Position numbers and translations under genes: made by a program
Assembly: GCF_039545795.1 (NCBI RefSeq)
Contig: NZ_CP154260.1
Coordinates: 2,671,001 to 2,735,000, forward strand
Source of the DNA: Chitinophaga niabensis
Lineage (GTDB): Bacteria; Bacteroidota; Bacteroidia; Chitinophagales; Chitinophagaceae
DNA: 64,000 nucleotides
Direction of reading: 5' to 3'
The notes under the pieces: generated by a model
Databases searched by the model: none
The model's input: only the letters and a program-made list of their open reading frames with translations
What the model was told of the DNA's origin: nothing
In this document: positions 1-64,000 of the stretch, piece by piece
How positions within the stretch are numbered: the stretch's first letter is position 1
Layout of the letters: every line of letters starts with the position of its first letter

Positions 1-882
1 CGCAGAAGAACCCACTTCGTTCTTTTTGATCTTCTGTTTGAAGTAATCCATGGAGATATAGGTCCACACATCACGTGCAAAATCCACGAGGATATTGTTC
101 ACACGTTTCAAGGTATCAAACTGTGCGGAAAGATTATCGTAATGTTCAATCTGTGTGGTGTATTGCATCCTTTGCAGTCCTAATACCCCGTTCACAAACT
201 TATTCCCGAACTTCTCCCAGTTAATGGAAGGGAAGGCAACATGATGTGCATTGAAATTCCCTGTTGCTCCACCAAACTTAGCCGCAAAAGGTATCTGGCC
301 TAATAATTTGATCTGTCCTTCGAGTCTTTCTACAAACACCAGGATCTCTTTACCTAAACGGGTAGGAGATGCAGGCTGACCATGTGTTCTGGCCAGCATC
401 GGTACAGCTTTCCATTCTTTTGCCAGTTTCTTCAGGTGAATGATCAGGTTGGAGATGGCAGGCAGGTAAACATGCTCTACCGCTTCCTTCCAGAGCAGGG
501 GAGTAGCTGTGTTGTTCACATCCTGGGAAGTAAGGCCGAAGTGGATCCACTCCAGTTTATCTTCCAGCCCCAGGGCCTTCAGTTCATTTTTCAGGAAATA
601 TTCCACTGCTTTAACATCGTGGTTGGTGATCTTTTCTGTATCCTTTACCAGCTGAGCATTTTCAATGGTGAAAGATTGATAGATGTTCCTTAAAGCAGGG
701 ATCCTGGCTTTGGGCAGTGTAAAAAGCTTCTGGTCCGCCAGGGCTATGAAATATTCTACCTCTACCTGTACACGGTAGCGTATCAACGCAAACTCGGAAA
801 AATAGGGGGCCAGTTCTTCCAATTGTCCTCTGTAACGCCCGTCTACCGGGGAAATAGCAGTTAAAGCTTGTAATTGCATCAT
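1..882 (-). CDS. purB: Adenylosuccinate lyase, 3' part missing at window edge
   Basis: Catalyses two fumarate-releasing steps of purine synthesis (SAICAR to AICAR, adenylosuccinate to AMP) in the cytoplasm. Reading the minus strand gives an open frame of 294 codons running off the window. It shows the family motifs TSQDVNNTA and ARTHGQPASPT (catalytic His), a KFGGATGNFNAH stretch, and ends in EVGSSA, the beginning of the signature loop that normally continues MPHKVNP. About the last 150 residues lie outside. The start is ATG at 882 with a second ATG at 879. It diverges from mqnA across an 81-nt gap. Assignment is secure. Confidence 0.95.
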   Translation of the reverse strand, partial: MMQLQALTAISPVDGRYRGQLEELAPYFSEFALIRYRVQVEVEYFIALADQKLFTLPKARIPALRNIYQSFTIENAQLVKDTEKITNHDVKAVEYFLKNELKALGLEDKLEWIHFGLTSQDVNNTATPLLWKEAVEHVYLPAISNLIIHLKKLAKEWKAVPMLARTHGQPASPTRLGKEILVFVERLEGQIKLLGQIPFAAKFGGATGNFNAHHVAFPSINWEKFGNKFVNGVLGLQRMQYTTQIEHYDNLSAQFDTLKRVNNILVDFARDVWTYISMDYFKQKIKKNEVGSSA

Positions 883-935
883 ATTTTAATTAACCGGTCA
901 ATATAGCCCCTGGCATTAGTTTGCAGGAATTACTT

Positions 936-943
936 TATTTTTG
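936..943 (+). promoter_or_regulatory. -7 box of the mqnA promoter
   Basis: TATTTTTG matches the Bacteroidota consensus TAnnTTTG and sits 20 nt before the TTG start of mqnA. A TTTG at 920-923 is too close (12 nt) to be a standard -33 element, so only the -7 box is supported. Confidence 0.45.
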
Positions 944-963
944 CAGGCTCAAAATTACGGAAA

Positions 964-1701
964 TTGGAACGGAAAGTAAAAGTAGCGGCAGTTAGTTATT
1001 TGAATACGAAACCTTTATTATATGGTTTCAGGGATCATAAAGTGTTACGCTCCATGGAGCTGACAATGGATTATCCGGCTAAGATAGCCCGCCAGTTGAT
1101 TGATGGAGAAGTAGATCTGGCCCTGGTGCCGGTGGCAATTATTCCAAAATTGAAAGAATACCATATCATCGCAGATTTCTGCATTGGTGCGGAAGGCCCT
1201 GTTGCCTCTGTTTGCCTTTTCAGCGAGGTACCCCTGCAGGAGATAAAACGTATTTACCTGGACTACCAAAGCCGTACTTCCGTAGCCCTCCTGAAGGTTC
1301 TGGTGCGGGAGCACTGGAAACTGAACGTGGAATTTGTGGAAACTTCCGGAGATTACCAGGACCTGATCAAAGGAACAGACGCAGGACTCGTAATTGGAGA
1401 CCGTGCTCTCAAACAACGCCTCATTTCCCCTTATATATATGATCTCGGTGAAGCCTGGGTCCGCTTCACCAGCCTGCCTTTTGTATTTGCAGCCTGGATC
1501 AGCAACCGCCCGTTGCCTGTGGAATTCATCCAACAGTTCAACGATGCCAACCAGATCGGGCTCAATAACCTTCCGATAGTGGTATCTGAAAACGGCAGTC
1601 CGGATTACGATCTCACCACTTATTATACCCAGAACATCAGTTACCGTTTAACCCCTGCAAAGCGGCAGGGCATGCAAAAGTTCCTCAGTTACCTGCAATA
1701 A
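964..1701 (+). CDS. mqnA: Chorismate dehydratase MqnA (futalosine menaquinone pathway)
   Basis: Converts chorismate to 3-[(1-carboxyvinyl)oxy]benzoate, the first committed step of the futalosine route to menaquinone. The 245-residue protein opens with the hallmark YLNTKPL at residues 12-18 and has a periplasmic-binding-protein-like fold sequence typical of MqnA/MqnD. The start codon is TTG at 964; no nearby in-frame ATG exists, and the start lies 20 nt after a good -7 box. It is followed 32 nt later by an F420-reductase-like gene on the same strand. It implies that this organism makes menaquinone through futalosine rather than the MenF-MenD route. Confidence 0.92.
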   Translation: MERKVKVAAVSYLNTKPLLYGFRDHKVLRSMELTMDYPAKIARQLIDGEVDLALVPVAIIPKLKEYHIIADFCIGAEGPVASVCLFSEVPLQEIKRIYLDYQSRTSVALLKVLVREHWKLNVEFVETSGDYQDLIKGTDAGLVIGDRALKQRLISPYIYDLGEAWVRFTSLPFVFAAWISNRPLPVEFIQQFNDANQIGLNNLPIVVSENGSPDYDLTTYYTQNISYRLTPAKRQGMQKFLSYLQ

Positions 1702-1733
1702 ATGCTTAACTTTCAATACTAAATTCATACAGT

Positions 1734-2390
1734 ATGAAGGCAGGCATCATTGGCTCTGGCGTGGTAGGTACTACCATAGGCCAGGGGCTGGTACGTTTAG
1801 GCCACTCCGTTATGATCGGAACACGGCATCCCAGGCAGGAGAAACTACAGCAATGGATGATGGAAAACAGCCCTGGCAGCAGCATTGGCACCTTCGCTGA
1901 AACAGCCGCTTATGGAGAAGTGATCTTTCTTTGTACCAACTGGAGTGGTACACAGAACGTGATCGAGCAGGCCGGTGTATGGAATTTCAAAAAGAAGATA
2001 ATCGTAGATGTCACCAATCCCCTGGATGGCAAAGGTCCTGATAAAACCGGCAGGCTAGGACTTGCCCCCGGCAATAGTAATTCCGGGGGAGAACAGGTAC
2101 AGGCCTGGTTACCGGATGCCCATGTAGTAAAAGCCCTTAACATAGTAGGCAACCTCCTGATGGTCAATCCCCAATTCCAGGAAGGAGATCCCACCATGCT
2201 CATTGCAGGAAACGATAACCTGGCCAAAAAAGCAGTCAGTGAAATACTCCGTCAACTAGGCTGGAAAGACATTACAGACACCGGGAACATCGAAATGAGC
2301 CGTTACCTGGAAGGATTAGCTGTGATCTGGTCCGCTATCGCATTCCGGGAAGGCAGCTGGAACCATGCTTTCAGGCTGCTAAGGAAGTAA
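1734..2390 (+). CDS. NADPH-dependent F420 reductase-like oxidoreductase
   Basis: 218-residue protein with an N-terminal Rossmann loop GSGVVG (residues 7-12) after GII, then the NADP-type GTRHP segment, and VDVTNPLDG and VKALNIVG motifs typical of the F420 reductase / NAD-binding NpdG family. Bacteroidota are not known to use F420, so the real cofactor is probably NADP(H) with an unknown substrate. Its last codons (catgctttca...ggaagtaa) resemble the unit of the downstream repeat array at 2385-2700, so the stop codon lies in what looks like a decayed repeat copy. Family call is firm; substrate unknown. Confidence 0.75.
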   Translation: MKAGIIGSGVVGTTIGQGLVRLGHSVMIGTRHPRQEKLQQWMMENSPGSSIGTFAETAAYGEVIFLCTNWSGTQNVIEQAGVWNFKKKIIVDVTNPLDGKGPDKTGRLGLAPGNSNSGGEQVQAWLPDAHVVKALNIVGNLLMVNPQFQEGDPTMLIAGNDNLAKKAVSEILRQLGWKDITDTGNIEMSRYLEGLAVIWSAIAFREGSWNHAFRLLRK

Positions 2391-2700
2391 GATCTGTTTT
2401 TAAGGTTACAGGGGAAGTAGAATTCATGCTTTCACATTACTGCGGAAGTAAAGCTGCTGGAGCCCCGATTTTCACATCACCGCGGAAACAGTATCTGTTC
2501 TTCAGGTTACTGAGGAGATAGAATTCATGCTTTCACATTACTGCGGAAGTAAAGCTGCTGGAGCCCCGATTTTCACATCACCGCGGAAACAGTATCTGTT
2601 CTTCAGGTTACTGAGGAGGTAGAATTCATGCTTTCACATTACTGCGGAAGTTAATCCGCTGAAGCCACGCATTCACATTACCGCGGAACCAGTTCCCCTT
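2385..2700. repeat. 101-bp tandem repeat array between convergent genes
   Basis: Copies begin at GAATTC at 2420, 2521 and 2622, so the period is exactly 101 bp. Copies 1 and 2 differ at only one position that I can see; copy 3 is diverged and runs into the 3' end of the MFS gene. A partial copy precedes 2420. Each unit contains smaller related blocks (TTCACATTACTGCGGAAG, TTCACATCACCGCGGAAA, TTCAGGTTACTGAGGAG). On the minus strand these blocks reproduce the end of the MFS gene (TTCCGCGGTAATGTGAA with its TAA); on the plus strand they resemble the end of the upstream gene. It occupies the whole 287-nt gap. Confidence 0.9.
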
Positions 2701-3958
2701 CAACAATCTCCTCCGTAGCTGTGGCAGGCTCAGGCTCAGCAACAGCAGTAGTCCTCCTGAACGCCCTGATAGCCAGCACAGCAGCAATGGAAGTCAAAAC
2801 AGAAGCCAGGAAGAACGGCGCTCCCGGGAAACGGAAAACCGTATCCTTCTTCGTAAAAAAATGAAACACGCCCGTCATCAGCAAAGGCCCGATGATATTA
2901 CTCAAACTGATCAGACTGGTCATAGCTCCCTGTAATTCCCCCTGTTCAGAAGATGATACCTGGTTACTCATGATCCCTTGCAGCGATGGCCCAAAAATTC
3001 CCCCCATGCTATAGGCCACCAGTATGGCAAACATCATCCAACCCGCTGTAGCTAAGCCAAACAGCAAAAAGCTGGTCATGTAGATCAGTAAACCAATATA
3101 TACCGCCCTATGGTAACCCAGCTTAGGCAGCACGATCCTGATCAGCCCGCCTTGTACAATAGCCAGCAGGATTCCCGAAAGGGAAAGCGAAAGCCCCACC
3201 ATGTCTTCTTCCCAACCGAATCTATACATGTTATAGAACGTCCAGTTGCTTTGAATGGCATGTACCGCTATATAGATCAGGAAAACCGCGCCCAGCAGGG
3301 AATAGATCTTCTGATAGTTCTTCAGTTGCTTTAAAGTACCTATGGGATTGGATCGTTTCCATTCAAAAGTGCGCCTGTTCTCTTTTTTAAGGGATTCCGG
3401 CAGAATGAAATAACCATACAGTGCATTCAATAAAGACATGCCCGCTGTTATCAGGAAAGGTGCATGAACACCCCAGAGCTTACTCGCAAACCCTCCGATA
3501 GAAGGCCCCAGCGTGAATCCTATCCCCAAAGCCATTCCCAGCAGGCCAAAGTTCTGTGCCCGTTTTTCAGGTGTACTGACATCTGCAATATAAGCGGAAG
3601 CCGCTGTGATGCTGGCGCCGGTGAGTCCTAATATGATCCTGCCCACAAACAACCAGAAGATGGAAGGTGCAAAAGCCAGGAAGAGGTAATCTACTCCCAT
3701 ACCAAACATGGAAAGCAATAGCACAGGCCTTCTTCCATAACGGTCACTCAGCCCTCCGAGGATAGGGGCGCACACAAATTGTATAATGGCATAGGAAAAA
3801 GTAAGCCAGCCTCCATACTGGGAAGCATCACTAATATCGCCACCGGTAAGGGTTTCAATCAGTTTGGGAACAACGGGGGATATAATACCAAACCCGGTAA
3901 AGTCGATCAATAATGTAATGAAGATGAACGATAGTGCCCACTTCTGCCTGTCAGCCAT
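2678..3958 (-). CDS. MFS transporter, TetA/TCR-like
   Basis: 426-residue inner-membrane protein with about twelve hydrophobic segments. The cytoplasmic loop 2-3 motif GGLSDRYGRRPVLL and the motif-C-like GLTGASITAASAYIAD followed by LGIGFTLGPSIGG are those of the drug:H+ antiporter-1 group that includes tetracycline efflux pumps. A real drug substrate cannot be named. The C-terminus (ELVPR) is encoded inside the last unit of the 101-bp repeat array. A -7 box lies at 3975-3982. The gene diverges from the DUF1328 gene. Confidence 0.85.
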   Translation of the reverse strand: MADRQKWALSFIFITLLIDFTGFGIISPVVPKLIETLTGGDISDASQYGGWLTFSYAIIQFVCAPILGGLSDRYGRRPVLLLSMFGMGVDYLFLAFAPSIFWLFVGRIILGLTGASITAASAYIADVSTPEKRAQNFGLLGMALGIGFTLGPSIGGFASKLWGVHAPFLITAGMSLLNALYGYFILPESLKKENRRTFEWKRSNPIGTLKQLKNYQKIYSLLGAVFLIYIAVHAIQSNWTFYNMYRFGWEEDMVGLSLSLSGILLAIVQGGLIRIVLPKLGYHRAVYIGLLIYMTSFLLFGLATAGWMMFAILVAYSMGGIFGPSLQGIMSNQVSSSEQGELQGAMTSLISLSNIIGPLLMTGVFHFFTKKDTVFRFPGAPFFLASVLTSIAAVLAIRAFRRTTAVAEPEPATATEEIVEGELVPR

Positions 3959-3974
3959 TGTTTAAGAATTTGCG

Positions 3975-3982
3975 CAAAACTA
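3975..3982 (-). promoter_or_regulatory. -7 box upstream of the MFS transporter
   Basis: Read on the minus strand, TAGTTTTG fits TAnnTTTG and lies 16 nt before the ATG at 3958. No -33 TTTG at the standard distance was found. Confidence 0.4.
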
Positions 3983-4076
3983 GCGGGAATAAAGATCAGA
4001 AAGGCTAAACAAATGACGTACACCATTTGTAATCTGTGGAATGATAATTGTAAACACTACCGTAAAACCATATATT

Positions 4077-4238
4077 ATGTTACGCTGGGCAGTTATTTTC
4101 CTGATCATCGCCATTGTGGCGGCAGTTTTTGGATTCGGCGGAATCGCCGCTGGCGCTGTTTCTATTGCGCGTATCCTCTTCTTTATCTTCGTGGTATTGT
4201 TCCTGATCTCCCTGATCGCAGGTTTGTTAAGGAAGTGA
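4077..4238 (+). CDS. DUF1328 small membrane protein (YtjA-like)
   Basis: A 53-residue protein starting MLRWAVIFL, with two hydrophobic helices separated by [10 protein letters not shown] and ending in LLRK. This is the whole of the DUF1328 family, found widely and often linked to envelope stress; its molecular role is unknown. The start ATG at 4077 is preferred over an upstream ATG at 4041 because family members begin at MLRWA. The 3' end overlaps the end of recF on the opposite strand by 12 nt. Confidence 0.85.
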
Positions 4239-5312
4239 TTCCTGCATATTGATCAGCTGGATCATATCCGGATTACCGGAGAATGCCTGTAACAGCCGTT
4301 CTCCGTGTGTATCTGTGATGAAAACCTGTCCGTAATCAGCCCCCTGCACTAGTTGAATAAGCCTGGAAACCCTTTCCTGGTCCAGCTTTTCGAACACATC
4401 ATCCAGTAAAAGGATAGGAGGGAACTGTTTATGCTCCCGGATGGCCTCATACTGCGCCAGTTTCAGGGCAAAGAGGAAACTTTTGCGCTGCCCCTGGGAA
4501 GCACTGGTTTTCATGGGATGTTCATCCAGCAGGAACAACAGATCATCCCGGTGGATGCCCTGTGTGGTCCTTTGCATTTGTTTGTCCCGCAACCTGCTGG
4601 TGGCCAGCAATTCTGCCAGATCACGCTCCAGGAGCTGGCTTTGATAACGGAAAGCCACTACCTCATGGCGGCCCGCCAGGTAATCATATTTCTGCTGTAC
4701 CTGTCCAATGAAGGTCTGGAGGAAGAATTTCCGGGCTTCAAAGATCGGCACCCCATGTTGTACCAGTTGTTCATCAAACACATCCAGCAAAGCATCAGGG
4801 GAGGGGGCCAGTGATTTAAGCAGACTATTCCGCTGTTGTAAGATCTTATGATAAGCGATCAGGTGATCCAGGTACCCGGGGTGCAACTGGGAAAGCAAAC
4901 TATCCAGCCAGCGGCGGCGGTCCTCACTTCCCCCGAGAATGATCTCTGCATCATCCGGCGCAATCATCACAGCCGGGAACTGACCAATATGGCGGGAGAA
5001 CTTCTCATAACTTTCCTCATTCAGCGCAATCTCCTTTTTCCCTTCCTTTACTGTGCACACAATCTTCTCGTCCCGCGCATGCCTTACAAACTGAGCTTCC
5101 AGCCGGAAACCGTTGGTGGTATACTGTACATTCTGGTTTTCGGCCGTACTGAAATAGCTTTTGGTGAAACAGAGGTAATAAATGGCATCCAGCAGGTTGG
5201 TCTTGCCGGAACCATTATGCCCGGTGATGCCCACGATCCTCCTGGAAAAGTGGAATACCCGGTGAGAGTAATTCTTAAATTGGGTAAGCGCTATTTTAGA
5301 AACAGATAACAA
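4227..5312 (-). CDS. recF: DNA replication and repair protein RecF
   Basis: Helps load RecA at single-strand gaps together with RecO and RecR. The 361-residue protein has the SMC-like ATPase layout: Walker A GHNGSGKT at residues 31-38, the ABC signature segment [10 protein letters not shown] near residue 275 and Walker [13 protein letters not shown] near residue 300, followed by a D-loop. The start appears to be TTG at 5312, giving [15 protein letters not shown]; no in-frame ATG is close. No dnaA, dnaN or gyrB neighbours it here, unlike the classical recF locus. Convergent with and overlapping the DUF1328 gene. Confidence 0.95.
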
Positions 5313-5412
5313 GCTTGTCGTATATAATTAATATAATCAAGTAATATTTTTAACAGGTAGAAGTACAATATATTGCGCGTCTCCGCCCGCCTTCGTACTT
5401 CGTTCCGCAAAA

Positions 5413-5446
5413 TTGCTTGAATTTGCAGATTTTCCTGTTATATTTG
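5413..5446 (+). promoter_or_regulatory. Promoter of the pdhA cluster
   Basis: TTG at 5413-5415 followed after 23 nt by TATATTTG at 5439-5446, matching the Bacteroidota pattern TTG-N17-23-TAnnTTTG. Transcription would begin near 5452, which rules out the TTG at 5417 as the pdhA start. Confidence 0.6.
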
Positions 5447-5482
5447 CGAACAAATTTAGAAATAGTGCAAACTTTAACAGAC

Positions 5483-6475
5483 GTGAAAACGAAATTCTCC
5501 AAAGAGACCTATCTATACTGGTACGAATTGATGCTGTTACTGCGCCGCTTTGAAGAAAAAGCCGGGCAACTTTACGGTATGCAAAAGATCCGTGGATTCT
5601 GTCACCTTTACATTGGCCAGGAAGCTATTGCTGCCGGAGCCATGACAGCTACCAAACCCGGCGACAAATTCATTACGGCTTACCGTGATCACGCCCTTGC
5701 AATCGCTAAAGGTATTTCTCCTGAGGCTTGCATGGCGGAACTGTATGGTAAAGCAACAGGTTGTTCCAAAGGTAAAGGAGGCTCTATGCACTTTTTCTCT
5801 AAAGAACTCGGTTTCTTTGGCGGTCACGGGATCGTAGGTGCGCAGATAGGTACAGGTGCTGGTTTGGCTTTTGCAGAGCAATACCTGGGTACAGACAATG
5901 CTGTACTTTGCTTCTTTGGTGATGGTGCTGCCCGCCAGGGTATGCTGCATGAAACCTTTAACATGGCCATGCTGTGGAAACTTCCCGTAGTATTCATCTG
6001 CGAGAACAACCATTACGCTATGGGTACTTCTGTAGAACGTACTTCCAATGTACTGGATATCTATAAACTGGCAGACGCTTATGAAATGCCTGCCGATTCC
6101 ATCGATGGTATGAGCTGCGAAGCTGTACATGAAGGAGTGGACAGAGCTATCAAACGTGCACGCGAAGGCGGCGGACCAACCCTGCTGGAGATCAAAACTT
6201 ACCGTTACCGCGGCCACTCTATGAGTGACCCCGCTAAATACCGCACCAAAGAAGAGGTGGAAGAGTATAAGGAAAGGGATCCGCTGACTGTTGTGCTCAA
6301 AACACTGCAGGATAACAAATGGATCACTGATGCTGAACTCGAAGCTATCACTGAGCGCGTAAAGAATAAAGTGGAAGATTCCGTTAACTTCGCCGAAGAA
6401 AGCCCATGGCCTTCTGACGATGAATTGCTGAAGGATGTATATATCCAGCAGGATTATCCATTCATCGTAGACTAA
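5483..6475 (+). CDS. pdhA: Pyruvate dehydrogenase E1 component, alpha subunit
   Basis: The TPP-dependent alpha subunit decarboxylates pyruvate for acetyl-CoA formation. The protein contains the entry HLYIGQEAIAAG, the KGGSMHFF segment, the thiamine diphosphate motif GDGAARQG ... ENN, and the YRYRGHSMSDP loop with the conserved phosphorylation-loop shape. Start choice: GTG at 5483 gives KTKFSKETYLYWYELM, close to where relatives begin; GTG at 5465 is also possible. The E1 beta and E2/E3 genes are not next to it, which is unusual compared with the pdhABC operons of many bacteria. It heads the plus-strand cluster that runs to 9619. Confidence 0.92.
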   Translation: MKTKFSKETYLYWYELMLLLRRFEEKAGQLYGMQKIRGFCHLYIGQEAIAAGAMTATKPGDKFITAYRDHALAIAKGISPEACMAELYGKATGCSKGKGGSMHFFSKELGFFGGHGIVGAQIGTGAGLAFAEQYLGTDNAVLCFFGDGAARQGMLHETFNMAMLWKLPVVFICENNHYAMGTSVERTSNVLDIYKLADAYEMPADSIDGMSCEAVHEGVDRAIKRAREGGGPTLLEIKTYRYRGHSMSDPAKYRTKEEVEEYKERDPLTVVLKTLQDNKWITDAELEAITERVKNKVEDSVNFAEESPWPSDDELLKDVYIQQDYPFIVD

Positions 6476-6517
6476 TACGGAACCCTATTACCACTATCTA
6501 ATATATTAGAGCAACAC

Positions 6518-7219
6518 ATGTCAGATAATAAAACAAACACCAAACAACCGGCACCAGCCGCTAAGAACCAGGACTTTGATCTGCAGCACACGGCAGACAG
6601 GGCACAGGACTTCTACACAAAGAACAAAAATGTGATCAACATCGGCTTACTCGCTGTAGTTGTGATCATCGGAGGTTTCTTTGGTTACAATCGTTTTGTA
6701 AAAGCTCCCAACGAAAAGAAAGCGCAGGAAGCCATCTTCGGCGCGCAGAACTTCTTTGCCGTGGATTCTTTCAAGCTGGCACTCAACGGAGACGGTAACA
6801 CCTACGGTTTCCTGCAGGTGATCGATAAATATGGCGGAACAAAAGCAGGCAACCTCGCTAAATACAGCGCAGGCGTTTGTTATGTGAAACTGGGCGACTA
6901 CCAGAAAGGTATCGATCAGTTGAAAGCCTTCTCCAGCAGCGATCTCGTGATCCAATCCCTCGCAAACGGGCTGATCGGAGATGCTTACATGGAACTGAAC
7001 AAAACAGACGATGCCGTTTCTTATTATAAGAAAGCAGGCGCTGCCGATAACATGCTCACTTCCCCCATCTACCTGCTGCGTGCAGGCCTGGCGCTGGAAA
7101 AAGCAAACAAACCGCAGGATGCTATTGCGGTATACGAACAGATCAAACAAAAATACCCACAGACGAACGAAGGCCGTGAGATTGAGAAATACCTGGCCAG
7201 ACTGGGAGTGGTGAAATAA
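6518..7219 (+). CDS. Membrane-anchored TPR protein (YfgM-like)
   Basis: 233 residues: a polar N-terminal 45 residues, one transmembrane helix (about residues 46-63, INIGLLAVVVIIGGFFGY), then tetratricopeptide-type helices (for example AKYSAGVCYVKLGDYQKGI and AGLALEKANKPQDAIAVYEQI). The topology, a short cytoplasmic tail plus an outer TPR domain, resembles YfgM, a partner of the SecYEG/PpiD translocon chaperones. Lies 42 nt after pdhA and 9 nt before ribH, so probably co-transcribed. Function inferred only from architecture. Confidence 0.7.
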   Translation: MSDNKTNTKQPAPAAKNQDFDLQHTADRAQDFYTKNKNVINIGLLAVVVIIGGFFGYNRFVKAPNEKKAQEAIFGAQNFFAVDSFKLALNGDGNTYGFLQVIDKYGGTKAGNLAKYSAGVCYVKLGDYQKGIDQLKAFSSSDLVIQSLANGLIGDAYMELNKTDDAVSYYKKAGAADNMLTSPIYLLRAGLALEKANKPQDAIAVYEQIKQKYPQTNEGREIEKYLARLGVVK

Positions 7220-7228
7220 CTTCGGGAA

Positions 7229-7726
7229 ATGTCTATATATAATCAGACCTTACTCAACGACGCTGGCATTCTTCACCTGGAGGGTGCCAGTGTTGTTATT
7301 GCATATACGGAATGGAACGACTTCATTGTAAATGAACTGGTAACGGGCTGCGAACGCTCACTGGATCAATACAAAGCAAAGTTCACCAAAGCCGTGGTAC
7401 CTGGCGCATTTGAATTACCCTTTGCCTGCAGGCAGATCTGGGAACAAACAAAAGGTACCGGTTCACAACCCTCTGCCATCATAGCTTTTGGCTGTGTGAT
7501 AAGAGGAGAGACCCCTCACTTCGATTACGTTTGTAAAGCCGTGACAGACGGTATCCTGCAACTCAACCTTGAACTCCCCGTACCTGTTATATTCGGTATA
7601 CTCACCGTGGATAACATCGAACAGGCAAAAGACCGTCTCGGTGGCGCCCATGGCCATAAGGGAGAGGAAGCTGCGCTTACCGCCCTGAAAATGATCAGCT
7701 TCCAGAGGCAGCTGGCCAAGATTTAA
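7229..7726 (+). CDS. ribH: 6,7-dimethyl-8-ribityllumazine synthase
   Basis: Condenses 5-amino-6-ribitylamino-uracil with 3,4-dihydroxybutanone phosphate in riboflavin synthesis. The 165-residue protein carries the family landmarks: TEWNDFIVNEL, VPGAFELPFA, GCVIRGETPHFDYVC, PVIFGILTVDN and AHGHKGEEAA with the catalytic His in the GETPHFDYV loop. The length is normal. It is not next to other riboflavin genes. It starts 9 nt after the TPR gene stop, indicating tight coupling. Confidence 0.96.
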   Translation: MSIYNQTLLNDAGILHLEGASVVIAYTEWNDFIVNELVTGCERSLDQYKAKFTKAVVPGAFELPFACRQIWEQTKGTGSQPSAIIAFGCVIRGETPHFDYVCKAVTDGILQLNLELPVPVIFGILTVDNIEQAKDRLGGAHGHKGEEAALTALKMISFQRQLAKI

Positions 7727-7773
7727 GCGCAAAAGAGTACTTTTAAGGAATTACACGCAATCTGATACTGATA

Positions 7774-8493
7774 ATGAACGTACAGCTATTCATACCATGC
7801 TTCGTAGACCAGCTATTTCCCGAAACGGCTTTTAATATGGTGAAAGTGCTGGAAAAACTGGGATGTAATGTAAGTTACAATACAGACCAGACCTGCTGTG
7901 GCCAACCGGCTTTCAACGCAGGTTACCAGAACGAATGCCGCTCCGTTGCCACTAAATTCCTGAAAGATTTCCATACATACGATTACATTGTTGCACCCAG
8001 CGGATCCTGCACAGGTTTCGTCCGTAACTATTATGGCCAGCTGTTCGACAATTCTGCTGCACACAACGATGTAAAACTGCTCAGAAAAAACCTCTTCGAA
8101 TTCACCGAGTTCCTCACAAACGTGCTGCATGTAAAAGACATCGGCGCAACGCTTGAAGGCATCGGCACCTATCATGATGCCTGTGGCGCATTGCGCGAAT
8201 GCGGCATCAAAGCCGGTCCCCGCCAGTTACTTGAAAACGTGAAAGGCCTGGAGCTGAAAGAAATGCACGATTGTGAAGTATGCTGTGGTTTCGGTGGTAC
8301 CTTTGCAGTGAAATACAAACCCATCTCCCTGGGAATGGGTGAGCAAAAAGTGCTCAATGCTATTGACAGCGGAGCGGATTACCTGATCTCAACAGACCTC
8401 AGTTGCCTCATGCACCTGGATGGTTATATCCGCAAACATGGGCACAACATCAAAGTTATGCATATCGCTGATGTACTGGCCAGTGGCTGGTGA
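7774..8493 (+). CDS. (Fe-S)-binding protein, LutA/YkgE type
   Basis: 239-residue protein with two cysteine-rich CCG domains: TCCGQPAFN in the first half, and HDACGALRECG plus EVCCGFGGTF in the second. This pattern is that of LutA/YkgE, a subunit of lactate oxidation complexes, and of heterodisulfide-reductase-like proteins; the cysteines are expected to hold iron-sulfur clusters. LutB and LutC partners are not in the window, so the physiological electron donor is open. 47 nt after ribH. Confidence 0.85.
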   Translation: MNVQLFIPCFVDQLFPETAFNMVKVLEKLGCNVSYNTDQTCCGQPAFNAGYQNECRSVATKFLKDFHTYDYIVAPSGSCTGFVRNYYGQLFDNSAAHNDVKLLRKNLFEFTEFLTNVLHVKDIGATLEGIGTYHDACGALRECGIKAGPRQLLENVKGLELKEMHDCEVCCGFGGTFAVKYKPISLGMGEQKVLNAIDSGADYLISTDLSCLMHLDGYIRKHGHNIKVMHIADVLASGW

Positions 8494-8525
8494 TCAGTAA
8501 TTATCAAATATAATACTTCGTCCGA

Positions 8526-8933
8526 ATGCAATACTGGTTAGTGAAATCCGAACCATCTAAGTACTCCTGGGATCAATTTGTAAAAGACGGCAAAACATTG
8601 TGGGATGGCGTACGCAATTATGCTGCACGCAACAACCTGCGCGCCATGAAAAAAGGAGACCAGGTGTTATGGTACCATAGTAATGAAGGCCTGGAAATTG
8701 TAGGCATCGCCAAAGTAGTGAAAGAACATTACCAGGACCCTACAACCCCTGATCCCGCCTGGCTTTCAGTGGACCTTGCCCCTGTAAAGAAATTAAAAAA
8801 GCCCGTCTCCCTCGCGCAGATGAAAGAGGAAGAAAGTTTGCAGAATATGGACCTGATACGCCTCAGCAGATTATCTGTTGGCGCAGTGAAAGAAGAGGAA
8901 TTTAAGAAAGTACTCGAAATGGCAGGCATGTGA
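8526..8933 (+). CDS. EVE domain protein (THYN1-like)
   Basis: 135 residues, essentially a single EVE domain (PUA-like fold): begins MQYWLVKSEPSKYSWDQF, then WDGVRNYAARNNL, MKKGDQVLWYHSN, VGIAKVVKEHYQDPT and the closing LSRLSVGAV. EVE and YTH folds bind modified bases in DNA or RNA; the ligand here is unknown. The last four bases overlap the start of the sirtuin gene, implying translational coupling. Confidence 0.9.
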   Translation: MQYWLVKSEPSKYSWDQFVKDGKTLWDGVRNYAARNNLRAMKKGDQVLWYHSNEGLEIVGIAKVVKEHYQDPTTPDPAWLSVDLAPVKKLKKPVSLAQMKEEESLQNMDLIRLSRLSVGAVKEEEFKKVLEMAGM

Positions 8934-9619
8934 GCAAACCTAAACTCATAGTACTCACAGGTGCTGGTATCAGCGCAGAAAGTGGTCTCCGTACTTTCAG
9001 GGACAGTGACGGCCTGTGGGAAGGATATGATATCTACGAAGTAGCTTCTCCCATGGGATGGCAGAAGAACCCCGCGCTGGTACAGGATTTCTATAACATG
9101 CGCCGCAAAGATGTGATGAATGCACAACCCAATGCAGCACACATCGGCTTAGCTAAATTAGAAGAACATTACGATGTACACATCATCACCCAGAACATAG
9201 ATGACCTGCACGAACGCGCAGGCTCCACAAGGGTTTTACACCTGCATGGAGAGATCATCAAAATGCGCAGCGAACTCAACGAAACTGAACTTTTCCCCAT
9301 TACCGGCGACATCAAAATGGGCGACCTTGCAGCAGACGGAAGTCAGTTCCGCCCGCATGTAGTTTGGTTTGGAGAAGCAGTGACCATGATAGAGCCTGCT
9401 ATCCTTGAAATTGTACAGGCAGATGTGTTCGTACTGATTGGTACTTCGCTGAATGTCTATCCTGCTGCAGGTTTGGTGGATTATCTCAGACCCGGTATTC
9501 CCAAATACATCATTGATAAAAAGATTCCACCCGTTAAAGGTTCGGATTATCACCTGATAGAAAAGCCTGCCACGGAGGGAGTGGAGGAGTTACTGAAGCT
9601 TCTGGCTGAAGCGCAATAA
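8930..9619 (+). CDS. Class III (SIRT5-type) NAD-dependent protein deacylase without zinc cysteines
   Basis: 229 residues with the sirtuin core: GAGISAESGLRTFRD (residues 11-25), QNIDDLHERAGS, the catalytic His106 in HLHGE, PHVVWFGEAV and GTSLNVYPAAGLV. The class III selectivity pair Y55-x-x-R58 (FYNMRR) predicts removal of succinyl or malonyl groups rather than plain acetyl. The usual four zinc cysteines between HLHGE and PHVVWFGE are absent. The start is GTG at 8930 overlapping the EVE stop. A hairpin at 9617-9650 follows. Confidence 0.9.
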   Translation: MSKPKLIVLTGAGISAESGLRTFRDSDGLWEGYDIYEVASPMGWQKNPALVQDFYNMRRKDVMNAQPNAAHIGLAKLEEHYDVHIITQNIDDLHERAGSTRVLHLHGEIIKMRSELNETELFPITGDIKMGDLAADGSQFRPHVVWFGEAVTMIEPAILEIVQADVFVLIGTSLNVYPAAGLVDYLRPGIPKYIIDKKIPPVKGSDYHLIEKPATEGVEELLKLLAEAQ

Positions 9620-9650
9620 AAAAGCCGCCCGGATGTCAGGCGGCTCCATA
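9614..9650 (-). terminator. Rho-independent terminator for the saccharopine dehydrogenase gene
   Basis: Read on the minus strand, AGCCGCC / GGCGGCT form a stem around TGACATCCG, followed by a run of six T. It lies between two convergent genes; the T run serves the minus-strand gene. Confidence 0.75.
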
Positions 9651-9691
9651 CTTTGATCATCAAACGGAGTTTATCACAGGAAAAATCTCTT

Positions 9692-11017
9692 CTATTCAAA
9701 ACTCTCTTCGAATCTGATATCATGTTCTTCCAGCTCCCTGAGCACGGGATTGTACACTTCCGGCATCACGGGTATATGTAATCCTTTTAATTCAACTTGC
9801 CCGGAGAGCACCAGTTTGGCCATAATGCCCAATGGCAGCCCTACCGTTTTAGCCATGGCGGTACGGAGGTTATCTTCTCCCTGAACGATCATGTAACTAT
9901 GTAACTTAGTGCCCATATGCCTGCGCTCGAACTCTATCTCATGCAGCATCACGATCATGTCTTTATCTGAAGGCTCCATTTTTAAACGAACATCCAATAC
10001 ATGCTGCAGCACGCCTGCATTTGTTTGCTCTCCTAAGTTAATCAATTCCCCGTTCAGAATACCCAGGTATTTCAGCTGACGGATGAGCTTGCTTTTACTG
10101 CTCACTCCCAGGAACTGGGCGATGTTTTCTTCATTCGTCAGTTCCTTATTTACCTTGATATGTTGGGATGCCCATTTGAAATAGGGCATGTTGTTGGTCT
10201 GTTGTTTTTTGGTATCATCTGTTAAACCCAGTTTTACCAGTGCATTCCAGCCTTCGGTGAATTCAGTGTACCGCAAAGTGGCCCGCATGAAAGTAGGGAT
10301 ATTGCTCAGCGCATAGATATCCACATAGTTCAGAGAATCCCGGTTAGGGTAATAAGCCAGTTTTCCCAGCCCTGGCACCTGTACGGTTTTGGACTGATCA
10401 AATAACTGCTGGTACTCTACCTCCTTAACTTTCCCCTTTTCCCGGTATGTAGCCCCTGAGGTACCTGCAAGCACAATGTTGCGGGAGTTCCAGGAGATCT
10501 TGTAACACCAGGGGTTGTCGTTACTTTCCGGGGAAATGAGCCCGCCGCAGTAAGATTTGAAGGAATAGATCTGCCCGCCTTTCTTTTCAATAGAATGGAT
10601 CAGTTTCATGGCAGACATGTGGTCGATACCCGGGTCCAGGCCCATTTCATACATGAACAGCAATCCGGCCTTTTCGATCTCCTTTTCCAGTTTGCGGATC
10701 TCCGGGTCAATGTAAGAGGCGGTCAGCAGGTTTCGGGAGAATTTAAGGCAATCCCGCGCAATCACAATGTGAAGGGCAGGGGGTAAAAGAGAAATAACAA
10801 GGTCTGCTTCCTGGATGAGGGACTGCCTTACAGGTTCATCGTTAATGTCAATCGCAGCGGGTGTAGCATAATAGGATTTGCCGATCTTTGATTTAATGAG
10901 CATCAGATCATTGTCCACAACAGTGATATGCCACTTCTGTCGTGGAGCGTTGGCCAGCAAATAGTCTATCAGACAGGTAGCAGATTTTCCGGCACCAAAC
11001 AATAGAATACTCTTCAT
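9692..11017 (-). CDS. Saccharopine dehydrogenase family protein (LYS9-like)
   Basis: 441 residues with an N-terminal Rossmann domain (LLFGAGKSATCLIDYL, residues 5-20) and the catalytic-domain segment MYEMGLDPGIDHMSAMKLI typical of the glutamate-forming saccharopine dehydrogenase of fungi and of bacterial homologues. In Bacteroidota this protein is common; whether it degrades lysine or acts in a polyamine-like route cannot be told from sequence. It stands alone and diverges from gyrA across a 385-nt gap. Confidence 0.85.
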   Translation of the reverse strand: MKSILLFGAGKSATCLIDYLLANAPRQKWHITVVDNDLMLIKSKIGKSYYATPAAIDINDEPVRQSLIQEADLVISLLPPALHIVIARDCLKFSRNLLTASYIDPEIRKLEKEIEKAGLLFMYEMGLDPGIDHMSAMKLIHSIEKKGGQIYSFKSYCGGLISPESNDNPWCYKISWNSRNIVLAGTSGATYREKGKVKEVEYQQLFDQSKTVQVPGLGKLAYYPNRDSLNYVDIYALSNIPTFMRATLRYTEFTEGWNALVKLGLTDDTKKQQTNNMPYFKWASQHIKVNKELTNEENIAQFLGVSSKSKLIRQLKYLGILNGELINLGEQTNAGVLQHVLDVRLKMEPSDKDMIVMLHEIEFERRHMGTKLHSYMIVQGEDNLRTAMAKTVGLPLGIMAKLVLSGQVELKGLHIPVMPEVYNPVLRELEEHDIRFEESFE

Positions 11018-11402
11018 AATGTTTTATAGAAATGGTTAAAAACTACAGGGAGTAAACAATAAAGTCCCGGTAATGTTCAGATAAGCCCTTTAATAAAGCT
11101 CAGTATCTGAATTATTCCCTCCCTTCAATTATGCTTTGATTTTCACAGGGTTATAAACAAATAGCCTGCCAACTTGCGTATAACAGTTATATATCTCAAA
11201 ATAGACATATAGAACATTTGCCGGAGATGACGCGAAAGTAGAACAAATTGTTTGATGGTCAAACAGGGGCTAAAAAGCAGGCCTTCGAAACACCCTTCAT
11301 TTTTTATTAACATTAAGCCCCCAAACCCTTTAAATACGGGCTGAATGCGTTATATTTGCTCTTCATTTAAAAGGGCTGAAAAACCTGTAAACCAATAACA
11401 TA
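11018..11402. other. Intergenic region between divergent saccharopine dehydrogenase and gyrA
   Basis: No gene seen. It contains a long imperfect hairpin (TTCAGATA 11076-11083 with TATCTGAA 11104-11111, and an inner CTTT/AAAG stem), an AT-rich middle and the gyrA -7 box at 11351-11358. One TTATAAACA near 11152 resembles a DnaA box with a mismatch but is single. Confidence 0.5.
11351..11358 (+). promoter_or_regulatory. -7 box of the gyrA promoter
   Basis: TATATTTG is a perfect TAnnTTTG match 44 nt before the gyrA ATG. No TTTG at the -33 distance was found. Confidence 0.5.
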
Positions 11403-13994
11403 ATGATAGAGAACACGGACAATCAAGACAATCAAAAGGAGGACGGTAGAATTGTTCAGGTCAACATTGAAGAGCAGATGAAAACTGCGTATATCGACTA
11501 CTCCATGTCGGTAATCGTAGGTCGTGCACTGCCGGATGTGCGAGACGGTTTTAAACCCGTTCACCGCAGAGTGTTGTTCGGGATGAATGAATTGGGAAAT
11601 ACGCATAACAAACCCTACAAAAAATCTGCCCGTGTCGTTGGGGACGTAATGGGTAAGTACCATCCCCACGGTGATGCTTCCGTATATGATACCATGGTAC
11701 GGATGGCGCAACCCTGGTCTTTACGCTACATGCTGATAGACGGACAGGGTAACTTCGGTTCCATAGATGGCGACTTCCCGGCAGCAATGCGTTATACGGA
11801 GGTCAGGCTGCAAAAGATAGCCGAAGCCATGCTGGAAGACCTGGATAAAGACACGGTAGACTTCACACTCAACTTTGATGATACCCTCGAGGAACCGGTA
11901 GTATTACCTACCCGTATCCCCAACCTGCTGGCAAACGGAGCTTCCGGTATCGCCGTAGGTATGGCCACCAACATCATGCCGCACAACCTGTCGGAATTGG
12001 TGGATGGCCTCATTGCCATGATCGATGATCGTGAGATCACCATCGAAGAACTGATCAAACATGTAAAAGCACCCGATTTCCCTACAGGTGGTACCATCTA
12101 TGGATTTGAAGGTGTGAAAGCCGGTTTTGAAACCGGCCGCGGAAGGGTAGTGGTACGTGGTAAGATCATGTCTGAAACCTCCAAACAAGGCAAAGAAAAA
12201 CTGATTATATACGAACTGCCTTACCAGGTGAACAAAGCTGTACTGCATCAGAAGATCGCACAGCTCGTGAACGATAAAGTGATTGAAGGCATTTCTGATG
12301 TAAGGGATGAAAGCGACAGGGAAGGCATGCGCCTGGTAATAGACCTCAAGCGCGAAGCCATTCCAAACGTGATCATCAACCAGCTCTACAAATACTCCGA
12401 ACTGCAAACCTCTTACGGTATCAATAACGTGGTACTCGTAAAAGGCCGGCCAAAGATCCTGAACCTGAAAGACTTACTGTCAGAGTTCCTGGAATTCCGT
12501 CATGAAGTAGTGACCCGCCGTACGCAATACCTCCTGCGCGAAGCAGAAAAGAAAGCACATATCTTACAAGGTTACCTGATTGCACTCGATCACCTCGACG
12601 AAGTGATTGCCCTCATCAGGAACTCTACCACACCGGAAATTGCACGTGAAGGATTGATGACCAACTTCGAGTTGTCTGAGATCCAGGCCAAAGCCATCCT
12701 GGAATTACGTTTACAACGTTTAACAGGCATGGAGCGTGATAAGATCCGCGAAGAATATGAGGAGATCATGAAAACGATCGCACACCTGAAAGAAGTACTG
12801 GCAGATGAAGGATTGAGGATGAAGATCATCAAAGATGAACTGGAAGAAGTGAAGAAGAAATTTGGTGACGAACGTAAAACAGAGATTCAGTACCTCGCCG
12901 CTGAAATGCGCATCGAAGATATCATCGCAGAAGAAGATGTGGTGATCACCATTTCACACCTCGGTTATATCAAACGTACTTCCGCTTACGATTTCCGTCA
13001 GCAGAAACGCGGCGGCCGTGGCGCCATTGGTGGTAAAACAAGGGATGAAGACTTTATCGAACACCTCTTCGTAGCATCCACTCACCATACCATGCTGTTC
13101 TTCACAGAAAAAGGACGCCTGTACTGGATGAAAGTCTACGAGATCCCTGAAGGTGAAAAATCCGGTAAAGGCCGTGCCATCCAGAACCTGATCACCCTTC
13201 CGTCTGACGATAAGATCCGCGCGATCATTGATATCAAAGACCTCAGCGATACCGAATTCATCAACAACCACTATATTGTATTGTGCACCCGCAATGGTAT
13301 CATTAAGAAAACATTGCTGGAAGAATTCAGCCGTCCGCGCCAGAATGGTGTGAACGCTATCACCATCAATGAAGGCGACCAATTGCTGGAAGCCAAGCTC
13401 ACCAACGGTAACAGCGAGATCATGATGGCCATCAGAAGTGGCCGTGCCATCAGATTCCCTGAAAATACCGTACGGGACACCGGTCGCGGAGCCATCGGCG
13501 TAAGAGGAATTGAGGTGGATAATGAGAAAGATGAGGTGGTTGGTATGATTTGTGTAGACAAGGAAGATAAAACCCGTACCGTTCTCGTTGTTTCCGAAAA
13601 AGGATATGGTAAAAGGACAGACATTGAGGAATATCGCATCACCAACCGTGGGGGTAAAGGGGTGAAAACCATCAGCGTTACCGACAAAACCGGCCCATTG
13701 ATCGCAATCCTGGATGTTACGGAACAAAATGACCTGATGATCACCTGTAAATCAGGGATCACCATCAGGATGGCAGTAGGAGATATCCGCGAAGCAGGCC
13801 GCGCCACACAAGGGGTACGCCTCATCCGGATGGACGATTCAGATGAAATAGCAGCAGTAGCACGTTTGGATGAAGAGGAAGAAGTAGTAGCCGCTATTGA
13901 AGAAGCAATTGAGGGAACTGAAGTAGAAGGAGAAGGAAACGCAACTGAAGCCAACGATACTACCGAAGCGGTAGAACCTGAACCCGAAGCATAA
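11403..13994 (+). CDS. gyrA: DNA gyrase subunit A
   Basis: 863 residues with the full GyrA layout: winged-helix/tower region with active-site Tyr131 (MRYTEV), quinolone-determining region around [10 protein letters not shown] (residues 88-96), coiled coil, then a C-terminal wrapping domain with the GyrA box QKRGGRG that separates gyrase from topoisomerase IV. The position matching Ser83 of E. coli is Ala92. The C-terminus ends in a very acidic tail of about 45 residues, which in other GyrAs modulates wrapping. Followed 45 nt later by a secreted TPR protein gene. Confidence 0.97.
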
Positions 13995-14039
13995 CTAAAA
14001 CCCATAAACAATTAACGCTAATTTCAAAATTTGAGCCAC

Positions 14040-15290
14040 ATGAAAAAACTATTTGTATCTCTTCTCTTTTGCAGCGCAGCCATCACCGTTATGGCGCAAA
14101 AGGCAAAAGTGAACAGTGCGGATGAGTATTTGAAAAGCGACAAGATCGATCAGGCTAAAGCAGATATCGATGCAGCACTTCAAAACGAAAAAACCAAGGA
14201 TGACGCGAAAGCCTGGTATGTGAAAGGTAAGATCCACGAAGCACTGGCTACCAAAAACAAAAGTGCAGCAGATGCAATAGTAGCTTATGATGCCTTCAAG
14301 AAAGCGCTTGAGATCAATCCGAAACTGCCTGAAGCCCTCCTGGAGCTGAACAACCGCATGTTTAACGTGTATGCCACTATCGGGAACGCCGGTTACGGTA
14401 ACCTGAATGAGCAGAAATGGGATTCCTCCTACGCTTATTTCAAAAAAGCATTCGAAGTAGCAGATTTCTATAATGGTAAAAATCTCGGTGGTTCCATTCC
14501 CCGCGATACAGCCATGGTGTTTTATTCTGGTTACGCAGCACAACAGGCTGGTAAAAAGGATGAAGCATTCGAAGGCCTGAAAGCCGCTGCTGCACTGAAA
14601 TTCAAAGGTGAACCCGCTTTGTATGTTGTATTAGCGCAACAATACGAAGAACGTGGTGACAACGCCAACTGGATCGCTACCATCGACTCCGCGAAAAGGT
14701 ATTTCCCTGCAGACAAACGTTTCGCTGATATGGAAATGCTGTACTATTCTAAAACTGGTAAAACCAGCGATCTCATCAACATGATGGAAAAGAAAGTACA
14801 GGAAAATCCTTCCGACTTCCCGCTGCAACTGGATTACGCTATCCGTCTGGACAACCTGGCGAATCCCCGCGATGAGAAAGGTTCCGACCTGCCAAAGCCA
14901 GCTAACTACGATGACCTGATGACCAAAGCAGAAGGTGCCTACAAAAAAGCGCTGGAGCTGAAAGCTGAAGATGCTACCGCCAACTTCCAGTTAGGTGCAT
15001 TGTACTTCAATCGCGCGGTTGCGTTCAACAAAGAACTGAACGGCATGGAAAGCAAACAACAAAGCTCTCCTAAAGCAAAAGAACTGCAAGGTAAAGTAGA
15101 AGCGCTGATGAACCAATCCCTGCCTTTCTTTGAGAAAGCAGATGCTGGTTTCTCTGCACAAGGCAAACTGGAGCCAAGTGACAAACGTACTTACGAAAGC
15201 TGCCTCTATGCACTGCAAAAGATCTACGCTATCAAGAGTATGAATGATAAAGTAGAAGCAGTGAAGAAAAAACTCGAAAGCCTGAACTAA
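14040..15290 (+). CDS. Secreted TPR-repeat protein
   Basis: 416 residues with a signal peptide (MKKLFVSLLFCSAAITVMAQ) and repeated helix pairs of TPR type, for example AWYVKGKIHEAL, AYDAFKKALEINPKLPEALLEL and GAYKKALELKAEDATANFQLGALYFN. Probably periplasmic. The ATG at 14040 is chosen over the upstream TTG at 14031 because it begins the signal peptide. It lies just downstream of gyrA and ends at a strong terminator, so it may be carried on the gyrA transcript. Specific function unknown. Confidence 0.75.
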   Translation: MKKLFVSLLFCSAAITVMAQKAKVNSADEYLKSDKIDQAKADIDAALQNEKTKDDAKAWYVKGKIHEALATKNKSAADAIVAYDAFKKALEINPKLPEALLELNNRMFNVYATIGNAGYGNLNEQKWDSSYAYFKKAFEVADFYNGKNLGGSIPRDTAMVFYSGYAAQQAGKKDEAFEGLKAAAALKFKGEPALYVVLAQQYEERGDNANWIATIDSAKRYFPADKRFADMEMLYYSKTGKTSDLINMMEKKVQENPSDFPLQLDYAIRLDNLANPRDEKGSDLPKPANYDDLMTKAEGAYKKALELKAEDATANFQLGALYFNRAVAFNKELNGMESKQQSSPKAKELQGKVEALMNQSLPFFEKADAGFSAQGKLEPSDKRTYESCLYALQKIYAIKSMNDKVEAVKKKLESLN

Positions 15291-15308
15291 AAATCAGGTG
15301 TTTTATAA

Positions 15309-15347
15309 GAAAGGGCAAGGGGAATTTCTCCTTGCCCTTTTTGTTTC
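15309..15347 (+). terminator. Terminator after the gyrA-TPR unit
   Basis: AAGGGCAAGG and CCTTGCCCTT form a stem around GGAATTTCT, followed by TTTTTGTTT. Confidence 0.88.
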
Positions 15348-15572
15348 CCGCAACCCTCATTAGGGAATTAAATTCTACAGCTTTCCACACTGCTGTTAGG
15401 TGCAAAACGTGATGACATAATATTAACGTTAGAACCTAAGCCATTACATACCAATAACTTGCAAAGCTGTTTTTTGCAGACAAACCCAAAATAAAACTGC
15501 CTTGGCATGGTAATTACCCTTATTTAGCTGTAAGACAGTTAATTAACTCTTAACCATATCAAACATTTTATT

Positions 15573-15872
15573 ATGGTCACACATGCAAAAACTTCCGATG
15601 CCGCGACACTGACAGACAATCGTACTGCCCGGCAGGGAAAGGAATTTAATGACGATAGAAATCGTAACCTCGAAGGTTATGATGAAAATGAATTTGATGC
15701 GGAAGATCGCCGCAAACGCGATGAAGGCGAAATTGCTGAAGAACGTCCACCGGTGAAAACACCCAGCAGAAGAGGTTTTGCAGCGATGGATAAAGAGAAA
15801 CAGAAAATGATTGCCAGTAAAGGCGGTAAAGCCTCCCATGGTGGCGGCCGTAAGCCCAGCAAGAATCGTTAA
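15573..15872 (+). CDS. KGG-motif general stress protein
   Basis: 99 residues, very hydrophilic and rich in Asp, Glu, Arg and Lys, likely disordered. The C-terminal part RGFAAMDKEKQKMIASKGGK followed by ASHGGGR is the KGG stress-induced repeat (GFAAMD..KQ..IASKGGKA.H), present once. Related proteins such as E. coli YciG or B. subtilis GsiB are induced by general stress. A 226-nt gap upstream without a clear TAnnTTTG box may mean control by an alternative sigma factor, which is inference. A perfect long terminator follows. Confidence 0.8.
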   Translation: MVTHAKTSDAATLTDNRTARQGKEFNDDRNRNLEGYDENEFDAEDRRKRDEGEIAEERPPVKTPSRRGFAAMDKEKQKMIASKGGKASHGGGRKPSKNR

Positions 15873-15887
15873 AAGGAAACTTAACAG

Positions 15888-15937
15888 AAAGAATGGCTGG
15901 ATGATACTGGTTATCATCCAGCCATTCTTCTTTTTAT
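15888..15937 (+). terminator. Long terminator after the KGG protein gene
   Basis: AAGAATGGCTGGATGATA pairs with TATCATCCAGCCATTCTT across a four-base loop and is followed by CTTTTTATT. Because the stem begins with A-rich sequence it could work weakly in both directions. Confidence 0.9.
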
Positions 15938-15979
15938 TCAACCCAAAATGCCTTATTTTGTTATCTCATAAAACACCTG

Positions 15980-16936
15980 ATGAAAGCTGTAGCCGTTAAC
16001 GAATTCAAAACACTCCCCTTAGTGATGGACCTCCCTGAACCCGCTGTGAAAGAAGGTTCCATCAAAATAAAACTCACCGCCGCGGGACTCAATCCTTTCG
16101 ACTGGAAAACGATCGATGGTATCATGCAGGATCATATGCCACATGTTTTTCCTTTGATCATAGGCGCAGATGGTGCAGGGGTGGTAACAGAAGTGGGAGC
16201 AGGTATTACCCGTTTTAAAATCGGAGATAAAGTATACGGCCAGATGTTACATTCCCCTGTAGGCGAAGGCTCTTATGCAGAATATGTGGTAGTTCCCGAA
16301 ACTGCTGCAATAACCATGGCCCCTGAAACTATTTCGCTCGAAGATGCCGCAGCAGCCCCCACAGCAGGAATGACGGGCTTGCAACTGCTGGAAAAAGCAA
16401 AACTGGAAAGCGGCCAGAGCCTATTGTTAATAGGCGCAGCAGGAGGGGTGGGCTCTTTCACCACGCAACTGGCCAATGCCAAAGGCATCCGCGTGATAGC
16501 CACTGCTTCCTCCCCGGCACAGGCAGAAAGGTTAACCACCCTGGGCGCTGCCGTTACCATAAATTACAAAGCATCTTCCCTGGAAGAAGAAGTACGCAAA
16601 CTTTACCCTGATGGCGTAGACGCACTGATAGACCTCGTTGACAATAAGGAAGATTTTCATAAGATGATCACACTCGTAAAACCAGAGGGATATGCGTTAA
16701 CCACACAATTTGTGGCTGATAAAGAAAGTTTAAAAGCGCAGCATTTGCATGGCGGCAATTTTGAGACAAAGAGTTCACCTGCCGCATTGGATGCATTGCG
16801 TAAAGTGATCGATGCAGGAGAAGTAAGTATTCCGGTAGATCGTAAAGTATCCCTGGAACAGGCACCGGCAGCCATTGCAGAAAGCCGTCAGGGGAAAAGT
16901 AAAGGCAAAACGATTATCGTTATTAATGCTGAATGA
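15980..16936 (+). CDS. NADP-dependent quinone-type oxidoreductase (MDR family)
   Basis: 318 residues of the zinc-free medium-chain dehydrogenase group: N-terminal GroES-like domain (AAGLNPFDWKTIDG, GADGAGVVTEVGAG), then a Rossmann domain with LLIGAAGGVGSFTTQLA at about residues 150-166. Catalytic-zinc cysteines are absent, matching quinone oxidoreductase or enone reductase members. Substrate not predictable. Convergent with the MmcQ/YjbR gene, 26 nt apart. Confidence 0.88.
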   Translation: MKAVAVNEFKTLPLVMDLPEPAVKEGSIKIKLTAAGLNPFDWKTIDGIMQDHMPHVFPLIIGADGAGVVTEVGAGITRFKIGDKVYGQMLHSPVGEGSYAEYVVVPETAAITMAPETISLEDAAAAPTAGMTGLQLLEKAKLESGQSLLLIGAAGGVGSFTTQLANAKGIRVIATASSPAQAERLTTLGAAVTINYKASSLEEEVRKLYPDGVDALIDLVDNKEDFHKMITLVKPEGYALTTQFVADKESLKAQHLHGGNFETKSSPAALDALRKVIDAGEVSIPVDRKVSLEQAPAAIAESRQGKSKGKTIIVINAE

Positions 16937-16962
16937 TATCCTTAGCGCATCTGTAATCCGGT

Positions 16963-17316
16963 TCATTTCCCCGTTAACTCCTCTCTTACTTTCTTCGGAA
17001 GTTTTGCCACTACCAGATCGTAGGAATCCTTTGTCCATTGCAGGAGCAATTTATCAGGAATAGAACCATCAAATAACACCGTATTCCAGTGTTTCTTGTT
17101 CATATGATAACCAGGCAGTACGCCTTCATATCTCTCCCTTAATTCAATCGCCTGATCAGGATCACATTTGAGATTGGCACTCTCAAATTCTTCAATATCC
17201 GTCAACGCAAACATTTTCCCCATAACATAGAACACCAGTGTGTTTTCACCAAAAGGGAGGCCCTCTGAAGTACCAGGTAAAGACAGGCAATATTGTTGGA
17301 ATTTCTCTAGATTCAT
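16963..17316 (-). CDS. MmcQ/YjbR family DNA-binding-fold protein
   Basis: 117 residues covering one YjbR domain (CyaY-like fold): begins LEKFQQYCLSLPGTSEGLPFG and contains KMFALTDIEEF, LKCDPDQAIELRERY and GVLPGYHMNKKHWNTV, all family landmarks. Members are single-domain proteins of about 115-120 residues; the function is not established despite the DNA-binding-fold label. Confidence 0.9.
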   Translation of the reverse strand: MNLEKFQQYCLSLPGTSEGLPFGENTLVFYVMGKMFALTDIEEFESANLKCDPDQAIELRERYEGVLPGYHMNKKHWNTVLFDGSIPDKLLLQWTKDSYDLVVAKLPKKVREELTGK

Positions 17317-17463
17317 AACATCAATTTAAATATTTGTTATAAGTAGCCCAACACCCTGGCAAATCCGGGATTAGCTATAACTTTATAAAGATAGATTTTT
17401 GGCGCAAGTTTTGTGCCTATGGCAGTTCTGAAAAACCACCGAGCTCACCTTTAATCATATCTA

Positions 17464-17727
17464 ATGAAAACAGAAGCACTATATGCCCAAATAAAGGCAT
17501 TGATACTATCTGACAGGATCCGGTTCCCGGATATTTTCGAGATAATTCCTGCAAAGACCGTCAGCGAGGATTGCGGCTTTGATTGGGTGATCTTCAAACA
17601 CAAACTCGATAACCTCCATTTATTTACCCTTAACGAAATGATGGCCATCGCCAATACCATCAAAATACCATTCAGATATATGTTGCAACTCGTCAGAAAG
17701 GCGAGGGGAGATGAGGGTAACATTTAA
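17464..17727 (+). CDS. Small HTH-like protein of unknown function
   Basis: 87 residues, not recognised. The C-terminal half LHLFTLNEMMAIANTIKIPF resembles the recognition part of a lambda-repressor-like helix-turn-helix. It ends 79 nt before the SPFH operon start, on the same strand, so it could be a regulator or first gene of that unit. Shown only by context; no partner toxin is visible. Confidence 0.5.
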   Translation: MKTEALYAQIKALILSDRIRFPDIFEIIPAKTVSEDCGFDWVIFKHKLDNLHLFTLNEMMAIANTIKIPFRYMLQLVRKARGDEGNI

Positions 17728-17806
17728 TTGTCATTCCATTGATAATAAATATCTTATTTTAGCATCACCATGCATTAGCCCGTTTAACCATTTAACCCGA
17801 TATGCC

Positions 17807-18748
17807 ATGACGTTACCTTTTATTGAGATTATTGAATGGGTGGAACATGACCCTAATCTGCTCATGCATAAATTTGCAGATGGTGATAAAGAAATTAAAA
17901 ATGGCGCGCAGTTAACCGTGCGTGAGAACCAGGCAGCCATGCTGTTGAATGAAGGGCAGCTGGCTGATGTATTCGCCCCTGGAATGCACAAACTGAGCAC
18001 GGCCAATATTCCGATTATCAGCCGCCTGAAAGGATGGAAATACGGCTTTGAATCACCATTTAAAGCAGATGTTTATTTCTTCACCACCCGCCAGTTCCTT
18101 AATCTGAAATGGGGTACACCCGCTCCGATACTTTTACGTGATCCTCAGTTTGGCCAGGTAAGACTTCGTGCATTTGGTACATTCTCTGTACGGATTGCAG
18201 ATGTAGCCACCTTCTTCAGGCAATATGCAGGTACTTATCCAAGGCTCACCATCTTTGAGCTGGAAGTACAAATGCGTGATTTCATAGCACCTAAATTCGG
18301 AGAAGTGCTCGCACAGGCCAATATCTCTGTATTGGACGTAGCAGGCAATATCAGCGATCTCAGCAGGAAAATAGAACCATTACTCAAACCTTATTTCGAA
18401 AATATCGGCATTGAGTTAACCCAGTTCGTTATCACCAGTGCAACCCTGCCACCTGAAGTAACAGAATATTACGACAAAGTCACCGGCATGAACATGATCC
18501 CTGACATGAATAAATATCAGCAGTTTAACCAGGCCAATGCAATAGGCCAGGCAGGAACTGTTGCCAATGAAGGCATGCAGCAGGGCATGATGGCTGGCAT
18601 CATGTTAAATACCCTTCAGCAGCAACAACAACAGCCACAGGAAGATATCACGGCAAAACTCCAGAAACTCAAAACGCTGTTTGAACAGGGATTAATTGAC
18701 GAACCCGAATACAAAGCCAAAAAGGCGGAACTCATTGAAAAATTATAG
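17807..18748 (+). CDS. SPFH-domain protein of the YdjI/virion-core type with C-terminal SHOCT-like helix
   Basis: 313 residues. The first two thirds match SPFH/band-7 proteins of the YdjI group (LTVRENQAAMLLNEGQLADV, PGMHKLSTANIPIISRLKGW, RAFGTFSVRI, ELTQFVITSATLPPEV). A Gln-rich linker follows (QQQQQQPQE), then a SHOCT-like tail (LQKLKTLFEQGLIDEPEYKA). SPFH proteins form membrane-associated oligomers. The ATG at 17807 is chosen because upstream codons do not resemble the family. Begins a four-gene unit; in Bacillus subtilis the homologous YdjI works with zinc-ribbon partners in membrane stress. Confidence 0.82.
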   Translation: MTLPFIEIIEWVEHDPNLLMHKFADGDKEIKNGAQLTVRENQAAMLLNEGQLADVFAPGMHKLSTANIPIISRLKGWKYGFESPFKADVYFFTTRQFLNLKWGTPAPILLRDPQFGQVRLRAFGTFSVRIADVATFFRQYAGTYPRLTIFELEVQMRDFIAPKFGEVLAQANISVLDVAGNISDLSRKIEPLLKPYFENIGIELTQFVITSATLPPEVTEYYDKVTGMNMIPDMNKYQQFNQANAIGQAGTVANEGMQQGMMAGIMLNTLQQQQQQPQEDITAKLQKLKTLFEQGLIDEPEYKAKKAELIEKL

Positions 18749-18759
18749 TTACCCATTAC

Positions 18760-19014
18760 ATGTCTGACCAGAATAAAAAGCCCCTTAGTTTTATTGAAAA
18801 AATGAAACTGAAAGCGCAGCAGCAAATTTCCTATGGGGGAGAAGCCAAACAGGAAAGTGCTAAAGTGGATGTTACCGATTGCCCTAACTGCGGTGCCGGC
18901 AGGGCCAAACAGGATGGCATTACACATTGTGCCTATTGCGGTTTTGAATTTATCCGTGTGCAACTCGGCGATGGTATCAACATCAAAAAGGAAGATAATT
19001 CTCATGACAAATGA
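18760..19014 (+). CDS. Zinc-ribbon small protein
   Basis: 84 residues with one zinc ribbon formed by CPNCG and CAYCG about 18 residues apart, and a basic amphipathic N-terminus (FIEKMKLKAQQQI). Starts 11 nt after the SPFH gene and overlaps the next gene by 11 nt, so the three are almost certainly translated from one mRNA. Its likely role is as an adaptor of the SPFH complex, by analogy with YdjG-type zinc-ribbon partners; this is inference. Confidence 0.75.
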   Translation: MSDQNKKPLSFIEKMKLKAQQQISYGGEAKQESAKVDVTDCPNCGAGRAKQDGITHCAYCGFEFIRVQLGDGINIKKEDNSHDK

Positions 19015-19747
19015 ATTGGAAACCCGCTGGAATACTTTCCTTGGTAAACTGGAAGAAAAAGCAAACGAACTCATAGAAGGGATCCGCACAGAAGGAAAAA
19101 CACTCTGGCAGGATAAAGCGGATATATACCATCAGACCTATTATCGTTTCAGAAGTGGCATGCAGGGCCAGTTGAGGTCCATCTATTCAAAAGCACGTGA
19201 TACTTATGAAGCCCAGATCCAACAGCAGGGGCATCACCTGTCATCGGCCTATCATGAATGGGAGGAGCGGATCAGGCAAAAAGAAGAAGATGCAGTCAAT
19301 GACGCGGAAGCAGAAGACCTCGAGTTAAAGTACCAGGAAATACTGGCGGAACATGCAGCCATAAAAGATAAATTTTCCTGTATTCAATGTGGCGGAAAAC
19401 TGGTGTTGGACAAGATCTATTTTATCACCACCTATATCAAATGTGATCAGTGCCAGACGCAAAATACCTTTGAACCCTCTACCGTGGCAAAGAGCCTGGA
19501 AGGCTTATCAAAACCGCTGGCAGAGCAGCGCTGCAAGCATTTATACAATGAATACCAGCAGCATGTTCTTCATCCGCGGCATGATGATCCCCAGAGACGT
19601 ACAAAAAAAGAAACCGAGGTTTCTTATTACCAAAAATACCTTCGTGGCGTATTTGATGAGGTGAATAAAATAGTGCCCGATCTGACAATACAAAATGAAA
19701 AATTCTATGAACGCCTGCTGGAAGAATACAGGAGAGATAATTTGTAA
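19004..19747 (+). CDS. Coiled-coil protein with a second zinc ribbon
   Basis: 247 residues: a long charged alpha-helical N-terminal half (about residues 1-115, heptad-like, LEEKANELIEGIRTEGKTL and KEEDAVNDAEAEDLELKYQE), then a zinc ribbon CIQCGGKL ... CDQCQTQ near residues 125-150, then another helical region. The ATG at 19004 lies inside the preceding gene's end; a longer frame open upstream is a shadow of that gene. Not assigned to a named family; evidently part of the SPFH unit. Confidence 0.72.
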   Translation: MTNELETRWNTFLGKLEEKANELIEGIRTEGKTLWQDKADIYHQTYYRFRSGMQGQLRSIYSKARDTYEAQIQQQGHHLSSAYHEWEERIRQKEEDAVNDAEAEDLELKYQEILAEHAAIKDKFSCIQCGGKLVLDKIYFITTYIKCDQCQTQNTFEPSTVAKSLEGLSKPLAEQRCKHLYNEYQQHVLHPRHDDPQRRTKKETEVSYYQKYLRGVFDEVNKIVPDLTIQNEKFYERLLEEYRRDNL

Positions 19748-19780
19748 CCCGTTTCACTTATATAAAAAACGCAGACCACC

Positions 19781-20722
19781 ATGTTTAAAAAGTTGTTAAA
19801 TGACCTCCTCGGGAATGAGGACGAAAAGAAACCTCAGCAGCCACAGCAGCAGGAAGCACAGCAAGCAGCACCTGCAGCGGCAGGCTTTGACCCGGAAACC
19901 TTTCATGGCCTTCATTATACAGAAGCGCAGTTTGAAGCAGAAGTAGAAAAACGCGTACAGGCTTTTGTTGCAGACAGCGATGAAGATCTGCTGGAAAATG
20001 ATATCATGAACCTGCGTACCAATTTTGGTCGTGATGTTTTCACGGACTGGAATGGCTGGGACCGCTACGAGCAATTCTCCCTGGTTTGGGGTAGTAAAGT
20101 ACGGGGCATTCATGCATTTGGTATCCAGAAAGCAGATGAAAGCGATCCTTTATTGCAACCCATCCATGGCGTATCCTTATATGATTATGCTGCCGCAGCC
20201 AGCAAATTGGGATCAGGTGTTTCAACAGAACAGGTCTGCAAAGCGCTGGGCATTGAATTACCGGTCTGGGATGAAATAAACGTTCTCTGGCCCAAACGTA
20301 TGCAGGAAGACTCCAGCTTCCAGGTGGTCAATGTTTTTAGCCAGTATTTCGGTCAGGCTGATCAGCATCCGGTGCTGGGGAAATTAACCGCCGCCAGTTC
20401 AGGCTCCGGCGGAAATGCAGCAGGCGCCGCAAACCTGCAACGCCTGGAAGAAGACCTTTATTTCTACCATGAACTCTGCGGAGCCCGCCAGGCTGCCTAT
20501 GAATATGGACTGGATGGTGCACAGTGGATCCTTGACAATTACGGCATCACATTAGGAGAGTTCCAGGGTGTAGCCGTAAAACATATGGAAAAACAAAACC
20601 AGCAGTTCAACAGCCAGGATATCATGCATTACATGAATTACCAGGACGAGAAGCAGAAAGAATACGCAGAGAAATTCGCAGCTGAGCAGGGTGGTAATGT
20701 GGCAGATGATATAACGTTTTAA
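19781..20722 (+). CDS. DUF6620-like protein
   Basis: 313 residues, acidic, with a Gln/Ala-rich linker near the N-terminus (residues 15-35) and a helical body containing LHYTEAQFEAEVEKRV, DWNGWDRYEQFSLVWGSKVR and IHGVSLYDYAAAASKL. I recognise it tentatively as DUF6620, a Bacteroidota family without known function. No signal peptide or membrane segment. Last gene of the SPFH unit, 33 nt after its neighbour and ending at a terminator. Confidence 0.65.
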   Translation: MFKKLLNDLLGNEDEKKPQQPQQQEAQQAAPAAAGFDPETFHGLHYTEAQFEAEVEKRVQAFVADSDEDLLENDIMNLRTNFGRDVFTDWNGWDRYEQFSLVWGSKVRGIHAFGIQKADESDPLLQPIHGVSLYDYAAAASKLGSGVSTEQVCKALGIELPVWDEINVLWPKRMQEDSSFQVVNVFSQYFGQADQHPVLGKLTAASSGSGGNAAGAANLQRLEEDLYFYHELCGARQAAYEYGLDGAQWILDNYGITLGEFQGVAVKHMEKQNQQFNSQDIMHYMNYQDEKQKEYAEKFAAEQGGNVADDITF

Positions 20723-20726
20723 CTTA

Positions 20727-20763
20727 TAAAACCTTTCCGGAAATCTTCGGGAAGGTTTTTTAA
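20727..20763 (+). terminator. Terminator closing the SPFH unit
   Basis: AAAACCTTTCC pairs with GGGAAGGTTTT (one G-T pair) across a short loop and is followed by T residues. It separates the unit from the next plus-strand gene. Confidence 0.75.
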
Positions 20764-20773
20764 ATTTGATTCC

Positions 20774-21757
20774 ATGCAGACCAATATTCATCCGTTTGAA
20801 AAATATCCGTTTGACGTTAAGAAGCTACCGGCAGACATTCGCCGGGAAGTAGAGCATTTCGATTTTTATACGACTTCACGGGCCATCGAAAAATCAATCG
20901 TATCTGACAATTTAAGTGATTCCAATACGCTTTTATGCTGGGCCTATTTTGTCTGGATAGATGCGATGGCGATGCAAACAGGCGCCGAAATCCTGAGCAG
21001 CGGGGAGAGCGCGCTGAAAATTATTGCTGAAATCCTTGGGAAAGAACCTGGCCACAAACCATCCCTTAAGCTGCAGAAATTCATCAACGATGAAATAAAG
21101 AAGGTACATAAAGCCAATAAGTGGTACGACAAGTTCCACAATATCCCTATAGAAAGTTTGTCACTGAAAGAAGCAGAAGATTTTGCTTTTTTTCTGAGTG
21201 ATTGCACGAATGAAGAGAAGTTTAAGGAAAAGGAATATCAGCTTTGGCTGAGGTTGTACAACGAGAAACCGGATGTTTATTCCACTGGCGTAAAGGAGTT
21301 CTACGGGTTCAAATTCTACTATTTATGCAGAATTTCCAACGTATTATGGCGGGATCTGAAGCGATTTGAAGAGGCGAGGCCTTTGCTTTGGCAGATCATT
21401 AACTGGCCCAGTGTTAAAGACGCCGAGCTTTATTCCTATAACATTTCAAACGCCGTTCAGTTGCTGATACTGGAGGCGGTGGACAAACGGGATGAAATTG
21501 AATTTGCCAGACTGACGGAACTGATGATCAGCAAATTCGGGGAAATCAACCAATACAGGGCTGGTCTTGGTAAAGGAGAATTGACACTGGTCCTCAGGGA
21601 GATCCCGGCGGGAAAAATATTGCAGTTTGCTTTGGAGATCGGGGACCTTAAGAATATTCGTTTGATTATGGACCATTTCTTCGCTGGAGAGGTGGTGTTA
21701 ATCAGGGACGGAAGAATAAAGGAGAATATGAAGAAGGCAAAGGCGTTGATTTCCTAG
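20774..21757 (+). CDS. Hypothetical alpha-helical protein
   Basis: 327 residues, not recognised. The sequence is rich in Glu, Lys and aromatic residues and reads as repeated amphipathic helices (for example LWRDLKRFEEARPLLWQIIN and LQKFINDEIKKVHKANKW), so a TPR-like or HEAT-like solenoid is possible. No signal peptide, membrane helix or catalytic motif. It begins just 10 nt after the terminator that ends the SPFH unit, so read-through could link it. Confidence 0.6.
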   Translation: MQTNIHPFEKYPFDVKKLPADIRREVEHFDFYTTSRAIEKSIVSDNLSDSNTLLCWAYFVWIDAMAMQTGAEILSSGESALKIIAEILGKEPGHKPSLKLQKFINDEIKKVHKANKWYDKFHNIPIESLSLKEAEDFAFFLSDCTNEEKFKEKEYQLWLRLYNEKPDVYSTGVKEFYGFKFYYLCRISNVLWRDLKRFEEARPLLWQIINWPSVKDAELYSYNISNAVQLLILEAVDKRDEIEFARLTELMISKFGEINQYRAGLGKGELTLVLREIPAGKILQFALEIGDLKNIRLIMDHFFAGEVVLIRDGRIKENMKKAKALIS

Positions 21758-22102
21758 AGATCGGGGAAAAGCCCCCAAGCCTATTTAACATAACATAAAT
21801 ATGGCTCGATAAATACTATTTGTGTAAAAGCGCCGCAAATGGCAATAAATCGCCTGCAGATAAGGCTTTCAGGATCATTCAGGGGTTATTCGGGGATTCG
21901 CTCAGGTACTCCAAAGCCCGGTCATAAGTAGCAATTTCGGGAAGATATTTGTGTCAAAAAAGCTCAAACTCGTACTACAGAAATCAGTCCAAAAATGCCT
22001 CTAAACCCGGCAAAAAGAAAAATACAATACACTCCCAATCCCCTGAAAACAAAAAAGCAGCAGAACCGAAATCCTGCTGCTTTGAAAATATTTAAAGGCC
22101 GG
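21758..22102. other. Gap between a hypothetical gene and the desaturase
   Basis: 345 nt with no convincing gene. A short minus-strand stretch reads LPEIATYDRALEYLSE before a stop near 21885, which could be a decayed TPR-like fragment but is too short to name. The desaturase terminator lies at 22048-22088. Confidence 0.4.
22048..22088 (-). terminator. Terminator of the desaturase gene
   Basis: On the minus strand AAAGCAGCAG pairs with CTGCTGCTTT across GATTTCGGTT, followed by TTTTTTG. Confidence 0.85.
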
Positions 22103-22870
22103 TTAAGCCGCTTTTTTCTCCTCATTGATCACTGCAACCCTGGGACGAAGTCTGATGATCCTCATCCAATGCATCATTTTCATCACCGGATAAGTGGGAT
22201 CAAATTCATACCATTTCTGCGCGAAATTTGCACTGTCTTTATGCATATGGTGATTGTTCTGGAACAATTCACCCAGCAGAAAAATACCCCAGGGTTCAGA
22301 ATTCCTGGAATGATCACCGTTCTTGAAATTGCTGTAACCATACTTGTGACCACACCAGTTAACCACAGCACCCTGTACAGGCCCCATCAGAAAATGGATC
22401 GGTAACAACAGGTACATCCACCACTGTGTAGCAAAAACTACGTAAAAAGCAACGTAGATCCCCATCCAGACAATACGTGTTGCACGGTGATCACCAAAAC
22501 GGTCCATCGCATCCCATTCAGGTAATGGATCTTTCGTGAATTGAGGATCCGGAGTTTTGGTCTTTGTTTGAATACCCGCGTAAATCTGACGGGTGTGCAT
22601 CATCATCTGCCAAACATCTTTGAAAAAGTGTGGCGAGTGAGGATCTTGTTCAGTATCGCTATACTCATGGTGCATGCGGTGCATAACGCCATAAGCTCTT
22701 GGAACCAGGTAAGATGAACCCTGGAAAAACCAGGTCATAAAGTAAAACACTCTTTCCCAACCTTTGCTGGTATCGTACATTTGGTGAGATGCATATCGGT
22801 GCAGGAAAAATGTATGAAAGAATAAAGACAGGAACCAGTGTGCAAAAAAGAAAATAAGGATTGCTATCAT
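22103..22870 (-). CDS. Acyl-CoA/fatty acid desaturase
   Basis: 255-residue membrane protein with the three histidine boxes of the stearoyl-CoA desaturase class: HRYASH, HRMHH and NNHHMH, which bind the di-iron centre. Hydrophobic segments bracket the boxes. The start at 22870 (MIAILIFFFAHWFL) is preferred; codons upstream of it are polar and atypical. Introduces a double bond into membrane acyl chains, position likely delta-9 by family. Stands alone with its own terminator. Confidence 0.9.
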   Translation of the reverse strand: MIAILIFFFAHWFLSLFFHTFFLHRYASHQMYDTSKGWERVFYFMTWFFQGSSYLVPRAYGVMHRMHHEYSDTEQDPHSPHFFKDVWQMMMHTRQIYAGIQTKTKTPDPQFTKDPLPEWDAMDRFGDHRATRIVWMGIYVAFYVVFATQWWMYLLLPIHFLMGPVQGAVVNWCGHKYGYSNFKNGDHSRNSEPWGIFLLGELFQNNHHMHKDSANFAQKWYEFDPTYPVMKMMHWMRIIRLRPRVAVINEEKKAA

Positions 22871-22993
22871 GTTAAAACCACTTCGGTAAATAAATAAAAG
22901 TGAACCGCAAAGGTAACTTAAAATGCGGGGATTGGGGCACAATTTAACTCCATGTTAATGAATATATTATAATATGATATGAAACGCAGGCCC

Positions 22994-24595
22994 CTACTCT
23001 ATTTTAACCCTCCTCAATTCGAGCAGATTGAGGCCATTACTGCTTAATCCCGTGACATTCATCTGACGAAAACGCACGGAAATATCATAAAACAACGGTA
23101 CCACACACGCATCTTTGATCACCATCTGGTCCATTTCCTGGTATAATTTATAACGAAGGGAATCATTTGTTTCCAGCATTGCTTTCTCATACAGCTGATC
23201 AAAAACAGGATTATTATACCGCGTATAATTCGGAGGCGCAGGATTTTTACTGTAGAACATCGCTAAGTAGCTCTCGGCATCTGGATAATCTGCAATCCAG
23301 CTGGCACGGAAAAATGGTATGGCTGATTTAGCGGCCTGATCTATTAAAGTACTTTTCTGGATCACTTCCACCTGGATCGTCATGCCAACTTCCTGCAACT
23401 GATTGGCCAGGTAATTGGCAAGGTCTGCATAAACAGGCTGTGTAACCAGTTTAATAGGTGGCAGGCCTTTCCCTTCAGGATAACCTGCTTCCTTTAATAA
23501 TTGCCTGCATTTGGCAAGATCGTACGTATATCCCTTCACGTGAGTAGTATCGAATGAAGGCAAACCCGCAGGTACAAAACCGGATGTAGCCGGAATACCA
23601 ATGCTGTTGCGCAGATAAGTCATCATTTTCACCCTGTCAAAACCATAATTGATTGCCTGGCGGACCCGGATATCCTTCAATGAGGGATCTCGTTTCTCCG
23701 GGTCCATTACAATACCAAAGTATTCTGTGTTCAGATAAGGCGCTTTGATCAACGCGATCTTTCCTTCCCATTCTTTTTTCAGATGTCCCTGTTTGGTGAG
23801 TACTTCATCTTTGAAAGAGGTTTCTATATCATTGATAAAATCCAGCTCACCCTGGCGGAACAACAGGAATTCTGTTGCCTTGCTGTCTACAAACACCACT
23901 TTCACGGCGTCAAGGTATGGTAGCCGGGTTCCGGCGGAGTCTTTTTCAAAATAGTTTTCATACTTGTGAAGGATCAATGCCTGCCCTTCATCCCAGTAAT
24001 GAAATTTGAAAGGCCCTGTACCACATGGATGTTTACGAAAATCCTTGCCATATTTTTCTACTGCTTCATGCGGTATAACAGAACAATACTGCATGCTGAG
24101 GATCCCCATAATGGGATGGAAAGGTTGTATTAAAGTCAGCTGAAAGGTAGTATCGTCAATTGCCTGGAAACCAGTTGCGGGATCTACAGTACCGTTGAAG
24201 ATCCAGGCACCGGGAGATGCAGTGCCGGGGTCCATGATCCGTTTGAGGCTGTAAGCCACATCCGCAGCTGTCATTTTCCGCCCTTTGCCACCGGGGAATA
24301 TATCATTATCATGAAAATAAACATCGTTACGAAGATAGAAACGGTACCTGCGGCGATCCTCAGAAACCTCCCAGCGCGTAGCAAGGGATGGCCTGATATT
24401 CAGCATGCTATCCGGTTCAACTAAAGTATTATAGAGCTGGCGCACCGCCCACATAATAGCCTGGTTCTTGGCAAATGCAGGATCCAGCGTAGGAATGCCT
24501 TCCGGCTGATTATACCGGAAAACCATTTTATGCTCCTTGCTGCGTTGACCACAGGAAAACAGGAAGAGGGTAAAAAGTAAGCAATAATATTTCAT
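22994..24595 (-). CDS. Dipeptide/oligopeptide-type ABC solute-binding lipoprotein
   Basis: 533 residues of the SBP_bac_5 family. The N-terminus is a lipoprotein signal (lipobox LFSC, Cys15). Family landmarks include PEGIPTLDPAFAKNQA, YRFYLRNDVYFHDND, LIQPFHPIMGILSMQYCSVIP and VRQAINYGFDRVKMM. It should capture peptides or similar ligands for import. No permease or ATPase is adjacent; the only matching permease in the window is at 29854-30912. Confidence 0.88.
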   Translation of the reverse strand: MKYYCLLFTLFLFSCGQRSKEHKMVFRYNQPEGIPTLDPAFAKNQAIMWAVRQLYNTLVEPDSMLNIRPSLATRWEVSEDRRRYRFYLRNDVYFHDNDIFPGGKGRKMTAADVAYSLKRIMDPGTASPGAWIFNGTVDPATGFQAIDDTTFQLTLIQPFHPIMGILSMQYCSVIPHEAVEKYGKDFRKHPCGTGPFKFHYWDEGQALILHKYENYFEKDSAGTRLPYLDAVKVVFVDSKATEFLLFRQGELDFINDIETSFKDEVLTKQGHLKKEWEGKIALIKAPYLNTEYFGIVMDPEKRDPSLKDIRVRQAINYGFDRVKMMTYLRNSIGIPATSGFVPAGLPSFDTTHVKGYTYDLAKCRQLLKEAGYPEGKGLPPIKLVTQPVYADLANYLANQLQEVGMTIQVEVIQKSTLIDQAAKSAIPFFRASWIADYPDAESYLAMFYSKNPAPPNYTRYNNPVFDQLYEKAMLETNDSLRYKLYQEMDQMVIKDACVVPLFYDISVRFRQMNVTGLSSNGLNLLELRRVKIE

Positions 24596-24714
24596 ATCTG
24601 CAGATAAATGCCGGAAGTAAAATAGTAATTCTGCATAGATAAACGACCAATAATCATAAAATCACCCTCCAATTCACCCATTTAAAATATCTTTCCACCC
24701 AAATCTAAACTGTA

Positions 24715-26352
24715 ATGAGATCTCTTCTCCTTGTTCTGATATGCTTTTGCTTCCTGATGCCCGATATGCAAGCCCAGCATAAGTTCAGCCGTGCGGATAC
24801 TTTGCGTGGTACCCTTACCCCTGAAAGAAGCTGGTGGGATGTTACGTTTTACGACCTGAACGTAAAACTGGACCCGGCAGATAAAATGATTTATGGTATG
24901 AATGGCATAAGCTACAGAGTATTGGAACCATCTAAAAGATTACAGATAGACCTCCAGGAACCCCTGATCCTGGATAACGCCATGCAAAATGGCAAATCCC
25001 TCAACATCACAAAAGAAGGGAACGCCTGGTTCGTAGACCTGGAAGAGCCACAGATTAAAGGTAAAGTCCGCAAACTGGTAGTTTCCTTTCACGGCAAACC
25101 CAAAGAAGCCATACGTGCTCCCTGGGATGGTGGCGTAGTTTGGGGAAAAGACTCCCTCGGACGTCCCTGGATAGCCACTGCTTGCCAGGGTTTGGGAGCC
25201 AGCATCTGGTGGCCGAATAAAGATCATCAGTCCGATGAACCGGATAGCATGCGCATTGCAGTAACTGTACCAAAAGGACTCACCAACGTTTCCAATGGCC
25301 GCCTGATCAGCAAAAGAGAAACGATGAACAACACCACTACCTTCACCTGGTTCGTAGACAATCCCATCAATAATTACGATGTAGCCCTGAACATTGGCAA
25401 CTACGCACATTTCAGTGACAAGTACAATGGTGAGGATGGTAAACTCGATCTCGATTACTGGGTACTGGATTACAATCTCACCAAAGCAAAATCACATTTC
25501 CAGGTAGTGAAGCCCATGATGAAATGTTTTGAACACTGGTTCGGGCCTTACCCTTTTTATAAAGACAGCTACAAACTGGTAGAAACCCCTCACCTGGGCA
25601 TGGAACATCAGAGCGCCGTGGCCTATGGCAACCAATACAAGATGGGCTACCGCGGATCAGACCTTTCCGGTACAGGCTGGGGCAAGAAATGGGATTTCAT
25701 CATCATTCATGAAAGCGGTCACGAATGGTTCGGCAACAATATCACTACAAAAGATATTGCAGACATGTGGGTACACGAGAGTTTCACGAATTATTCTGAA
25801 ACCATTTTCACAGAATGCCAGTACGGAAAAGATGCTGCCAATGCTTATGTACAGGGCATCCGCTCAAAGATTGCCAATGATATTCCTATTATCGGCCCTT
25901 ATGGCGTAAATACTGAAGGTTCCGGCGGAGACATGTATTATAAAGGGTCCAATATGCTGCACACCATCCGCCAGGTGATCAATAACGATGAAACATTCCG
26001 GAAGATCCTGCGCGGGTTGAATAAAACCTTCTATCATAAAACAGTGACCACCCAGGAAGTAGAATCCTATATCAGTAAAAACGGCGGCCGTGATTTCAGC
26101 AAGGTATTTGATCAGTATCTCCGGCACACAAAAATACCCGTGCTGGAATATTCGATCAACAACAGGGAATTAAAATACCGCTGGGTGGCCGATGTACAGG
26201 GATTTGACCTGCCGGTGAAAGTAACCCTGGCAGACGGGAAATATTCCTTCATCTATCCCACCACAGCATGGCAAACAACAGCCATACAATTAACTGATCC
26301 AAAGAAATTTGCAGCAGACAAGAATTTCTATATCATAACCAAAGCTTTATAA
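24715..26352 (+). CDS. M1 family metallopeptidase (short form)
   Basis: 545 residues with a signal peptide (MRSLLLVLICFCFLMP then DMQAQ). The zinc site is H332-E-S-G-H336-E with the third ligand Glu in WVHESFTNYSE 19 residues later; GMEHQSAVAYG replaces the usual GAMEN exopeptidase loop. The protein lacks the long helical C-terminal domain of classical aminopeptidase N, as is common in Bacteroidota secreted M1 enzymes. Likely a periplasmic or outer aminopeptidase. Single-gene unit. Confidence 0.88.
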   Translation: MRSLLLVLICFCFLMPDMQAQHKFSRADTLRGTLTPERSWWDVTFYDLNVKLDPADKMIYGMNGISYRVLEPSKRLQIDLQEPLILDNAMQNGKSLNITKEGNAWFVDLEEPQIKGKVRKLVVSFHGKPKEAIRAPWDGGVVWGKDSLGRPWIATACQGLGASIWWPNKDHQSDEPDSMRIAVTVPKGLTNVSNGRLISKRETMNNTTTFTWFVDNPINNYDVALNIGNYAHFSDKYNGEDGKLDLDYWVLDYNLTKAKSHFQVVKPMMKCFEHWFGPYPFYKDSYKLVETPHLGMEHQSAVAYGNQYKMGYRGSDLSGTGWGKKWDFIIIHESGHEWFGNNITTKDIADMWVHESFTNYSETIFTECQYGKDAANAYVQGIRSKIANDIPIIGPYGVNTEGSGGDMYYKGSNMLHTIRQVINNDETFRKILRGLNKTFYHKTVTTQEVESYISKNGGRDFSKVFDQYLRHTKIPVLEYSINNRELKYRWVADVQGFDLPVKVTLADGKYSFIYPTTAWQTTAIQLTDPKKFAADKNFYIITKAL

Positions 26353-26410
26353 AGCGCAAGAACCGGGTTGTACACGCATCAAAACAGGTGTTACTTTGAA
26401 TAAAAAAACA

Positions 26411-27250
26411 ATGCACCACTACGAAACAATTGCGGAAGCCATAAAGTACATCAATGATCATTACACGGAACAACCTTCCCTGGACGACATTGCGGCTGCA
26501 GTACATTTAAGCCCGTTTCATTTTCAGCGCTTATTTAAGGAATGGGCAGGCGTAAGCCCAAAGAAATTCCTGCAATACATCAGTTTGCAGCATGCCAAAA
26601 CTTTGCTGGAAAAGAATTACACCCTGGAAGACACCACTTTTGAAACAGGCCTTTCCGGAACCAGCCGCCTGCACGATATGTTCGTGAACATGGAAGCCAT
26701 GACGCCCGGTGAATACAAGAACGGCGGAGAAAACCTCCATATCAAATGCACGTTCACCATCACCCAATTCGGCATGGTATTCTTAGCGGCAACAGATAAA
26801 GGGGTTTGTAATATCCAGTTCACAGAAAGTTTCGAAAGCTCACTCGCAGAACTGCGGGCACAATGGCCTAAAGCGCAGATCACGGTGGGGGAATCTCCTA
26901 TCCTTAAAACCGTGAAGCAATTCTTTACAGAAAGGAATGAAACGGTAAAGGACCTGCGTTTACATGTTAAAGCCACGCCGTTCCAGTTAAAGGTATGGGA
27001 AGCACTGCTGAAGATCCCTTGTGGCCAGGTTTCCACTTACGGAAAAATAGCAGAAAGTATTCAACATCCTAAAGCATCCAGGGCAGTAGGCACTGCTGTT
27101 GGCGATAATCCGATCGCGTATCTGATTCCCTGCCATCGTGTTATAAGATCTACCGGAATATTGGGTGGATATCACTGGGGCAAAGAAAGAAAAACAGCGA
27201 TATTAGGATGGGAAGCAGCAAAGGTTATTGGCGAAAAAGCAGCAATTTAA
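26411..27250 (+). CDS. AraC-type HTH fused to methylated-DNA-protein-cysteine methyltransferase
   Basis: 279 residues: residues about 5-95 form an AraC helix-turn-helix pair (PSLDDIAAAVHLSPFHFQRL), then the ribonuclease-like and active-site domains of O6-methylguanine methyltransferase with PCHRVIRS; the acceptor is Cys241. It corresponds to Ada without the N-terminal phosphotriester-sensing cysteine domain. It repairs O6-alkylguanine and may bind DNA through the AraC part. The ATG at 26411 is preferred to a TTG at 26396. The next gene follows after 15 nt. Confidence 0.92.
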   Translation: MHHYETIAEAIKYINDHYTEQPSLDDIAAAVHLSPFHFQRLFKEWAGVSPKKFLQYISLQHAKTLLEKNYTLEDTTFETGLSGTSRLHDMFVNMEAMTPGEYKNGGENLHIKCTFTITQFGMVFLAATDKGVCNIQFTESFESSLAELRAQWPKAQITVGESPILKTVKQFFTERNETVKDLRLHVKATPFQLKVWEALLKIPCGQVSTYGKIAESIQHPKASRAVGTAVGDNPIAYLIPCHRVIRSTGILGGYHWGKERKTAILGWEAAKVIGEKAAI

Positions 27251-27261
27251 TCATACCTTTG
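27228..27261 (+). promoter_or_regulatory. Promoter of the DUF721/DciA-like gene
   Basis: TTG at 27228-27230, 23 nt spacer, TACCTTTG at 27254-27261: full match to TTG-N17-23-TAnnTTTG. The box ends 4 nt before the ATG at 27266, so the transcript would be leaderless or start at the ATG at 27287. It overlaps the end of the upstream gene. Confidence 0.6.
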
Positions 27262-27265
27262 GCGC

Positions 27266-27553
27266 ATGCGATACAAAGTTGTAAGTATGGGCGATGCGTT
27301 AAGAGAGTATCTTAATAACAGCAGGTTTAAACCAAGGCTGCTGGAGGTTCGCATCCAGGAAAACTGGGAACAGGTAGTGGGTAAAACCATTGCCCGTTAT
27401 ACAGAAAGTGTACAACTCTTTGATGGCAAACTGGTGATCACTACTACCGTTGCACCATTAAAACAGGAACTGAACTACTCTAAAGACCGGATCCTCCGGT
27501 TAGTAAATGATATGCTGGGAGAAGAAGCGGTGAAGGAAGTAATGATCCGCTAA
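27266..27553 (+). CDS. DUF721 / DciA-like protein
   Basis: 95 residues with the DUF721 signature (NWEQVVGKTIARYTESVQLF and LVITTTVAPLKQELNYSKDRI). DciA proteins load the replicative helicase in bacteria lacking DnaC. This is the short, single-domain form usual in Bacteroidota. The start is ATG at 27266, or ATG at 27287 (MGDALREYL), which would fit the promoter position better. Confidence 0.85.
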   Translation: MRYKVVSMGDALREYLNNSRFKPRLLEVRIQENWEQVVGKTIARYTESVQLFDGKLVITTTVAPLKQELNYSKDRILRLVNDMLGEEAVKEVMIR

Positions 27554-27562
27554 CACTGATGA

Positions 27563-28084
27563 TCAGATCTCGTTCTTAAACTTATCCATCACTCTTTGCA
27601 GGTCACTTATCGTTAAGCGGGTACGCAGGTGTACCATCACCATTTCCCCTTCTTCCTGTACTAACAGCACCAGGTTATCTAATCTGTCGCCGTCCTTTCC
27701 ATCGCTCAGGAATTGTACGTGACTGCCATCAGCTGTTCTCACTTCCATCAGGGGTTCAAACTTATTTTTGGCGTAGAGGTCTTCCTTTAATTTGAGGATG
27801 GATTCGTTAGAAACAGCTGCGCCGTTATCCATTTCAATGGTGTACAATTTCACGCTTCTTACTTTCCTCAGTGCCCATTTAACATCCCTGGCTTCACCGT
27901 CAAAAGCATGACCGGGGATAAACCAGCTCACGATCCGCAATGGCAGGAAACTGAGTCCTATGCGGTGAGTTTCAGCAACATCATAATGCTGCCTTTGAAA
28001 ATTGCGTAATTGTTTACGTTGTGCGTTAGCATCAATGGAGGCAAAGGCCAGGAAACAAACGAAGAGAAGGATGGAACGTATCAT
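27563..28084 (-). CDS. DUF4252 secreted protein
   Basis: 173 residues with a signal peptide (MIRSILLFVCFLAFASIDANA). The domain matches DUF4252 of Bacteroidota (VRSVKLYTIEMDNGAA, LVLLVQEEGEMVMVHLRTRL). Paralogous to the adjacent upstream gene. Last gene of a sigma factor, anti-sigma, DUF4252, DUF4252 cluster. Function unknown, probably periplasmic. Confidence 0.82.
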   Translation of the reverse strand: MIRSILLFVCFLAFASIDANAQRKQLRNFQRQHYDVAETHRIGLSFLPLRIVSWFIPGHAFDGEARDVKWALRKVRSVKLYTIEMDNGAAVSNESILKLKEDLYAKNKFEPLMEVRTADGSHVQFLSDGKDGDRLDNLVLLVQEEGEMVMVHLRTRLTISDLQRVMDKFKNEI

Positions 28085-28156
28085 ATAGTATAGTTTAAGG
28101 GTTCAGATTCAGACGCGATAGGAAGACGCCGTGGATGGAGGACGGCGTTTTCTTCT

Positions 28157-28681
28157 TTACGGTTTCTTTTTGGGAAGACTCCTGAGATTATCAAAGCCGT
28201 CAATTTTAATATCTCCCGCAATTTCAGACAGCTCGCTGAGATTGATGTCTCCAAAGATAGAGAGCGCAACAAATTCATCCGGACTGCCCACCAGCATGAT
28301 GAGTTCCGCAATATTACCTTTTGCGTTTTCTTTGACCATGAATTTTACATCCGCTTCTTTATTCCGGATGGTCATCAGCTCTTCAAAATCAGATGTAAGG
28401 AATGCGGCGGCTTCTTTGAAAAGCTTAGCGCCATCTTTGGTATCTTCTTTAACGAGGATGCGCAGGCCCTTGAGTTTGCTGACTACCGTACTCACCTTTT
28501 TGAAGTCGGGATCATTGGACTGCACCGTAGAGAACATGGAGAACATCTTGGGCGTTACATTGATCACGGTAAAGGACGGATCGTTCTGGTATTTCAGGAA
28601 AAACTTCTCAACGGTACTCTGCGCCAGTGCCAGCTGTGTGCTGCAAAGCGAGATGAATATGAGAAAGAATATTCGTTTCAT
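28157..28681 (-). CDS. DUF4252 secreted protein
   Basis: 174 residues, signal peptide MKRIFFLIFISLCSTQLALA, then a DUF4252 domain (LKGLRILVKED, MTIRNKEADVKFMVKENAKG, LIMLVGSPDEFVALSIFGD). Lies between the putative anti-sigma gene and a second DUF4252 gene, 72 nt from the latter. A stable hairpin (ACGCCGT/ACGGCGT, 28126-28148) sits in that gap. Function unknown. Confidence 0.83.
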   Translation of the reverse strand: MKRIFFLIFISLCSTQLALAQSTVEKFFLKYQNDPSFTVINVTPKMFSMFSTVQSNDPDFKKVSTVVSKLKGLRILVKEDTKDGAKLFKEAAAFLTSDFEELMTIRNKEADVKFMVKENAKGNIAELIMLVGSPDEFVALSIFGDINLSELSEIAGDIKIDGFDNLRSLPKKKP

Positions 28682-28733
28682 AATGAATGATTTGTGTTAC
28701 TGTAAATTGTTGATATGCAGTTCTAGAATAGCC

Positions 28734-29237
28734 TTAGTTGTTATTTCCCTGGATCAGGTCTGTAGCATTGTTGAAGTAACTGAGTTTCTCCATTTGCGTT
28801 TTGCCTTTATTCAGGTTCTTTGAAATGATCGCCAGTGCTTTTTGCGTTTCTTCATAAGCAATCTTTGGATCATCGAACGTATCCCGGAAAACCATTCCGG
28901 TTTCCTCTGGTTTGTTCTTTTGCTGGAAATTGTACACGGAATGCCCTATTCCCAATGCCACCAGTAAAATGGCGGCGTATTTCATCCAGCCTTGCCAGAA
29001 TGGGCGGATGATCTTTGTTTCTTCCTCTTCCCAGGGGCCACGAATCTCTATTTCCGGCAACTCCGCTTCTGCTGTATGAAAGTATTGGAACAAAGGCGCA
29101 GCTTCCTGGAGGTCTGCCGGTAAAGCATCCTCGTGGGTGGCGTAAAAGATGCGCAATGCTGCTTCATCTTCCTCGGTAGTTTCACAAGCCCAGTATTTTT
29201 CCAACAGGGCTCTGATGTTACTGTATTCCATATACAT
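28734..29237 (-). CDS. Putative anti-sigma factor (membrane protein)
   Basis: 167 residues: acidic N-terminal cytoplasmic part (about residues 1-80, IRALLEKYWACETTEEDEAAL), one transmembrane helix (WMKYAAILLVALGIGHSVY), then a short outer part. No conserved zinc anti-sigma HxxxCxxC motif is visible. The gene overlaps the end of the ECF sigma gene by 14-20 nt (start ATG at 29237 or 29231), the usual arrangement of a sigma/anti-sigma pair. Role inferred from that position. Confidence 0.7.
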   Translation of the reverse strand: MYMEYSNIRALLEKYWACETTEEDEAALRIFYATHEDALPADLQEAAPLFQYFHTAEAELPEIEIRGPWEEEETKIIRPFWQGWMKYAAILLVALGIGHSVYNFQQKNKPEETGMVFRDTFDDPKIAYEETQKALAIISKNLNKGKTQMEKLSYFNNATDLIQGNNN

Positions 29238-29736
29238 GTATATTTTGTAGTTGTTCCCGCACCTGTTTCCGGGCCCGGTGCAGGTTTACTTTTACTTCAC
29301 TCATTTCAATGTTCAGTACATCTGCAATCTCCTGGTAACTCAACCCGTCTATATCTCTCAGTTGCAGAATAGTCCTGTATTTCTCCGGTAAGGCATGGAT
29401 CAGGCCGTGCACCCTGCGCATCAGATCACTTTGTTCAGATCGCTGATGCGGCGTTTGTTGATGACTGGCCGGCACTTCCTGTGCCCGGTCGAGATGGTCC
29501 GTGATCCTGTACTTCTTACTCTTCAGCTTGTCCAGTGCCAGGTTGCGGGTGATGCGCATACACCACGCTTCCAGGTTCTGTAACTCTCCCATCTTTTCTT
29601 TGTTGTGCCACACTTTCATAAAAGCATCCTGAATAATGTCCTTGGCATCTTCCTCATTGCCCAGCAGCCGAAGCGCGAAGCGGAACAGCTTCTGCTTGAT
29701 AGGCATTATTTGAGCAAGGAATACTTCGGACGACAT
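29218..29736 (-). CDS. ECF-type RNA polymerase sigma factor
   Basis: 172 residues: region 2 (LFRFALRLLGNEEDAKDIIQDAFMKVW, with the usual DAKDIVQ-type segment) and region 4 (LPEKYRTILQLRDIDGLSYQ and EIADVLNIEMSEVKVNLHRAR). Directs transcription of its own regulon when released by its anti-sigma factor. First gene of the minus-strand cluster with two DUF4252 genes, which are the likely targets. Upstream TTATTTTG on the minus strand is one mismatch from a TAnnTTTG box. Confidence 0.92.
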   Translation of the reverse strand: MSSEVFLAQIMPIKQKLFRFALRLLGNEEDAKDIIQDAFMKVWHNKEKMGELQNLEAWCMRITRNLALDKLKSKKYRITDHLDRAQEVPASHQQTPHQRSEQSDLMRRVHGLIHALPEKYRTILQLRDIDGLSYQEIADVLNIEMSEVKVNLHRARKQVREQLQNIHVYGIQ

Positions 29737-29853
29737 TTTCAGTTTTTAGGTTTGGCGGAAGGAGATGCTCCTGTCAGCGTGCTACAATAAGAAGACGACC
29801 ATGGATCACCTTTGTTACAAAATAATAGAAAATAAATATAAATTAGTTGAAGA

Positions 29854-30912
29854 TCAATTACTTAGACTAATCCGGGGATCTACGATACTATATAATACAT
29901 CGGCCAGCAGGTTGATCAGTACAAAGATACCTGCCGTGAACAATACCGCTCCCATTACCACGGGGAAGTCGAATTTTTCCAGGGCGTCCACGGTTACTTT
30001 CCCGATACCCTTCCAGCCAAAGATGTACTCTACGAAGAAAGCGCCTGCCAGCAATTCCGCGAACCATCCGGTGATAGCAGTGATCACAGGGTTCAGGGCA
30101 TTCCTTAAAGCATGTTTGTAAAGGATAACCGGGCGGCTCAATCCTTTTGCATAAGCAGTGCGGATATAATCCTGGCCCAGCACGTCCAGCATGGCGCTGC
30201 GGGTTAATTGTACAATAATGGCCAGGGGCCTGATGCCCAAGGTAATGGCAGGTAAGATCAGGTGACGCAGGTTGAGGATCCTGCCTTCAAAGGGGTCGAT
30301 ATCAAATAAACTCCCGGTCATATGTAAACCGGTGTAATCACTCAGTACAAAACCAAACAGGTAAGCCAGCACAATGCCTGTAAAAAAGGAAGGTGCAGAG
30401 ATCCCGATCACACTGGCAAATACAGCACTGGTATCCATCCAGGTGTTTTGCTTTACCGCAGAAAGGATGCCCAGCGAAATTCCCGCTATCGTGGCAAAGA
30501 TCATAGCCGCCAAAGCCAGTACCAGTGTACCCGGCAAGGCTTCTGTAAGGATCTCCCAGACATCTTTTTTGCCCTGGTAACTTCTGCGGAGATAGGGGGT
30601 TTTGAGCACCAGGACCTTCTCCCCTCCTATGCCAAATAAAGCAAATCCATTCAGCGAAGTCTTTAATTCCTCCCGGGAATGAATGCCAATGGGAGAAAGA
30701 TCGTTGAGATAATAAAAGAACTGCACGGCTTTGGGTTTATCCAGGTGCAGTTCTTTCCGTACATTTTCCAGGGAAGTAACATCGGCCCGCTGCCCCAATG
30801 TAAGCCTGGCAGGATCTGCCGGGAGTACATTGAAGAGCAGGAATACTACAATCACCACGCCCAGGAGAACGAGGAAACCGTAGCCGATCTTACGCAGGAA
30901 ATATCGCAGCAT
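29854..30912 (-). CDS. Dipeptide/oligopeptide ABC transporter permease (DppB/OppB type)
   Basis: 352 residues: MLRYFLRKIGYGFLVLLGVV and FNVLPADPAR at the N-terminus, then six membrane helices with the permease EAA-type loop (DYIRTAYAKGLSRPVILYKH then ALRNALNPV) and FFVEYIFGWKGIGK. Normally accompanied by a DppC partner, ATPases and a binding protein; none is adjacent. It follows the DoxX-like gene by 6 nt on the same strand, so it is probably co-transcribed with DUF1599 and DoxX genes. Confidence 0.9.
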   Translation of the reverse strand: MLRYFLRKIGYGFLVLLGVVIVVFLLFNVLPADPARLTLGQRADVTSLENVRKELHLDKPKAVQFFYYLNDLSPIGIHSREELKTSLNGFALFGIGGEKVLVLKTPYLRRSYQGKKDVWEILTEALPGTLVLALAAMIFATIAGISLGILSAVKQNTWMDTSAVFASVIGISAPSFFTGIVLAYLFGFVLSDYTGLHMTGSLFDIDPFEGRILNLRHLILPAITLGIRPLAIIVQLTRSAMLDVLGQDYIRTAYAKGLSRPVILYKHALRNALNPVITAITGWFAELLAGAFFVEYIFGWKGIGKVTVDALEKFDFPVVMGAVLFTAGIFVLINLLADVLYSIVDPRISLSN

Positions 30913-30918
30913 AATGAA

Positions 30919-32007
30919 TTATGGAATATCGTTGTAATGCCATTTACCCTTGATGGTGGCTTTATCCAGCAGTATCAGACCGGGATTTGCCCTCACTGCG
31001 GTTTTGATAGCCACACCATCCATTTGCAGGAACTGGAAATCCAGTCCGTGTTTTGCCTTGAATGCTTCTACCGCCGCTTTGTTGGAACTGGTAATGCCAA
31101 AGAGCACAATCTTACCTTCTTTGAACTGCTGCTGTAATGCCTGGATCTTTTTATCCCATCCTTCACCGGCTTTATTAACATCCAGCACCACGAAGAGATA
31201 TACCGGCAAACTTTCCTTCAGCACGGCATTGTTCTGGTTATTATTATCATAGTCCGTGAGGATGAAGTCCTTGATCTCAGGCATGGCATTGCCCTTTACG
31301 ATCAGCTTGTCCTTACGGTCCACATACTTCCAGGTAGAATCCTGCCAGGGATAATTCTCCTCAGAGAATTCCTGTTGTTTACCGTCTTTTTCATAGATCA
31401 GCACCGTTTTGTAAACATCCGGCCTGGAACCTGGAGGCGGTTTCATTTTCTCAACGATGTTATTACCTATTTTATAAGGAAGGCAATCCACAATGGGTAA
31501 ATGTGATAAGGTATACCATTGAAGGATGATGGGGAATAATACCGCCAGGATCATTACAGCAGCCATCGGCTTTTTAGCCAGCAGTGGTTGTATACGGTTG
31601 CGGTAAATAAAGATCACCACAATCATCACCAGCAGGATAATGTCCTTCCAGAAAGATTGCTCTGCGGTTAGTTTGATACAGTCGCCAAAACAACCGCATT
31701 CCCTGATCAGGCCGCTGAATAAAGCAAACCCGGTGAGGAAGGTGAAAAATATGATCAGTAATAATAAAAGGAAAGAGAAGATGCGCATACGGTATCCCAG
31801 CAATACCGCAATACCTGCAATGATCTCAAAAGCGTTCATGATCAGGGAAAAAGCCAGGGAAAAAGGTATAAGGAAGTGCATGTGCAGTACTTCAAAGAAC
31901 TCATCCATCTTATAGCTGAGGCCCAGCGGGTCGTTCGCTTTAATAAGTCCGGAAAAGATGAACAGTACGCCTACAAGAATGCGAAATAGGATCAGGATTG
32001 GTTTCAT
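30919..32007 (-). CDS. DoxX/MauE membrane protein with C-terminal thioredoxin-like domain (BT_3928 family)
   Basis: 362 residues. N-terminal half: four to five membrane helices of DoxX/MauE type with ECGCFGDC in a loop near residue 105. C-terminal half (from about residue 235): a thioredoxin-like periplasmic domain (VYLFVVLDVNKAGEGWDKKI, GKIVLFGITSSNKAAVE, ANPGLILLDKATIKGKW) without a CxxC pair. Matches the Bacteroidota BT_3928 family. A role in thiol or quinone redox at the membrane is suggested by family resemblance. Gap of 3 nt to the DUF1599 gene and 6 nt to the permease. Confidence 0.82.
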   Translation of the reverse strand: MKPILILFRILVGVLFIFSGLIKANDPLGLSYKMDEFFEVLHMHFLIPFSLAFSLIMNAFEIIAGIAVLLGYRMRIFSFLLLLLIIFFTFLTGFALFSGLIRECGCFGDCIKLTAEQSFWKDIILLVMIVVIFIYRNRIQPLLAKKPMAAVMILAVLFPIILQWYTLSHLPIVDCLPYKIGNNIVEKMKPPPGSRPDVYKTVLIYEKDGKQQEFSEENYPWQDSTWKYVDRKDKLIVKGNAMPEIKDFILTDYDNNNQNNAVLKESLPVYLFVVLDVNKAGEGWDKKIQALQQQFKEGKIVLFGITSSNKAAVEAFKAKHGLDFQFLQMDGVAIKTAVRANPGLILLDKATIKGKWHYNDIP

Positions 32008-32010
32008 ATT

Positions 32011-32553
32011 TTATAATTGCTCTTTTTCTTTCAAAAGTATCAGTGCAAATACGGCATAGTTCACAATGTCTACATAGTTGGCATCCATCCCCTCAGAGAT
32101 CAGTGTTTTACCCTCGTTCCGGAGGATCTGTTTGATACGCAGTAATTTTGTGAGGATGAGGTCAACGAAAGATTCCTGGCTCATATCCCGCCAGGCTTCC
32201 CCGTAATCATGGTTTTTGTTTTCCATCACCTCCCGGATGAAAGCGATCTTTTCATCGTAGAGGCGGGAAACAGTTTCTACCGGCAGGTCCGTATAAGGAT
32301 CATCCGGCAACTCCATCTGGATCAGGGCTATTACACCATAATTAATGATGCCCGCAAATTCCCCTTTGATATCGTCCGCCACTTTCTGCTGGCCGATCTC
32401 CTGGATGTTACGGATGCGTTGCGCCTTGATAAAGATCTGATCTACAATAGAGATAGGCCGTAATACCCGCCAGGATGTTCCATAATCCTTCGTTTTCTTG
32501 ATAAATACATCCTTACAGCCCGCTATTACTTCCGCATATTGTACCTGAGTCAT
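32011..32553 (-). CDS. Tandemly duplicated DUF1599 protein
   Basis: 180 residues containing two DUF1599 copies: KKTKDYGTSWRVLRPISIVD ... FAGIINYGVIALI in the first half and ENKNHDYGEAWRDMSQESFV ... YVDIVNYAVFALI in the second. DUF1599 occurs in phages and bacteria and has been linked by context to nucleotide metabolism or modification; the exact activity is unknown. First gene of the unit with the DoxX-like and permease genes; diverges from folP. Confidence 0.85.
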   Translation of the reverse strand: MTQVQYAEVIAGCKDVFIKKTKDYGTSWRVLRPISIVDQIFIKAQRIRNIQEIGQQKVADDIKGEFAGIINYGVIALIQMELPDDPYTDLPVETVSRLYDEKIAFIREVMENKNHDYGEAWRDMSQESFVDLILTKLLRIKQILRNEGKTLISEGMDANYVDIVNYAVFALILLKEKEQL

Positions 32554-32597
32554 AATCTATTTCTATTGTCATTACGAAATAAGCCTTTTTTTACGAT

Positions 32598-32605
32598 AAA
32601 TTTGT
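32598..32605 (+). promoter_or_regulatory. -7 box of the folP-cdaA promoter
   Basis: TAAATTTG matches TAnnTTTG, 48 nt before the folP ATG in the divergent region with DUF1599. Surrounding sequence contains short repeats of the type TTCGTAAT. Confidence 0.45.
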
Positions 32606-32653
32606 TGTTAATCGTTCGTAATTCGTAATCGCTTAATTCGTAATTAATTTTCA

Positions 32654-33514
32654 ATGAGTTTCAAAAATACATTATTACGTAAAGATTTTACGATCCGATG
32701 CAAAGGAAAGTTAATAGACCTCTCCCGCCCTGCTGTGATGGGGATCATTAATGTAACGGATGATTCTTTTTATGCAGACAGCCGTACCCGGGAGCTTCAT
32801 CATATTATTGACCGGGCTGGCGACATGCTGGAAGAAGGAGCACTGATGCTGGATATTGGTGCACAAAGTACCCGGCCTGGTGCCCCGGAAGTAGGCGCAG
32901 CAACAGAACTGGAACGTTTACTGCCTGCCATCCATGGCATCCTGCATCATTTCCCGGAAGCCATCCTCTCCATTGATACCTACCATGCCGCCGTGGCTGA
33001 GAAATGTATCCATGCCGGGGCTGCCATGGTGAACGATGTGAGTGCCGGCGATATGGACCCTTTGATGCTTTCCACCGTGGCTAAACTACAGGTTCCCTTT
33101 ATTGCCATGCATATGAAGGGCACACCGGCAGACATGCAGCACAACCCGGAATACAACAATGTTTCCCAGGAAGTACTGGATTACTTTATCCGCAAAGTAG
33201 CCCAATGCCGGGAAGCAGGCATTACAGATGTGATCATCGATCCCGGTTTTGGTTTTGGTAAAACGCTGGAACACAACTACCAGCTGCTGAAAAACCTGGA
33301 GGTGTTTAATATGCTGGAAGTTCCTGTATTGGTAGGAGTATCCAGGAAGTCCATGATCTACCGTTTGCTGGGCAATTCAGCTTCTGAGGCATTGAATGGT
33401 ACTACTGTGGTACAAACACTGGCATTGCAGAAAGGTGCAGCCATCCTCAGAGTGCATGATGTAAAAGAAGCGACAGAAGCAACACGTATCATCGCTTTTA
33501 TGCAATCAATTTAA
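32654..33514 (+). CDS. folP: Dihydropteroate synthase
   Basis: Joins p-aminobenzoate to dihydropterin pyrophosphate in folate synthesis, the sulfonamide target. 286 residues with MGIINVTDDSFYADSR, MLDIGAQSTRPGA (pABA/sulfonamide loop), SIDTYHAAVAEK, VNDVSAGDMDP, DPGFGFGKTLEHNY and GVSRKSMIYRL. Normal length. Precedes cdaA by 16 nt, a gene order common in Bacteroidota. Confidence 0.95.
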   Translation: MSFKNTLLRKDFTIRCKGKLIDLSRPAVMGIINVTDDSFYADSRTRELHHIIDRAGDMLEEGALMLDIGAQSTRPGAPEVGAATELERLLPAIHGILHHFPEAILSIDTYHAAVAEKCIHAGAAMVNDVSAGDMDPLMLSTVAKLQVPFIAMHMKGTPADMQHNPEYNNVSQEVLDYFIRKVAQCREAGITDVIIDPGFGFGKTLEHNYQLLKNLEVFNMLEVPVLVGVSRKSMIYRLLGNSASEALNGTTVVQTLALQKGAAILRVHDVKEATEATRIIAFMQSI

Positions 33515-33517
33515 TGC

Positions 33518-33525
33518 TATTTTTG
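33518..33525 (+). promoter_or_regulatory. -7 box immediately upstream of cdaA
   Basis: TATTTTTG matches TAnnTTTG and ends 5 nt before the cdaA ATG; if used, the mRNA would be leaderless. It lies just after the folP stop. Confidence 0.4.
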
Positions 33526-33530
33526 TCGAT

Positions 33531-34340
33531 ATGAAGGATGTATATCAATTTTATGGATTTGAGTTTCGTTGGCTGAATGTTGTAGACCTGCTCGTTGTAA
33601 TTTTCCTGGTGATCCAGCTTTACCGCTTGCTGAAAGGCAGCCTTGCTTTTAATATTTTCATTGGGCTGCTGATGGTGTATGCTGCGTACTTTCTGGTACG
33701 TTCCCTGCAAATGCCCATCCTCACCAATATCCTGCAGAATTTTATCAACGTAGGATTGATCGCTATCATTATCATCTTCCAGCCGGAGATCAGGAAGTTC
33801 CTCCTGGTACTGGGTAAAAAAACGCCACTCAGTAAGGATAGTTTCTTTACAAAACTCTTCCTGCCAGACCGTTTTAAAAGTTATAAAGAAGAAGAACTGA
33901 TGATCAACGAGATCATCACGGCAGTGGGCCATATGATGGCAACACAAACAGGTGCGCTGATCGTAATTGCCACTACCTATCGTGTGAAGTTTGATACCGC
34001 CTCCAGTATTGCGATAGATGGTAATATCAGTGCCAAGCTCATAGAAAGTATCTTCGAAAAGAACAGTCCTTTGCACGATGGCGCACTGATCATTGTAGGT
34101 AATAAAATACTGGCTGCAAAAGTGATCCTGCCCGTATCGGAGAATCCCAACCTGCCCACACGCATTGGTATGCGTCACCGTTCAGCAGTTGGGATCACAG
34201 AGCACAGTGATAACCTGGCGCTGATCGTTTCTGAAGAAAGAGGTACCGTATCTTATGCCAAAGATGGCCAGCTGGTACAGAATGTTTCGCTGGAAGAATT
34301 GAAGGTGAAGATGTATGAAGTGCTGGTAGATGGATATTAA
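33531..34340 (+). CDS. cdaA: Membrane-bound diadenylate cyclase CdaA
   Basis: Makes cyclic di-AMP from two ATP. 269 residues: three N-terminal membrane helices (about residues 18-88) followed by the DAC domain with the DGA motif at 183-185 (LHDGALII) and the RHR motif at 215-217 (GMRHRSAVGI). CdaA in other bacteria responds to osmotic and cell-wall state through partners CdaR and GlmM, neither of which is here. Follows folP; ended by a strong terminator. Confidence 0.95.
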   Translation: MKDVYQFYGFEFRWLNVVDLLVVIFLVIQLYRLLKGSLAFNIFIGLLMVYAAYFLVRSLQMPILTNILQNFINVGLIAIIIIFQPEIRKFLLVLGKKTPLSKDSFFTKLFLPDRFKSYKEEELMINEIITAVGHMMATQTGALIVIATTYRVKFDTASSIAIDGNISAKLIESIFEKNSPLHDGALIIVGNKILAAKVILPVSENPNLPTRIGMRHRSAVGITEHSDNLALIVSEERGTVSYAKDGQLVQNVSLEELKVKMYEVLVDGY

Positions 34341-34348
34341 AAAAATTA

Positions 34349-34393
34349 CCAAAATAAAAGAGCCGCTAAACATTTAGCGGCTCTTTTATTTTG
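34349..34393 (+). terminator. Terminator after folP-cdaA
   Basis: AAAATAAAAGAGCCGCTAAA pairs perfectly with TTTAGCGGCTCTTTTATTTT across a three-base loop; works in either direction. Confidence 0.92.
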
Positions 34394-34414
34394 AGCCAGC
34401 CCTATAAATACAAA

Positions 34415-34437
34415 GTCCCCCGATTATCTCGGGGGAT
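34415..34437 (-). terminator. GC-rich hairpin downstream of the small minus-strand gene
   Basis: CCCCCGA / TCGGGGG stem with a five-base loop; on the minus strand it is followed by a weak T-rich tail (CTTTGTATTT). Possibly a terminator for the 34486-34767 gene. Confidence 0.4.
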
Positions 34438-34485
34438 CTATGTTTGGGGGGATGACTCTAATATAAAATGTCTTAGCTATGTCTT

Positions 34486-34767
34486 TTATTTCAATTTAAC
34501 CGGCAGGTTCAACTGCTGCACACTCACTGTATAATTCCCTGCCTCCAGTGTGTGTAACTGTAAAGTATACACCCCCTTTTTATGTCCACCCTCTAAAGGG
34601 ATCATTCTAACCGGCATCTGTTGCTCATTATAAATGGTGCATTGCACTGTACCTCTCTGTTGTTCCATAGCAGGAACCTGGATACAAACAGTACCTTCCC
34701 CTGAAGGAAGCTGTTGCATTACAACATTGTTTGTGAGCATGGTTAATACTAAACTCCAGATATACAT
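34486..34767 (-). CDS. Small secreted hypothetical protein
   Basis: 93 residues from ATG 34767 (MYIWSLVLTMLTNNVVMQQ, a possible short signal) followed by beta-rich sequence ending YTLQLHTLEAGNYTVSVQQ then LNLPVKLK. The ending resembles the beta-sandwich sorting domains of type IX secreted proteins but is attached to nothing, so that is only a similarity. A longer frame begins at 34842. Unknown function. Confidence 0.5.
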   Translation of the reverse strand: MYIWSLVLTMLTNNVVMQQLPSGEGTVCIQVPAMEQQRGTVQCTIYNEQQMPVRMIPLEGGHKKGVYTLQLHTLEAGNYTVSVQQLNLPVKLK

Positions 34768-34915
34768 AAAGAACCTTTTTGGATTGATAAACAACGGTTC
34801 TTTACAGGAGACGATTATTTGATTGGATACACAAATATACAACTAATTATATCCGTATGGAATCGTATTTGTTAAAACGATGTTAAGCAGTCGGGGCGCG
34901 GGTTATAACCTATTC

Positions 34916-35260
34916 CTAGAAAGCATCTTCAAAATGCATGATCTCCTCATTAACAGTTACAGCAATAATATCAAAACGTATTTCATTCGGTTGCAGGTTA
35001 TATTGCTGCATGTATTTATCTGCCGCTCTTCTGATCAACTGCGCTTTGTTCGCATGCACTGCTTCCTCCGGCATACCAAAATATTGTGTGCTCCGGGTTT
35101 TCACTTCTACAAATACTAATACATCCTGGTAACGGGCAACAATATCCAGCTCAAGTTTCCCGTACGTCCAGTTGGTATGGAGCACTTCGTATTTCTTTTG
35201 ACGAAGATGACTGGCGGCAAGCAATTCACCCTTTTTCCCTACTTCGTGATGATAAGCCAT
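34916..35260 (-). CDS. yraN: YraN family (UPF0102) nuclease-fold protein
   Basis: 114 residues with the Holliday-junction-resolvase-like endonuclease fold: GKKGELLAASHL (first Glu), GKLELDIVARYQDVLVFVEVKTR (D...E.K catalytic pattern) and KAQLIRRAADKYM. The family is universal in bacteria but its substrate remains unclear. Diverges from manA across 36 nt. Confidence 0.93.
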   Translation of the reverse strand: MAYHHEVGKKGELLAASHLRQKKYEVLHTNWTYGKLELDIVARYQDVLVFVEVKTRSTQYFGMPEEAVHANKAQLIRRAADKYMQQYNLQPNEIRFDIIAVTVNEEIMHFEDAF

Positions 35261-35296
35261 TCGATTTTTCTATTTTTACAACTTAACAATGGAATC

Positions 35297-36505
35297 ATGA
35301 GCAACCGGAAATTATTTTACCTGAATGGCAAGGTACAACATTATGCCTGGGGAGGTTTCACCTACATCCCGCAACTACTGGGACTGCCGGCATCTGAGCA
35401 ACCCAGCGCGGAATACTGGATGGGAGCACATCAGAGTGCACCGTCTACCTTACAGGCCTCATCCGGCCCTTTGTTATTAAATGCCTATATAGCAGAAAAC
35501 CCTGCTGAGGTATTGGGCACAAAAGCTGCTGAACGTTTCGGCGAACTGCCTTACCTGTTCAAGATCCTGGATGTGAAGGACATGCTCTCTATCCAGGTGC
35601 ATCCTACCAAAGCAGAAGCAGAAAAAGGATTTGCTGCTGAAAATGAAGCGGGTATTCCCCTCACGGCATCCAACCGCAACTATAAAGATGCCAATCACAA
35701 ACCGGAGATCATGGTAGCCCTCAGCGATTTCTGGCTGCTGCATGGTTTTCTGCCGGAACCACAACTGAAAAAAGTACTGCAGACGGTACCTGAACTGCAG
35801 TCGTTCGCCCCGGTCTTTGAAACAGAAGGATACAAAGGTTTATATAAAGCAGTAATGGAACTGCCACAGGAAGAGATCAATACCCTCCTCCGCCCGCTGG
35901 CAGAAAGGGTACTCCCCTCCTATGCCGCAGGTACCCTGGAAAAAAGCGATCCCGCTTTCTGGACGGCCCGCGCCATTTCAAATGATCCGGAAGGCCTGAA
36001 CCGTCTGGACCGTGGCATCTTTTCCATCTACTTCTTCAACATCGTGAACGCCAAACCCGGAGACGCCGTATTCCAGGATGCCGGCATTCCCCATGCTTAC
36101 CTGGAAGGTCAGAATGCGGAGCTGATGGCCAATTCAGACAATGTGTTACGTGGCGGGCTTACTCCCAAACATATTGATGTGGAAGAACTGCTAAAACATA
36201 CCCGTTTTGAAGCAGTACAACCCAATATCCTCAAAGGAGAATCCATCCATAATGGCCAGGAACGCATCTATCCTACCCCTGCACCGGATTTTGTGATCAG
36301 CCAGATCAGCCTTAAACCCGGTGAAGTATATCAACATACCGCCGCCGCTCCTGAAACATGGATCGTATTAAACGGGGAAGGCGTGGTAAAAGGCTCTGCA
36401 GAACTGCCCCTGAAAAAAGGCACTTCTGTATTTGCTGCCATCGGGGAAAGTTACACCCTCACGGCCACGACTGAATTAAGCGTGTTTAAAGCATCTATTC
36501 CTTAA
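35297..36505 (+). CDS. manA: Mannose-6-phosphate isomerase, class I
   Basis: Interconverts fructose-6-phosphate and mannose-6-phosphate. 402 residues with zinc-ligand motifs: LSIQVHPTKAEAEKGF, HKPEIMVAL and GIPHAYLEGQNAELMANSDN. The ATG at 35297 gives the standard start (MSNRKLFYLNGKVQHYAWGG); the frame is open further upstream but lacks family similarity. A TATTTTTA (35271-35278) is close to a -7 box. Confidence 0.95.
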   Translation: MSNRKLFYLNGKVQHYAWGGFTYIPQLLGLPASEQPSAEYWMGAHQSAPSTLQASSGPLLLNAYIAENPAEVLGTKAAERFGELPYLFKILDVKDMLSIQVHPTKAEAEKGFAAENEAGIPLTASNRNYKDANHKPEIMVALSDFWLLHGFLPEPQLKKVLQTVPELQSFAPVFETEGYKGLYKAVMELPQEEINTLLRPLAERVLPSYAAGTLEKSDPAFWTARAISNDPEGLNRLDRGIFSIYFFNIVNAKPGDAVFQDAGIPHAYLEGQNAELMANSDNVLRGGLTPKHIDVEELLKHTRFEAVQPNILKGESIHNGQERIYPTPAPDFVISQISLKPGEVYQHTAAAPETWIVLNGEGVVKGSAELPLKKGTSVFAAIGESYTLTATTELSVFKASIP

Positions 36506-36510
36506 TTGAT

Positions 36511-36518
36511 TATATTTG
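36511..36518 (+). promoter_or_regulatory. -7 box upstream of the DUF6580-like gene
   Basis: TATATTTG, perfect TAnnTTTG, 26 nt before the ATG at 36545; supports that start over codons at 36506. Confidence 0.5.
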
Positions 36519-36544
36519 TACTGTCAACAAAAGCAGCATCTTGC

Positions 36545-37138
36545 ATGAAGAAAGAAACTACATCTAAAGTACTCCTGATCGCAGGCCTTATTTTTCTGAC
36601 CATCCTCGGACGGTTGTTTACCAATTACATGCAGATCTACAACTTCACTGCTGTAGGCGCAGGTGCATTGTTTGCAGGAGTTGTGTTCAAAGATAAACGT
36701 TATGCTTACCTCGTTCCACTGGTAGCTCTCCTCCTGAGTGATGTGTTCTTTGAACTGTTCACAGAGATCCAGGGTTTCTATGGCAGCGGAGAACAGCTCT
36801 TTGTTTATGGCGCTTTCATACTCACCACCTTTATTGGTACCCGTATTAAGAAAGCCAAACCCGGTAATATCCTGCTCGCATCTATTGGTGCGGGTGTGCT
36901 GTTTTTCCTCTTATCCAACCTGGGCACATTCATTTTCAGGGACACGTATCCGCATACCTTCAGCGGCCTGATGACCTGCTACCTTTCTGCCATTCCTTTC
37001 TACAAGAATAGCCTGTTCGGTAGCTTTGCCCTGAATACCATAATGGGGAATGTGTTTTACAGCGGGATCCTTTTTGGAGCTTATGCTTTACTGAAACCAG
37101 TGTTCGTAAAACAGCATGAGCAACAACAATTAGCGTAA
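36545..37138 (+). CDS. Membrane protein, DUF6580-like
   Basis: 197 residues with five to six hydrophobic helices (LLIAGLIFLTILGRLFTNYM, FTAVGAGALFAGVVF, LVPLVALLLSDVFFELF). The pattern FTAVGAGALFAG ... LLSDVFFE is that of the DUF6580 family, which looks like the substrate-binding (S) subunits of ECF vitamin transporters. No T, A or A' subunit is nearby, so function is unknown. Ends at a terminator. Confidence 0.65.
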   Translation: MKKETTSKVLLIAGLIFLTILGRLFTNYMQIYNFTAVGAGALFAGVVFKDKRYAYLVPLVALLLSDVFFELFTEIQGFYGSGEQLFVYGAFILTTFIGTRIKKAKPGNILLASIGAGVLFFLLSNLGTFIFRDTYPHTFSGLMTCYLSAIPFYKNSLFGSFALNTIMGNVFYSGILFGAYALLKPVFVKQHEQQQLA

Positions 37139-37155
37139 GAGAACTGATCTAAGAT

Positions 37156-37195
37156 ACCAGCCGTTTCAGCTATGCTGGAACGGCTTTTTTTTATG
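37156..37195 (+). terminator. Terminator after the DUF6580-like gene
   Basis: AGCCGTTTCAGC pairs with GCTGGAACGGCT (one G-T pair) around TAT and is followed by TTTTTTT. Confidence 0.88.
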
Positions 37196-37329
37196 GGGTT
37201 CCTATAAGATTCCAATGCTTGACATAGGCTCGACATAGGGTCAGGATTCGTTACTCCTTTGTTGGAGGGACCTTATGTCATTGTTACCGGATAGAAGGAT
37301 TGAAATGTCAGTGGGTGGGGATAACTACG

Positions 37330-37384
37330 CTTTATGTCTACTTTATCTCTACTTTATGTATGCTTTATGTATGCTTTATCTCCC
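37330..37384. repeat. 11-bp tandem repeat overlapping the DUF71 gene end
   Basis: Five 11-bp units: CTTTATGTCTA, CTTTATCTCTA, CTTTATGTATG, CTTTATGTATG and CTTTATCTCCC. The last two lie in the coding sequence of the minus-strand DUF71 gene (codons for EIKHT); each TTTA gives a potential TAA on that strand, and the used stop is at 37365-37367. No spacer sequence. Confidence 0.85.
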
Positions 37385-38021
37385 ATTGAAGGAACCAGTA
37401 TTCCTCATGCCTCACCTTCGTAAACCCGGGCAACTGCACCGGCACGGCAAACAAAGGGCAATCCACTACTACAGTATGGAACTCCCCGTTCTCCCCGCAT
37501 ACATCCACGCCTTTCTCCTCCAGTTCCGCTATCAGCACATCATCCAGGATCCGGCCCAGGAAACTTTCCCCCAGATGGGTATTACAGGATACGATCATAC
37601 ACCGGATCCCTTCCTGCAACATGCGGTATACCAGCAATTTACGTTCCAGTTGCCACAAAGGTAAAAGGGCTTCCAGCCCGGCAGCAGCACATACCTTTTC
37701 CTCCCAGTCCCGGTGCGCCTGCAGATCAATATCTCCAAACACGGCAGCGGAAGCAGCATACTCCTGCTTTAAGTCTTTTAACTGTGTAACAAAGTTGGCT
37801 TCGTAATCCTGCCAGCTGCTGGCAATGGTAGTAAGCGGCAAACCGGCTGCGGCAGCCTGTTGTTGAAGGATGGAGGAAGGGAGGCCATGGGACCGGGAGA
37901 TCTGGCCGTTTTCATTCATCACATTCAGGAGTGCAACCGGACGGTAACCCTGTTGCACAGCCTGCATGAGTGCGAAACAGCTATCTTTACCGCCGCTCCA
38001 GGAGCAAATAATATTAGTCAT
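37365..38021 (-). CDS. DUF71 ATP-pyrophosphatase (diphthine-ammonia ligase family)
   Basis: 218 residues. Starts MTNIICSWSGGKDSCFAL with the PP-loop SGGKDS, then VFGDIDLQAHRDWEEKVC, and ends with CGENGEFHTVVVDCPLF, all signatures of the DUF71/Dph6 family. Archaea and eukaryotes use it to amidate diphthine on EF2; bacteria lack diphthamide, so the bacterial substrate is unknown. The C-terminal codons lie in an 11-bp repeat and the region before the start codon is another repeat (38021-38205) that keeps the frame open to an ATG at 38156. Confidence 0.88.
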   Translation of the reverse strand: MTNIICSWSGGKDSCFALMQAVQQGYRPVALLNVMNENGQISRSHGLPSSILQQQAAAAGLPLTTIASSWQDYEANFVTQLKDLKQEYAASAAVFGDIDLQAHRDWEEKVCAAAGLEALLPLWQLERKLLVYRMLQEGIRCMIVSCNTHLGESFLGRILDDVLIAELEEKGVDVCGENGEFHTVVVDCPLFAVPVQLPGFTKVRHEEYWFLQWEIKHT

Positions 38022-38200
38022 GTAATTTGAGAAGAAATGGGAACGTTCTGCGATCCGGTTATGCCGGCCATCTGAATTTGAGAAGAAATGGAAACTTTCT
38101 GCCATCCAGCCATGCAAAAGAACACTTCTCTTCTGCAGCCAGGTTATGTTCGTCATCTAAATTTGAGAAGAAACCAGCACTTCTTTCCGCATGCCGCCTC
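38021..38200. repeat. Tandem repeat carrying start codons of the DUF71 gene
   Basis: The block AATTTGAGAAGAAATGG (plus strand) occurs at 38024 and 38075 and, with changes, at 38160. A second block TTCTGCNATCCNG recurs at 38046, 38097 and 38131. On the minus strand each AATTTGAG block sits just before an ATG (38156, 38072, 38021), all in the same frame (spacings 84 and 51 nt). It lies between lepA and the DUF71 gene, which are co-directional. Confidence 0.8.
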
Positions 38201-38205
38201 TGCCT

Positions 38206-39999
38206 CTAATCATCCAGTTTCAACACAGCGAGGAACGCTTCCTGCGGCACCTCTACGTTACCGATCTGACGCATCCGTTTCTTACCCTCTTTCTGCTTTT
38301 CCAGCAGTTTACGCTTACGGGAAATATCACCACCATAACATTTGGCAGTAACGTCTTTCCGCATAGCGCTGATGGTTTCACGGGCTACGATCTTAGCGCC
38401 GATAGCTGCCTGGATGGCAATCATGAATTGCTGGCGTGGCAACAGTTCTTTCAGCTTTTCGCAGAGTTTGCGGCCAAAATCATGTGCACGGCTGCGATGG
38501 ATCAATGCGCTGAGGGCATCCACCTTCTCACCGTTCAGCAGGATATCCATTTTAACGATATCACTGTCGCGGAAGCCGATAGGGTTATAATCGAAAGAAG
38601 CATAACCGCGGGTCTGGCTCTTCAGTTTATCATAGAAGTCAAAAACGATCTCTGTGAGCGGCAATTCAAAGATCAGCTCTACGCGTGTGGTAGTGAGATA
38701 GCTCTGGTTCACCAGGATACCTCTTTTACCCAGGCAAAGCGTCATGATATTACCGATGTAATCAGGTTTGGTGATGATCTGTGCGCGGATGAACGGTTCC
38801 TCAATGCGTTCCAGCTTAGTGGGGTCCGGCATTTCCGCAGGGTTGTTCACAATGATCACCTTTTCCTTTGTATCGTATGCAATGAAGCCCACGTTCGGAA
38901 CCGTTGTGATAACGGTTTGATTGAATTCACGTTCTAAACGTTCCTGGATGATCTCCATGTGCAGCATGCCAAGGAATCCGCAACGGAAACCAAAACCAAG
39001 TGCCTGTGAAGTTTCCAGCTCGTAAGTAAGGGAAGCATCGTTCAGCTGGAGTTTGTCCATACAATCCCGCAACTCCTCGAAATCTTCTGTTACTACAGGG
39101 AAAATACCGGCAAATACCATCGGCTTCACCTCTTCAAAACCATCAATGGCAGTCTCGGAGGGATTGTTAGCCAGGGTAATGGTATCCCCTACTTTTACTT
39201 CTTTGGCGTTTTTGATACCGGTAATAATGTATCCCACATCCCCGCAGTTCACCGTATCCCTGGGGAGCAGCCCCAGGCCAAGGATCCCTACTTCTGCCGC
39301 TTCATATTCCATGCCCGTGTTCACGAACCGGATCTTATCACCTTTTCTAATACTGCCGTTGAAAATGCGGAAATACGCAATGATACCTCTGAAAGAATTG
39401 AATACACTGTCAAAGATCAGGGCTTGCAATGGTGCTTCCTGTTCTCCTTTAGGAGCCGGAATACGATGTACAATAGCCTCCAGGATCTCTTCAATGCCTA
39501 TGCCGGACTTACCGGAAGCCAGCAGGATATCTTCTGGTTTCACCCCGATCAGTTCAATGATCTGGTCTTTTACTTCCTCAATCATGGCACCTTCCATATC
39601 GATCTTGTTGATCACGGGAATGATCTCCAGGTCGTTTTCGAGGGCCAGGTACAGGTTGGAAATTGTTTGTGCCTGGATACCCTGTGCAGCATCTACCAGC
39701 AGCAGCGCACCTTCACAGGCCGCGAGCGCGCGGGAAACCTCATAGGAGAAATCCACGTGGCCGGGGGTATCGATCAGGTTAAATATGATCTGTTCGCCAT
39801 TTTTGGCGGTATATTTCATTTGAATAGCATGGCTCTTGATGGTGATACCTTTCTCCCTTTCGAGGTCCATATCATCCAACACCTGCGCCTGCATGTCGCG
39901 ATCGGAAATGGTATTGGTAAATTGTAATAAACGGTCCGCCAGCGTGCTCTTACCGTGGTCAATATGTGCAATAATGCAAAAATTCCGGATATTCTTCAT
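38206..39999 (-). CDS. lepA: Elongation factor 4 (LepA)
   Basis: Ribosomal back-translocase-like GTPase. 597 residues: G1 AHIDHGKST near residues 8-16, G2/G3 [14 protein letters not shown] and [17 protein letters not shown]4 NKIDM, then the LepA-specific C-terminal domain ([20 protein letters not shown] ... [20 protein letters not shown]). The ATG at 39999 ([10 protein letters not shown]) fits the family. The stop TAG lies just outside the repeat at 38021-38200. Confidence 0.97.
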
Positions 40000-40168
40000 A
40001 TAATACAAGATCAATCACGAATTAGCCTCAAATTGTATCAATCTTTAATTCGTAATTGACAATTCGCAACTGTGATAAGCTGCAAAGGTATTAAATTTTA
40101 GACTTCTTTCATGTGTGGCTACCCTCTTATTGCGTCTATTTCTTTACATTTAATACAAAAAATACACC

Positions 40169-40426
40169 ATGGCACTGCAACAATTATTTGAGGAGGCGGT
40201 AGCAACCAGCAAAACACTGGACACCAAACCGGATAACGACATCCTGCTGCAATTGTATTCTTTATACAAACAATCCACAGAAGGAGATATTAACATTGAG
40301 CCGCCTGCCAATATGTTCGATTTTGTTGGAAAAGCCAAGTTTGATGCATGGACCAATCTGAAAGGAAAAAGCAAGGAAGACGCTATGCAGGACTACATCA
40401 ACCTCGTGAATAAGTTGAAAGGATGA
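40169..40426 (+). CDS. Acyl-CoA-binding protein
   Basis: 85 residues forming one complete ACBP four-helix bundle: LLQLYSLYKQSTEGD, FDFVGKAKFDAWTNLKGKS and DAMQDYINLVNKLK. Binds long-chain acyl-CoA esters in the cytoplasm. Mostly a eukaryotic family but common in Bacteroidota. rocD follows 25 nt later with its own promoter. Confidence 0.95.
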   Translation: MALQQLFEEAVATSKTLDTKPDNDILLQLYSLYKQSTEGDINIEPPANMFDFVGKAKFDAWTNLKGKSKEDAMQDYINLVNKLKG

Positions 40427-40444
40427 AGTAATTGAGTAACTTTG
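40415..40444 (+). promoter_or_regulatory. Promoter of rocD
   Basis: TTG at 40415-40417, 19-nt spacer, TAACTTTG at 40437-40444; both elements and spacing fit the Bacteroidota consensus. The box ends 7 nt before the rocD ATG, implying a nearly leaderless mRNA. The -33 part lies inside the end of the ACBP gene. Confidence 0.6.
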
Positions 40445-40451
40445 AGAGATT

Positions 40452-41687
40452 ATGGTACCCAATTATACGATCAGCGAAAAGACGCAACATTTCCTCGGAC
40501 TTGAAGAACAATACGGCGCGCACAATTACCATCCCTTACCGGTAGTGCTTACCCGTGGCGAAGGAGTATTTGTTTGGGATGTGGACGGTAAACGTTATTA
40601 CGATTTCTTATCAGGATATTCCGCCGTAAACCAGGGTCATTGCCACCCTAAGATTGTAGCGGCACTGGTGGAACAGGCCAGTAAACTCACCCTCACTTCC
40701 CGCGCTTTTTACAGTGATCTGCTGGGAGAATACACACAGTACATCACACGTTATTTTGGGTACGATAAGGTATTACCAATGAATACCGGCGTGGAAGCCG
40801 TTGAAACCGCCCTGAAGCTTTGCCGCAAATGGGGTTACATGGTAAAAGGCATCCCGGAGAACAAAGCAAAGATCATCGTTTGCGCAGACAATTTCCATGG
40901 CCGCACATTGAACGTAGTGTCCTTCAGCACCGATCCTGTAGCCCGCAAAAACTTCGGCCCCTACATGCCCGGTTATGAAGTGATCCCCTACAACAACCTG
41001 CCCGCTTTGGAAAAAGCCCTGCAGGACCCTGATGTGGCTGGTTTTATGGTAGAACCCATCCAGGGCGAAGCCGGCGTAAAAGTACCTGACCAGGGATATT
41101 TATCCAACGCACGGCAATATTGCAGCGATGCAGGCGTATTATTTATAGCAGATGAAATTCAGACAGGATTGGCCCGCACGGGAAAGATGCTGGCCTGCGA
41201 TCATGAAAATGTTCGTCCTGATATACTGATCCTCGGTAAAGCCCTTTCCGGCGGCATGTTACCTGTATCCGCAGTACTGGCTGATGATGAGATCATGCTC
41301 ACCATCAAACCAGGCGAACATGGTTCCACCTACGGCGGAAATCCTTTAGCCTGTAAAGTGGCCATGACGGCACTGGAAGTATTACGTACAGAACAGATGG
41401 CAGAGAACGCTGTGAAGATGGGTGAATTATTAAGGAAAGGAATTACAGACATTCAATCTCCGCATATCAGTATCGTTAGGGGAAAAGGTCTCCTGAATGC
41501 CATCATCATCAATCATCCGCATGAGGATGCTGCCTGGGAGCTATGCCTGGCACTGAAAGAGAACGGGCTGCTGGCCAAGCCCACACATGGGGATAAGATC
41601 CGCTTCGCTCCTCCCCTTGTGATCAATGCCACACAGATCAGCGATTGTGTGAGCATCATAAAAAAGAGCCTTGAAACACTAGACTAA
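40452..41687 (+). CDS. rocD: Ornithine aminotransferase
   Basis: Transfers the delta-amino group of ornithine to 2-oxoglutarate to give glutamate semialdehyde. 411 residues, class III PLP aminotransferase: [19 protein letters not shown] at the N-terminus (ornithine aminotransferase type), [39 protein letters not shown] and [13 protein letters not shown] with the PLP lysine. Full length. Confidence 0.95.
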
Positions 41688-41694
41688 TTGCATT

Positions 41695-42339
41695 ATGGAC
41701 ATACGCAATAAAGCAGCGATACGTAGCTCCGGATGGAGAACTGATCTGTTGATCGGCTTCCCTGACGGCTTATTGCTGTTATTATTCACCACACAGATCC
41801 TGCATGGCAAAAGCCTTACAGTACAAGCTTTTTACTCCCTGCATATCCTGATCCTGGGCATCGCCACCCTGTTGATGATGATTGCCGTTTTTCGCGCTAA
41901 CCGCGGAGATGATCATGATGATGAAGGCAAGATGTCCAAAGAAGAGCAACAAAGACTGCAAAAGCTGGATATCTCCCAGGGTACCATTGAGCACATTGCA
42001 GATGAAATGAAAAAGGACCAGGAGCAGTGGGAAAATACCCTACAGGAAGAAAATGTACAGTTACAACAATTTGGTCTTGCCCATGCCCTGAGAAGCACAC
42101 TGGCTACCGGTGCATTCTTTTTACTGGGAGGCCTCATCGCTTTTGTGCCCTACCTGGCACAGGAGAATTTCACAAAAGCATCTGAACTCAGCCTTACACT
42201 CAGCATCTTTGCCCTGCTGTTCTTTGCATATCTGAAATCACGCATCACAGGGCAACACATTACCCGCATGGCTTTGCGTTATGTGCTTACCGGCGGATTA
42301 GTGATCTTAGCCTCTTACCTGATAGCCATCGCTATTTAA
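41695..42339 (+). CDS. VIT1/CCC1-like membrane protein
   Basis: 214 residues. The first helix region DLLIGFPDGLLLLLF carries the Asp of VIT/CCC1 iron-manganese transporters; an acidic cytoplasmic helical insert (about residues 75-130, EEQQRLQKL ... EMKKDQEQWENTLQEENVQL) corresponds to their metal-binding domain; then three more helices (LRSTLATGAFFLLGGLIAFV). Somewhat reduced compared with family members of about 230-250 residues. 7 nt after rocD, and overlapping the end of the opposite gene by 8 nt. Confidence 0.75.
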   Translation: MDIRNKAAIRSSGWRTDLLIGFPDGLLLLLFTTQILHGKSLTVQAFYSLHILILGIATLLMMIAVFRANRGDDHDDEGKMSKEEQQRLQKLDISQGTIEHIADEMKKDQEQWENTLQEENVQLQQFGLAHALRSTLATGAFFLLGGLIAFVPYLAQENFTKASELSLTLSIFALLFFAYLKSRITGQHITRMALRYVLTGGLVILASYLIAIAI

Positions 42340-42724
42340 CATGTTTGCGGCGATGTAACAACACACATGCGAATGCAATCACTGCTGCTCCAAGAGAGAG
42401 GAACAAACCAATTTTCTGTTCCGGGCAGATCCCCATTTCGCAACGGGAAAAGATGAGCATGTTCCGGAAATACCAGGCAGCGAGAAAAGCACTGGTGAAT
42501 AAATTAACCCGGGGAGACCATTCCTTATTGATCAGGAACAATACCAATACCATCACTGCTACCGCAATCCCCAGTTTTCCCGGTTCCCCAAAGCTGGAGC
42601 CCTTGGTGTTCATACCCGTGAACAAGAGTGTCTGCCCGTCTACATGAATACTGATCCAGGGAAGGAATGCACTGATTATAACGATGATGGAGGCGATGAC
42701 GCCAATAATACTGCTTTTGGTCAT
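42332..42724 (-). CDS. Small membrane protein of unknown function
   Basis: 130 residues with four hydrophobic helices (IIGVIASIIVIISAFLPWIS, LGIAVAVMVLVLFLI, FTSAFLAAWYFRNMLIF, LGAAVIAFACVLL) and a two-cysteine loop FSRCEMGICPEQ. Unrecognised. Overlaps the VIT-like gene by 8 nt at the 3' ends. Confidence 0.65.
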   Translation of the reverse strand: MTKSSIIGVIASIIVIISAFLPWISIHVDGQTLLFTGMNTKGSSFGEPGKLGIAVAVMVLVLFLINKEWSPRVNLFTSAFLAAWYFRNMLIFSRCEMGICPEQKIGLFLSLGAAVIAFACVLLHRRKHVK

Positions 42725-42763
42725 TACTCGGAATTAAAGCAGCAAAGTAAAAGTTTATAAACG

Positions 42764-42807
42764 AAAAAGAAAAACCGGGGTTGGTGAATTCCCCCAACCC
42801 CGGTTTG
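42764..42807 (-). terminator. Terminator of the haloperoxidase-like gene
   Basis: On the minus strand AAACCGGGGTTGG pairs with CCAACCCCGGTTT across GGGAATTCA, followed by TTCTTTTT. Confidence 0.88.
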
Positions 42808-42808
42808 C

Positions 42809-44143
42809 TTAATACTGCAGATCCAGTACCCGCCTGGCTATGTCAAAGCCGGTCTGTTTACCGGTCTCACTGTCGAACTCGTAATGGATACCACCATAGA
42901 CCCGGGAAATGGCCGCTTCATTGATCATGCTCTGAATGTTAATAAAGGAACGGGGAGCAAAACCCTCCGGTACTTTCTGCTGATCCGTGAAGGAGAAATT
43001 GCTTCCGAACCGGGCAATTAAAATGCTTCCGGCAGCTGCTGTAAATGTAGCATGGCCTGAAGTGTAAGCCGGGAAAGGCGGCGTGCCGATAGTGGGCATC
43101 CAGCTACTATCTATATAAGTACGGATGTAAGTAACAGGGCGTAACAAGTTATACCTGTACTTGTACTTCCAGCAAAGGATCCCCGCATCGTTCAAACTGA
43201 TACCTACCTGTGCAAAGAGCCTGGCTGCGGAAGCAAGACTTAAATTCTTTTCAACCGCCAGCTGTGCTGCAATCGCAACCAGGTGACCCGGTGGTGTAAA
43301 AGTACCTCCCCCGTCTGCCCAATACCTGGCAATCAGGTTTTCTTCCGGCGTTTGTGTAGTGCCTTTCAGATAAACCGCTAATGCGCTCTGATAAAATGCA
43401 GAAGAAGTAGCGGTTGAAAATGCAGGCGGCGGAATGTTTACCGTAAAAGGCCCTACCAACGTACGGTTATTTCCCCAATAAGGTAATAAAGCACGCTGAA
43501 ATGCTGGAGGTGTAGGCACCCACAAACCAGGCCCAACCGGCGGAACATAATCAGTGGGAAAGTTATTCAAATAACCATCCTTACCACCATCACCAACAGA
43601 CCATTGATGAATAGCTGTAGCCACCTGCCGGCCAAATGAAATGGAACGGCTCACTACATCAGGGTGACAGGTATCCGCATATAATTGCAGGTTATCATCT
43701 TCCAGCTGTGTAATTAACTGCAGGTTAGCTGCACTGGCATTGGGGAACAAACTCCTGATGATCTGCGCCATAGCACTATTGGCAGCGATCGCGTAGTTAT
43801 AACGTTTCCATCTGTCTGGTTTAGGAACATAACGCAACGCATTTAACTGGCCGCTTAATGACTGGCCTGCAGCTACGGCTTCATGTAAAGTAATACCTGT
43901 ATAGGCAATGGCACGTGCAGCCACAGGAGGCGAAAAACCGCCGGTTTCTCTGATCAGCTTCAACTCCAGCTGATACCAGGAAACAGGCACGGCCGTTTCT
44001 CCCGTTGAGGAAGATAGCTCAGCCACTACGGCTTTCTTTTCAATAATAACAGGATCAGGTGGCACATCCTGTTTCTTGCAGGTCACCATGCCCGCTACAA
44101 TCAATAGCAGGCACCCGATCAGGGGCAAACGAATAGATCTCAT
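42809..44143 (-). CDS. Vanadium-dependent haloperoxidase-like (PAP2) lipoprotein
   Basis: 444 residues with a lipoprotein signal (GMVTC, Cys about residue 22). The C-terminal half has the PAP2/vanadium haloperoxidase phosphate- or vanadate-binding set: YKYRYNLLRPVTY (Lys, Arg), FPAYTSGHATFTAA (Ser-Gly-His) and RVYGGIHYEFD (Arg, His). Such proteins are phosphatases or haloperoxidases; which one cannot be judged from sequence. The ATG at 44143 begins the lipoprotein signal. Single-gene unit with its own terminator. Confidence 0.87.
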   Translation of the reverse strand: MRSIRLPLIGCLLLIVAGMVTCKKQDVPPDPVIIEKKAVVAELSSSTGETAVPVSWYQLELKLIRETGGFSPPVAARAIAYTGITLHEAVAAGQSLSGQLNALRYVPKPDRWKRYNYAIAANSAMAQIIRSLFPNASAANLQLITQLEDDNLQLYADTCHPDVVSRSISFGRQVATAIHQWSVGDGGKDGYLNNFPTDYVPPVGPGLWVPTPPAFQRALLPYWGNNRTLVGPFTVNIPPPAFSTATSSAFYQSALAVYLKGTTQTPEENLIARYWADGGGTFTPPGHLVAIAAQLAVEKNLSLASAARLFAQVGISLNDAGILCWKYKYRYNLLRPVTYIRTYIDSSWMPTIGTPPFPAYTSGHATFTAAAGSILIARFGSNFSFTDQQKVPEGFAPRSFINIQSMINEAAISRVYGGIHYEFDSETGKQTGFDIARRVLDLQY

Positions 44144-44221
44144 TGTTTTTATTTTTTGAGTTAACAATACTCCGCTAAGGTATCAGTGGAGTACGCAATC
44201 TATTCGCGTTGCAGAAAAAAT

Positions 44222-44264
44222 CAAGGGGCTTGTCTCAAAAGAATGAGATAAGCCCCTTTTTTTA
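44222..44264. terminator. Bidirectional terminator between DPP IV and haloperoxidase genes
   Basis: GGGGCTTGTCTCA pairs with TGAGATAAGCCCC (one mismatch) across AAAGAA. On the plus side TTTTTTT follows; on the minus side TTGATTTTTT follows, which serves the DPP IV gene. Confidence 0.85.
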
Positions 44265-44270
44265 TTTCCT

Positions 44271-44388
44271 TAACGGCCTTTTACGGCCTTGTTACGGCCT
44301 TGTAATGGCCTTTTCTGGCCTCGTGACGGCCTTACCCGGCCTTGTAACGGCCTTGAACCGGCCTGATTCCCCAATTATACGGCCTCTC
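44271..44388. repeat. 10-11-bp GGCC-core tandem repeat at the DPP IV gene end
   Basis: About ten degenerate units with the core (A)CGGCCTT, for example TTACGGCCTTG, TTACGGCCTTG, TAATGGCCTTT, TCTGGCCTCG, TGACGGCCTTA, CCCGGCCTTG, TAACGGCCTTG. On the minus strand the unit AGGCCG also appears in the last codons of the DPP IV gene (CRPGAK). Immediately followed by the terminator hairpin. Confidence 0.85.
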
Positions 44389-46539
44389 TTACTTCGCCCC
44401 CGGCCTGCAATGTTCCCGTAAAAACTGCGTGTACAATGCAGACAAATGTTCGTATGTTCCCGCACCTTCAGAAATACCATGTGTTCTGTTAGGATAAGGC
44501 ATGAACTGGAACAGCTTTTTATATTTGATCAATTCATTCACCAGCATCTCCGCATTCTGATAATGAACGTTATCATCACCTGTACCGTGAATATAGAGTA
44601 ATTGCCCTTGTAAGTTCTTTGCATACGTGATCGGAGAACCTTTCACAAAGTCTTCCATATTCTCAGCAGGCAAGCCCATGAAGCGCTCCTGGTAAATGTT
44701 ATCGTAGGTCAGTTGATTGGCAACTGCAGCTACCGCAATCCCAGTTTTATAGATCTCCGGATATTGGAACAACAGGTTCAGCGTCATGGAACCACCACCG
44801 CTCCAGCCCCATACTGCAATACGGTCTGCATCCACAAATGGCCATTTCAGGATCTCTTTGGCACCCATTGCCTGATCTCTTGCATTCAGTACACCTACTT
44901 TGCGGTAAATGCTTTTCCGCCAGGTACGTCCTTTCGGAGCAGGTGTTCCGCGGTTATCCAGTGAGATATAGATGTAACCATCTTCATTCATATTACCCGC
45001 ATACAGGAAATTCTGTGCGTTGCCAAAACCATCCTGCACCGTGCAGGATGCAGGTTCCCCATACACATAAAATACTACGGGATATTTTTTAGTGGAATCA
45101 AAGTTGGCAGGTTTCGTGATCCAGCCATCCATTGTTACACCATCTTCTGTAGTTACTTTAAAGAACTCCACGTTATTTTTTCTTCCGGCAGCGGCTCCAA
45201 ATTCTTTGCCACTGAGGCTTTTGTGATCAGGCAAACTAATGCGTTCATTTTGCGGCGTGAACTGGTGGTTCTCAAAACTATGAATGGCAAACAAAGCATT
45301 GGAAGAGATCTTGTACTTATGAATGCCCGCCTGGTTTGCAGGCGTAACACGTTCTGCTTTGCCACCGCTTAATGGAATACGGTAGAGATATTGCTGCGTG
45401 GCATTTTCAGGAGAAGCAATAAAATACACCACGTTGTTCTTTTCATCGATCTTGTTAATATTGATCACATCGTATTCACCGGGTGTGAGTAATTGTTCCT
45501 GTTTGCCGTCTGCAGAAATACGATAGAGATGACGCCAGCCGTCTTTCTCACTCACCCATACAAAAGCTTTCCCACCCTGGATCCAATCCCAACCGGTGAT
45601 ATCACCATTATCCCAGGCAGATTTCACATCTAACCAGGCATCATCTGTTTCTGTATATACCGTTTGCGCTTTGCCGCTTACAGGGTCTAACACCATCAGT
45701 TTAGAGGTGTTCTGTTTCCGGTTCAGTTGCTGGATCATGAGGCTGTTCTTACCGGGCAGCCATTCCATACGGGGAATGTAATGTTGCTGTGCATCGCCGG
45801 GCACCTGCATCCAGGTGGTTTTCTTTGTGGCCAGGTTCACTACGCCTACTTTACAGGCAGAAGGGCTCACACCTGCTTTGGGATATTCTACCGGGATGGT
45901 ATACGAATAGATCGAATCTGTGTTCCTGATCATAAGAAAGTCCCTGATCTTACGGGCATCTATCTGCCAGTAGGCAATACTCTTGCTGTCAGGGCTCCAT
46001 CTGAAACCATCACGACAGCCAAATTCCTCTTCATAAGCCCAATCGAAAGTGCCATTGATCAAACGGCGGGTACCGTCTTTGGTCAGTTGGTCTATTTTGC
46101 CCGAGGCCAGGTCTTCCACATAAAGGTTGTGATCACTCACGTAGGCCGCCTTTTTGCCGTCCGGGGAAAGTTTGGTGAACATGAGGGTCACTTCGGGCAG
46201 GGATTTACCCAGTTTCTTTAACTGCGTGGTTTTCAGGTCATACAACCAGTAATCCCCGCGGGTATTGTAACGCCATACACGGCGTGTGTTGCTGAAGATC
46301 AATACTTTCTGTTCATCATCACTGAAAGTAAAGCTTTGAATATTGCCCGCTGCACTCAATGCTTTGGCGGGTACTTTTTCACTCCTTTGGTTGTCTTTTG
46401 CCTGGTAGGCCATAATGGCCCCGTTTTCTTCTGTATAATAGGCATTTCCATCGGCGGACCATGTGATGTCCTGAGATAAAACCGGGAGGCCTATGCATAC
46501 GCAAAGGCAGAGTAGTAGCAGATTTCGGATTAGTTGCAT
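44389..46539 (-). CDS. S9 family dipeptidyl peptidase IV
   Basis: 716 residues: signal peptide from ATG 46539 (MQLIRNLLLLCLCVCIGLPV then LSQD), beta-propeller DPP IV N-terminal domain (WAYEEEFGCRDGFRWSPDSK with the Glu-Glu substrate-binding pair), then an alpha/beta hydrolase with the nucleophile in GWSGGGSMT, Asp in HGTGDDNVHYQN and His in NRTHGIS. Removes Xaa-Pro dipeptides in the periplasm or outside. The canonical GWSYGG is GWSGGG here. Earlier in-frame ATGs exist at 46566 and 46632. Confidence 0.92.
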   Translation of the reverse strand: MQLIRNLLLLCLCVCIGLPVLSQDITWSADGNAYYTEENGAIMAYQAKDNQRSEKVPAKALSAAGNIQSFTFSDDEQKVLIFSNTRRVWRYNTRGDYWLYDLKTTQLKKLGKSLPEVTLMFTKLSPDGKKAAYVSDHNLYVEDLASGKIDQLTKDGTRRLINGTFDWAYEEEFGCRDGFRWSPDSKSIAYWQIDARKIRDFLMIRNTDSIYSYTIPVEYPKAGVSPSACKVGVVNLATKKTTWMQVPGDAQQHYIPRMEWLPGKNSLMIQQLNRKQNTSKLMVLDPVSGKAQTVYTETDDAWLDVKSAWDNGDITGWDWIQGGKAFVWVSEKDGWRHLYRISADGKQEQLLTPGEYDVININKIDEKNNVVYFIASPENATQQYLYRIPLSGGKAERVTPANQAGIHKYKISSNALFAIHSFENHQFTPQNERISLPDHKSLSGKEFGAAAGRKNNVEFFKVTTEDGVTMDGWITKPANFDSTKKYPVVFYVYGEPASCTVQDGFGNAQNFLYAGNMNEDGYIYISLDNRGTPAPKGRTWRKSIYRKVGVLNARDQAMGAKEILKWPFVDADRIAVWGWSGGGSMTLNLLFQYPEIYKTGIAVAAVANQLTYDNIYQERFMGLPAENMEDFVKGSPITYAKNLQGQLLYIHGTGDDNVHYQNAEMLVNELIKYKKLFQFMPYPNRTHGISEGAGTYEHLSALYTQFLREHCRPGAK

Positions 46540-46795
46540 AAATGTCAGGCTGAGTTTGTAGCGCATAAAAATAAGGGAATAATGCCCAATCCCCGGCAGG
46601 GAAAATGTTGAATGGTAATAAGGGGGTAACAATGTGGCCTAAAGTTTGATTTGTTAATGGAAAAAAGGCTACACTAGCGCATTTTCACGAAACAGCAATA
46701 AATATTGATAGTATAGCCATTTGTTAATTAAAAGATTTATCCATAATAATTTTTGACAATTTAAAATATTTGTTATTTTTAGGGCATCGATCCTA

Positions 46796-47071
46796 ATGAA
46801 AACCAAAGAAACCAGTATGGTACAAGTATCCTATTCTTACAAAAACCGGGAATTCGTTCAATTAGAAGATTCCATCATGAATCAAATTGCAGAAAGTGGC
46901 AAGCGTATGCTTTTCGCCCTTCTGGAACCTATTCACGACCATTTGATGAACGAAAATGGTAAAATCCGCATTTGTTTAGACGAACACCCGAACATTGAGC
47001 TGGAAGGCTTCAGTGCTCCCGTGAAACACAAAATCGAATGCACCCTTCGTGGTGAAGAAGATTTTAATTAA
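46796..47071 (+). CDS. Small conserved-looking hypothetical protein
   Basis: 91 residues, not recognised, soluble: MVQVSYSYKNREFVQLEDS and RMLFALLEPIHDHLMNENGK. Coding quality is supported by a long AT-rich promoter-like region upstream (TTGACAATTTAAAATATTTG near 46753) and a clear terminator after it. A start at the ATG 46817 (MVQVSYSYK) is equally possible. Confidence 0.65.
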   Translation: MKTKETSMVQVSYSYKNREFVQLEDSIMNQIAESGKRMLFALLEPIHDHLMNENGKIRICLDEHPNIELEGFSAPVKHKIECTLRGEEDFN

Positions 47072-47114
47072 TCCTTTTAACCGCTTACACTACGTTTTTA
47101 CACTACCTACTGAA

Positions 47115-47151
47115 TATGCGGTGCATCCCCTTGGTGTGCACCGCTTTTTTA
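47115..47151 (+). terminator. Terminator after the 46.8-kb hypothetical gene
   Basis: GCGGTGCA pairs with TGCACCGC across TCCCCTTGGTG and is followed by TTTTTT. Confidence 0.85.
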
Positions 47152-47188
47152 ATTATGCCATAGCTTAAGGCGATAACCGGAAACAGAC

Positions 47189-47734
47189 ATGGTGAAGACG
47201 ACCAGGACGATCAAAATCACAGGCAGTAGAACGCTTATAGGCAAAGTACTGCGTATCATCTATCTCCTTTTAGCCATTTTATTTCTTATTGCAGGCCTCG
47301 CAGAAGGCTTTATCATGATCACCATTATTGGTTTGGCAGGAATTTTAGGCATTACCGGCGTATGGCTGATCAGGAAAATGACGGTCGTTACACTGGATGA
47401 TGTGGGCATTCATTATAAGAGCCCTTTCTGGAACCTTAGTTTTGCCTGGGAAGATGTGAGGACCACCGGGGTGTATTACATCAAAAACGGGGAGGTATAC
47501 AGGGAGTATCCGGAAGATGCGGATCTGCTTAACCTGAAGGGCTGGCCACGCAACATCTTTGTTTCCACCCGTTCCACTTATTACCCACGGCGGCACGACA
47601 GGCTTACTACCCGCGCCGGCATTCATTTCCGCTGGAACAGGGACGCCTGGGAAGTGATCACCCGGCATGTAAGTAAACAGGCACAGAATGCTTATTATAT
47701 GCACTGGGAACCCCAATATCATCATCATCATTAG
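47189..47734 (+). CDS. Membrane protein with PH-like C-terminal domain
   Basis: 181 residues: two N-terminal helices (IIYLLLAILFLIAGLAEGF and MITIIGLAGILGITGVWLI), then a beta-rich cytoplasmic part (TVVTLDDVGIHYKSPFWNLS and FAWEDVRTTGVYYI) like bacterial PH/YcxB-type domains. It ends in four natural histidines. Unknown function. Convergent with the BI-1 gene through a shared terminator. Confidence 0.65.
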   Translation: MVKTTRTIKITGSRTLIGKVLRIIYLLLAILFLIAGLAEGFIMITIIGLAGILGITGVWLIRKMTVVTLDDVGIHYKSPFWNLSFAWEDVRTTGVYYIKNGEVYREYPEDADLLNLKGWPRNIFVSTRSTYYPRRHDRLTTRAGIHFRWNRDAWEVITRHVSKQAQNAYYMHWEPQYHHHH

Positions 47735-47740
47735 GATAAT

Positions 47741-47776
47741 AAAAAAAGCCGTCTCGTATTGAGACGGCTTTTTATT
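47741..47776. terminator. Bidirectional terminator
   Basis: AAAAAAGCCGTCTC and GAGACGGCTTTTT form a perfect stem with loop GTATT between two convergent genes. Confidence 0.9.
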
Positions 47777-47795
47777 TCCCTGTAAGAGAAACAAA

Positions 47796-48539
47796 TTACT
47801 TATTACTGCTCAGCTTAGACAGCAAACGCAGTATTTCCAGGTACAGCCAAACCAGTGTAACCAGCAGGGCAAAAGATGCGTACCATTCAAAATACTTCGG
47901 TGCACCCTGTGCAACGCCATTTTCGATCATGTCAAAATCAATGATCAGCATCAGCGCAGCTACTGCGGTCACTACAATAGAGAAACCAATACCCAGCATA
48001 CTGCCTTCGTGCAGGAATGGAATATCAATATTGAACATGCGCAGTACAAATGCGATCAGGTAGAATATTGCAATACCGGCTACTGCCGTGAACATGATTG
48101 ATTTGAAACGCTCCGTAGCGCGGATGATCCTGGCGCGGTATAAAATAAGCATCGCAATGAACACGCCGATAGTTAAACCTACCGCTTGCAAAACAATGCC
48201 ATCATACAGGCTGCCGTAAACAGCAGATATCGCACCAAGGAATAAACCTTCTGCAATCGCATATGCAGGAGCCAGGTAACCGGCCCACTCCTTTTTAAAG
48301 GAAATGATCAATGCAATAACTAAACCGCCAATTGCGCCTCCCCAAACGAAAGGCATAATGTTAAACCCGCTGGCGAATTTACCCCAGGAAAAAACAGCTG
48401 CAGCTAATACCAAAGCCAGCAAAAATCCCATCTTGGCAATAGTGCCGTTAAGGGTCATCGCTTCACCATACGCTGTCTGTGAAGCCTCCTGGAAAGTCTT
48501 TTCTTTCAGTACAGGGTTGTTTGATTCAAGTAGTGCCAT
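47796..48539 (-). CDS. Bax inhibitor-1/YccA family membrane protein
   Basis: 247 residues with seven hydrophobic helices, for example MGFLLALVLAAAVFSWGKF, AEGLFLGAISAVYGSLYDG and VTAVAALMLIIDFDMIENGV. The IDFDMIENGV segment with its acidic residues matches the pH-sensing Asp pair of the BI-1/YetJ calcium-leak family. Single-gene unit. Confidence 0.92.
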   Translation of the reverse strand: MALLESNNPVLKEKTFQEASQTAYGEAMTLNGTIAKMGFLLALVLAAAVFSWGKFASGFNIMPFVWGGAIGGLVIALIISFKKEWAGYLAPAYAIAEGLFLGAISAVYGSLYDGIVLQAVGLTIGVFIAMLILYRARIIRATERFKSIMFTAVAGIAIFYLIAFVLRMFNIDIPFLHEGSMLGIGFSIVVTAVAALMLIIDFDMIENGVAQGAPKYFEWYASFALLVTLVWLYLEILRLLSKLSSNK

Positions 48540-48580
48540 AGTTCACACAATTTAATTCATGTAAATATACAAAATTTTTC

Positions 48581-49126
48581 TCAGTCGTCTTTACCGCCTT
48601 TCTCTCCTGCAAACCAATGCTCTTTTTCCCGAAATAAAACGTTAAAAGTTGTAAGTGAGCCATAGCAGCGGGTAATATATTGCTGTAGGTTCACTTTATC
48701 CTCATCACTGAGCAGTTTATGCCCGTTAATTTGTTGCTCCAATACCCGCAGCCTGTCACGGATCATCACAATTTTATGAAAGAAAACTTCCACCGGAACT
48801 TCTTTCGGTTTCAGGGAACTGTCCTTAGGCTGCAATAACATCGTACCGCCCGTCCACCTGTCTCCCAGAGGAACCGTTTCGGAGAAACCACCCCAGAGCC
48901 GGAGGATCTTTAAAAGAGAGGTTTCCACTTCAGAAACCGTTTCCACTTCAACAGTCTTGTTCTCTGTATACAATACTTCAAACAGGGGGTCTGTTTTATC
49001 TACTTCCAGAATGCCTTTGTTGATAAAGGTGATCACGTACTGCGCGTATTTCACGCCAATGATCACACCCGGTCCGTGATGCGCATGCTGCACACGGGAG
49101 CCGATACCTGCTGTGAGTTCTTCCAT
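48581..49126 (-). CDS. Hypothetical protein with Tudor/SH3-like N-terminus
   Basis: 181 residues. The N-terminus GIGSRVQHAHHGPGVIIGVK followed by YAQYVITFINKGILEVD has the pattern of the small beta-barrels seen at UvrD/PcrA C-termini and CarD (G.RV.H...GPG.I..V....). The remainder is helical and unrecognised. Precedes the BI-1 gene on the same strand. Confidence 0.6.
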   Translation of the reverse strand: MEELTAGIGSRVQHAHHGPGVIIGVKYAQYVITFINKGILEVDKTDPLFEVLYTENKTVEVETVSEVETSLLKILRLWGGFSETVPLGDRWTGGTMLLQPKDSSLKPKEVPVEVFFHKIVMIRDRLRVLEQQINGHKLLSDEDKVNLQQYITRCYGSLTTFNVLFREKEHWFAGEKGGKDD

Positions 49127-49160
49127 GCTGTTTTATTTATTATTAGCAACAATATACAGA

Positions 49161-50066
49161 TCAATCTGCATTTTCCTGCTCGTTTATTTCACGGCCGGAG
49201 AAAGAAAGAATAGTATTGATCAGCATCCTGCGCATCTTACGTTCTGTTTCCTTATCAGGGCGCGGAATCAGGAACTGCACCTTGTAATGTACCAGGTCTT
49301 TTTTGATCTCCAGGATCTTCAGCGAAAAACTGTTCTCCGTAATATTACTGGCGTAAGGGCGTAGAGAGGCCTTCAACTCTCTTTCCAGCATGTCCGGAGA
49401 CGACTGGTACTTAAGGTCCAGTTCAAATTCTATCGTTAGCTTTTTAATGTTCTGTTTGCTCTGGTTCAGCACCATGGAGGAAAAGATCACGGAATTCGGG
49501 ATCAGCACAATATCATCATCATCATTCTGCAATACCACATTGATCAATGTAATGTCCAGCACCTTTCCCTTGTACTCTCCCACCCTGATCTGGTCTCCCA
49601 GGGAAAGCTGATCGGAGAACATGATAATTAAACCATTGATCATATTCGCCACATACTCTTTGGTTAAAAGGGCAAAGGCTGCCGCAGCGATACTAAGACT
49701 AAAGAAAGTTTCTTTCAGGTTCAGCCCCGTGAAATTCATGAGGGCCACCAGGAAAACAACGGTATTGAGTACAGAGGAAATGCGGTTCAGCCCCAATACA
49801 AAGTTATCCCTTGTAAGCCGCTGCAGGCGGTTCTTTCTGAGGTACCAGGAGATCAGTACGATCCATCCGATGGAGATAAGGATATTAGCACCCAGGAACA
49901 GAGACAGCGCATTCGCCGTCCTGCCCAGCCAGTTGTATTTTTCGAAGTAGTTATGCTGGGTCAGATTTACATACAGCACGCCGAAATACAATACCAGTTT
50001 GACTATAAAAATAAGGATCTCATTCCTGAACTTCTTCTTGTTATAAGTAGCCTGATCTGTTACCAT
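49161..50066 (-). CDS. Small-conductance mechanosensitive channel (MscS family)
   Basis: 301 residues: three to four N-terminal helices, a pore helix region with AAAAFALLTKEYVANMINGL then IIMFSDQLSLGDQIRVGEYK, then the beta domain (VLIPNSVIFSSMVLN) and C-terminal alpha/beta domain. Opens under membrane tension to release osmolytes. A TAAATTTG box ends 8 nt before the ATG. A second, larger MscS-type gene is at 54794. Confidence 0.9.
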   Translation of the reverse strand: MVTDQATYNKKKFRNEILIFIVKLVLYFGVLYVNLTQHNYFEKYNWLGRTANALSLFLGANILISIGWIVLISWYLRKNRLQRLTRDNFVLGLNRISSVLNTVVFLVALMNFTGLNLKETFFSLSIAAAAFALLTKEYVANMINGLIIMFSDQLSLGDQIRVGEYKGKVLDITLINVVLQNDDDDIVLIPNSVIFSSMVLNQSKQNIKKLTIEFELDLKYQSSPDMLERELKASLRPYASNITENSFSLKILEIKKDLVHYKVQFLIPRPDKETERKMRRMLINTILSFSGREINEQENAD

Positions 50067-50074
50067 GATATTTG

Positions 50075-50082
50075 CAAATTTA
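50075..50082 (-). promoter_or_regulatory. -7 box of the 301-residue MscS gene
   Basis: TAAATTTG on the minus strand, 8 nt before the ATG at 50066. Confidence 0.4.
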
Positions 50083-50134
50083 AGGAATATAAGATTGTAT
50101 ATTGTAAAGGCTACTCTTAAAAATTGTATAACGA

Positions 50135-52312
50135 ATGATGAAGTACCTGTTTACTTTTCTCGTAGCGGCAGCTTATACCCTGCCCCTGACGGCACAACTA
50201 AAGCCATCACATAATTTATCTTTCCCATCATTAGCCAAACGCTGGGACGAAGCCATGCCATTGGGTAACGGCGTATTAGGCGCACTGGTCTGGGAAAAGA
50301 ACGGCCGTCTCCGTTTTTCATTGGACCGGGTAGACCTCTGGGATGAAAGAGAAGCCCTGCACCTGGATAAATACTCCTTCAAATGGGTAGAAGAACAGGT
50401 ACTAAAGAAACAATACGATACCGTACAACGTGCGCTGGATGAACCTTACGAAGCATCCGCCTACCCTACAAAATTACCGGGAGCGGCACTTGAATTTGAT
50501 ATCAGTTCATTCGGAGGCGTACAATCCAATGTACTGGACCTGGCCACAGCACTCAATATTGTGAAATTCAGGAACGGCACAGAGATGATCACACATGTGT
50601 ATGCAAATGAACCTATGGGCAGGTTCACCTTCAGCAACATTACCGACAAGGAATGGGAACCACAATTACTGATACCGAATTATAATACCGGCGCAAGTGG
50701 TACTACAGCCAATAGTGTAGAGGGGCTCGGTCTGGAAAAACTGGGTTATGCAAAAGGCACGGTTACCAAAACCCCTGGCAGGATCATCTATCATCAACCC
50801 ATCAGTGAAGGAAAATATTATGAAGTAATGGTATGGTGGGAACATTTCCCCGGTAACAATGTGATCGGCAAATGGACCATTTCCAATAATAAACCAGCCA
50901 TCGATATGCTGCGGAACGAAACGGCCACATGGGGTAAACACACAACCTGGTGGGCTGATTACTGGAAAAGTTCCGCCATCAGTATTCCGGATACCCTGCT
51001 TGAAAAGCAATACTACCGTGAAATGTATAAACTGGGATCAGTAGCACAAACAGGCGCTCCCGCAATTTCACTCCAGGCAGTATGGACGGCAGACAATGGA
51101 AACCTCCCTCCCTGGAAAGGCGATTTTCATAATGATCTCAACACCCAGCTAAGTTACTGGCCCGCCTACACGGGTAATCACCTGAAAGAAGCTGCCACCT
51201 TTACAGACTGGTTATGGAAAACCCGCGCCGCCAATAAGAAAATGACGCAACAATACTTTGCAGTGGAAGGATTAAATGTTCCCGGTGTAGAAACCATCAG
51301 CGGTTATCCCATGGGTGGATGGATCCAATACTCTCTCTCTCCCACCGTTGGGGCCTGGGTTTCCCAGCATTTTTACTGGCAATGGAAATACTCCATGGAT
51401 GCACAGTTGCTGAAAGAGAAAGTATATCCTTATCTCCATGAAACCGCTACTTTCTTAGAGAATATTACCCGCCTTGAAAATGGGAAACGCAAACTTCCCA
51501 TAAGTTCCAGCCCTGAATACCACGATAACAGCATCAAAGCATGGTACCTCAACTGGACGAATTATGATCTCTCCCTCGCGCATTTCCTTTTTACGGCAGC
51601 CGCAGAAGTGAGCGCTGCAGCAGGCAAAGCAGCGGAAGCTAAACACTGGAAAAGCGTTCTTTCACAACTGCCTGCATTAGATGCCAATGAAACCGGCTTA
51701 ACTGTAGCACCCGGTGAAAACCTTGGTTCTTCTCATCGTCATTTCTCGCCTTATATGGCCATATACCCGTTAGCGTTATTGGAGGATAAAACAGTGATCA
51801 AAAACAGCTTACGACATATAGAAAAGCTGGGCACCCGTGCCTGGGTAGGTTATTCCTTTACCTGGCTGGCCAGCATTTATGCAAGGGCCAATGAAGCAGA
51901 CAGCGCTGTAAAACAGTTGCAGATCTTTGCCTCCAACTTCTGTTCCCCCAATAGTTTCCACCTGAACGGTGATCAGCAAGACGGCCAGTATTCCAGTTTC
52001 ACTTATCGCCCCTTTACACTGGAAGGCAATTTTGCTTTTGCGCAGGGTATACATGAATTGCTGCTGCGCACCAGGAGTGGCGTAATAGAAATATTCCCTG
52101 CAGTACCTGATAGCTGGAAGAACATCAGCTTTACCAGTCTTAGAGCTGAAGGGGCTTTCCTGGTAGATGCAGAAAAGAAAAATGGCGAAATAGTCAAAGT
52201 AAAGATCCTTTCAGAAAAGAATAATACCCTGAAGCTCAGGCTCCCGGATGGTGTTGTTTCTGAGTATAAAATGACAGCAGGCCAGATGAAGGAATTTGAT
52301 TTTAAGAAATAG
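50135..52312 (+). CDS. Glycoside hydrolase family 95-like protein
   Basis: 725 residues with a signal peptide (MMKYLFTFLVAAAYTLPLTA). It follows the GH95 plan: N-terminal beta-sandwich (RWDEAMPLGNGVLGALVW), helical-barrel catalytic domain with HNDLNTQLSYWPAY (residues 332 on) and SSSPE461, and the C-terminal LEGNFAFAQGIHELLL with E630, then IEIFPAVPDSWKN. Characterised 1,2-alpha-fucosidases have Asn at the first position of the N-x-N pair and Asp in DGNFG; here these are D334 and E630, so specificity or mechanism may differ. Glycan degradation at the surface is likely. Confidence 0.82.
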   Translation: MMKYLFTFLVAAAYTLPLTAQLKPSHNLSFPSLAKRWDEAMPLGNGVLGALVWEKNGRLRFSLDRVDLWDEREALHLDKYSFKWVEEQVLKKQYDTVQRALDEPYEASAYPTKLPGAALEFDISSFGGVQSNVLDLATALNIVKFRNGTEMITHVYANEPMGRFTFSNITDKEWEPQLLIPNYNTGASGTTANSVEGLGLEKLGYAKGTVTKTPGRIIYHQPISEGKYYEVMVWWEHFPGNNVIGKWTISNNKPAIDMLRNETATWGKHTTWWADYWKSSAISIPDTLLEKQYYREMYKLGSVAQTGAPAISLQAVWTADNGNLPPWKGDFHNDLNTQLSYWPAYTGNHLKEAATFTDWLWKTRAANKKMTQQYFAVEGLNVPGVETISGYPMGGWIQYSLSPTVGAWVSQHFYWQWKYSMDAQLLKEKVYPYLHETATFLENITRLENGKRKLPISSSPEYHDNSIKAWYLNWTNYDLSLAHFLFTAAAEVSAAAGKAAEAKHWKSVLSQLPALDANETGLTVAPGENLGSSHRHFSPYMAIYPLALLEDKTVIKNSLRHIEKLGTRAWVGYSFTWLASIYARANEADSAVKQLQIFASNFCSPNSFHLNGDQQDGQYSSFTYRPFTLEGNFAFAQGIHELLLRTRSGVIEIFPAVPDSWKNISFTSLRAEGAFLVDAEKKNGEIVKVKILSEKNNTLKLRLPDGVVSEYKMTAGQMKEFDFKK

Positions 52313-52337
52313 ATAGGTTAGCCAGCTTTATATCAAT

Positions 52338-52376
52338 ATTCAGCCGCCGTTGTGTCACTCACTTCGGCGGTTTGTT
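52338..52376 (+). terminator. Weak terminator-like hairpin after the GH95-like gene
   Basis: GCCGCCG and CGGCGG form a stem with a loop of about 15 nt followed by TTTGTTCTTT. Confidence 0.4.
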
Positions 52377-52481
52377 CTTTATGGGGCTTTGTTTCAGGGG
52401 CAGGCAGCCACATGCAACCATTCATCCGGAGTGGCGTCTTTAATATAAAATACCAGCAGCTTATGCCTTATCCCTGCGTAG

Positions 52482-52747
52482 TCCTGCATGAAGAGCTGCA
52501 TCGCATGCCTTACAACTTTCAAAAGCCTGTTCCATCAGACAAATAACCGATGGAAGTCGCTTTCTGAAAATGCTTATGGCATTTACCTGGTGCATTACAT
52601 TTTGTGATCCGGTGCCAGTACCTGCTGCTGGAATTTCAGCTGCCGGCATTGATGAAAGCGATCATCACATTTGTAGTAGCGGTGGTTGTAAGTTGGTGGG
52701 TTACAGCATTGGTCCGGAAGAATAATAGCATCAGAAAGTATTTATAG
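52482..52747 (+). pseudogene. C-terminal remnant of an acyltransferase-3 family protein, frameshifted
   Basis: From 52482 one frame reads MKSCIACLTTFKSLFHQ ... WKSLSENAYGIYLVHY, the typical end region of acyltransferase 3 membrane proteins, then hits TGA at 52605. Losing one base at the T run 52600-52603 shifts to the next frame, which continues FVIRCQYLLLEFQLPALMKA and a last membrane helix (IITFVVAVVVSWWVTALV) and ends RKYL at the stop 52745. The N-terminal 250 or so residues are absent upstream, where stops occur in all relevant frames. A decayed fragment, not a working gene. Confidence 0.75.
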
Positions 52748-52792
52748 GCGTACTCATTGCAATTCGAATAAATAAAAACTGCTAGAGAAAAT

Positions 52793-52834
52793 GAACTCCC
52801 CGGGCGTCTGCCCGGGGAGCGCTATTTTTTTTCA
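52793..52834 (+). terminator. GC-rich terminator downstream of the remnant
   Basis: CTCCCCGGGC pairs with GCCCGGGGAG across GTCT; CGCTATTTTTTTT follows. Confidence 0.8.
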
Positions 52835-52961
52835 GATAGTGATCTATAGCAATTAATGTATTTCCGGTAAACGAACCCAGCAGTTTTTCTCCAAATAAGC
52901 CATGCATATCCACAACAAAACGTAGCTTTAACTGTTTACTCAGAAACAAAAGCAAGGTCCT

Positions 52962-53786
52962 ATGGTAACCGATTTCTCCTGGCAATTTTCCGGCACACAC
53001 TTCCATGGTATCACCTGGCAACCTGAACGGTTCAGTCATGTGATGATCATGATCCACGGCATTGGCGAACATGTTGGCCGTTATGGCCATGTAGCAGAAT
53101 TCTTCCAGCAGGAAGGATACCTCGTTACCGGTATCGACCATTTCGGTCATGGAGGAAGTGATGGCAAACGCGGTGCCGCGAAAAAACTGGAAGAGATCTT
53201 CGATTACCTGCAAGGGTTCATTCAATATGTACAGGAAGCTTATCAGGTGCCTGTTGTATTATATGGGCATAGTATGGGAGGAGGCATCCTCACTGGTTTG
53301 CTGTTACACCGTCAGCCGGATGTACTGGCTGCTATTATATCGGGCCCTGCATACATTGTGGGCAGTAAACCCAATGCTTTCCTGAGAGGTGTATTGAAAG
53401 TAGGCGCTACCTTATTTCCGCAGGTACGTGTAACCCCGGGGCTGGATATCCACCAGATCTCCCATGATCAGAAAGAAGTAGAGAAATTCCAGCAGGACCC
53501 GCTCCGGCATGATAAAGCCAGTCTCCGCCTCATGGACATTCTCGTATCCAATGGCGCCTGGTGCCTGGAACATGCAGATCGCCTAACTGTGCCTTCTCTC
53601 TTAATCCATGGAAATGCGGATACTTTCACCAGCGTGGAAGGCTCCCGCCTGTTTGCAGAACGAGCACCCAAAAAACTGCTTACTTATAAGGAATGGGATG
53701 GCTTCTATCATGAATTACATAATGAGCCGGGGAAAATAGAAGTACTGCAGTTTATTGCAGGCTGGCTGAGCCATTTTGCATCATGA
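52962..53786 (+). CDS. Alpha/beta hydrolase, monoacylglycerol lipase/lysophospholipase type
   Basis: 274 residues of the Hydrolase_4 group: MIMIHGIGEHVGRYGHVAEF near the N-terminus, nucleophile Ser104 in GHSMGGG, Asp in HGNADTFTSVEGSRLF and His in GFYHELHNE. Cytosolic, probably cleaving monoacylglycerols or lysophospholipids. The last five codons and TGA stop (CATTTTGCATCATGA) are the first unit of the downstream 79-80-bp repeat. Convergent with the 2OG oxygenase gene. Confidence 0.9.
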   Translation: MVTDFSWQFSGTHFHGITWQPERFSHVMIMIHGIGEHVGRYGHVAEFFQQEGYLVTGIDHFGHGGSDGKRGAAKKLEEIFDYLQGFIQYVQEAYQVPVVLYGHSMGGGILTGLLLHRQPDVLAAIISGPAYIVGSKPNAFLRGVLKVGATLFPQVRVTPGLDIHQISHDQKEVEKFQQDPLRHDKASLRLMDILVSNGAWCLEHADRLTVPSLLIHGNADTFTSVEGSRLFAERAPKKLLTYKEWDGFYHELHNEPGKIEVLQFIAGWLSHFAS

Positions 53787-54024
53787 ACAGAAGTGCTGCA
53801 GACTGTCTAAGTCAATTGCATCTTGAACGGAAGTGCTGCAGACCGCTGAGTCACTTTGCGTCATGAACAAAAGTGCTGCAGACTGTCTAGTCAATTGCGT
53901 CTTGAACGGAAGTGCTACAGACCACTGAGTCACTTTGCGTCATGAACAAAAGTGCTGCAGACTGTCTAGTCAATTGCGTCTTGAATGGAAGTGCTACAGA
54001 CCACTGAGTCACTTTGCGTCATGA
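53766..54024. repeat. 79-80-bp tandem repeat containing both convergent stop codons
   Basis: CTGAG marks unit starts at 53766, 53846, 53925 and 54004 (spacing 80, 79, 79). Each unit is itself two related blocks of about 40 bp (GTCACTTTGCGTCATGAAC...AGTGCTGCAGAC and GTCAATTGCGTCTTGAACGG...AGTGCTACAGAC). In the first unit the TGA ends the lipase gene; in the last unit the TCA read backwards (TGA) ends the oxygenase gene, whose FHDAK tail is coded by the repeat block. Confidence 0.92.
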
Positions 54025-54695
54025 AAAATAACCCCTAAAGTATAACGGCTGCCATTCCTCACTTCACTCACCCCATGTTTCATATTCGCCCTGTAATAGC
54101 CTGTCGTGCTTTTCGCCGGCCTGAAGTTGGTCGTGAAGATCACCATATCTCCTTTCCCGGGCCTGAGCACAATAGCCTTTGATTGCGCGCGGGGCCTTTG
54201 CTCTATCAGCACAAATTCACCACCTGTATAGTCTTCAGACAAACACACTACCAGCTGGAAAGGAAAGAAAAAGTCTCCATAAAGGTCCTGGTGCAGCGTG
54301 TTATGCCCTCCCCTGCCATATTGCAGGATCAGTACCGTTGGCTGCGTCTGCTGATGTTCTCTGCAAACAGCCTGTAATGCTTCGAATTCTGCAGGATATA
54401 CAGTAGGGATCTTCAATACCCGCATCCAGTCGTTTGCAATGGGTGCGAGTTGAGGATACACCTGTTCCCGGAGCTGCTGAATAAGCGGTGGCAATGGATA
54501 AGAGAAGTATTTGTATTCTCCCTGTCCAAAACGGTAACGCTCCATGGAGATCGTTTTCCTGTAGTGTTCCGGTTCATTGTATGCTTTCACAAGCCCATCG
54601 CATTCTTTAGCAGTAAGCACATCCTTCACTACAGCATATCCCTGTGCATGCATGGCTTCAGTTACAGCCTGCCAGTTGATGTTTTCCAGTTTCAT
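54009..54695 (-). CDS. 2-oxoglutarate/Fe(II) oxygenase
   Basis: 228 residues with a jelly-roll oxygenase core: NTLHQDLYGD gives the H-x-D iron pair, MKHGVSEV the distal His, and GSRYTLGVIFHD the 2-oxoglutarate-binding Arg. Related to prolyl-hydroxylase-like or AlkB-like enzymes; substrate unknown. The C-terminus FHDAK and the stop codon are encoded within the last unit of the convergent repeat array. Confidence 0.88.
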   Translation of the reverse strand: MKLENINWQAVTEAMHAQGYAVVKDVLTAKECDGLVKAYNEPEHYRKTISMERYRFGQGEYKYFSYPLPPLIQQLREQVYPQLAPIANDWMRVLKIPTVYPAEFEALQAVCREHQQTQPTVLILQYGRGGHNTLHQDLYGDFFFPFQLVVCLSEDYTGGEFVLIEQRPRAQSKAIVLRPGKGDMVIFTTNFRPAKSTTGYYRANMKHGVSEVRNGSRYTLGVIFHDAK

Positions 54696-54793
54696 ACCTG
54701 CAAGTTAGAACAGGCAGTAGTGCCGCCCTACCCGAAACTTGCTATTATGTATTCAGCACATTATTGATTAAATTGTAATTAAAACCTGGAAGA

Positions 54794-57094
54794 ATGCCCC
54801 GGATCATCCTGTTACTCCTGTTATACACCTCGTCTGCAATAGCGCAGCAGAAGTCGGACTCTGCCATCGTCAATACGCCATCCTCCTGGATCCAGCGGGA
54901 GATCAGTTTTATGAACAAACTGGAACTCTCCAGTGAATATGAAGTGGACACTATTGCCCTGCAAAAGGAGATCTCCCGGCTGGCCATCACCCTCACACTC
55001 ATGGAGCGCGATTTCTACACCCAGGTACATGCCCTGAACCTCCGCACCATTTATGATATCAAAATGGAAGTAGGCGCTATCACCCGAAAAGTGAGGAAGT
55101 GGCAGCAGCGCATGCGCAGATGGAATGATGAAATGGCAGGGAAAACATTACAAATAGAAAAGATCACCAGCGAAATAAAATACTTTACAGAACATGGCGA
55201 TTCCCTCTTAAAGGAATCCTATGCAAAAGAAATAGACTACCTCCAATGGCGGCACGACAGGGCCATTGGTAATGCATCCCGCATCCTCAAACTCTATACA
55301 ACCGTAGAAGACAGCCTGAACATCTTCAGCGGCAGAGCCTATGACCTCTATGACGATGCCGATGAAGTGCTCACCCGCAGGGAAATGTACCTCCTGCACC
55401 GCGACCTTCCTCCCATCTGGAAAGCCACGCCGGCAGATTATGCTGCCTCCTTCACCAGCACGGTTAAAACCACCTTCCTGCAAACGCTGGAAAACCTCCG
55501 TTTCTATGCAGAAAACTCCCTGAGCCGCATTGTATTGTTCAGGATCCTGATCTTCCTGCTTTGCCTCGTTCCGCTGCGGATGTTTAAAAAGAAAAAGGAG
55601 AAAGACCATCGTTTAATGTTCCTCAGCAAATACCCTTCTCTTTCCTCCACCATCATGGGAATGGTACTGGCACCCTTTATTTTCATTGATGCACCATATG
55701 CTTTCCTGGAAATGATCTTCATCAGCTTAACTGCGCTGGTAGGATACCTTACCTGGAAGGAACATCCTTATCTCAATAAAAAAGCTTTCTTCATACTGAT
55801 CTTCTCCTTCCTGCTGCTGATGCTGCTGAACTTCTTTATAACGGCCACCCTGGTAGGAAGGATCATTTTCAGCCTGTCTGTCTTACTGCTGCTGCCGCTT
55901 TGGATCTTCTACAAAGAGATCCCGGGTTATCCCATCAAACGAAAAAAAGCCATGCAGGCGTTCATCATTATCATAGCCGCACATATTGCCCTGGGTGCAG
56001 GATTAACCATCACCGGAAATTATACCCTGGGCAAATCCCTGATACTCGTAGCATTCGACACGGTGATCCTTAGTATGATGTTCTACATCGCAGTGCATGC
56101 ATTACTGGATTACCTCCTTATACTAATTGATCTCTTTAACGGCCGTAGCGAACATATCCGCATCAATGGCCAGCTCGTATATGACCATCTTCGCCCACTG
56201 TTCATTTTTATCTCCGTAGTCCTGATCCTGATCGGTTACCTCATCAATACCAATCTCTATGAAATAGTAATGACGGAGTTCAGGGACTTCTTCACCGAAC
56301 CGCGCTTTATCGGAGACGGGCAATTTACGTTCGGCAGTGTTGCCATTTTCCTGGGCAGTGTGTTCCTTGCTTTCTACATTGCGGGCATCCTGCGGAATAT
56401 GGTAGGTGCCCGGGAAGACAGTAAGGAGCATCGTAAAAGCAATATCGGGAGTTACCTGCTGCTGGGGCGTTTTCTGCTTATCTGTGGTGGTTTCTTTGTG
56501 GGAGTTGTAGCATCGGGGGTTTCTCTTTCCAACTTCACCATCGTACTCGGTGCTGTGGGTGTAGGCATTGGTTTTGGTTTGCAGAACATTGCCAGCAACC
56601 TTTTGTCCGGGATCATTATCGTATTTGAAAAACCTTTTGTGGTGGGAGACAGACTGGAAATATCCAACGAGCTGGGCAGGGTGAAGGAAATAGGTTTGCG
56701 TGCCACACGCCTCGCTATTATAGACGGGTCAGAGGTCTTAATCCCTAACGGCAAATTGCTCGCCAACGATCTCAAGAACTGGACGCTCACTAATAACCTC
56801 CGCAGGCTGGAATTACAGGTACCTACTGACCAGGATGTGAATCATGCACAGGTGATAGGCCTGATACAACAGGCTTTCTCAGAGATCCCGGAGATCATTA
56901 AAACCTCTCCTAATTACGCCGTTGTATCCGGCGTGGTGGAAGATATGCTGGTATTCACACTACATTTCTGGGTGGAGGATTCTGAGAACAGGATTATCAT
57001 GAAGGGAAAGGTCCTGGGCAGGATCCATGAGTTGTTCAAGGAACATCATATTTCTTATCCCAGGAGAGATGTATGGATCAATCCGGAACAGTGA
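54794..57094 (+). CDS. Large mechanosensitive channel (MscS family, MscK-like)
   Basis: 766 residues: signal peptide (MPRIILLLLLYTSSAIAQQ), a periplasmic coiled-coil region (about residues 25-230), eight or more membrane helices, then the MscS pore and beta domain (GVGIGFGLQNIASNLLSGII then IVFEKPFVVGDRLEI, VLIPNGKLL) and C-terminal domain. Osmotic safety valve of the large type. The 3' end and stop codon fall in a decayed copy of the downstream 40-bp repeat. Confidence 0.93.
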   Translation: MPRIILLLLLYTSSAIAQQKSDSAIVNTPSSWIQREISFMNKLELSSEYEVDTIALQKEISRLAITLTLMERDFYTQVHALNLRTIYDIKMEVGAITRKVRKWQQRMRRWNDEMAGKTLQIEKITSEIKYFTEHGDSLLKESYAKEIDYLQWRHDRAIGNASRILKLYTTVEDSLNIFSGRAYDLYDDADEVLTRREMYLLHRDLPPIWKATPADYAASFTSTVKTTFLQTLENLRFYAENSLSRIVLFRILIFLLCLVPLRMFKKKKEKDHRLMFLSKYPSLSSTIMGMVLAPFIFIDAPYAFLEMIFISLTALVGYLTWKEHPYLNKKAFFILIFSFLLLMLLNFFITATLVGRIIFSLSVLLLLPLWIFYKEIPGYPIKRKKAMQAFIIIIAAHIALGAGLTITGNYTLGKSLILVAFDTVILSMMFYIAVHALLDYLLILIDLFNGRSEHIRINGQLVYDHLRPLFIFISVVLILIGYLINTNLYEIVMTEFRDFFTEPRFIGDGQFTFGSVAIFLGSVFLAFYIAGILRNMVGAREDSKEHRKSNIGSYLLLGRFLLICGGFFVGVVASGVSLSNFTIVLGAVGVGIGFGLQNIASNLLSGIIIVFEKPFVVGDRLEISNELGRVKEIGLRATRLAIIDGSEVLIPNGKLLANDLKNWTLTNNLRRLELQVPTDQDVNHAQVIGLIQQAFSEIPEIIKTSPNYAVVSGVVEDMLVFTLHFWVEDSENRIIMKGKVLGRIHELFKEHHISYPRRDVWINPEQ

Positions 57095-57363
57095 TTATTT
57101 GTAAGGAATCGTACTTACATATTCAAAACATAGTTCACTTACAGGAATGAAACCCTACATGCTCAAAACATAGTTCACTTACAGGAATGAAACCCTACAT
57201 GCCTAAAACATAGTTCACTTACAGGAATGAAACCCTACATGCCCAAAACATAGTTCACTTACAGGAATGAAACCTACATGCCCAAAATATAGTTCACTTA
57301 CAGGAATGAAACCCTACATGCCCAAAACATAGTTCATTTGCGGGGATAAAACCGCACATGTTC
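57087..57363. repeat. 40-bp tandem repeat between convergent genes, carrying both stop codons
   Basis: Units begin AAAACATAG (one AAAATATAG) at 57125, 57165, 57205, 57245, 57284 and 57324: period 40, one unit of 39. The first four are almost identical. The last (57324-57363) is the actual 3' end of the deacetylase gene; its TGA (minus strand, 57334-57336) is preserved as TCA in the other units. A diverged copy at 57087-57124 holds the stop codon of the upstream channel gene. No spacers between units. Confidence 0.93.
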
Positions 57364-58044
57364 AAACACATAGTTCTCATGCTTCCGGAGGTTATCGATC
57401 AGCTGATGTAATTCACTTTCTTCCCATTTCTTCTGGAACATTTCATCATGTAGTAATACCACCAGGTGATCCCCTGTGATCAGCCGGGTTTCAATCTCCT
57501 TCGTCATCTGATCTACAGTCTGGATGGGGGTTGCATCTGAATCTTTATGCTGCCATTCCAGGTCCCAGCCGATCAGGGAAAAACCGTTAGCAGCCAGCAG
57601 ATCTGCAGCATCTTTGCCACTGGAGCCATCATCTTTAACCCGGGAACCTATGCGCCACATATTTCTGCCCGGAAGTCTTACTATCTTAAAGCGGAGATGC
57701 AGGGCCTGTTCATTCTTCTCAATATCTGCCAATACATTCTGCGCATTGCTGTAAAATTCCTTGTACTTATTATGCGCATGCGTGAAGCTATGGTTATAGG
57801 ATTCTACGAAATGATTTTGCTCATACATGTTATAATACCCCATGAATTTCCTGCTTTCTTCCACATGTTCTCCCACCAGGAATACACTGATCTTTAAACG
57901 TTCCGCGAGAATTACGCTGTCGATGTTCTCACTTCCTTTTAAAGGGCCGTCATCAAAAGTAAGGTAGATATATTTAATGGGGAGCTTGCTGTTGAAAGAA
58001 GAAAAAAGCAGCAGGCAGGTAATAGCAAAGAGGGCTGTTTTCAT
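57334..58044 (-). CDS. Polysaccharide deacetylase (NodB homology)
   Basis: 236 residues with signal peptide (MKTALFAITCLLLFSSFNS). NodB motifs: YLTFDDGPLKGS (catalytic Asp pair) and HSFTHAHNKY (His metal ligands H-x4-H like), RLPGRNMWRIG and WDLEWQHKD. Would deacetylate a cell-wall or exopolysaccharide. The final 13 codons are one 40-bp repeat unit. It lies downstream of xseB on the same strand, 65 nt away. Confidence 0.85.
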   Translation of the reverse strand: MKTALFAITCLLLFSSFNSKLPIKYIYLTFDDGPLKGSENIDSVILAERLKISVFLVGEHVEESRKFMGYYNMYEQNHFVESYNHSFTHAHNKYKEFYSNAQNVLADIEKNEQALHLRFKIVRLPGRNMWRIGSRVKDDGSSGKDAADLLAANGFSLIGWDLEWQHKDSDATPIQTVDQMTKEIETRLITGDHLVVLLHDEMFQKKWEESELHQLIDNLRKHENYVFEHVRFYPRK

Positions 58045-58109
58045 GATAGTGCAGGTTAATGGTTTTGCGTATTAACTTCATGATAGTGTTACTGAATAAT
58101 GCTTATACG

Positions 58110-58316
58110 TCACTTATTCCCGCCCTCCATATTAGCAATGATCTTATTCACCTCCTTCTCCGTAGCCCGCAGTTTCGCCTGACAATACGTGATCAGTTCC
58201 GATGCGCGTTTCACCTTTTCCGCTAATATATCCACCGTTACGGATTCTGTTTCTATTTCCCTTGAGATCTGTGCCAGCTCATTATAGGCATCCTCATATG
58301 TTAAAGTCTTTTCCAT
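58110..58316 (-). CDS. xseB: Exodeoxyribonuclease VII small subunit
   Basis: 68 residues: LTYEDAYNELAQISREIE and LAEKVKRASELITYCQAKLR followed by ATEKEV, the XseB helical hairpin. It regulates and assembles with XseA in single-strand DNA degradation. The gene begins inside the 3' end of xseA (23-nt overlap), ensuring coupled expression. Confidence 0.95.
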   Translation of the reverse strand: MEKTLTYEDAYNELAQISREIETESVTVDILAEKVKRASELITYCQAKLRATEKEVNKIIANMEGGNK

Positions 58317-59673
58317 CGTACTTTGTTTTTTGTTTTACAGTAGAAGTGATCTGTGTATCCATCAATATAATCTCCACATCCTGCCCCACCTTCAGATCAT
58401 CCGGATCACTTGTGATCTTATCATTCGTTTTCAGAATAGCGAACCCTTTCTTTAGGATATTATCCGGCGCCATCATCTTTATCAGGGAAGTATAATGCCC
58501 CAGGTATCCCAATTGGTTCTTGAGGTAAAGTGTTTTGAACGTTTTGATATTGCTGACAATATGCTCGATATCGCTCAGCCTGTTATATAAAATAACCCTC
58601 GGCGAAGATATCACCTGCGCCGAAATATTATTCAATGTATTCTGATGATTGAACAGGATGGTTTTGGCAGCTACGATCGTATCCTGCTGAATGGCCGAGA
58701 GGTTCTGGAAATGGAATGAAAAGATCTGCTGGGACCGGATGATAATATTCTGCTGAAAAGACAATAAGCCCTCTTCAAACTCCCTGTTATGTGCCAATAT
58801 AAATTCCGCAGCCTTGGTAGGGGTTTTAGTTGGCGTATGCGCCATCAGGTCTGCAATGGTTTCATTCTTCTGATGCCCGATACCGGTAATAACGGGAATA
58901 GGGAACCTGGCAATCGCACGGCCGATATCGTAATTATCAAAGATCAGGAAATCCGTTTGCGCCCCTCCGCCCCGTATGATCACCACTGCATCGTAGGCAA
59001 TTTTGGAATTGAACACTTCCAGCAGTTTATCAAAGAACTGGCGGGCATTACTTTCCCCCTGTACCACTGTATAATAGTAATCCAGCGAAAACTGGTAACG
59101 ATAGGGATTGTTCAGCAGTGTATGGGCAAAATCCTCGTTCCCCGCAGAGGTCCGGGAAGAGATCACCGCTATCTTCTGAATAACCACCGGCAGTGCCAGC
59201 TGGTTATTCCGGGTGATGTAACGATCGCCTGAACGTTGAATGAAAGGCTGGTTTTCCTGTACCAGTTTTTCCAGTGTAGCCTGGCGCTGCTGCTCCAGCA
59301 TGCCCAGTGTAAAATTGGGGTCTACATCCAGCACGTTCACCTGTAAACCATACACCGGGTGATATTGTACCGCCACATGCAGCAATACATGGATATTATT
59401 CGTAAAACGCTGCCCGGTGATCCTTTCAAAATGCGTAATACTATCAGAACCGGTGCCCCATGCTTTCCCCGAGATCCGGGCGATGATATTGCTGGAGTTC
59501 GGATCCTTCTCCACAAGCTCAAAATTGTGGTAGTTCTTTTGCGCCCGGAAGGTATGATTCGTGATATCCGCAATTACCCAGAAGGTGGCTGCACCAAAGG
59601 CATCATTAATGACAGCGTTGATCCTGCCATTCAGTTCTGATAGTCTTATATGATTTGTAGAGGGTGATTGCAT
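58294..59673 (-). CDS. xseA: Exodeoxyribonuclease VII large subunit
   Basis: 459 residues: N-terminal OB fold (RLSELNGRINAVINDAFGAA, FWVIADI), then the nuclease domain with KIAVISSRTSAGNEDF, AVVIIRGGGAQTDFLIFDNY, PVITGIGHQKNETIADLMAH and TPTKAAEF. Cleaves single-stranded DNA from either end into oligonucleotides. The ATG at 59673 is chosen; a TTG lies at 59682. A TATTTTTG box is just before it. Confidence 0.95.
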   Translation of the reverse strand: MQSPSTNHIRLSELNGRINAVINDAFGAATFWVIADITNHTFRAQKNYHNFELVEKDPNSSNIIARISGKAWGTGSDSITHFERITGQRFTNNIHVLLHVAVQYHPVYGLQVNVLDVDPNFTLGMLEQQRQATLEKLVQENQPFIQRSGDRYITRNNQLALPVVIQKIAVISSRTSAGNEDFAHTLLNNPYRYQFSLDYYYTVVQGESNARQFFDKLLEVFNSKIAYDAVVIIRGGGAQTDFLIFDNYDIGRAIARFPIPVITGIGHQKNETIADLMAHTPTKTPTKAAEFILAHNREFEEGLLSFQQNIIIRSQQIFSFHFQNLSAIQQDTIVAAKTILFNHQNTLNNISAQVISSPRVILYNRLSDIEHIVSNIKTFKTLYLKNQLGYLGHYTSLIKMMAPDNILKKGFAILKTNDKITSDPDDLKVGQDVEIILMDTQITSTVKQKTKYDGKDFNI

Positions 59674-59679
59674 TCCCTT

Positions 59680-59687
59680 CAAAAATA
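59680..59687 (-). promoter_or_regulatory. -7 box immediately upstream of xseA
   Basis: TATTTTTG on the minus strand, 6 nt before the ATG at 59673; transcription would start at or just before the ATG. Confidence 0.4.
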
Positions 59688-59698
59688 CCGGTTTTTTA

Positions 59699-60742
59699 CT
59701 AGAGCGTAGCCATATCTATCACAAACCTGTACCGCACATCTCCTTTCATCATCCTGTCGTATGCACCATTGATATCCTTAATGTCGATCACTTCAACATC
59801 GGACACAATGTTGTGTTCTGCGCAATAGTCCAGCATTTCCTGTGTTTCCGGAATCCCTCCGATCATAGAACCCGCCACACTGCGTCTTTTACCGATCAGG
59901 CTAAAACCCATGATCTCCATTGGTGTGGGAGGTACACCTACACAGATCTGCACACCATTGGTTTTGAGCATGGATTGTACCATGTTGTAATCGTGCGGGG
60001 CAGATACGGTATCGATGATAAAGTCGAAATAATTCCTCACACCTTTCACCTGCTCCTTATCTTTTGTGAGTACAAATTTATGCGCACCGAGGGCTTTGGC
60101 ATCCGCTTCCTTATCTGCGGAAGTACTCAGCATGGTTACTTCCGCTCCAAAAGCGGCGGCAAACTTCACGGCCATATGCCCGAGGCCACCCAGCCCCATT
60201 ACCCCTACTTTATGCCCCTTGCCTACTTTCCAGTGGCGTAGCGGGGAATAAGTGGTAATGCCTGCACACAGCAAGGGTGCTACATTTGCCAATGGCAGTT
60301 TTTCAGAGATACGGAGCACAAAGTCTTCATCCGTTACAATCAGGTTGGAATAACCACCATAGGTGGGGGCCTTTGTTTCCCTTTCGCGGGAATTATAAGT
60401 GCCGGTATTCCCGTTTTCGCAATACTGTTCTTCTCCCTTTTTACAGCTCTCACATTCCCTGCAGCTGTCTACCATACAACCAACACCCGCCAGATCCCCC
60501 ACTTTAAATTTCTTAACAGCGCTACCCACTTTGGTGACCCTGCCTACGATCTCATGCCCCGGCACCATTGGAAAAATGGAACCACCCCATTCATCACGGA
60601 CCTGGTGAATATCGCTGTGGCAAACACCACAGTACAAAATATCGAACTGTACATCATGCGGCCCCACTTCCCGGCGCTGGAAATTCCAGGGTGCCAGCGG
60701 AGTTGTCGCGTTTTGAGCTGCGTATCCTTTTACGTCTGACAT
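59699..60742 (-). CDS. Zinc alcohol dehydrogenase, YahK/cinnamyl type
   Basis: 347 residues, MDR zinc enzyme: catalytic zinc ligands in GVCHSDIHQ and GHEIVGRV, structural zinc cysteines in DSCRECESCKKGEEQYC, NADP-type Rossmann GLGGLGHMAVKFAAAFG. The PHDVQFDILYCGVCHSDIH start and the arrangement match NADPH-dependent aldehyde reductases such as YahK. Likely reduces diverse aldehydes. Single-gene unit. Confidence 0.93.
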   Translation of the reverse strand: MSDVKGYAAQNATTPLAPWNFQRREVGPHDVQFDILYCGVCHSDIHQVRDEWGGSIFPMVPGHEIVGRVTKVGSAVKKFKVGDLAGVGCMVDSCRECESCKKGEEQYCENGNTGTYNSRERETKAPTYGGYSNLIVTDEDFVLRISEKLPLANVAPLLCAGITTYSPLRHWKVGKGHKVGVMGLGGLGHMAVKFAAAFGAEVTMLSTSADKEADAKALGAHKFVLTKDKEQVKGVRNYFDFIIDTVSAPHDYNMVQSMLKTNGVQICVGVPPTPMEIMGFSLIGKRRSVAGSMIGGIPETQEMLDYCAEHNIVSDVEVIDIKDINGAYDRMMKGDVRYRFVIDMATL

Positions 60743-60858
60743 AAGAATTGGTTTAGTCTATAAAGTTACGGAACAGTTAAGTATTCAAACCATTGCATTT
60801 CAACCACTAATATTAACATTTCAGCACCTGGAGGCTAACAGCCCCCGTTATCTGTATC

Positions 60859-60866
60859 TACTTTTG
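60859..60866 (+). promoter_or_regulatory. -7 box of the methyltransferase gene
   Basis: TACTTTTG matches TAnnTTTG, 5 nt before the ATG at 60872. Confidence 0.4.
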
Positions 60867-60871
60867 AGGGT

Positions 60872-61768
60872 ATGAACATGCTCGAGAAGAAAACAGCAGA
60901 CCTCACCAGCACCTTTTCCAACCTTGATGCCAACAGGCTGGACCAGTTCCTGCTTACCTTCACCCATGAGGTACAGCAGCTGGAAAAATACTATTCCAGG
61001 GAGGTGATCACACATGCCATCCATCCCATCAGGCACCTGGCTGCCGCCTCTCCATTCCTCCAAAGAGCACAGCGCTGGCCCCGTGGTTACCAGGGCGATT
61101 TTCAGACCATAGAGCACATCCTCAATGCAGAGAATAAAGCCAGGCCCGGCACTATGGCTTATGCTATAGAGGACTTCTTTCTCCATTCCCCCATTTGCCA
61201 GCAACACCGCAACAAGGTAACAGCCCAGGCCGCATTGATCTCTTCCGTAATAGCAGGGAATGCAGCCGCGAGGATACTCTCCATCGGCTGTGGCACTTCG
61301 GCAGACCTTTATGCATGCAGCGAAGCCCTTGCCGCCTCAGCATGTGAAATAGTATTGGTAGATACAGATGCCAGCGCCCTGGAATATTCCCGCAGCAGGT
61401 TGCCGGAACTGGAAGGCAGGCTGAGTGTGATAGAAGGAAATATATACCGCATCGCAAAAAAGATCTCCGCTCATTTTGATCTCATTATTATCGGCGGTGT
61501 GTTTGATTACCTGGAAGATAAAGCCATTGTTGCCATCACCAAAGAACTAAGAGCTAAACTAAGTCCGGATGGCATCCTGTTCTTCACCAATATAGCCACA
61601 GGAAACCCTTACCGTGTAAGCATGGAATACCTGGCAGACTGGTGCCTGATAGAAAGAAGCAGTAACGATATTTTCAACCTGCTGAAAAGCAGTGGTGCGC
61701 ATGAACGTTATGAAATTGAAAAAGAAGATACAGGGCTCACTTATCTTGTAAAGGTTTATAAAAAATAA
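60872..61768 (+). CDS. Class I SAM-dependent methyltransferase
   Basis: 298 residues: helical N-terminal half (about residues 1-125), then a Rossmann methyltransferase domain with motif I ARILSIGCGTSADL, the acidic LVDTDASALEYSRSRL and LIIIGGVFDYLED. Substrate unknown; small-molecule or phospholipid-type methylation is as plausible as anything. Convergent with the SnoaL-like gene. Confidence 0.75.
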   Translation: MNMLEKKTADLTSTFSNLDANRLDQFLLTFTHEVQQLEKYYSREVITHAIHPIRHLAAASPFLQRAQRWPRGYQGDFQTIEHILNAENKARPGTMAYAIEDFFLHSPICQQHRNKVTAQAALISSVIAGNAAARILSIGCGTSADLYACSEALAASACEIVLVDTDASALEYSRSRLPELEGRLSVIEGNIYRIAKKISAHFDLIIIGGVFDYLEDKAIVAITKELRAKLSPDGILFFTNIATGNPYRVSMEYLADWCLIERSSNDIFNLLKSSGAHERYEIEKEDTGLTYLVKVYKK

Positions 61769-61769
61769 C

Positions 61770-62573
61770 TCACCAGGGCAATACCTGCACCAGCAGCTTC
61801 CAGCCTTCTGTTGTATGTGCCCAGATCCGCAGATAATTCGTTTTCTTATCATTGTACTTCATAATACCATAGGCATAAGCCAGGTCCTTACTTTTCGAAA
61901 TGCCGGTAGCAACAGGAATAAACTCATACTTAACCGGCAATCCCTGTAATCCCTGCATGATATTCTGCGGACCTTTTTTCGGAACCTGCCCCCGGATATT
62001 GAACAAAGAAGCATCTGTGATCACATCCCGGAACGCAGCCACAGAAAGGGAATCATACCGGCGGATCAGCCGCCGCTCCAATTCCTGTATACTTGTATCT
62101 GCAGCACCGGCAGGTGTGAAATAAGTAAGCGGCTGCTGTTGGTCATAAAGTGAAGGTTGAAGGTCCACCCCCAGATCTACCAGGAACTTCCATTCTCCAT
62201 TATCCGTTTTCCGCCATACCGTAGTATATCTCCCCGATCCAAGCAAAGGACCGGTAAGGGTTTGACGAAATTCAAAAGGACCGGTAGTGAATCCCAGGTC
62301 TCCGGCAGCGGCAATACCTGCATAGGTAGGATACCATTGCAGTTTGGCTTCCGTTTCCTGCGCCTTCTCCCAGAATTTGAGACCATTCTGTTCCCCTCCC
62401 GCTGTAAACACCACCCCGTTGCTATCCAGGTATTGCAGGAAAGCCTGCTTAATACTATGGCTGAGGGCGTGCTGTGCAAAGGACCTTTCCGCATTGACCA
62501 CTTGCTGAACGGATTGGGCAGACAACATAGAATACAGGAAACAACAGGGCAGGATCATCCAGCGCTTTTTCAT
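61770..62573 (-). CDS. Secreted SnoaL/DUF4440-like protein
   Basis: 267 residues with signal peptide (MKKRWMILPCCFLYSMLSAQ). Two NTF2-like halves can be seen: VNAERSFAQHALSHSIKQAF ... GRYTTVWRKTDNGEWKFLVDLG, and IQELERRLIRRYDSLSVAAF ... AYGIMKYNDKKTNYLRIWAH then TTEGWKLLVQVLPW. Such domains bind small ligands; enzymatic role not evident. Confidence 0.75.
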   Translation of the reverse strand: MKKRWMILPCCFLYSMLSAQSVQQVVNAERSFAQHALSHSIKQAFLQYLDSNGVVFTAGGEQNGLKFWEKAQETEAKLQWYPTYAGIAAAGDLGFTTGPFEFRQTLTGPLLGSGRYTTVWRKTDNGEWKFLVDLGVDLQPSLYDQQQPLTYFTPAGAADTSIQELERRLIRRYDSLSVAAFRDVITDASLFNIRGQVPKKGPQNIMQGLQGLPVKYEFIPVATGISKSKDLAYAYGIMKYNDKKTNYLRIWAHTTEGWKLLVQVLPW

Positions 62574-62783
62574 TTTTGCTCGTTTTAATGAATGTATATA
62601 ATCCCTCTATCCCGGGATCACGCAGTTCGTTAAATTGGCCGTTTTAATCGCTGAAATGATAAAATATCCCGCTCATTTGAAGGTATCGCCCGCATCATTT
62701 CAACTACCAAATCCGGCAGTTCGGTATTTTTTGCTTAAAAGCTGCAAGACAATTCGGATTTTTGTACAAATCAAACACAACGC

Positions 62784-63839
62784 ATGGATCAGCTGGAGAG
62801 AAAGCTCCATATATACGGTTACCTCGCCATTACGGTATTCTTTGTTGTTTTCTACATGCTGGAAATGTTCTTCGGTGCCTGGAAAATAGATCACCTGGTC
62901 CTGAAGATCATTTGTGTGACCATCCCTTTCACCCTGGCCATCTGGATGCCCACGCACTGGGTAGTGATGTGGTTAAGGAAAAGGATGCCGGGAATGAAAC
63001 TGGCCTGGAAGCGGCTCTGCTCTGCCTTCCTCATATTACTTCCCTATGGCATGATCCTGGGATTCACCAGGGTGTTCCTGGAAAACTATACCCTCATCTG
63101 GCAAAAGGCCATTCCCTTTGTATGGTATTACACCTGGACCAGCGGCATGGTGGTGTTGATCATATTCCTGCAGATTGCCGTATACGAAAGCATCTACTAT
63201 CTGATAGAATGGAAAAAAGTATCTTCTGAAGCTGAGGAATTAAAACAACTCCATTTAAAGATGCAGTTTGATTCCCTGAAAGTACAGATCCAGCCGCACT
63301 TCCTTTTCAACACCCTGAATACATTGATTGGCCTGATTGAAATGGACCCTAAGAAGGCCCGCACCTTCACGGAAGAACTGGCCTATGTGTACAGGTACCT
63401 GCTGGAAGCAAATGATCGTGCTATGATCAGCCTGGAAGAAGAGCTGGCTTTCAGCAAAGCCTATTTCTTCCTCTTAAAGAACAGGTATGAAGAAGGGCTC
63501 TACCTGGAGATCATCGGGGAAAACGATCTGAATCATTATAAGATACCGCCACTCAGTTTACAGATCCTGCTGGAAAATGCCATCAAACATAATGTCATCA
63601 CCCGCGCCAGGCCCCTGTATATTCAGATCCATGTGGACCATCTGGCCAAACAGGTAACAGTGGTGAATAACCTGCAACGTAAACCGGTGGTGGACTGTAC
63701 CGGCAAAGGCCTGTTACATATGGAAAAGAAGTTCCGCCTGATGAACCTTCCAGATATAAAGATCGAAGAAGCCCCCGATACCTTTTCTGTGACCGTCCCC
63801 CTTATCAAAGCGCACGAATATGAAAGTATTAATTATTGA
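62784..63839 (+). CDS. LytS-type sensor histidine kinase
   Basis: 351 residues: four N-terminal membrane helices (about residues 10-135), then the His_kinase domain with phospho-accepting His172 in QIQPHFLFNTLN and an ATPase part with the N-box LLENAIKHN and GKGLLHMEKKF. No extracellular sensor domain. It overlaps the following response-regulator gene by 20 nt. Signal unknown. Confidence 0.93.
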   Translation: MDQLERKLHIYGYLAITVFFVVFYMLEMFFGAWKIDHLVLKIICVTIPFTLAIWMPTHWVVMWLRKRMPGMKLAWKRLCSAFLILLPYGMILGFTRVFLENYTLIWQKAIPFVWYYTWTSGMVVLIIFLQIAVYESIYYLIEWKKVSSEAEELKQLHLKMQFDSLKVQIQPHFLFNTLNTLIGLIEMDPKKARTFTEELAYVYRYLLEANDRAMISLEEELAFSKAYFFLLKNRYEEGLYLEIIGENDLNHYKIPPLSLQILLENAIKHNVITRARPLYIQIHVDHLAKQVTVVNNLQRKPVVDCTGKGLLHMEKKFRLMNLPDIKIEEAPDTFSVTVPLIKAHEYESINY

Positions 63840-64000
63840 AGACGAGTCCGTAGCCGGACAATTACTGAAGAGCACCATCGCGTCCGTTGATCCGGACATA
63901 GAAGTGGTGGATATCCTGGACAGTGTGGAATCCAGCGTACAGTACCTCAGCACCAAACCCTCACTGGACCTCATATTCCTGGATATTGAACTGGGAGACG
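63820..64000 (+). CDS. LytTR-type response regulator, cut at window end
   Basis: Only the first 60 residues are present: a receiver domain with MKVLIIEDES (acidic pocket E7, D8) and the phosphoacceptor D55 in LIFLDIELGD. Together with the overlapping LytS-type kinase, the missing C-terminus is expected to be a LytTR DNA-binding domain, which is inference. Confidence 0.88.
   Translation, partial: MKVLIIEDESVAGQLLKSTIASVDPDIEVVDILDSVESSVQYLSTKPSLDLIFLDIELGD

What the first reader, a model, noticed from the sequence alone, without database searches (positions are those of the whole stretch)
2363..57400. Recurring pattern: locus-specific tandem repeats built on gene ends
Six arrays (2385-2700, 37330-37384, 38021-38200, 44271-44388, 53766-54024, 57087-57363) have unrelated units of 101, 11, 51/34, 10-11, 79-80 and 40 bp. 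All lie exactly at gene ends. In all three arrays that fill a gap between convergent genes, the terminal codons and stops of both neighbours lie inside units. This points to repeated local duplication of gene 3' ends rather than a dispersed repeat family. Possible roles: buffering of convergent transcription, RNA 3'-end protection, or simple slippage tolerated where a stop is preserved.
Basis: partly seen in the sequence, partly recalled or inferred. Interest (0 to 1): 0.82.

Follow-up and report, generated by a model that had tools for sequence, protein, structure and literature searches.

The report
Gene-end duplications between convergent genes
In this Chitinophaga genome, the last bases of genes that run towards each other have been copied side by side into small arrays, probably because this is one of the few places where a duplication harms neither gene.

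Summary
The arrays are real, but of more than one kind. A1 (2368-2693), A5 (53768-54025) and A6 (57089-57376) lie between convergent genes. In at least one of two sister Chitinophaga species the same stops overlap (A1 15 bp, A5 16 bp) or abut (A6). The units match the sister junction better than any of 48-50 other convergent junctions. So local duplication of gene 3' ends is well supported for these three and for one array elsewhere. A1 and A5 have higher-order units (101-bp trimer, 79-bp dimer).
A2 and A4 are 10-11-bp arrays, A4's motif dispersed. A3 is weak.
In 1.6 of 7.2 Mb, window excluded, arrays occur in 7/148 convergent, 4/726 co-directional and 0/155 divergent gaps. They lie near stops and avoid starts, but overlap stops no more than chance. 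G021 shows the same; G053 and five other species have 0/102.
Best reading: tolerated minisatellites. A tandem copy spanning both stops leaves both reading frames intact and separates the genes. No terminator or special RNA fold was found in A1, A5, A6. An extra convergent hot spot is possible, not shown.

The parts
2368..2693 (.). A1: array in a convergent gap. Monomers of 31, 30 and 40 bp form a 101-bp trimer; the first copy carries the + gene stop (2388-2390), the last the - gene stop (2678-2680)
   Evidence: in sister G053 the two genes overlap by 15 bp here; unit ranks 1 against 48 and 50 control junctions
1734..2390 (+). left neighbour of A1, F420/NADP oxidoreductase family (PF03807)
2678..3958 (-). 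right neighbour of A1, MFS transporter (PF07690)
37330..37384 (.). A2: 11-bp array (CTTTATGTATA) covering the stop of the minus gene; an 11-bp array with a different unit lies at the same site in G053, none in G021
37365..38021 (-). diphthamide synthase family gene (PF01902) whose end lies in A2; start at 38021 is my reading (MTNIICSWSG)
38026..38205 (.). A3: three TTTGAGAAGAAA copies 51 and 85 bp apart, between the lepA stop and the next start; weak, not in the TRF list
44271..44388 (.). A4: 10-11-bp CGGCCTT array downstream of a minus-strand DPP IV/S9 peptidase gene (44389-46632); motif dispersed in the genome
53768..54025 (.). A5: seven copies of about 40 bp (last one partial), alternating types A and B (79-bp dimer); first copy carries the + gene stop, last copy the - gene stop
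   Evidence: genes overlap by 16 bp in G021, are 58 bp apart with degenerate copies in G053
52962..53786 (+). left neighbour of A5, serine aminopeptidase S33 family (PF12146); its last codons match part of the unit
54009..54695 (-). right neighbour of A5, 2OG-Fe(II) oxygenase family (PF09859)
57089..57376 (.). A6: seven copies of about 40 bp; inner five 92-100% alike, outer copies carry the + stop (57092-57094) and the - stop (57334-57336)
   Evidence: in both sisters the stops abut (distance 0) and there is one copy
54794..57094 (+). left neighbour of A6, mechanosensitive channel (PF00924)
57334..58044 (-). right neighbour of A6; family not searched

Best explanation
A1, A5 and A6 are young, lineage-specific minisatellites born by tandem duplication of a short segment that spans the 3' ends of two convergent genes. 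Where the stops overlap or abut, a tandem copy of the segment leaves both reading frames whole: the plus gene uses the first copy and the minus gene the last. The duplication is therefore harmless for any length, and it separates the two genes. The inner copies are then free to drift and to be re-amplified by slippage or unequal exchange, giving homogeneous centres, older edges and higher-order units. Shown: overlapping or abutting stops in sisters, origin of the units, higher-order build, convergent enrichment, avoidance of starts. Inferred: that the sister state is the ancestral one, slippage or template switching as the cause, tolerance by selection as the reason for the location, no function in the cell.
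For: Sister junctions by gene call: A1 overlaps by 15 bp in G053; A5 overlaps by 16 bp in G021 and is 58 bp apart in G053; A6 distance is 0 in both. Unit against orthologous junction ranks 1st against 48 (G053) and 50 (G021) other convergent junctions in six of six comparisons: scores 35-57, highest controls 22-33. A fourth array, L136:18193-18483, is three copies of the last 29 codons plus stop (my count); G053 and G021 have one copy. A5 alternates A/B: same type 87-100%, between types 70-80%; A1 is a 31/30/40 trimer; A6 centre 92-100%, edges 63-78% to the centre. Own genome without window: 7/148 convergent, 4/726 co-directional, 0/155 divergent gaps (Fisher 0.0006 and 0.006). Own + G021 without window: 17 of 20 arrays within 90 bp of a stop (null 9.6), 0 of 20 within 30 bp of a start (null 10.0). 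A1, A5, A6 units: fold z -0.2 to +1.4, no terminator by a simple scan.
Against: Only 4 of 20 arrays outside the window (own + G021) overlap a stop, fewer than the 7.5 expected, so gene-end-derived units look like a minority type. Of ten other convergent arrays examined for origin (eight, two), only L136 gave a clear coding-end source. Several convergent arrays are a dispersed A-rich family. At A1 G053 itself may hold a second degenerate copy (alignment) and G021 holds an unrelated array, so the ancestral state there rests on one sister. A simple tolerance model under-predicts the convergent share: expected 0.16-0.38, observed 13/20, P from 1e-6 to 0.013 depending on the protected upstream length. 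Tolerance alone does not explain why G053 (0/48) and five other species (0/54) lack such arrays.
Confidence: 0.75

Rival explanations
1. Convergent transcription itself makes these sites duplicate: colliding polymerases, supercoiling or fork stalling between the two genes raise the rate of template switching, so the enrichment is mutational and not only a filter.
For: A convergent excess remains at comparable spacing (residual gap over 100 bp): 11/81 convergent against 7/333 co-directional, own + G021, window included; and above the tolerance model up to 200 bp of protected upstream sequence (P = 0.013, window excluded).
Against: 0/102 convergent gaps of G053 and five other species hold such arrays; for G021 alone the excess over the model is not significant at 150 bp or more (P 0.072 and 0.15); co-directional gaps may be more constrained than the model allows; arrays are few (23 in own + G021).
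Confidence: 0.2
2. The arrays have a selected role: buffer against read-through and antisense RNA, transcription terminator, or RNA 3'-end protection.
For: Position downstream of genes; one G021 array multiplies a bidirectional terminator-like hairpin about five times; concatenated A2 and A4 units fold better than shuffles.
Against: A1, A5, A6 units fold no better than shuffles on either strand and hold no intrinsic terminator by the scan used; their units differ from site to site; at least one sister does without each of them.
Confidence: 0.1
3. They are copies of a dispersed repeat or mobile element (REP/MITE-like).
For: True of the A4 motif (7 places by pattern), of the A-rich CCGCCCTTTGCAGCGCGG arrays, and of an 85-bp palindromic element with 11-bp arms (at least 15 long matches in the own genome).
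Against: A1, A5 and A6 units have no other match (E 0.01) in 1.6 Mb of own genome plus 0.8 Mb of sisters; their best source is the local gene end.
Confidence: 0.05

Closest known systems
Bacterial minisatellites / VNTR loci (recalled)
   Same: Head-to-tail arrays with locus-specific units
   Different: Here the unit can be traced to the 3' ends of convergent genes, with the unduplicated state in a sister, and A1 and A5 carry higher-order structure
Tandem repeats of archaeal Borg elements (PMC9879509; abstract and passages seen)
   Same: Recent, independent, genome-specific arrays; [quoted passage not shown]
   Different: Borg units are described as perfect and A-rich, about half in ORFs; the passages shown mention no link to convergent stops or to gene overlap
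REP / BIME elements (PMC3733652; abstract, passages and one section read)
   Same: Mostly between convergent and co-directional genes, close to 3' ends; can supply stop codons
   Different: REPs are short palindromes dispersed in many copies; A1, A5, A6 are neither. No Y1_Tnp (PF01797) match in the own genome
Mycobacterial MIRU repeats (recalled, no call)
   Same: Intergenic tandem units that touch stop codons
   Different: MIRUs are a dispersed family (recalled)
Convergent overlapping genes (PMC2174442; passages seen)
   Same: The sister junctions here are such overlaps
   Different: That paper treats the making of overlaps by stop-codon mutation; the word 'duplication' has 0 occurrences in its main text

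Membership tests
Minisatellite / VNTR | Tandem head-to-tail units of about 10-100 bp | tested here: met
   (A1, A2, A5, A6; A4 irregular; A3 not in the TRF list)
Minisatellite / VNTR | Copy number varies between strains of one species | not tested
   only different species were compared; the arrays differ between them
REP / BIME | Many dispersed copies | tested here: not met
   A1, A5, A6: 0 other loci in 2.4 Mb at E 0.01
REP / BIME | Palindromic unit that folds | tested here: not met
   A1, A5, A6: z -0.2 to +1.4 on both strands
REP / BIME | RAYT (Y1) transposase in genome | tested here: not met
   PF01797: 0 matches at E 0.001 in the own genome; control genomes 5 of 14
Intrinsic terminator array | GC-rich stem followed by T run in each unit | tested here: not met
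   none in A1, A2, A5, A6 with 80-bp flanks by a home-made scan; one beside A4, outside the array
Rfam RNA family | match to a family model at its gathering score | tested here: not met
   0 matches in the window

The most novel reading that the evidence does not exclude
Tandem duplication of shared 3' ends is a regular route by which overlapping convergent genes in bacteria become uncoupled, fed by a mutational hot spot at sites of convergent transcription that is switched on in some lineages (own genome, G021) and off in others.
Probability: 0.2. Interest if true: 0.72.

Novelty: new variant of a known kind. Interest (0 to 1): 0.47.

Why it matters
Overlapping convergent genes are usually discussed by how they form. 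These junctions show a way out of overlap: one duplication gives each gene its own copy of the shared end. If general, it explains part of where bacterial minisatellites sit, offers a neutral test bed for duplication rates, and makes the question whether convergent transcription is mutagenic directly testable with sister genomes.

Tried and rejected
Assembly artefact: not tested with reads; thought unlikely since inner copies differ, A5 has degenerate relatives in G053, and the five single-contig genomes sampled lack such arrays. Dispersed family as the source of A1/A5/A6: rejected. RNA structure or terminator role for A1/A5/A6: no support; in that call units under 60 bp (A2, A4 and A6 among them) were folded as tandem copies of the consensus, so the low z of A2 and A4 may partly reflect that. 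A general link to stop codons: not supported outside the window. L132 array: the downstream region is not alike in the sisters, no conclusion on its origin. Other arrays: A2 unit ranks 2 (tied with a control) and 9; G162469 ranks 16 and 42, G195380 13 and 35, C161792 4 and 3, G142950 1 and 1, all four of which also match other arrays (dispersed type); G226636 ranks 41 and 45 and G106004 ranks 1 (own) and 45 (G053), both without other loci, origin open; C198791 ranks 1 in G021 by a weak gapped alignment in a 515-bp gap and has no mapped G053 site, not counted as support. RAYT link: none. Plasmid records: no match for window 1-25000. Genome contigs gave two loci, one close. Two scripts failed and were rerun in corrected form (one search then 54; one search then 69). 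Nine literature searches on the theme (two without any hit; open-licence PMC only; mostly listings seen) showed no account of convergent gene-end arrays, which is weak evidence of absence.

Rows dropped before counts: gaps over 3000 bp; periods under 20 bp; scores under 150 (G053 and five-species zeros: under 80) in the main tests. In some searches a tRNA-region array (L136:11127) and a tRNA-like array (L141:12699) were dropped too. Below the cuts, G053 has an 11-bp convergent array (score 93) and G042 a 16-bp one (score 67). Genes were called by a home-made hexamer ORF finder, not by a standard annotator; starts are approximate.
Full report
WHERE. The window is bases 2671001-2735000 of a 7.20-Mb single-contig genome. 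A named relative, Chitinophaga sp. SYP-B3965, shares 90% of residues in the channel gene beside A6. Over a 400-kb segment the aligned parts are 85.4% (G053) and 80.5% (G021) identical to the own genome.

CHECK OF THE OBSERVATION. TRF finds five of the six arrays; A3 is three spaced copies of a 12-mer. Gap sequence of the sampled own genome holds 81 arrays of score 40 or more, against 7.0 on average in five dinucleotide shuffles. In A1, A5 and A6 both neighbours' stops lie in the outer copies. A2 lies in a fourth convergent gap and covers the minus gene's stop. A3 and A4 lie between co-directional genes.

SISTER STATE. By gene call: at A6 the two stops abut in both sisters (distance 0; own 239). 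At A5 the genes overlap by 16 bp in G021 and are 58 bp apart in G053, where old degenerate copies can be seen (own 222). At A1 they overlap by 15 bp in G053 (own 287); G021 has an unrelated 133-bp array there (distance 459). Protein ends are kept: WLSHFAS and FHDAK at A5, EHVRFYPRK at A6 minus and RLLRK at A1 plus are the same in all three genomes; the A6 plus end differs in its last residue in G021, and the A1 minus end varies. The G053 junction at A1 may hold a second degenerate copy inside the minus gene's end (alignment). At A2 the own genome and G053 have 11-bp arrays with different units at the same site; G021 has none. Of 39 own convergent pairs with at least one mapped sister, 13 have a mapped distance of 0 or less in a sister, and 5 of these 13 are apart in the own genome; 3 of the 5 are A1, A5 and A6 (my count from the listing; mapped distances come from extended BLAST flanks and are approximate, e.g. 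-21 for A1 where the gene call gives -15).

SOURCE OF THE UNITS. Each unit was aligned to the sister's orthologous junction and to the other convergent junctions of that sister. A1 scores 49 and 36, A5 57 and 41, A6 39 and 35 (G053, G021); the highest controls are 27/33, 25/22 and 24/27; rank 1 in six of six. The same call gives weaker, mixed or no match for the eight other arrays tried, told one by one under Tried and rejected. Outside the window, L136:18193-18483 consists of three copies of the last 29 codons and stop of a plus-strand gene; both sisters carry one copy. L132, tested in the same way, gave no answer.

ARCHITECTURE. A5 has copies of about 40 bp in alternation: same type 87-100% alike, different type 70-80%. 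A1 has monomers of 31, 30 and 40 bp that make a 101-bp trimer; same position 97-100% between the two full trimers, 50-57% between positions. A6 has five inner copies 92-100% alike and two outer copies 63-78% like the inner ones. Old edges with a homogeneous centre are what slippage or unequal exchange gives (knowledge of satellite DNA; recalled).

GENOME SAMPLE. The own sample is 1.6 Mb: a 400-kb segment with the window, plus 60 blocks of 20 kb spread over the genome. Arrays with score 150 or more and period 20 or more: 10/160 convergent, 4/762 co-directional, 1/168 divergent gaps. Without the window and the two tRNA arrays: 7/148, 4/726, 0/155 (Fisher 0.0006 and 0.006). G021: 6/51, 3/179, 0/51. 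With score 80 or more: G053 0 of 48 convergent gaps, five other species 0 of 54. Own + G021 against these: 16/211 against 0/102, P = 0.002. The phenomenon is lineage-bound, and it is missing in the nearer of the two sisters.

TOLERANCE OR HOT SPOT. A tandem duplication leaves both genes whole if it spans or lies between the two stops of a convergent pair; for other pairs some upstream sequence must be spared. Scoring every gap by that rule, the expected convergent share is 0.16 to 0.38 for 0 to 200 bp of spared sequence; observed, window excluded, own + G021: 13 of 20 (P 1.2e-6 to 0.013). For the own genome without window P is 0.061 at 200 bp, and for G021 alone 0.072 at 150 bp and 0.15 at 200 bp. 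Arrays avoid starts (0 of 20 within 30 bp, expected 10.0) and lie within 90 bp of a stop (17 of 20, expected 9.6), but overlap a stop in only 4 of 20, expected 7.5. Tolerance is thus the main, not certainly the whole, explanation.

THREE CLASSES. (I) Local gene-end arrays: A1, A5, A6, L136. (II) A dispersed A-rich family with a CCGCCCTTTGCAGCGCGG-like core, in own genome and G021. (III) Arrays with a period of 11 bp: 23 of 81 gap arrays in the own sample against 1 per shuffle; 2 of 20 in G021, 3 of 12 in G053, 3 of 23 in the five other species. Part of class III forms an 85-bp palindromic element with 11-bp arms around a conserved core: by my count from the listing 15 long matches in the own genome (a lower bound, 15 of 23 candidates were scored), 10 in G053, 10 in G021, one short match in G040, none in the other 56. 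The own genome has no Y1 transposase match. A4 belongs to a 10-11-bp CGGCCTT family at 7 places by pattern; the stricter pattern with a fixed 3-base spacer gave 1 match in own and 2 in G003 among 60 genomes.

FUNCTION. Units of A1, A5, A6 fold no better than shuffles (z -0.2 to +1.4) and show no intrinsic terminator; concatenated A2 and A4 units fold beyond shuffles (z -2.4 to -5.6), and one G021 array multiplies a strong terminator-like hairpin. No Rfam family matches the window.

LITERATURE. Nine searches showed no account of gene-end-derived arrays at convergent stops; the library is open-licence PMC only and I judged mostly by listings. Nearest: REPs favour 3' ends and convergent gaps (PMC3733652) and Borg tandem repeats that arise independently and sometimes begin in gene ends (PMC9879509; passages).

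VERDICT. The result is a well-traced case of tolerated duplication with a possible hot-spot component, not a new system.

Noticed in passing
L099:8406-8511, L100:14783-14869, L126:about 100-193, L127:4804-4890: An 85-bp dispersed palindromic element with arms of tandem 11-mers (CATCCTTGCTT) around a conserved core; at least 15 long matches in the own genome, 10 each in G053 and G021, one short match in G040 and none in the other 56 genomes. No Y1 transposase match in the own genome.
   Followed up: partly
window 37219-37245; L140:14754, L142:9425, L145:4447, L149:13320; G021 segment 37856: A second dispersed 11-mer, GACATAGGCTC, in direct repeats at unrelated loci, including upstream of A2.
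   Followed up: no
L095:8965-9008, L109:4082-4153; G021 segment 122211; G053 segment 140500: Arrays of ATACGGGATTG in own genome, G021 and G053; in L095 and G021 preceded by TTTTGACAGGTACCCCACCTTA; L109 carries a related unit in reverse.
   Followed up: no
L180 (G021), L179 (G053): The palindrome GAGGACGCAAATTGCGTCCTC recurs several times within the 620 bases printed downstream of one gene in G021 and twice in those printed for G053; looks like a multiplied terminator.
   Followed up: no
G021 segment 142950-143563: Array of about 146-bp units that contain a strong terminator-like hairpin; the own genome and G053 have one such hairpin at the same site.
   Followed up: partly
L141:12699-12838: Tandem tRNA-like 74-bp repeat in a divergent gap.
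   Followed up: no
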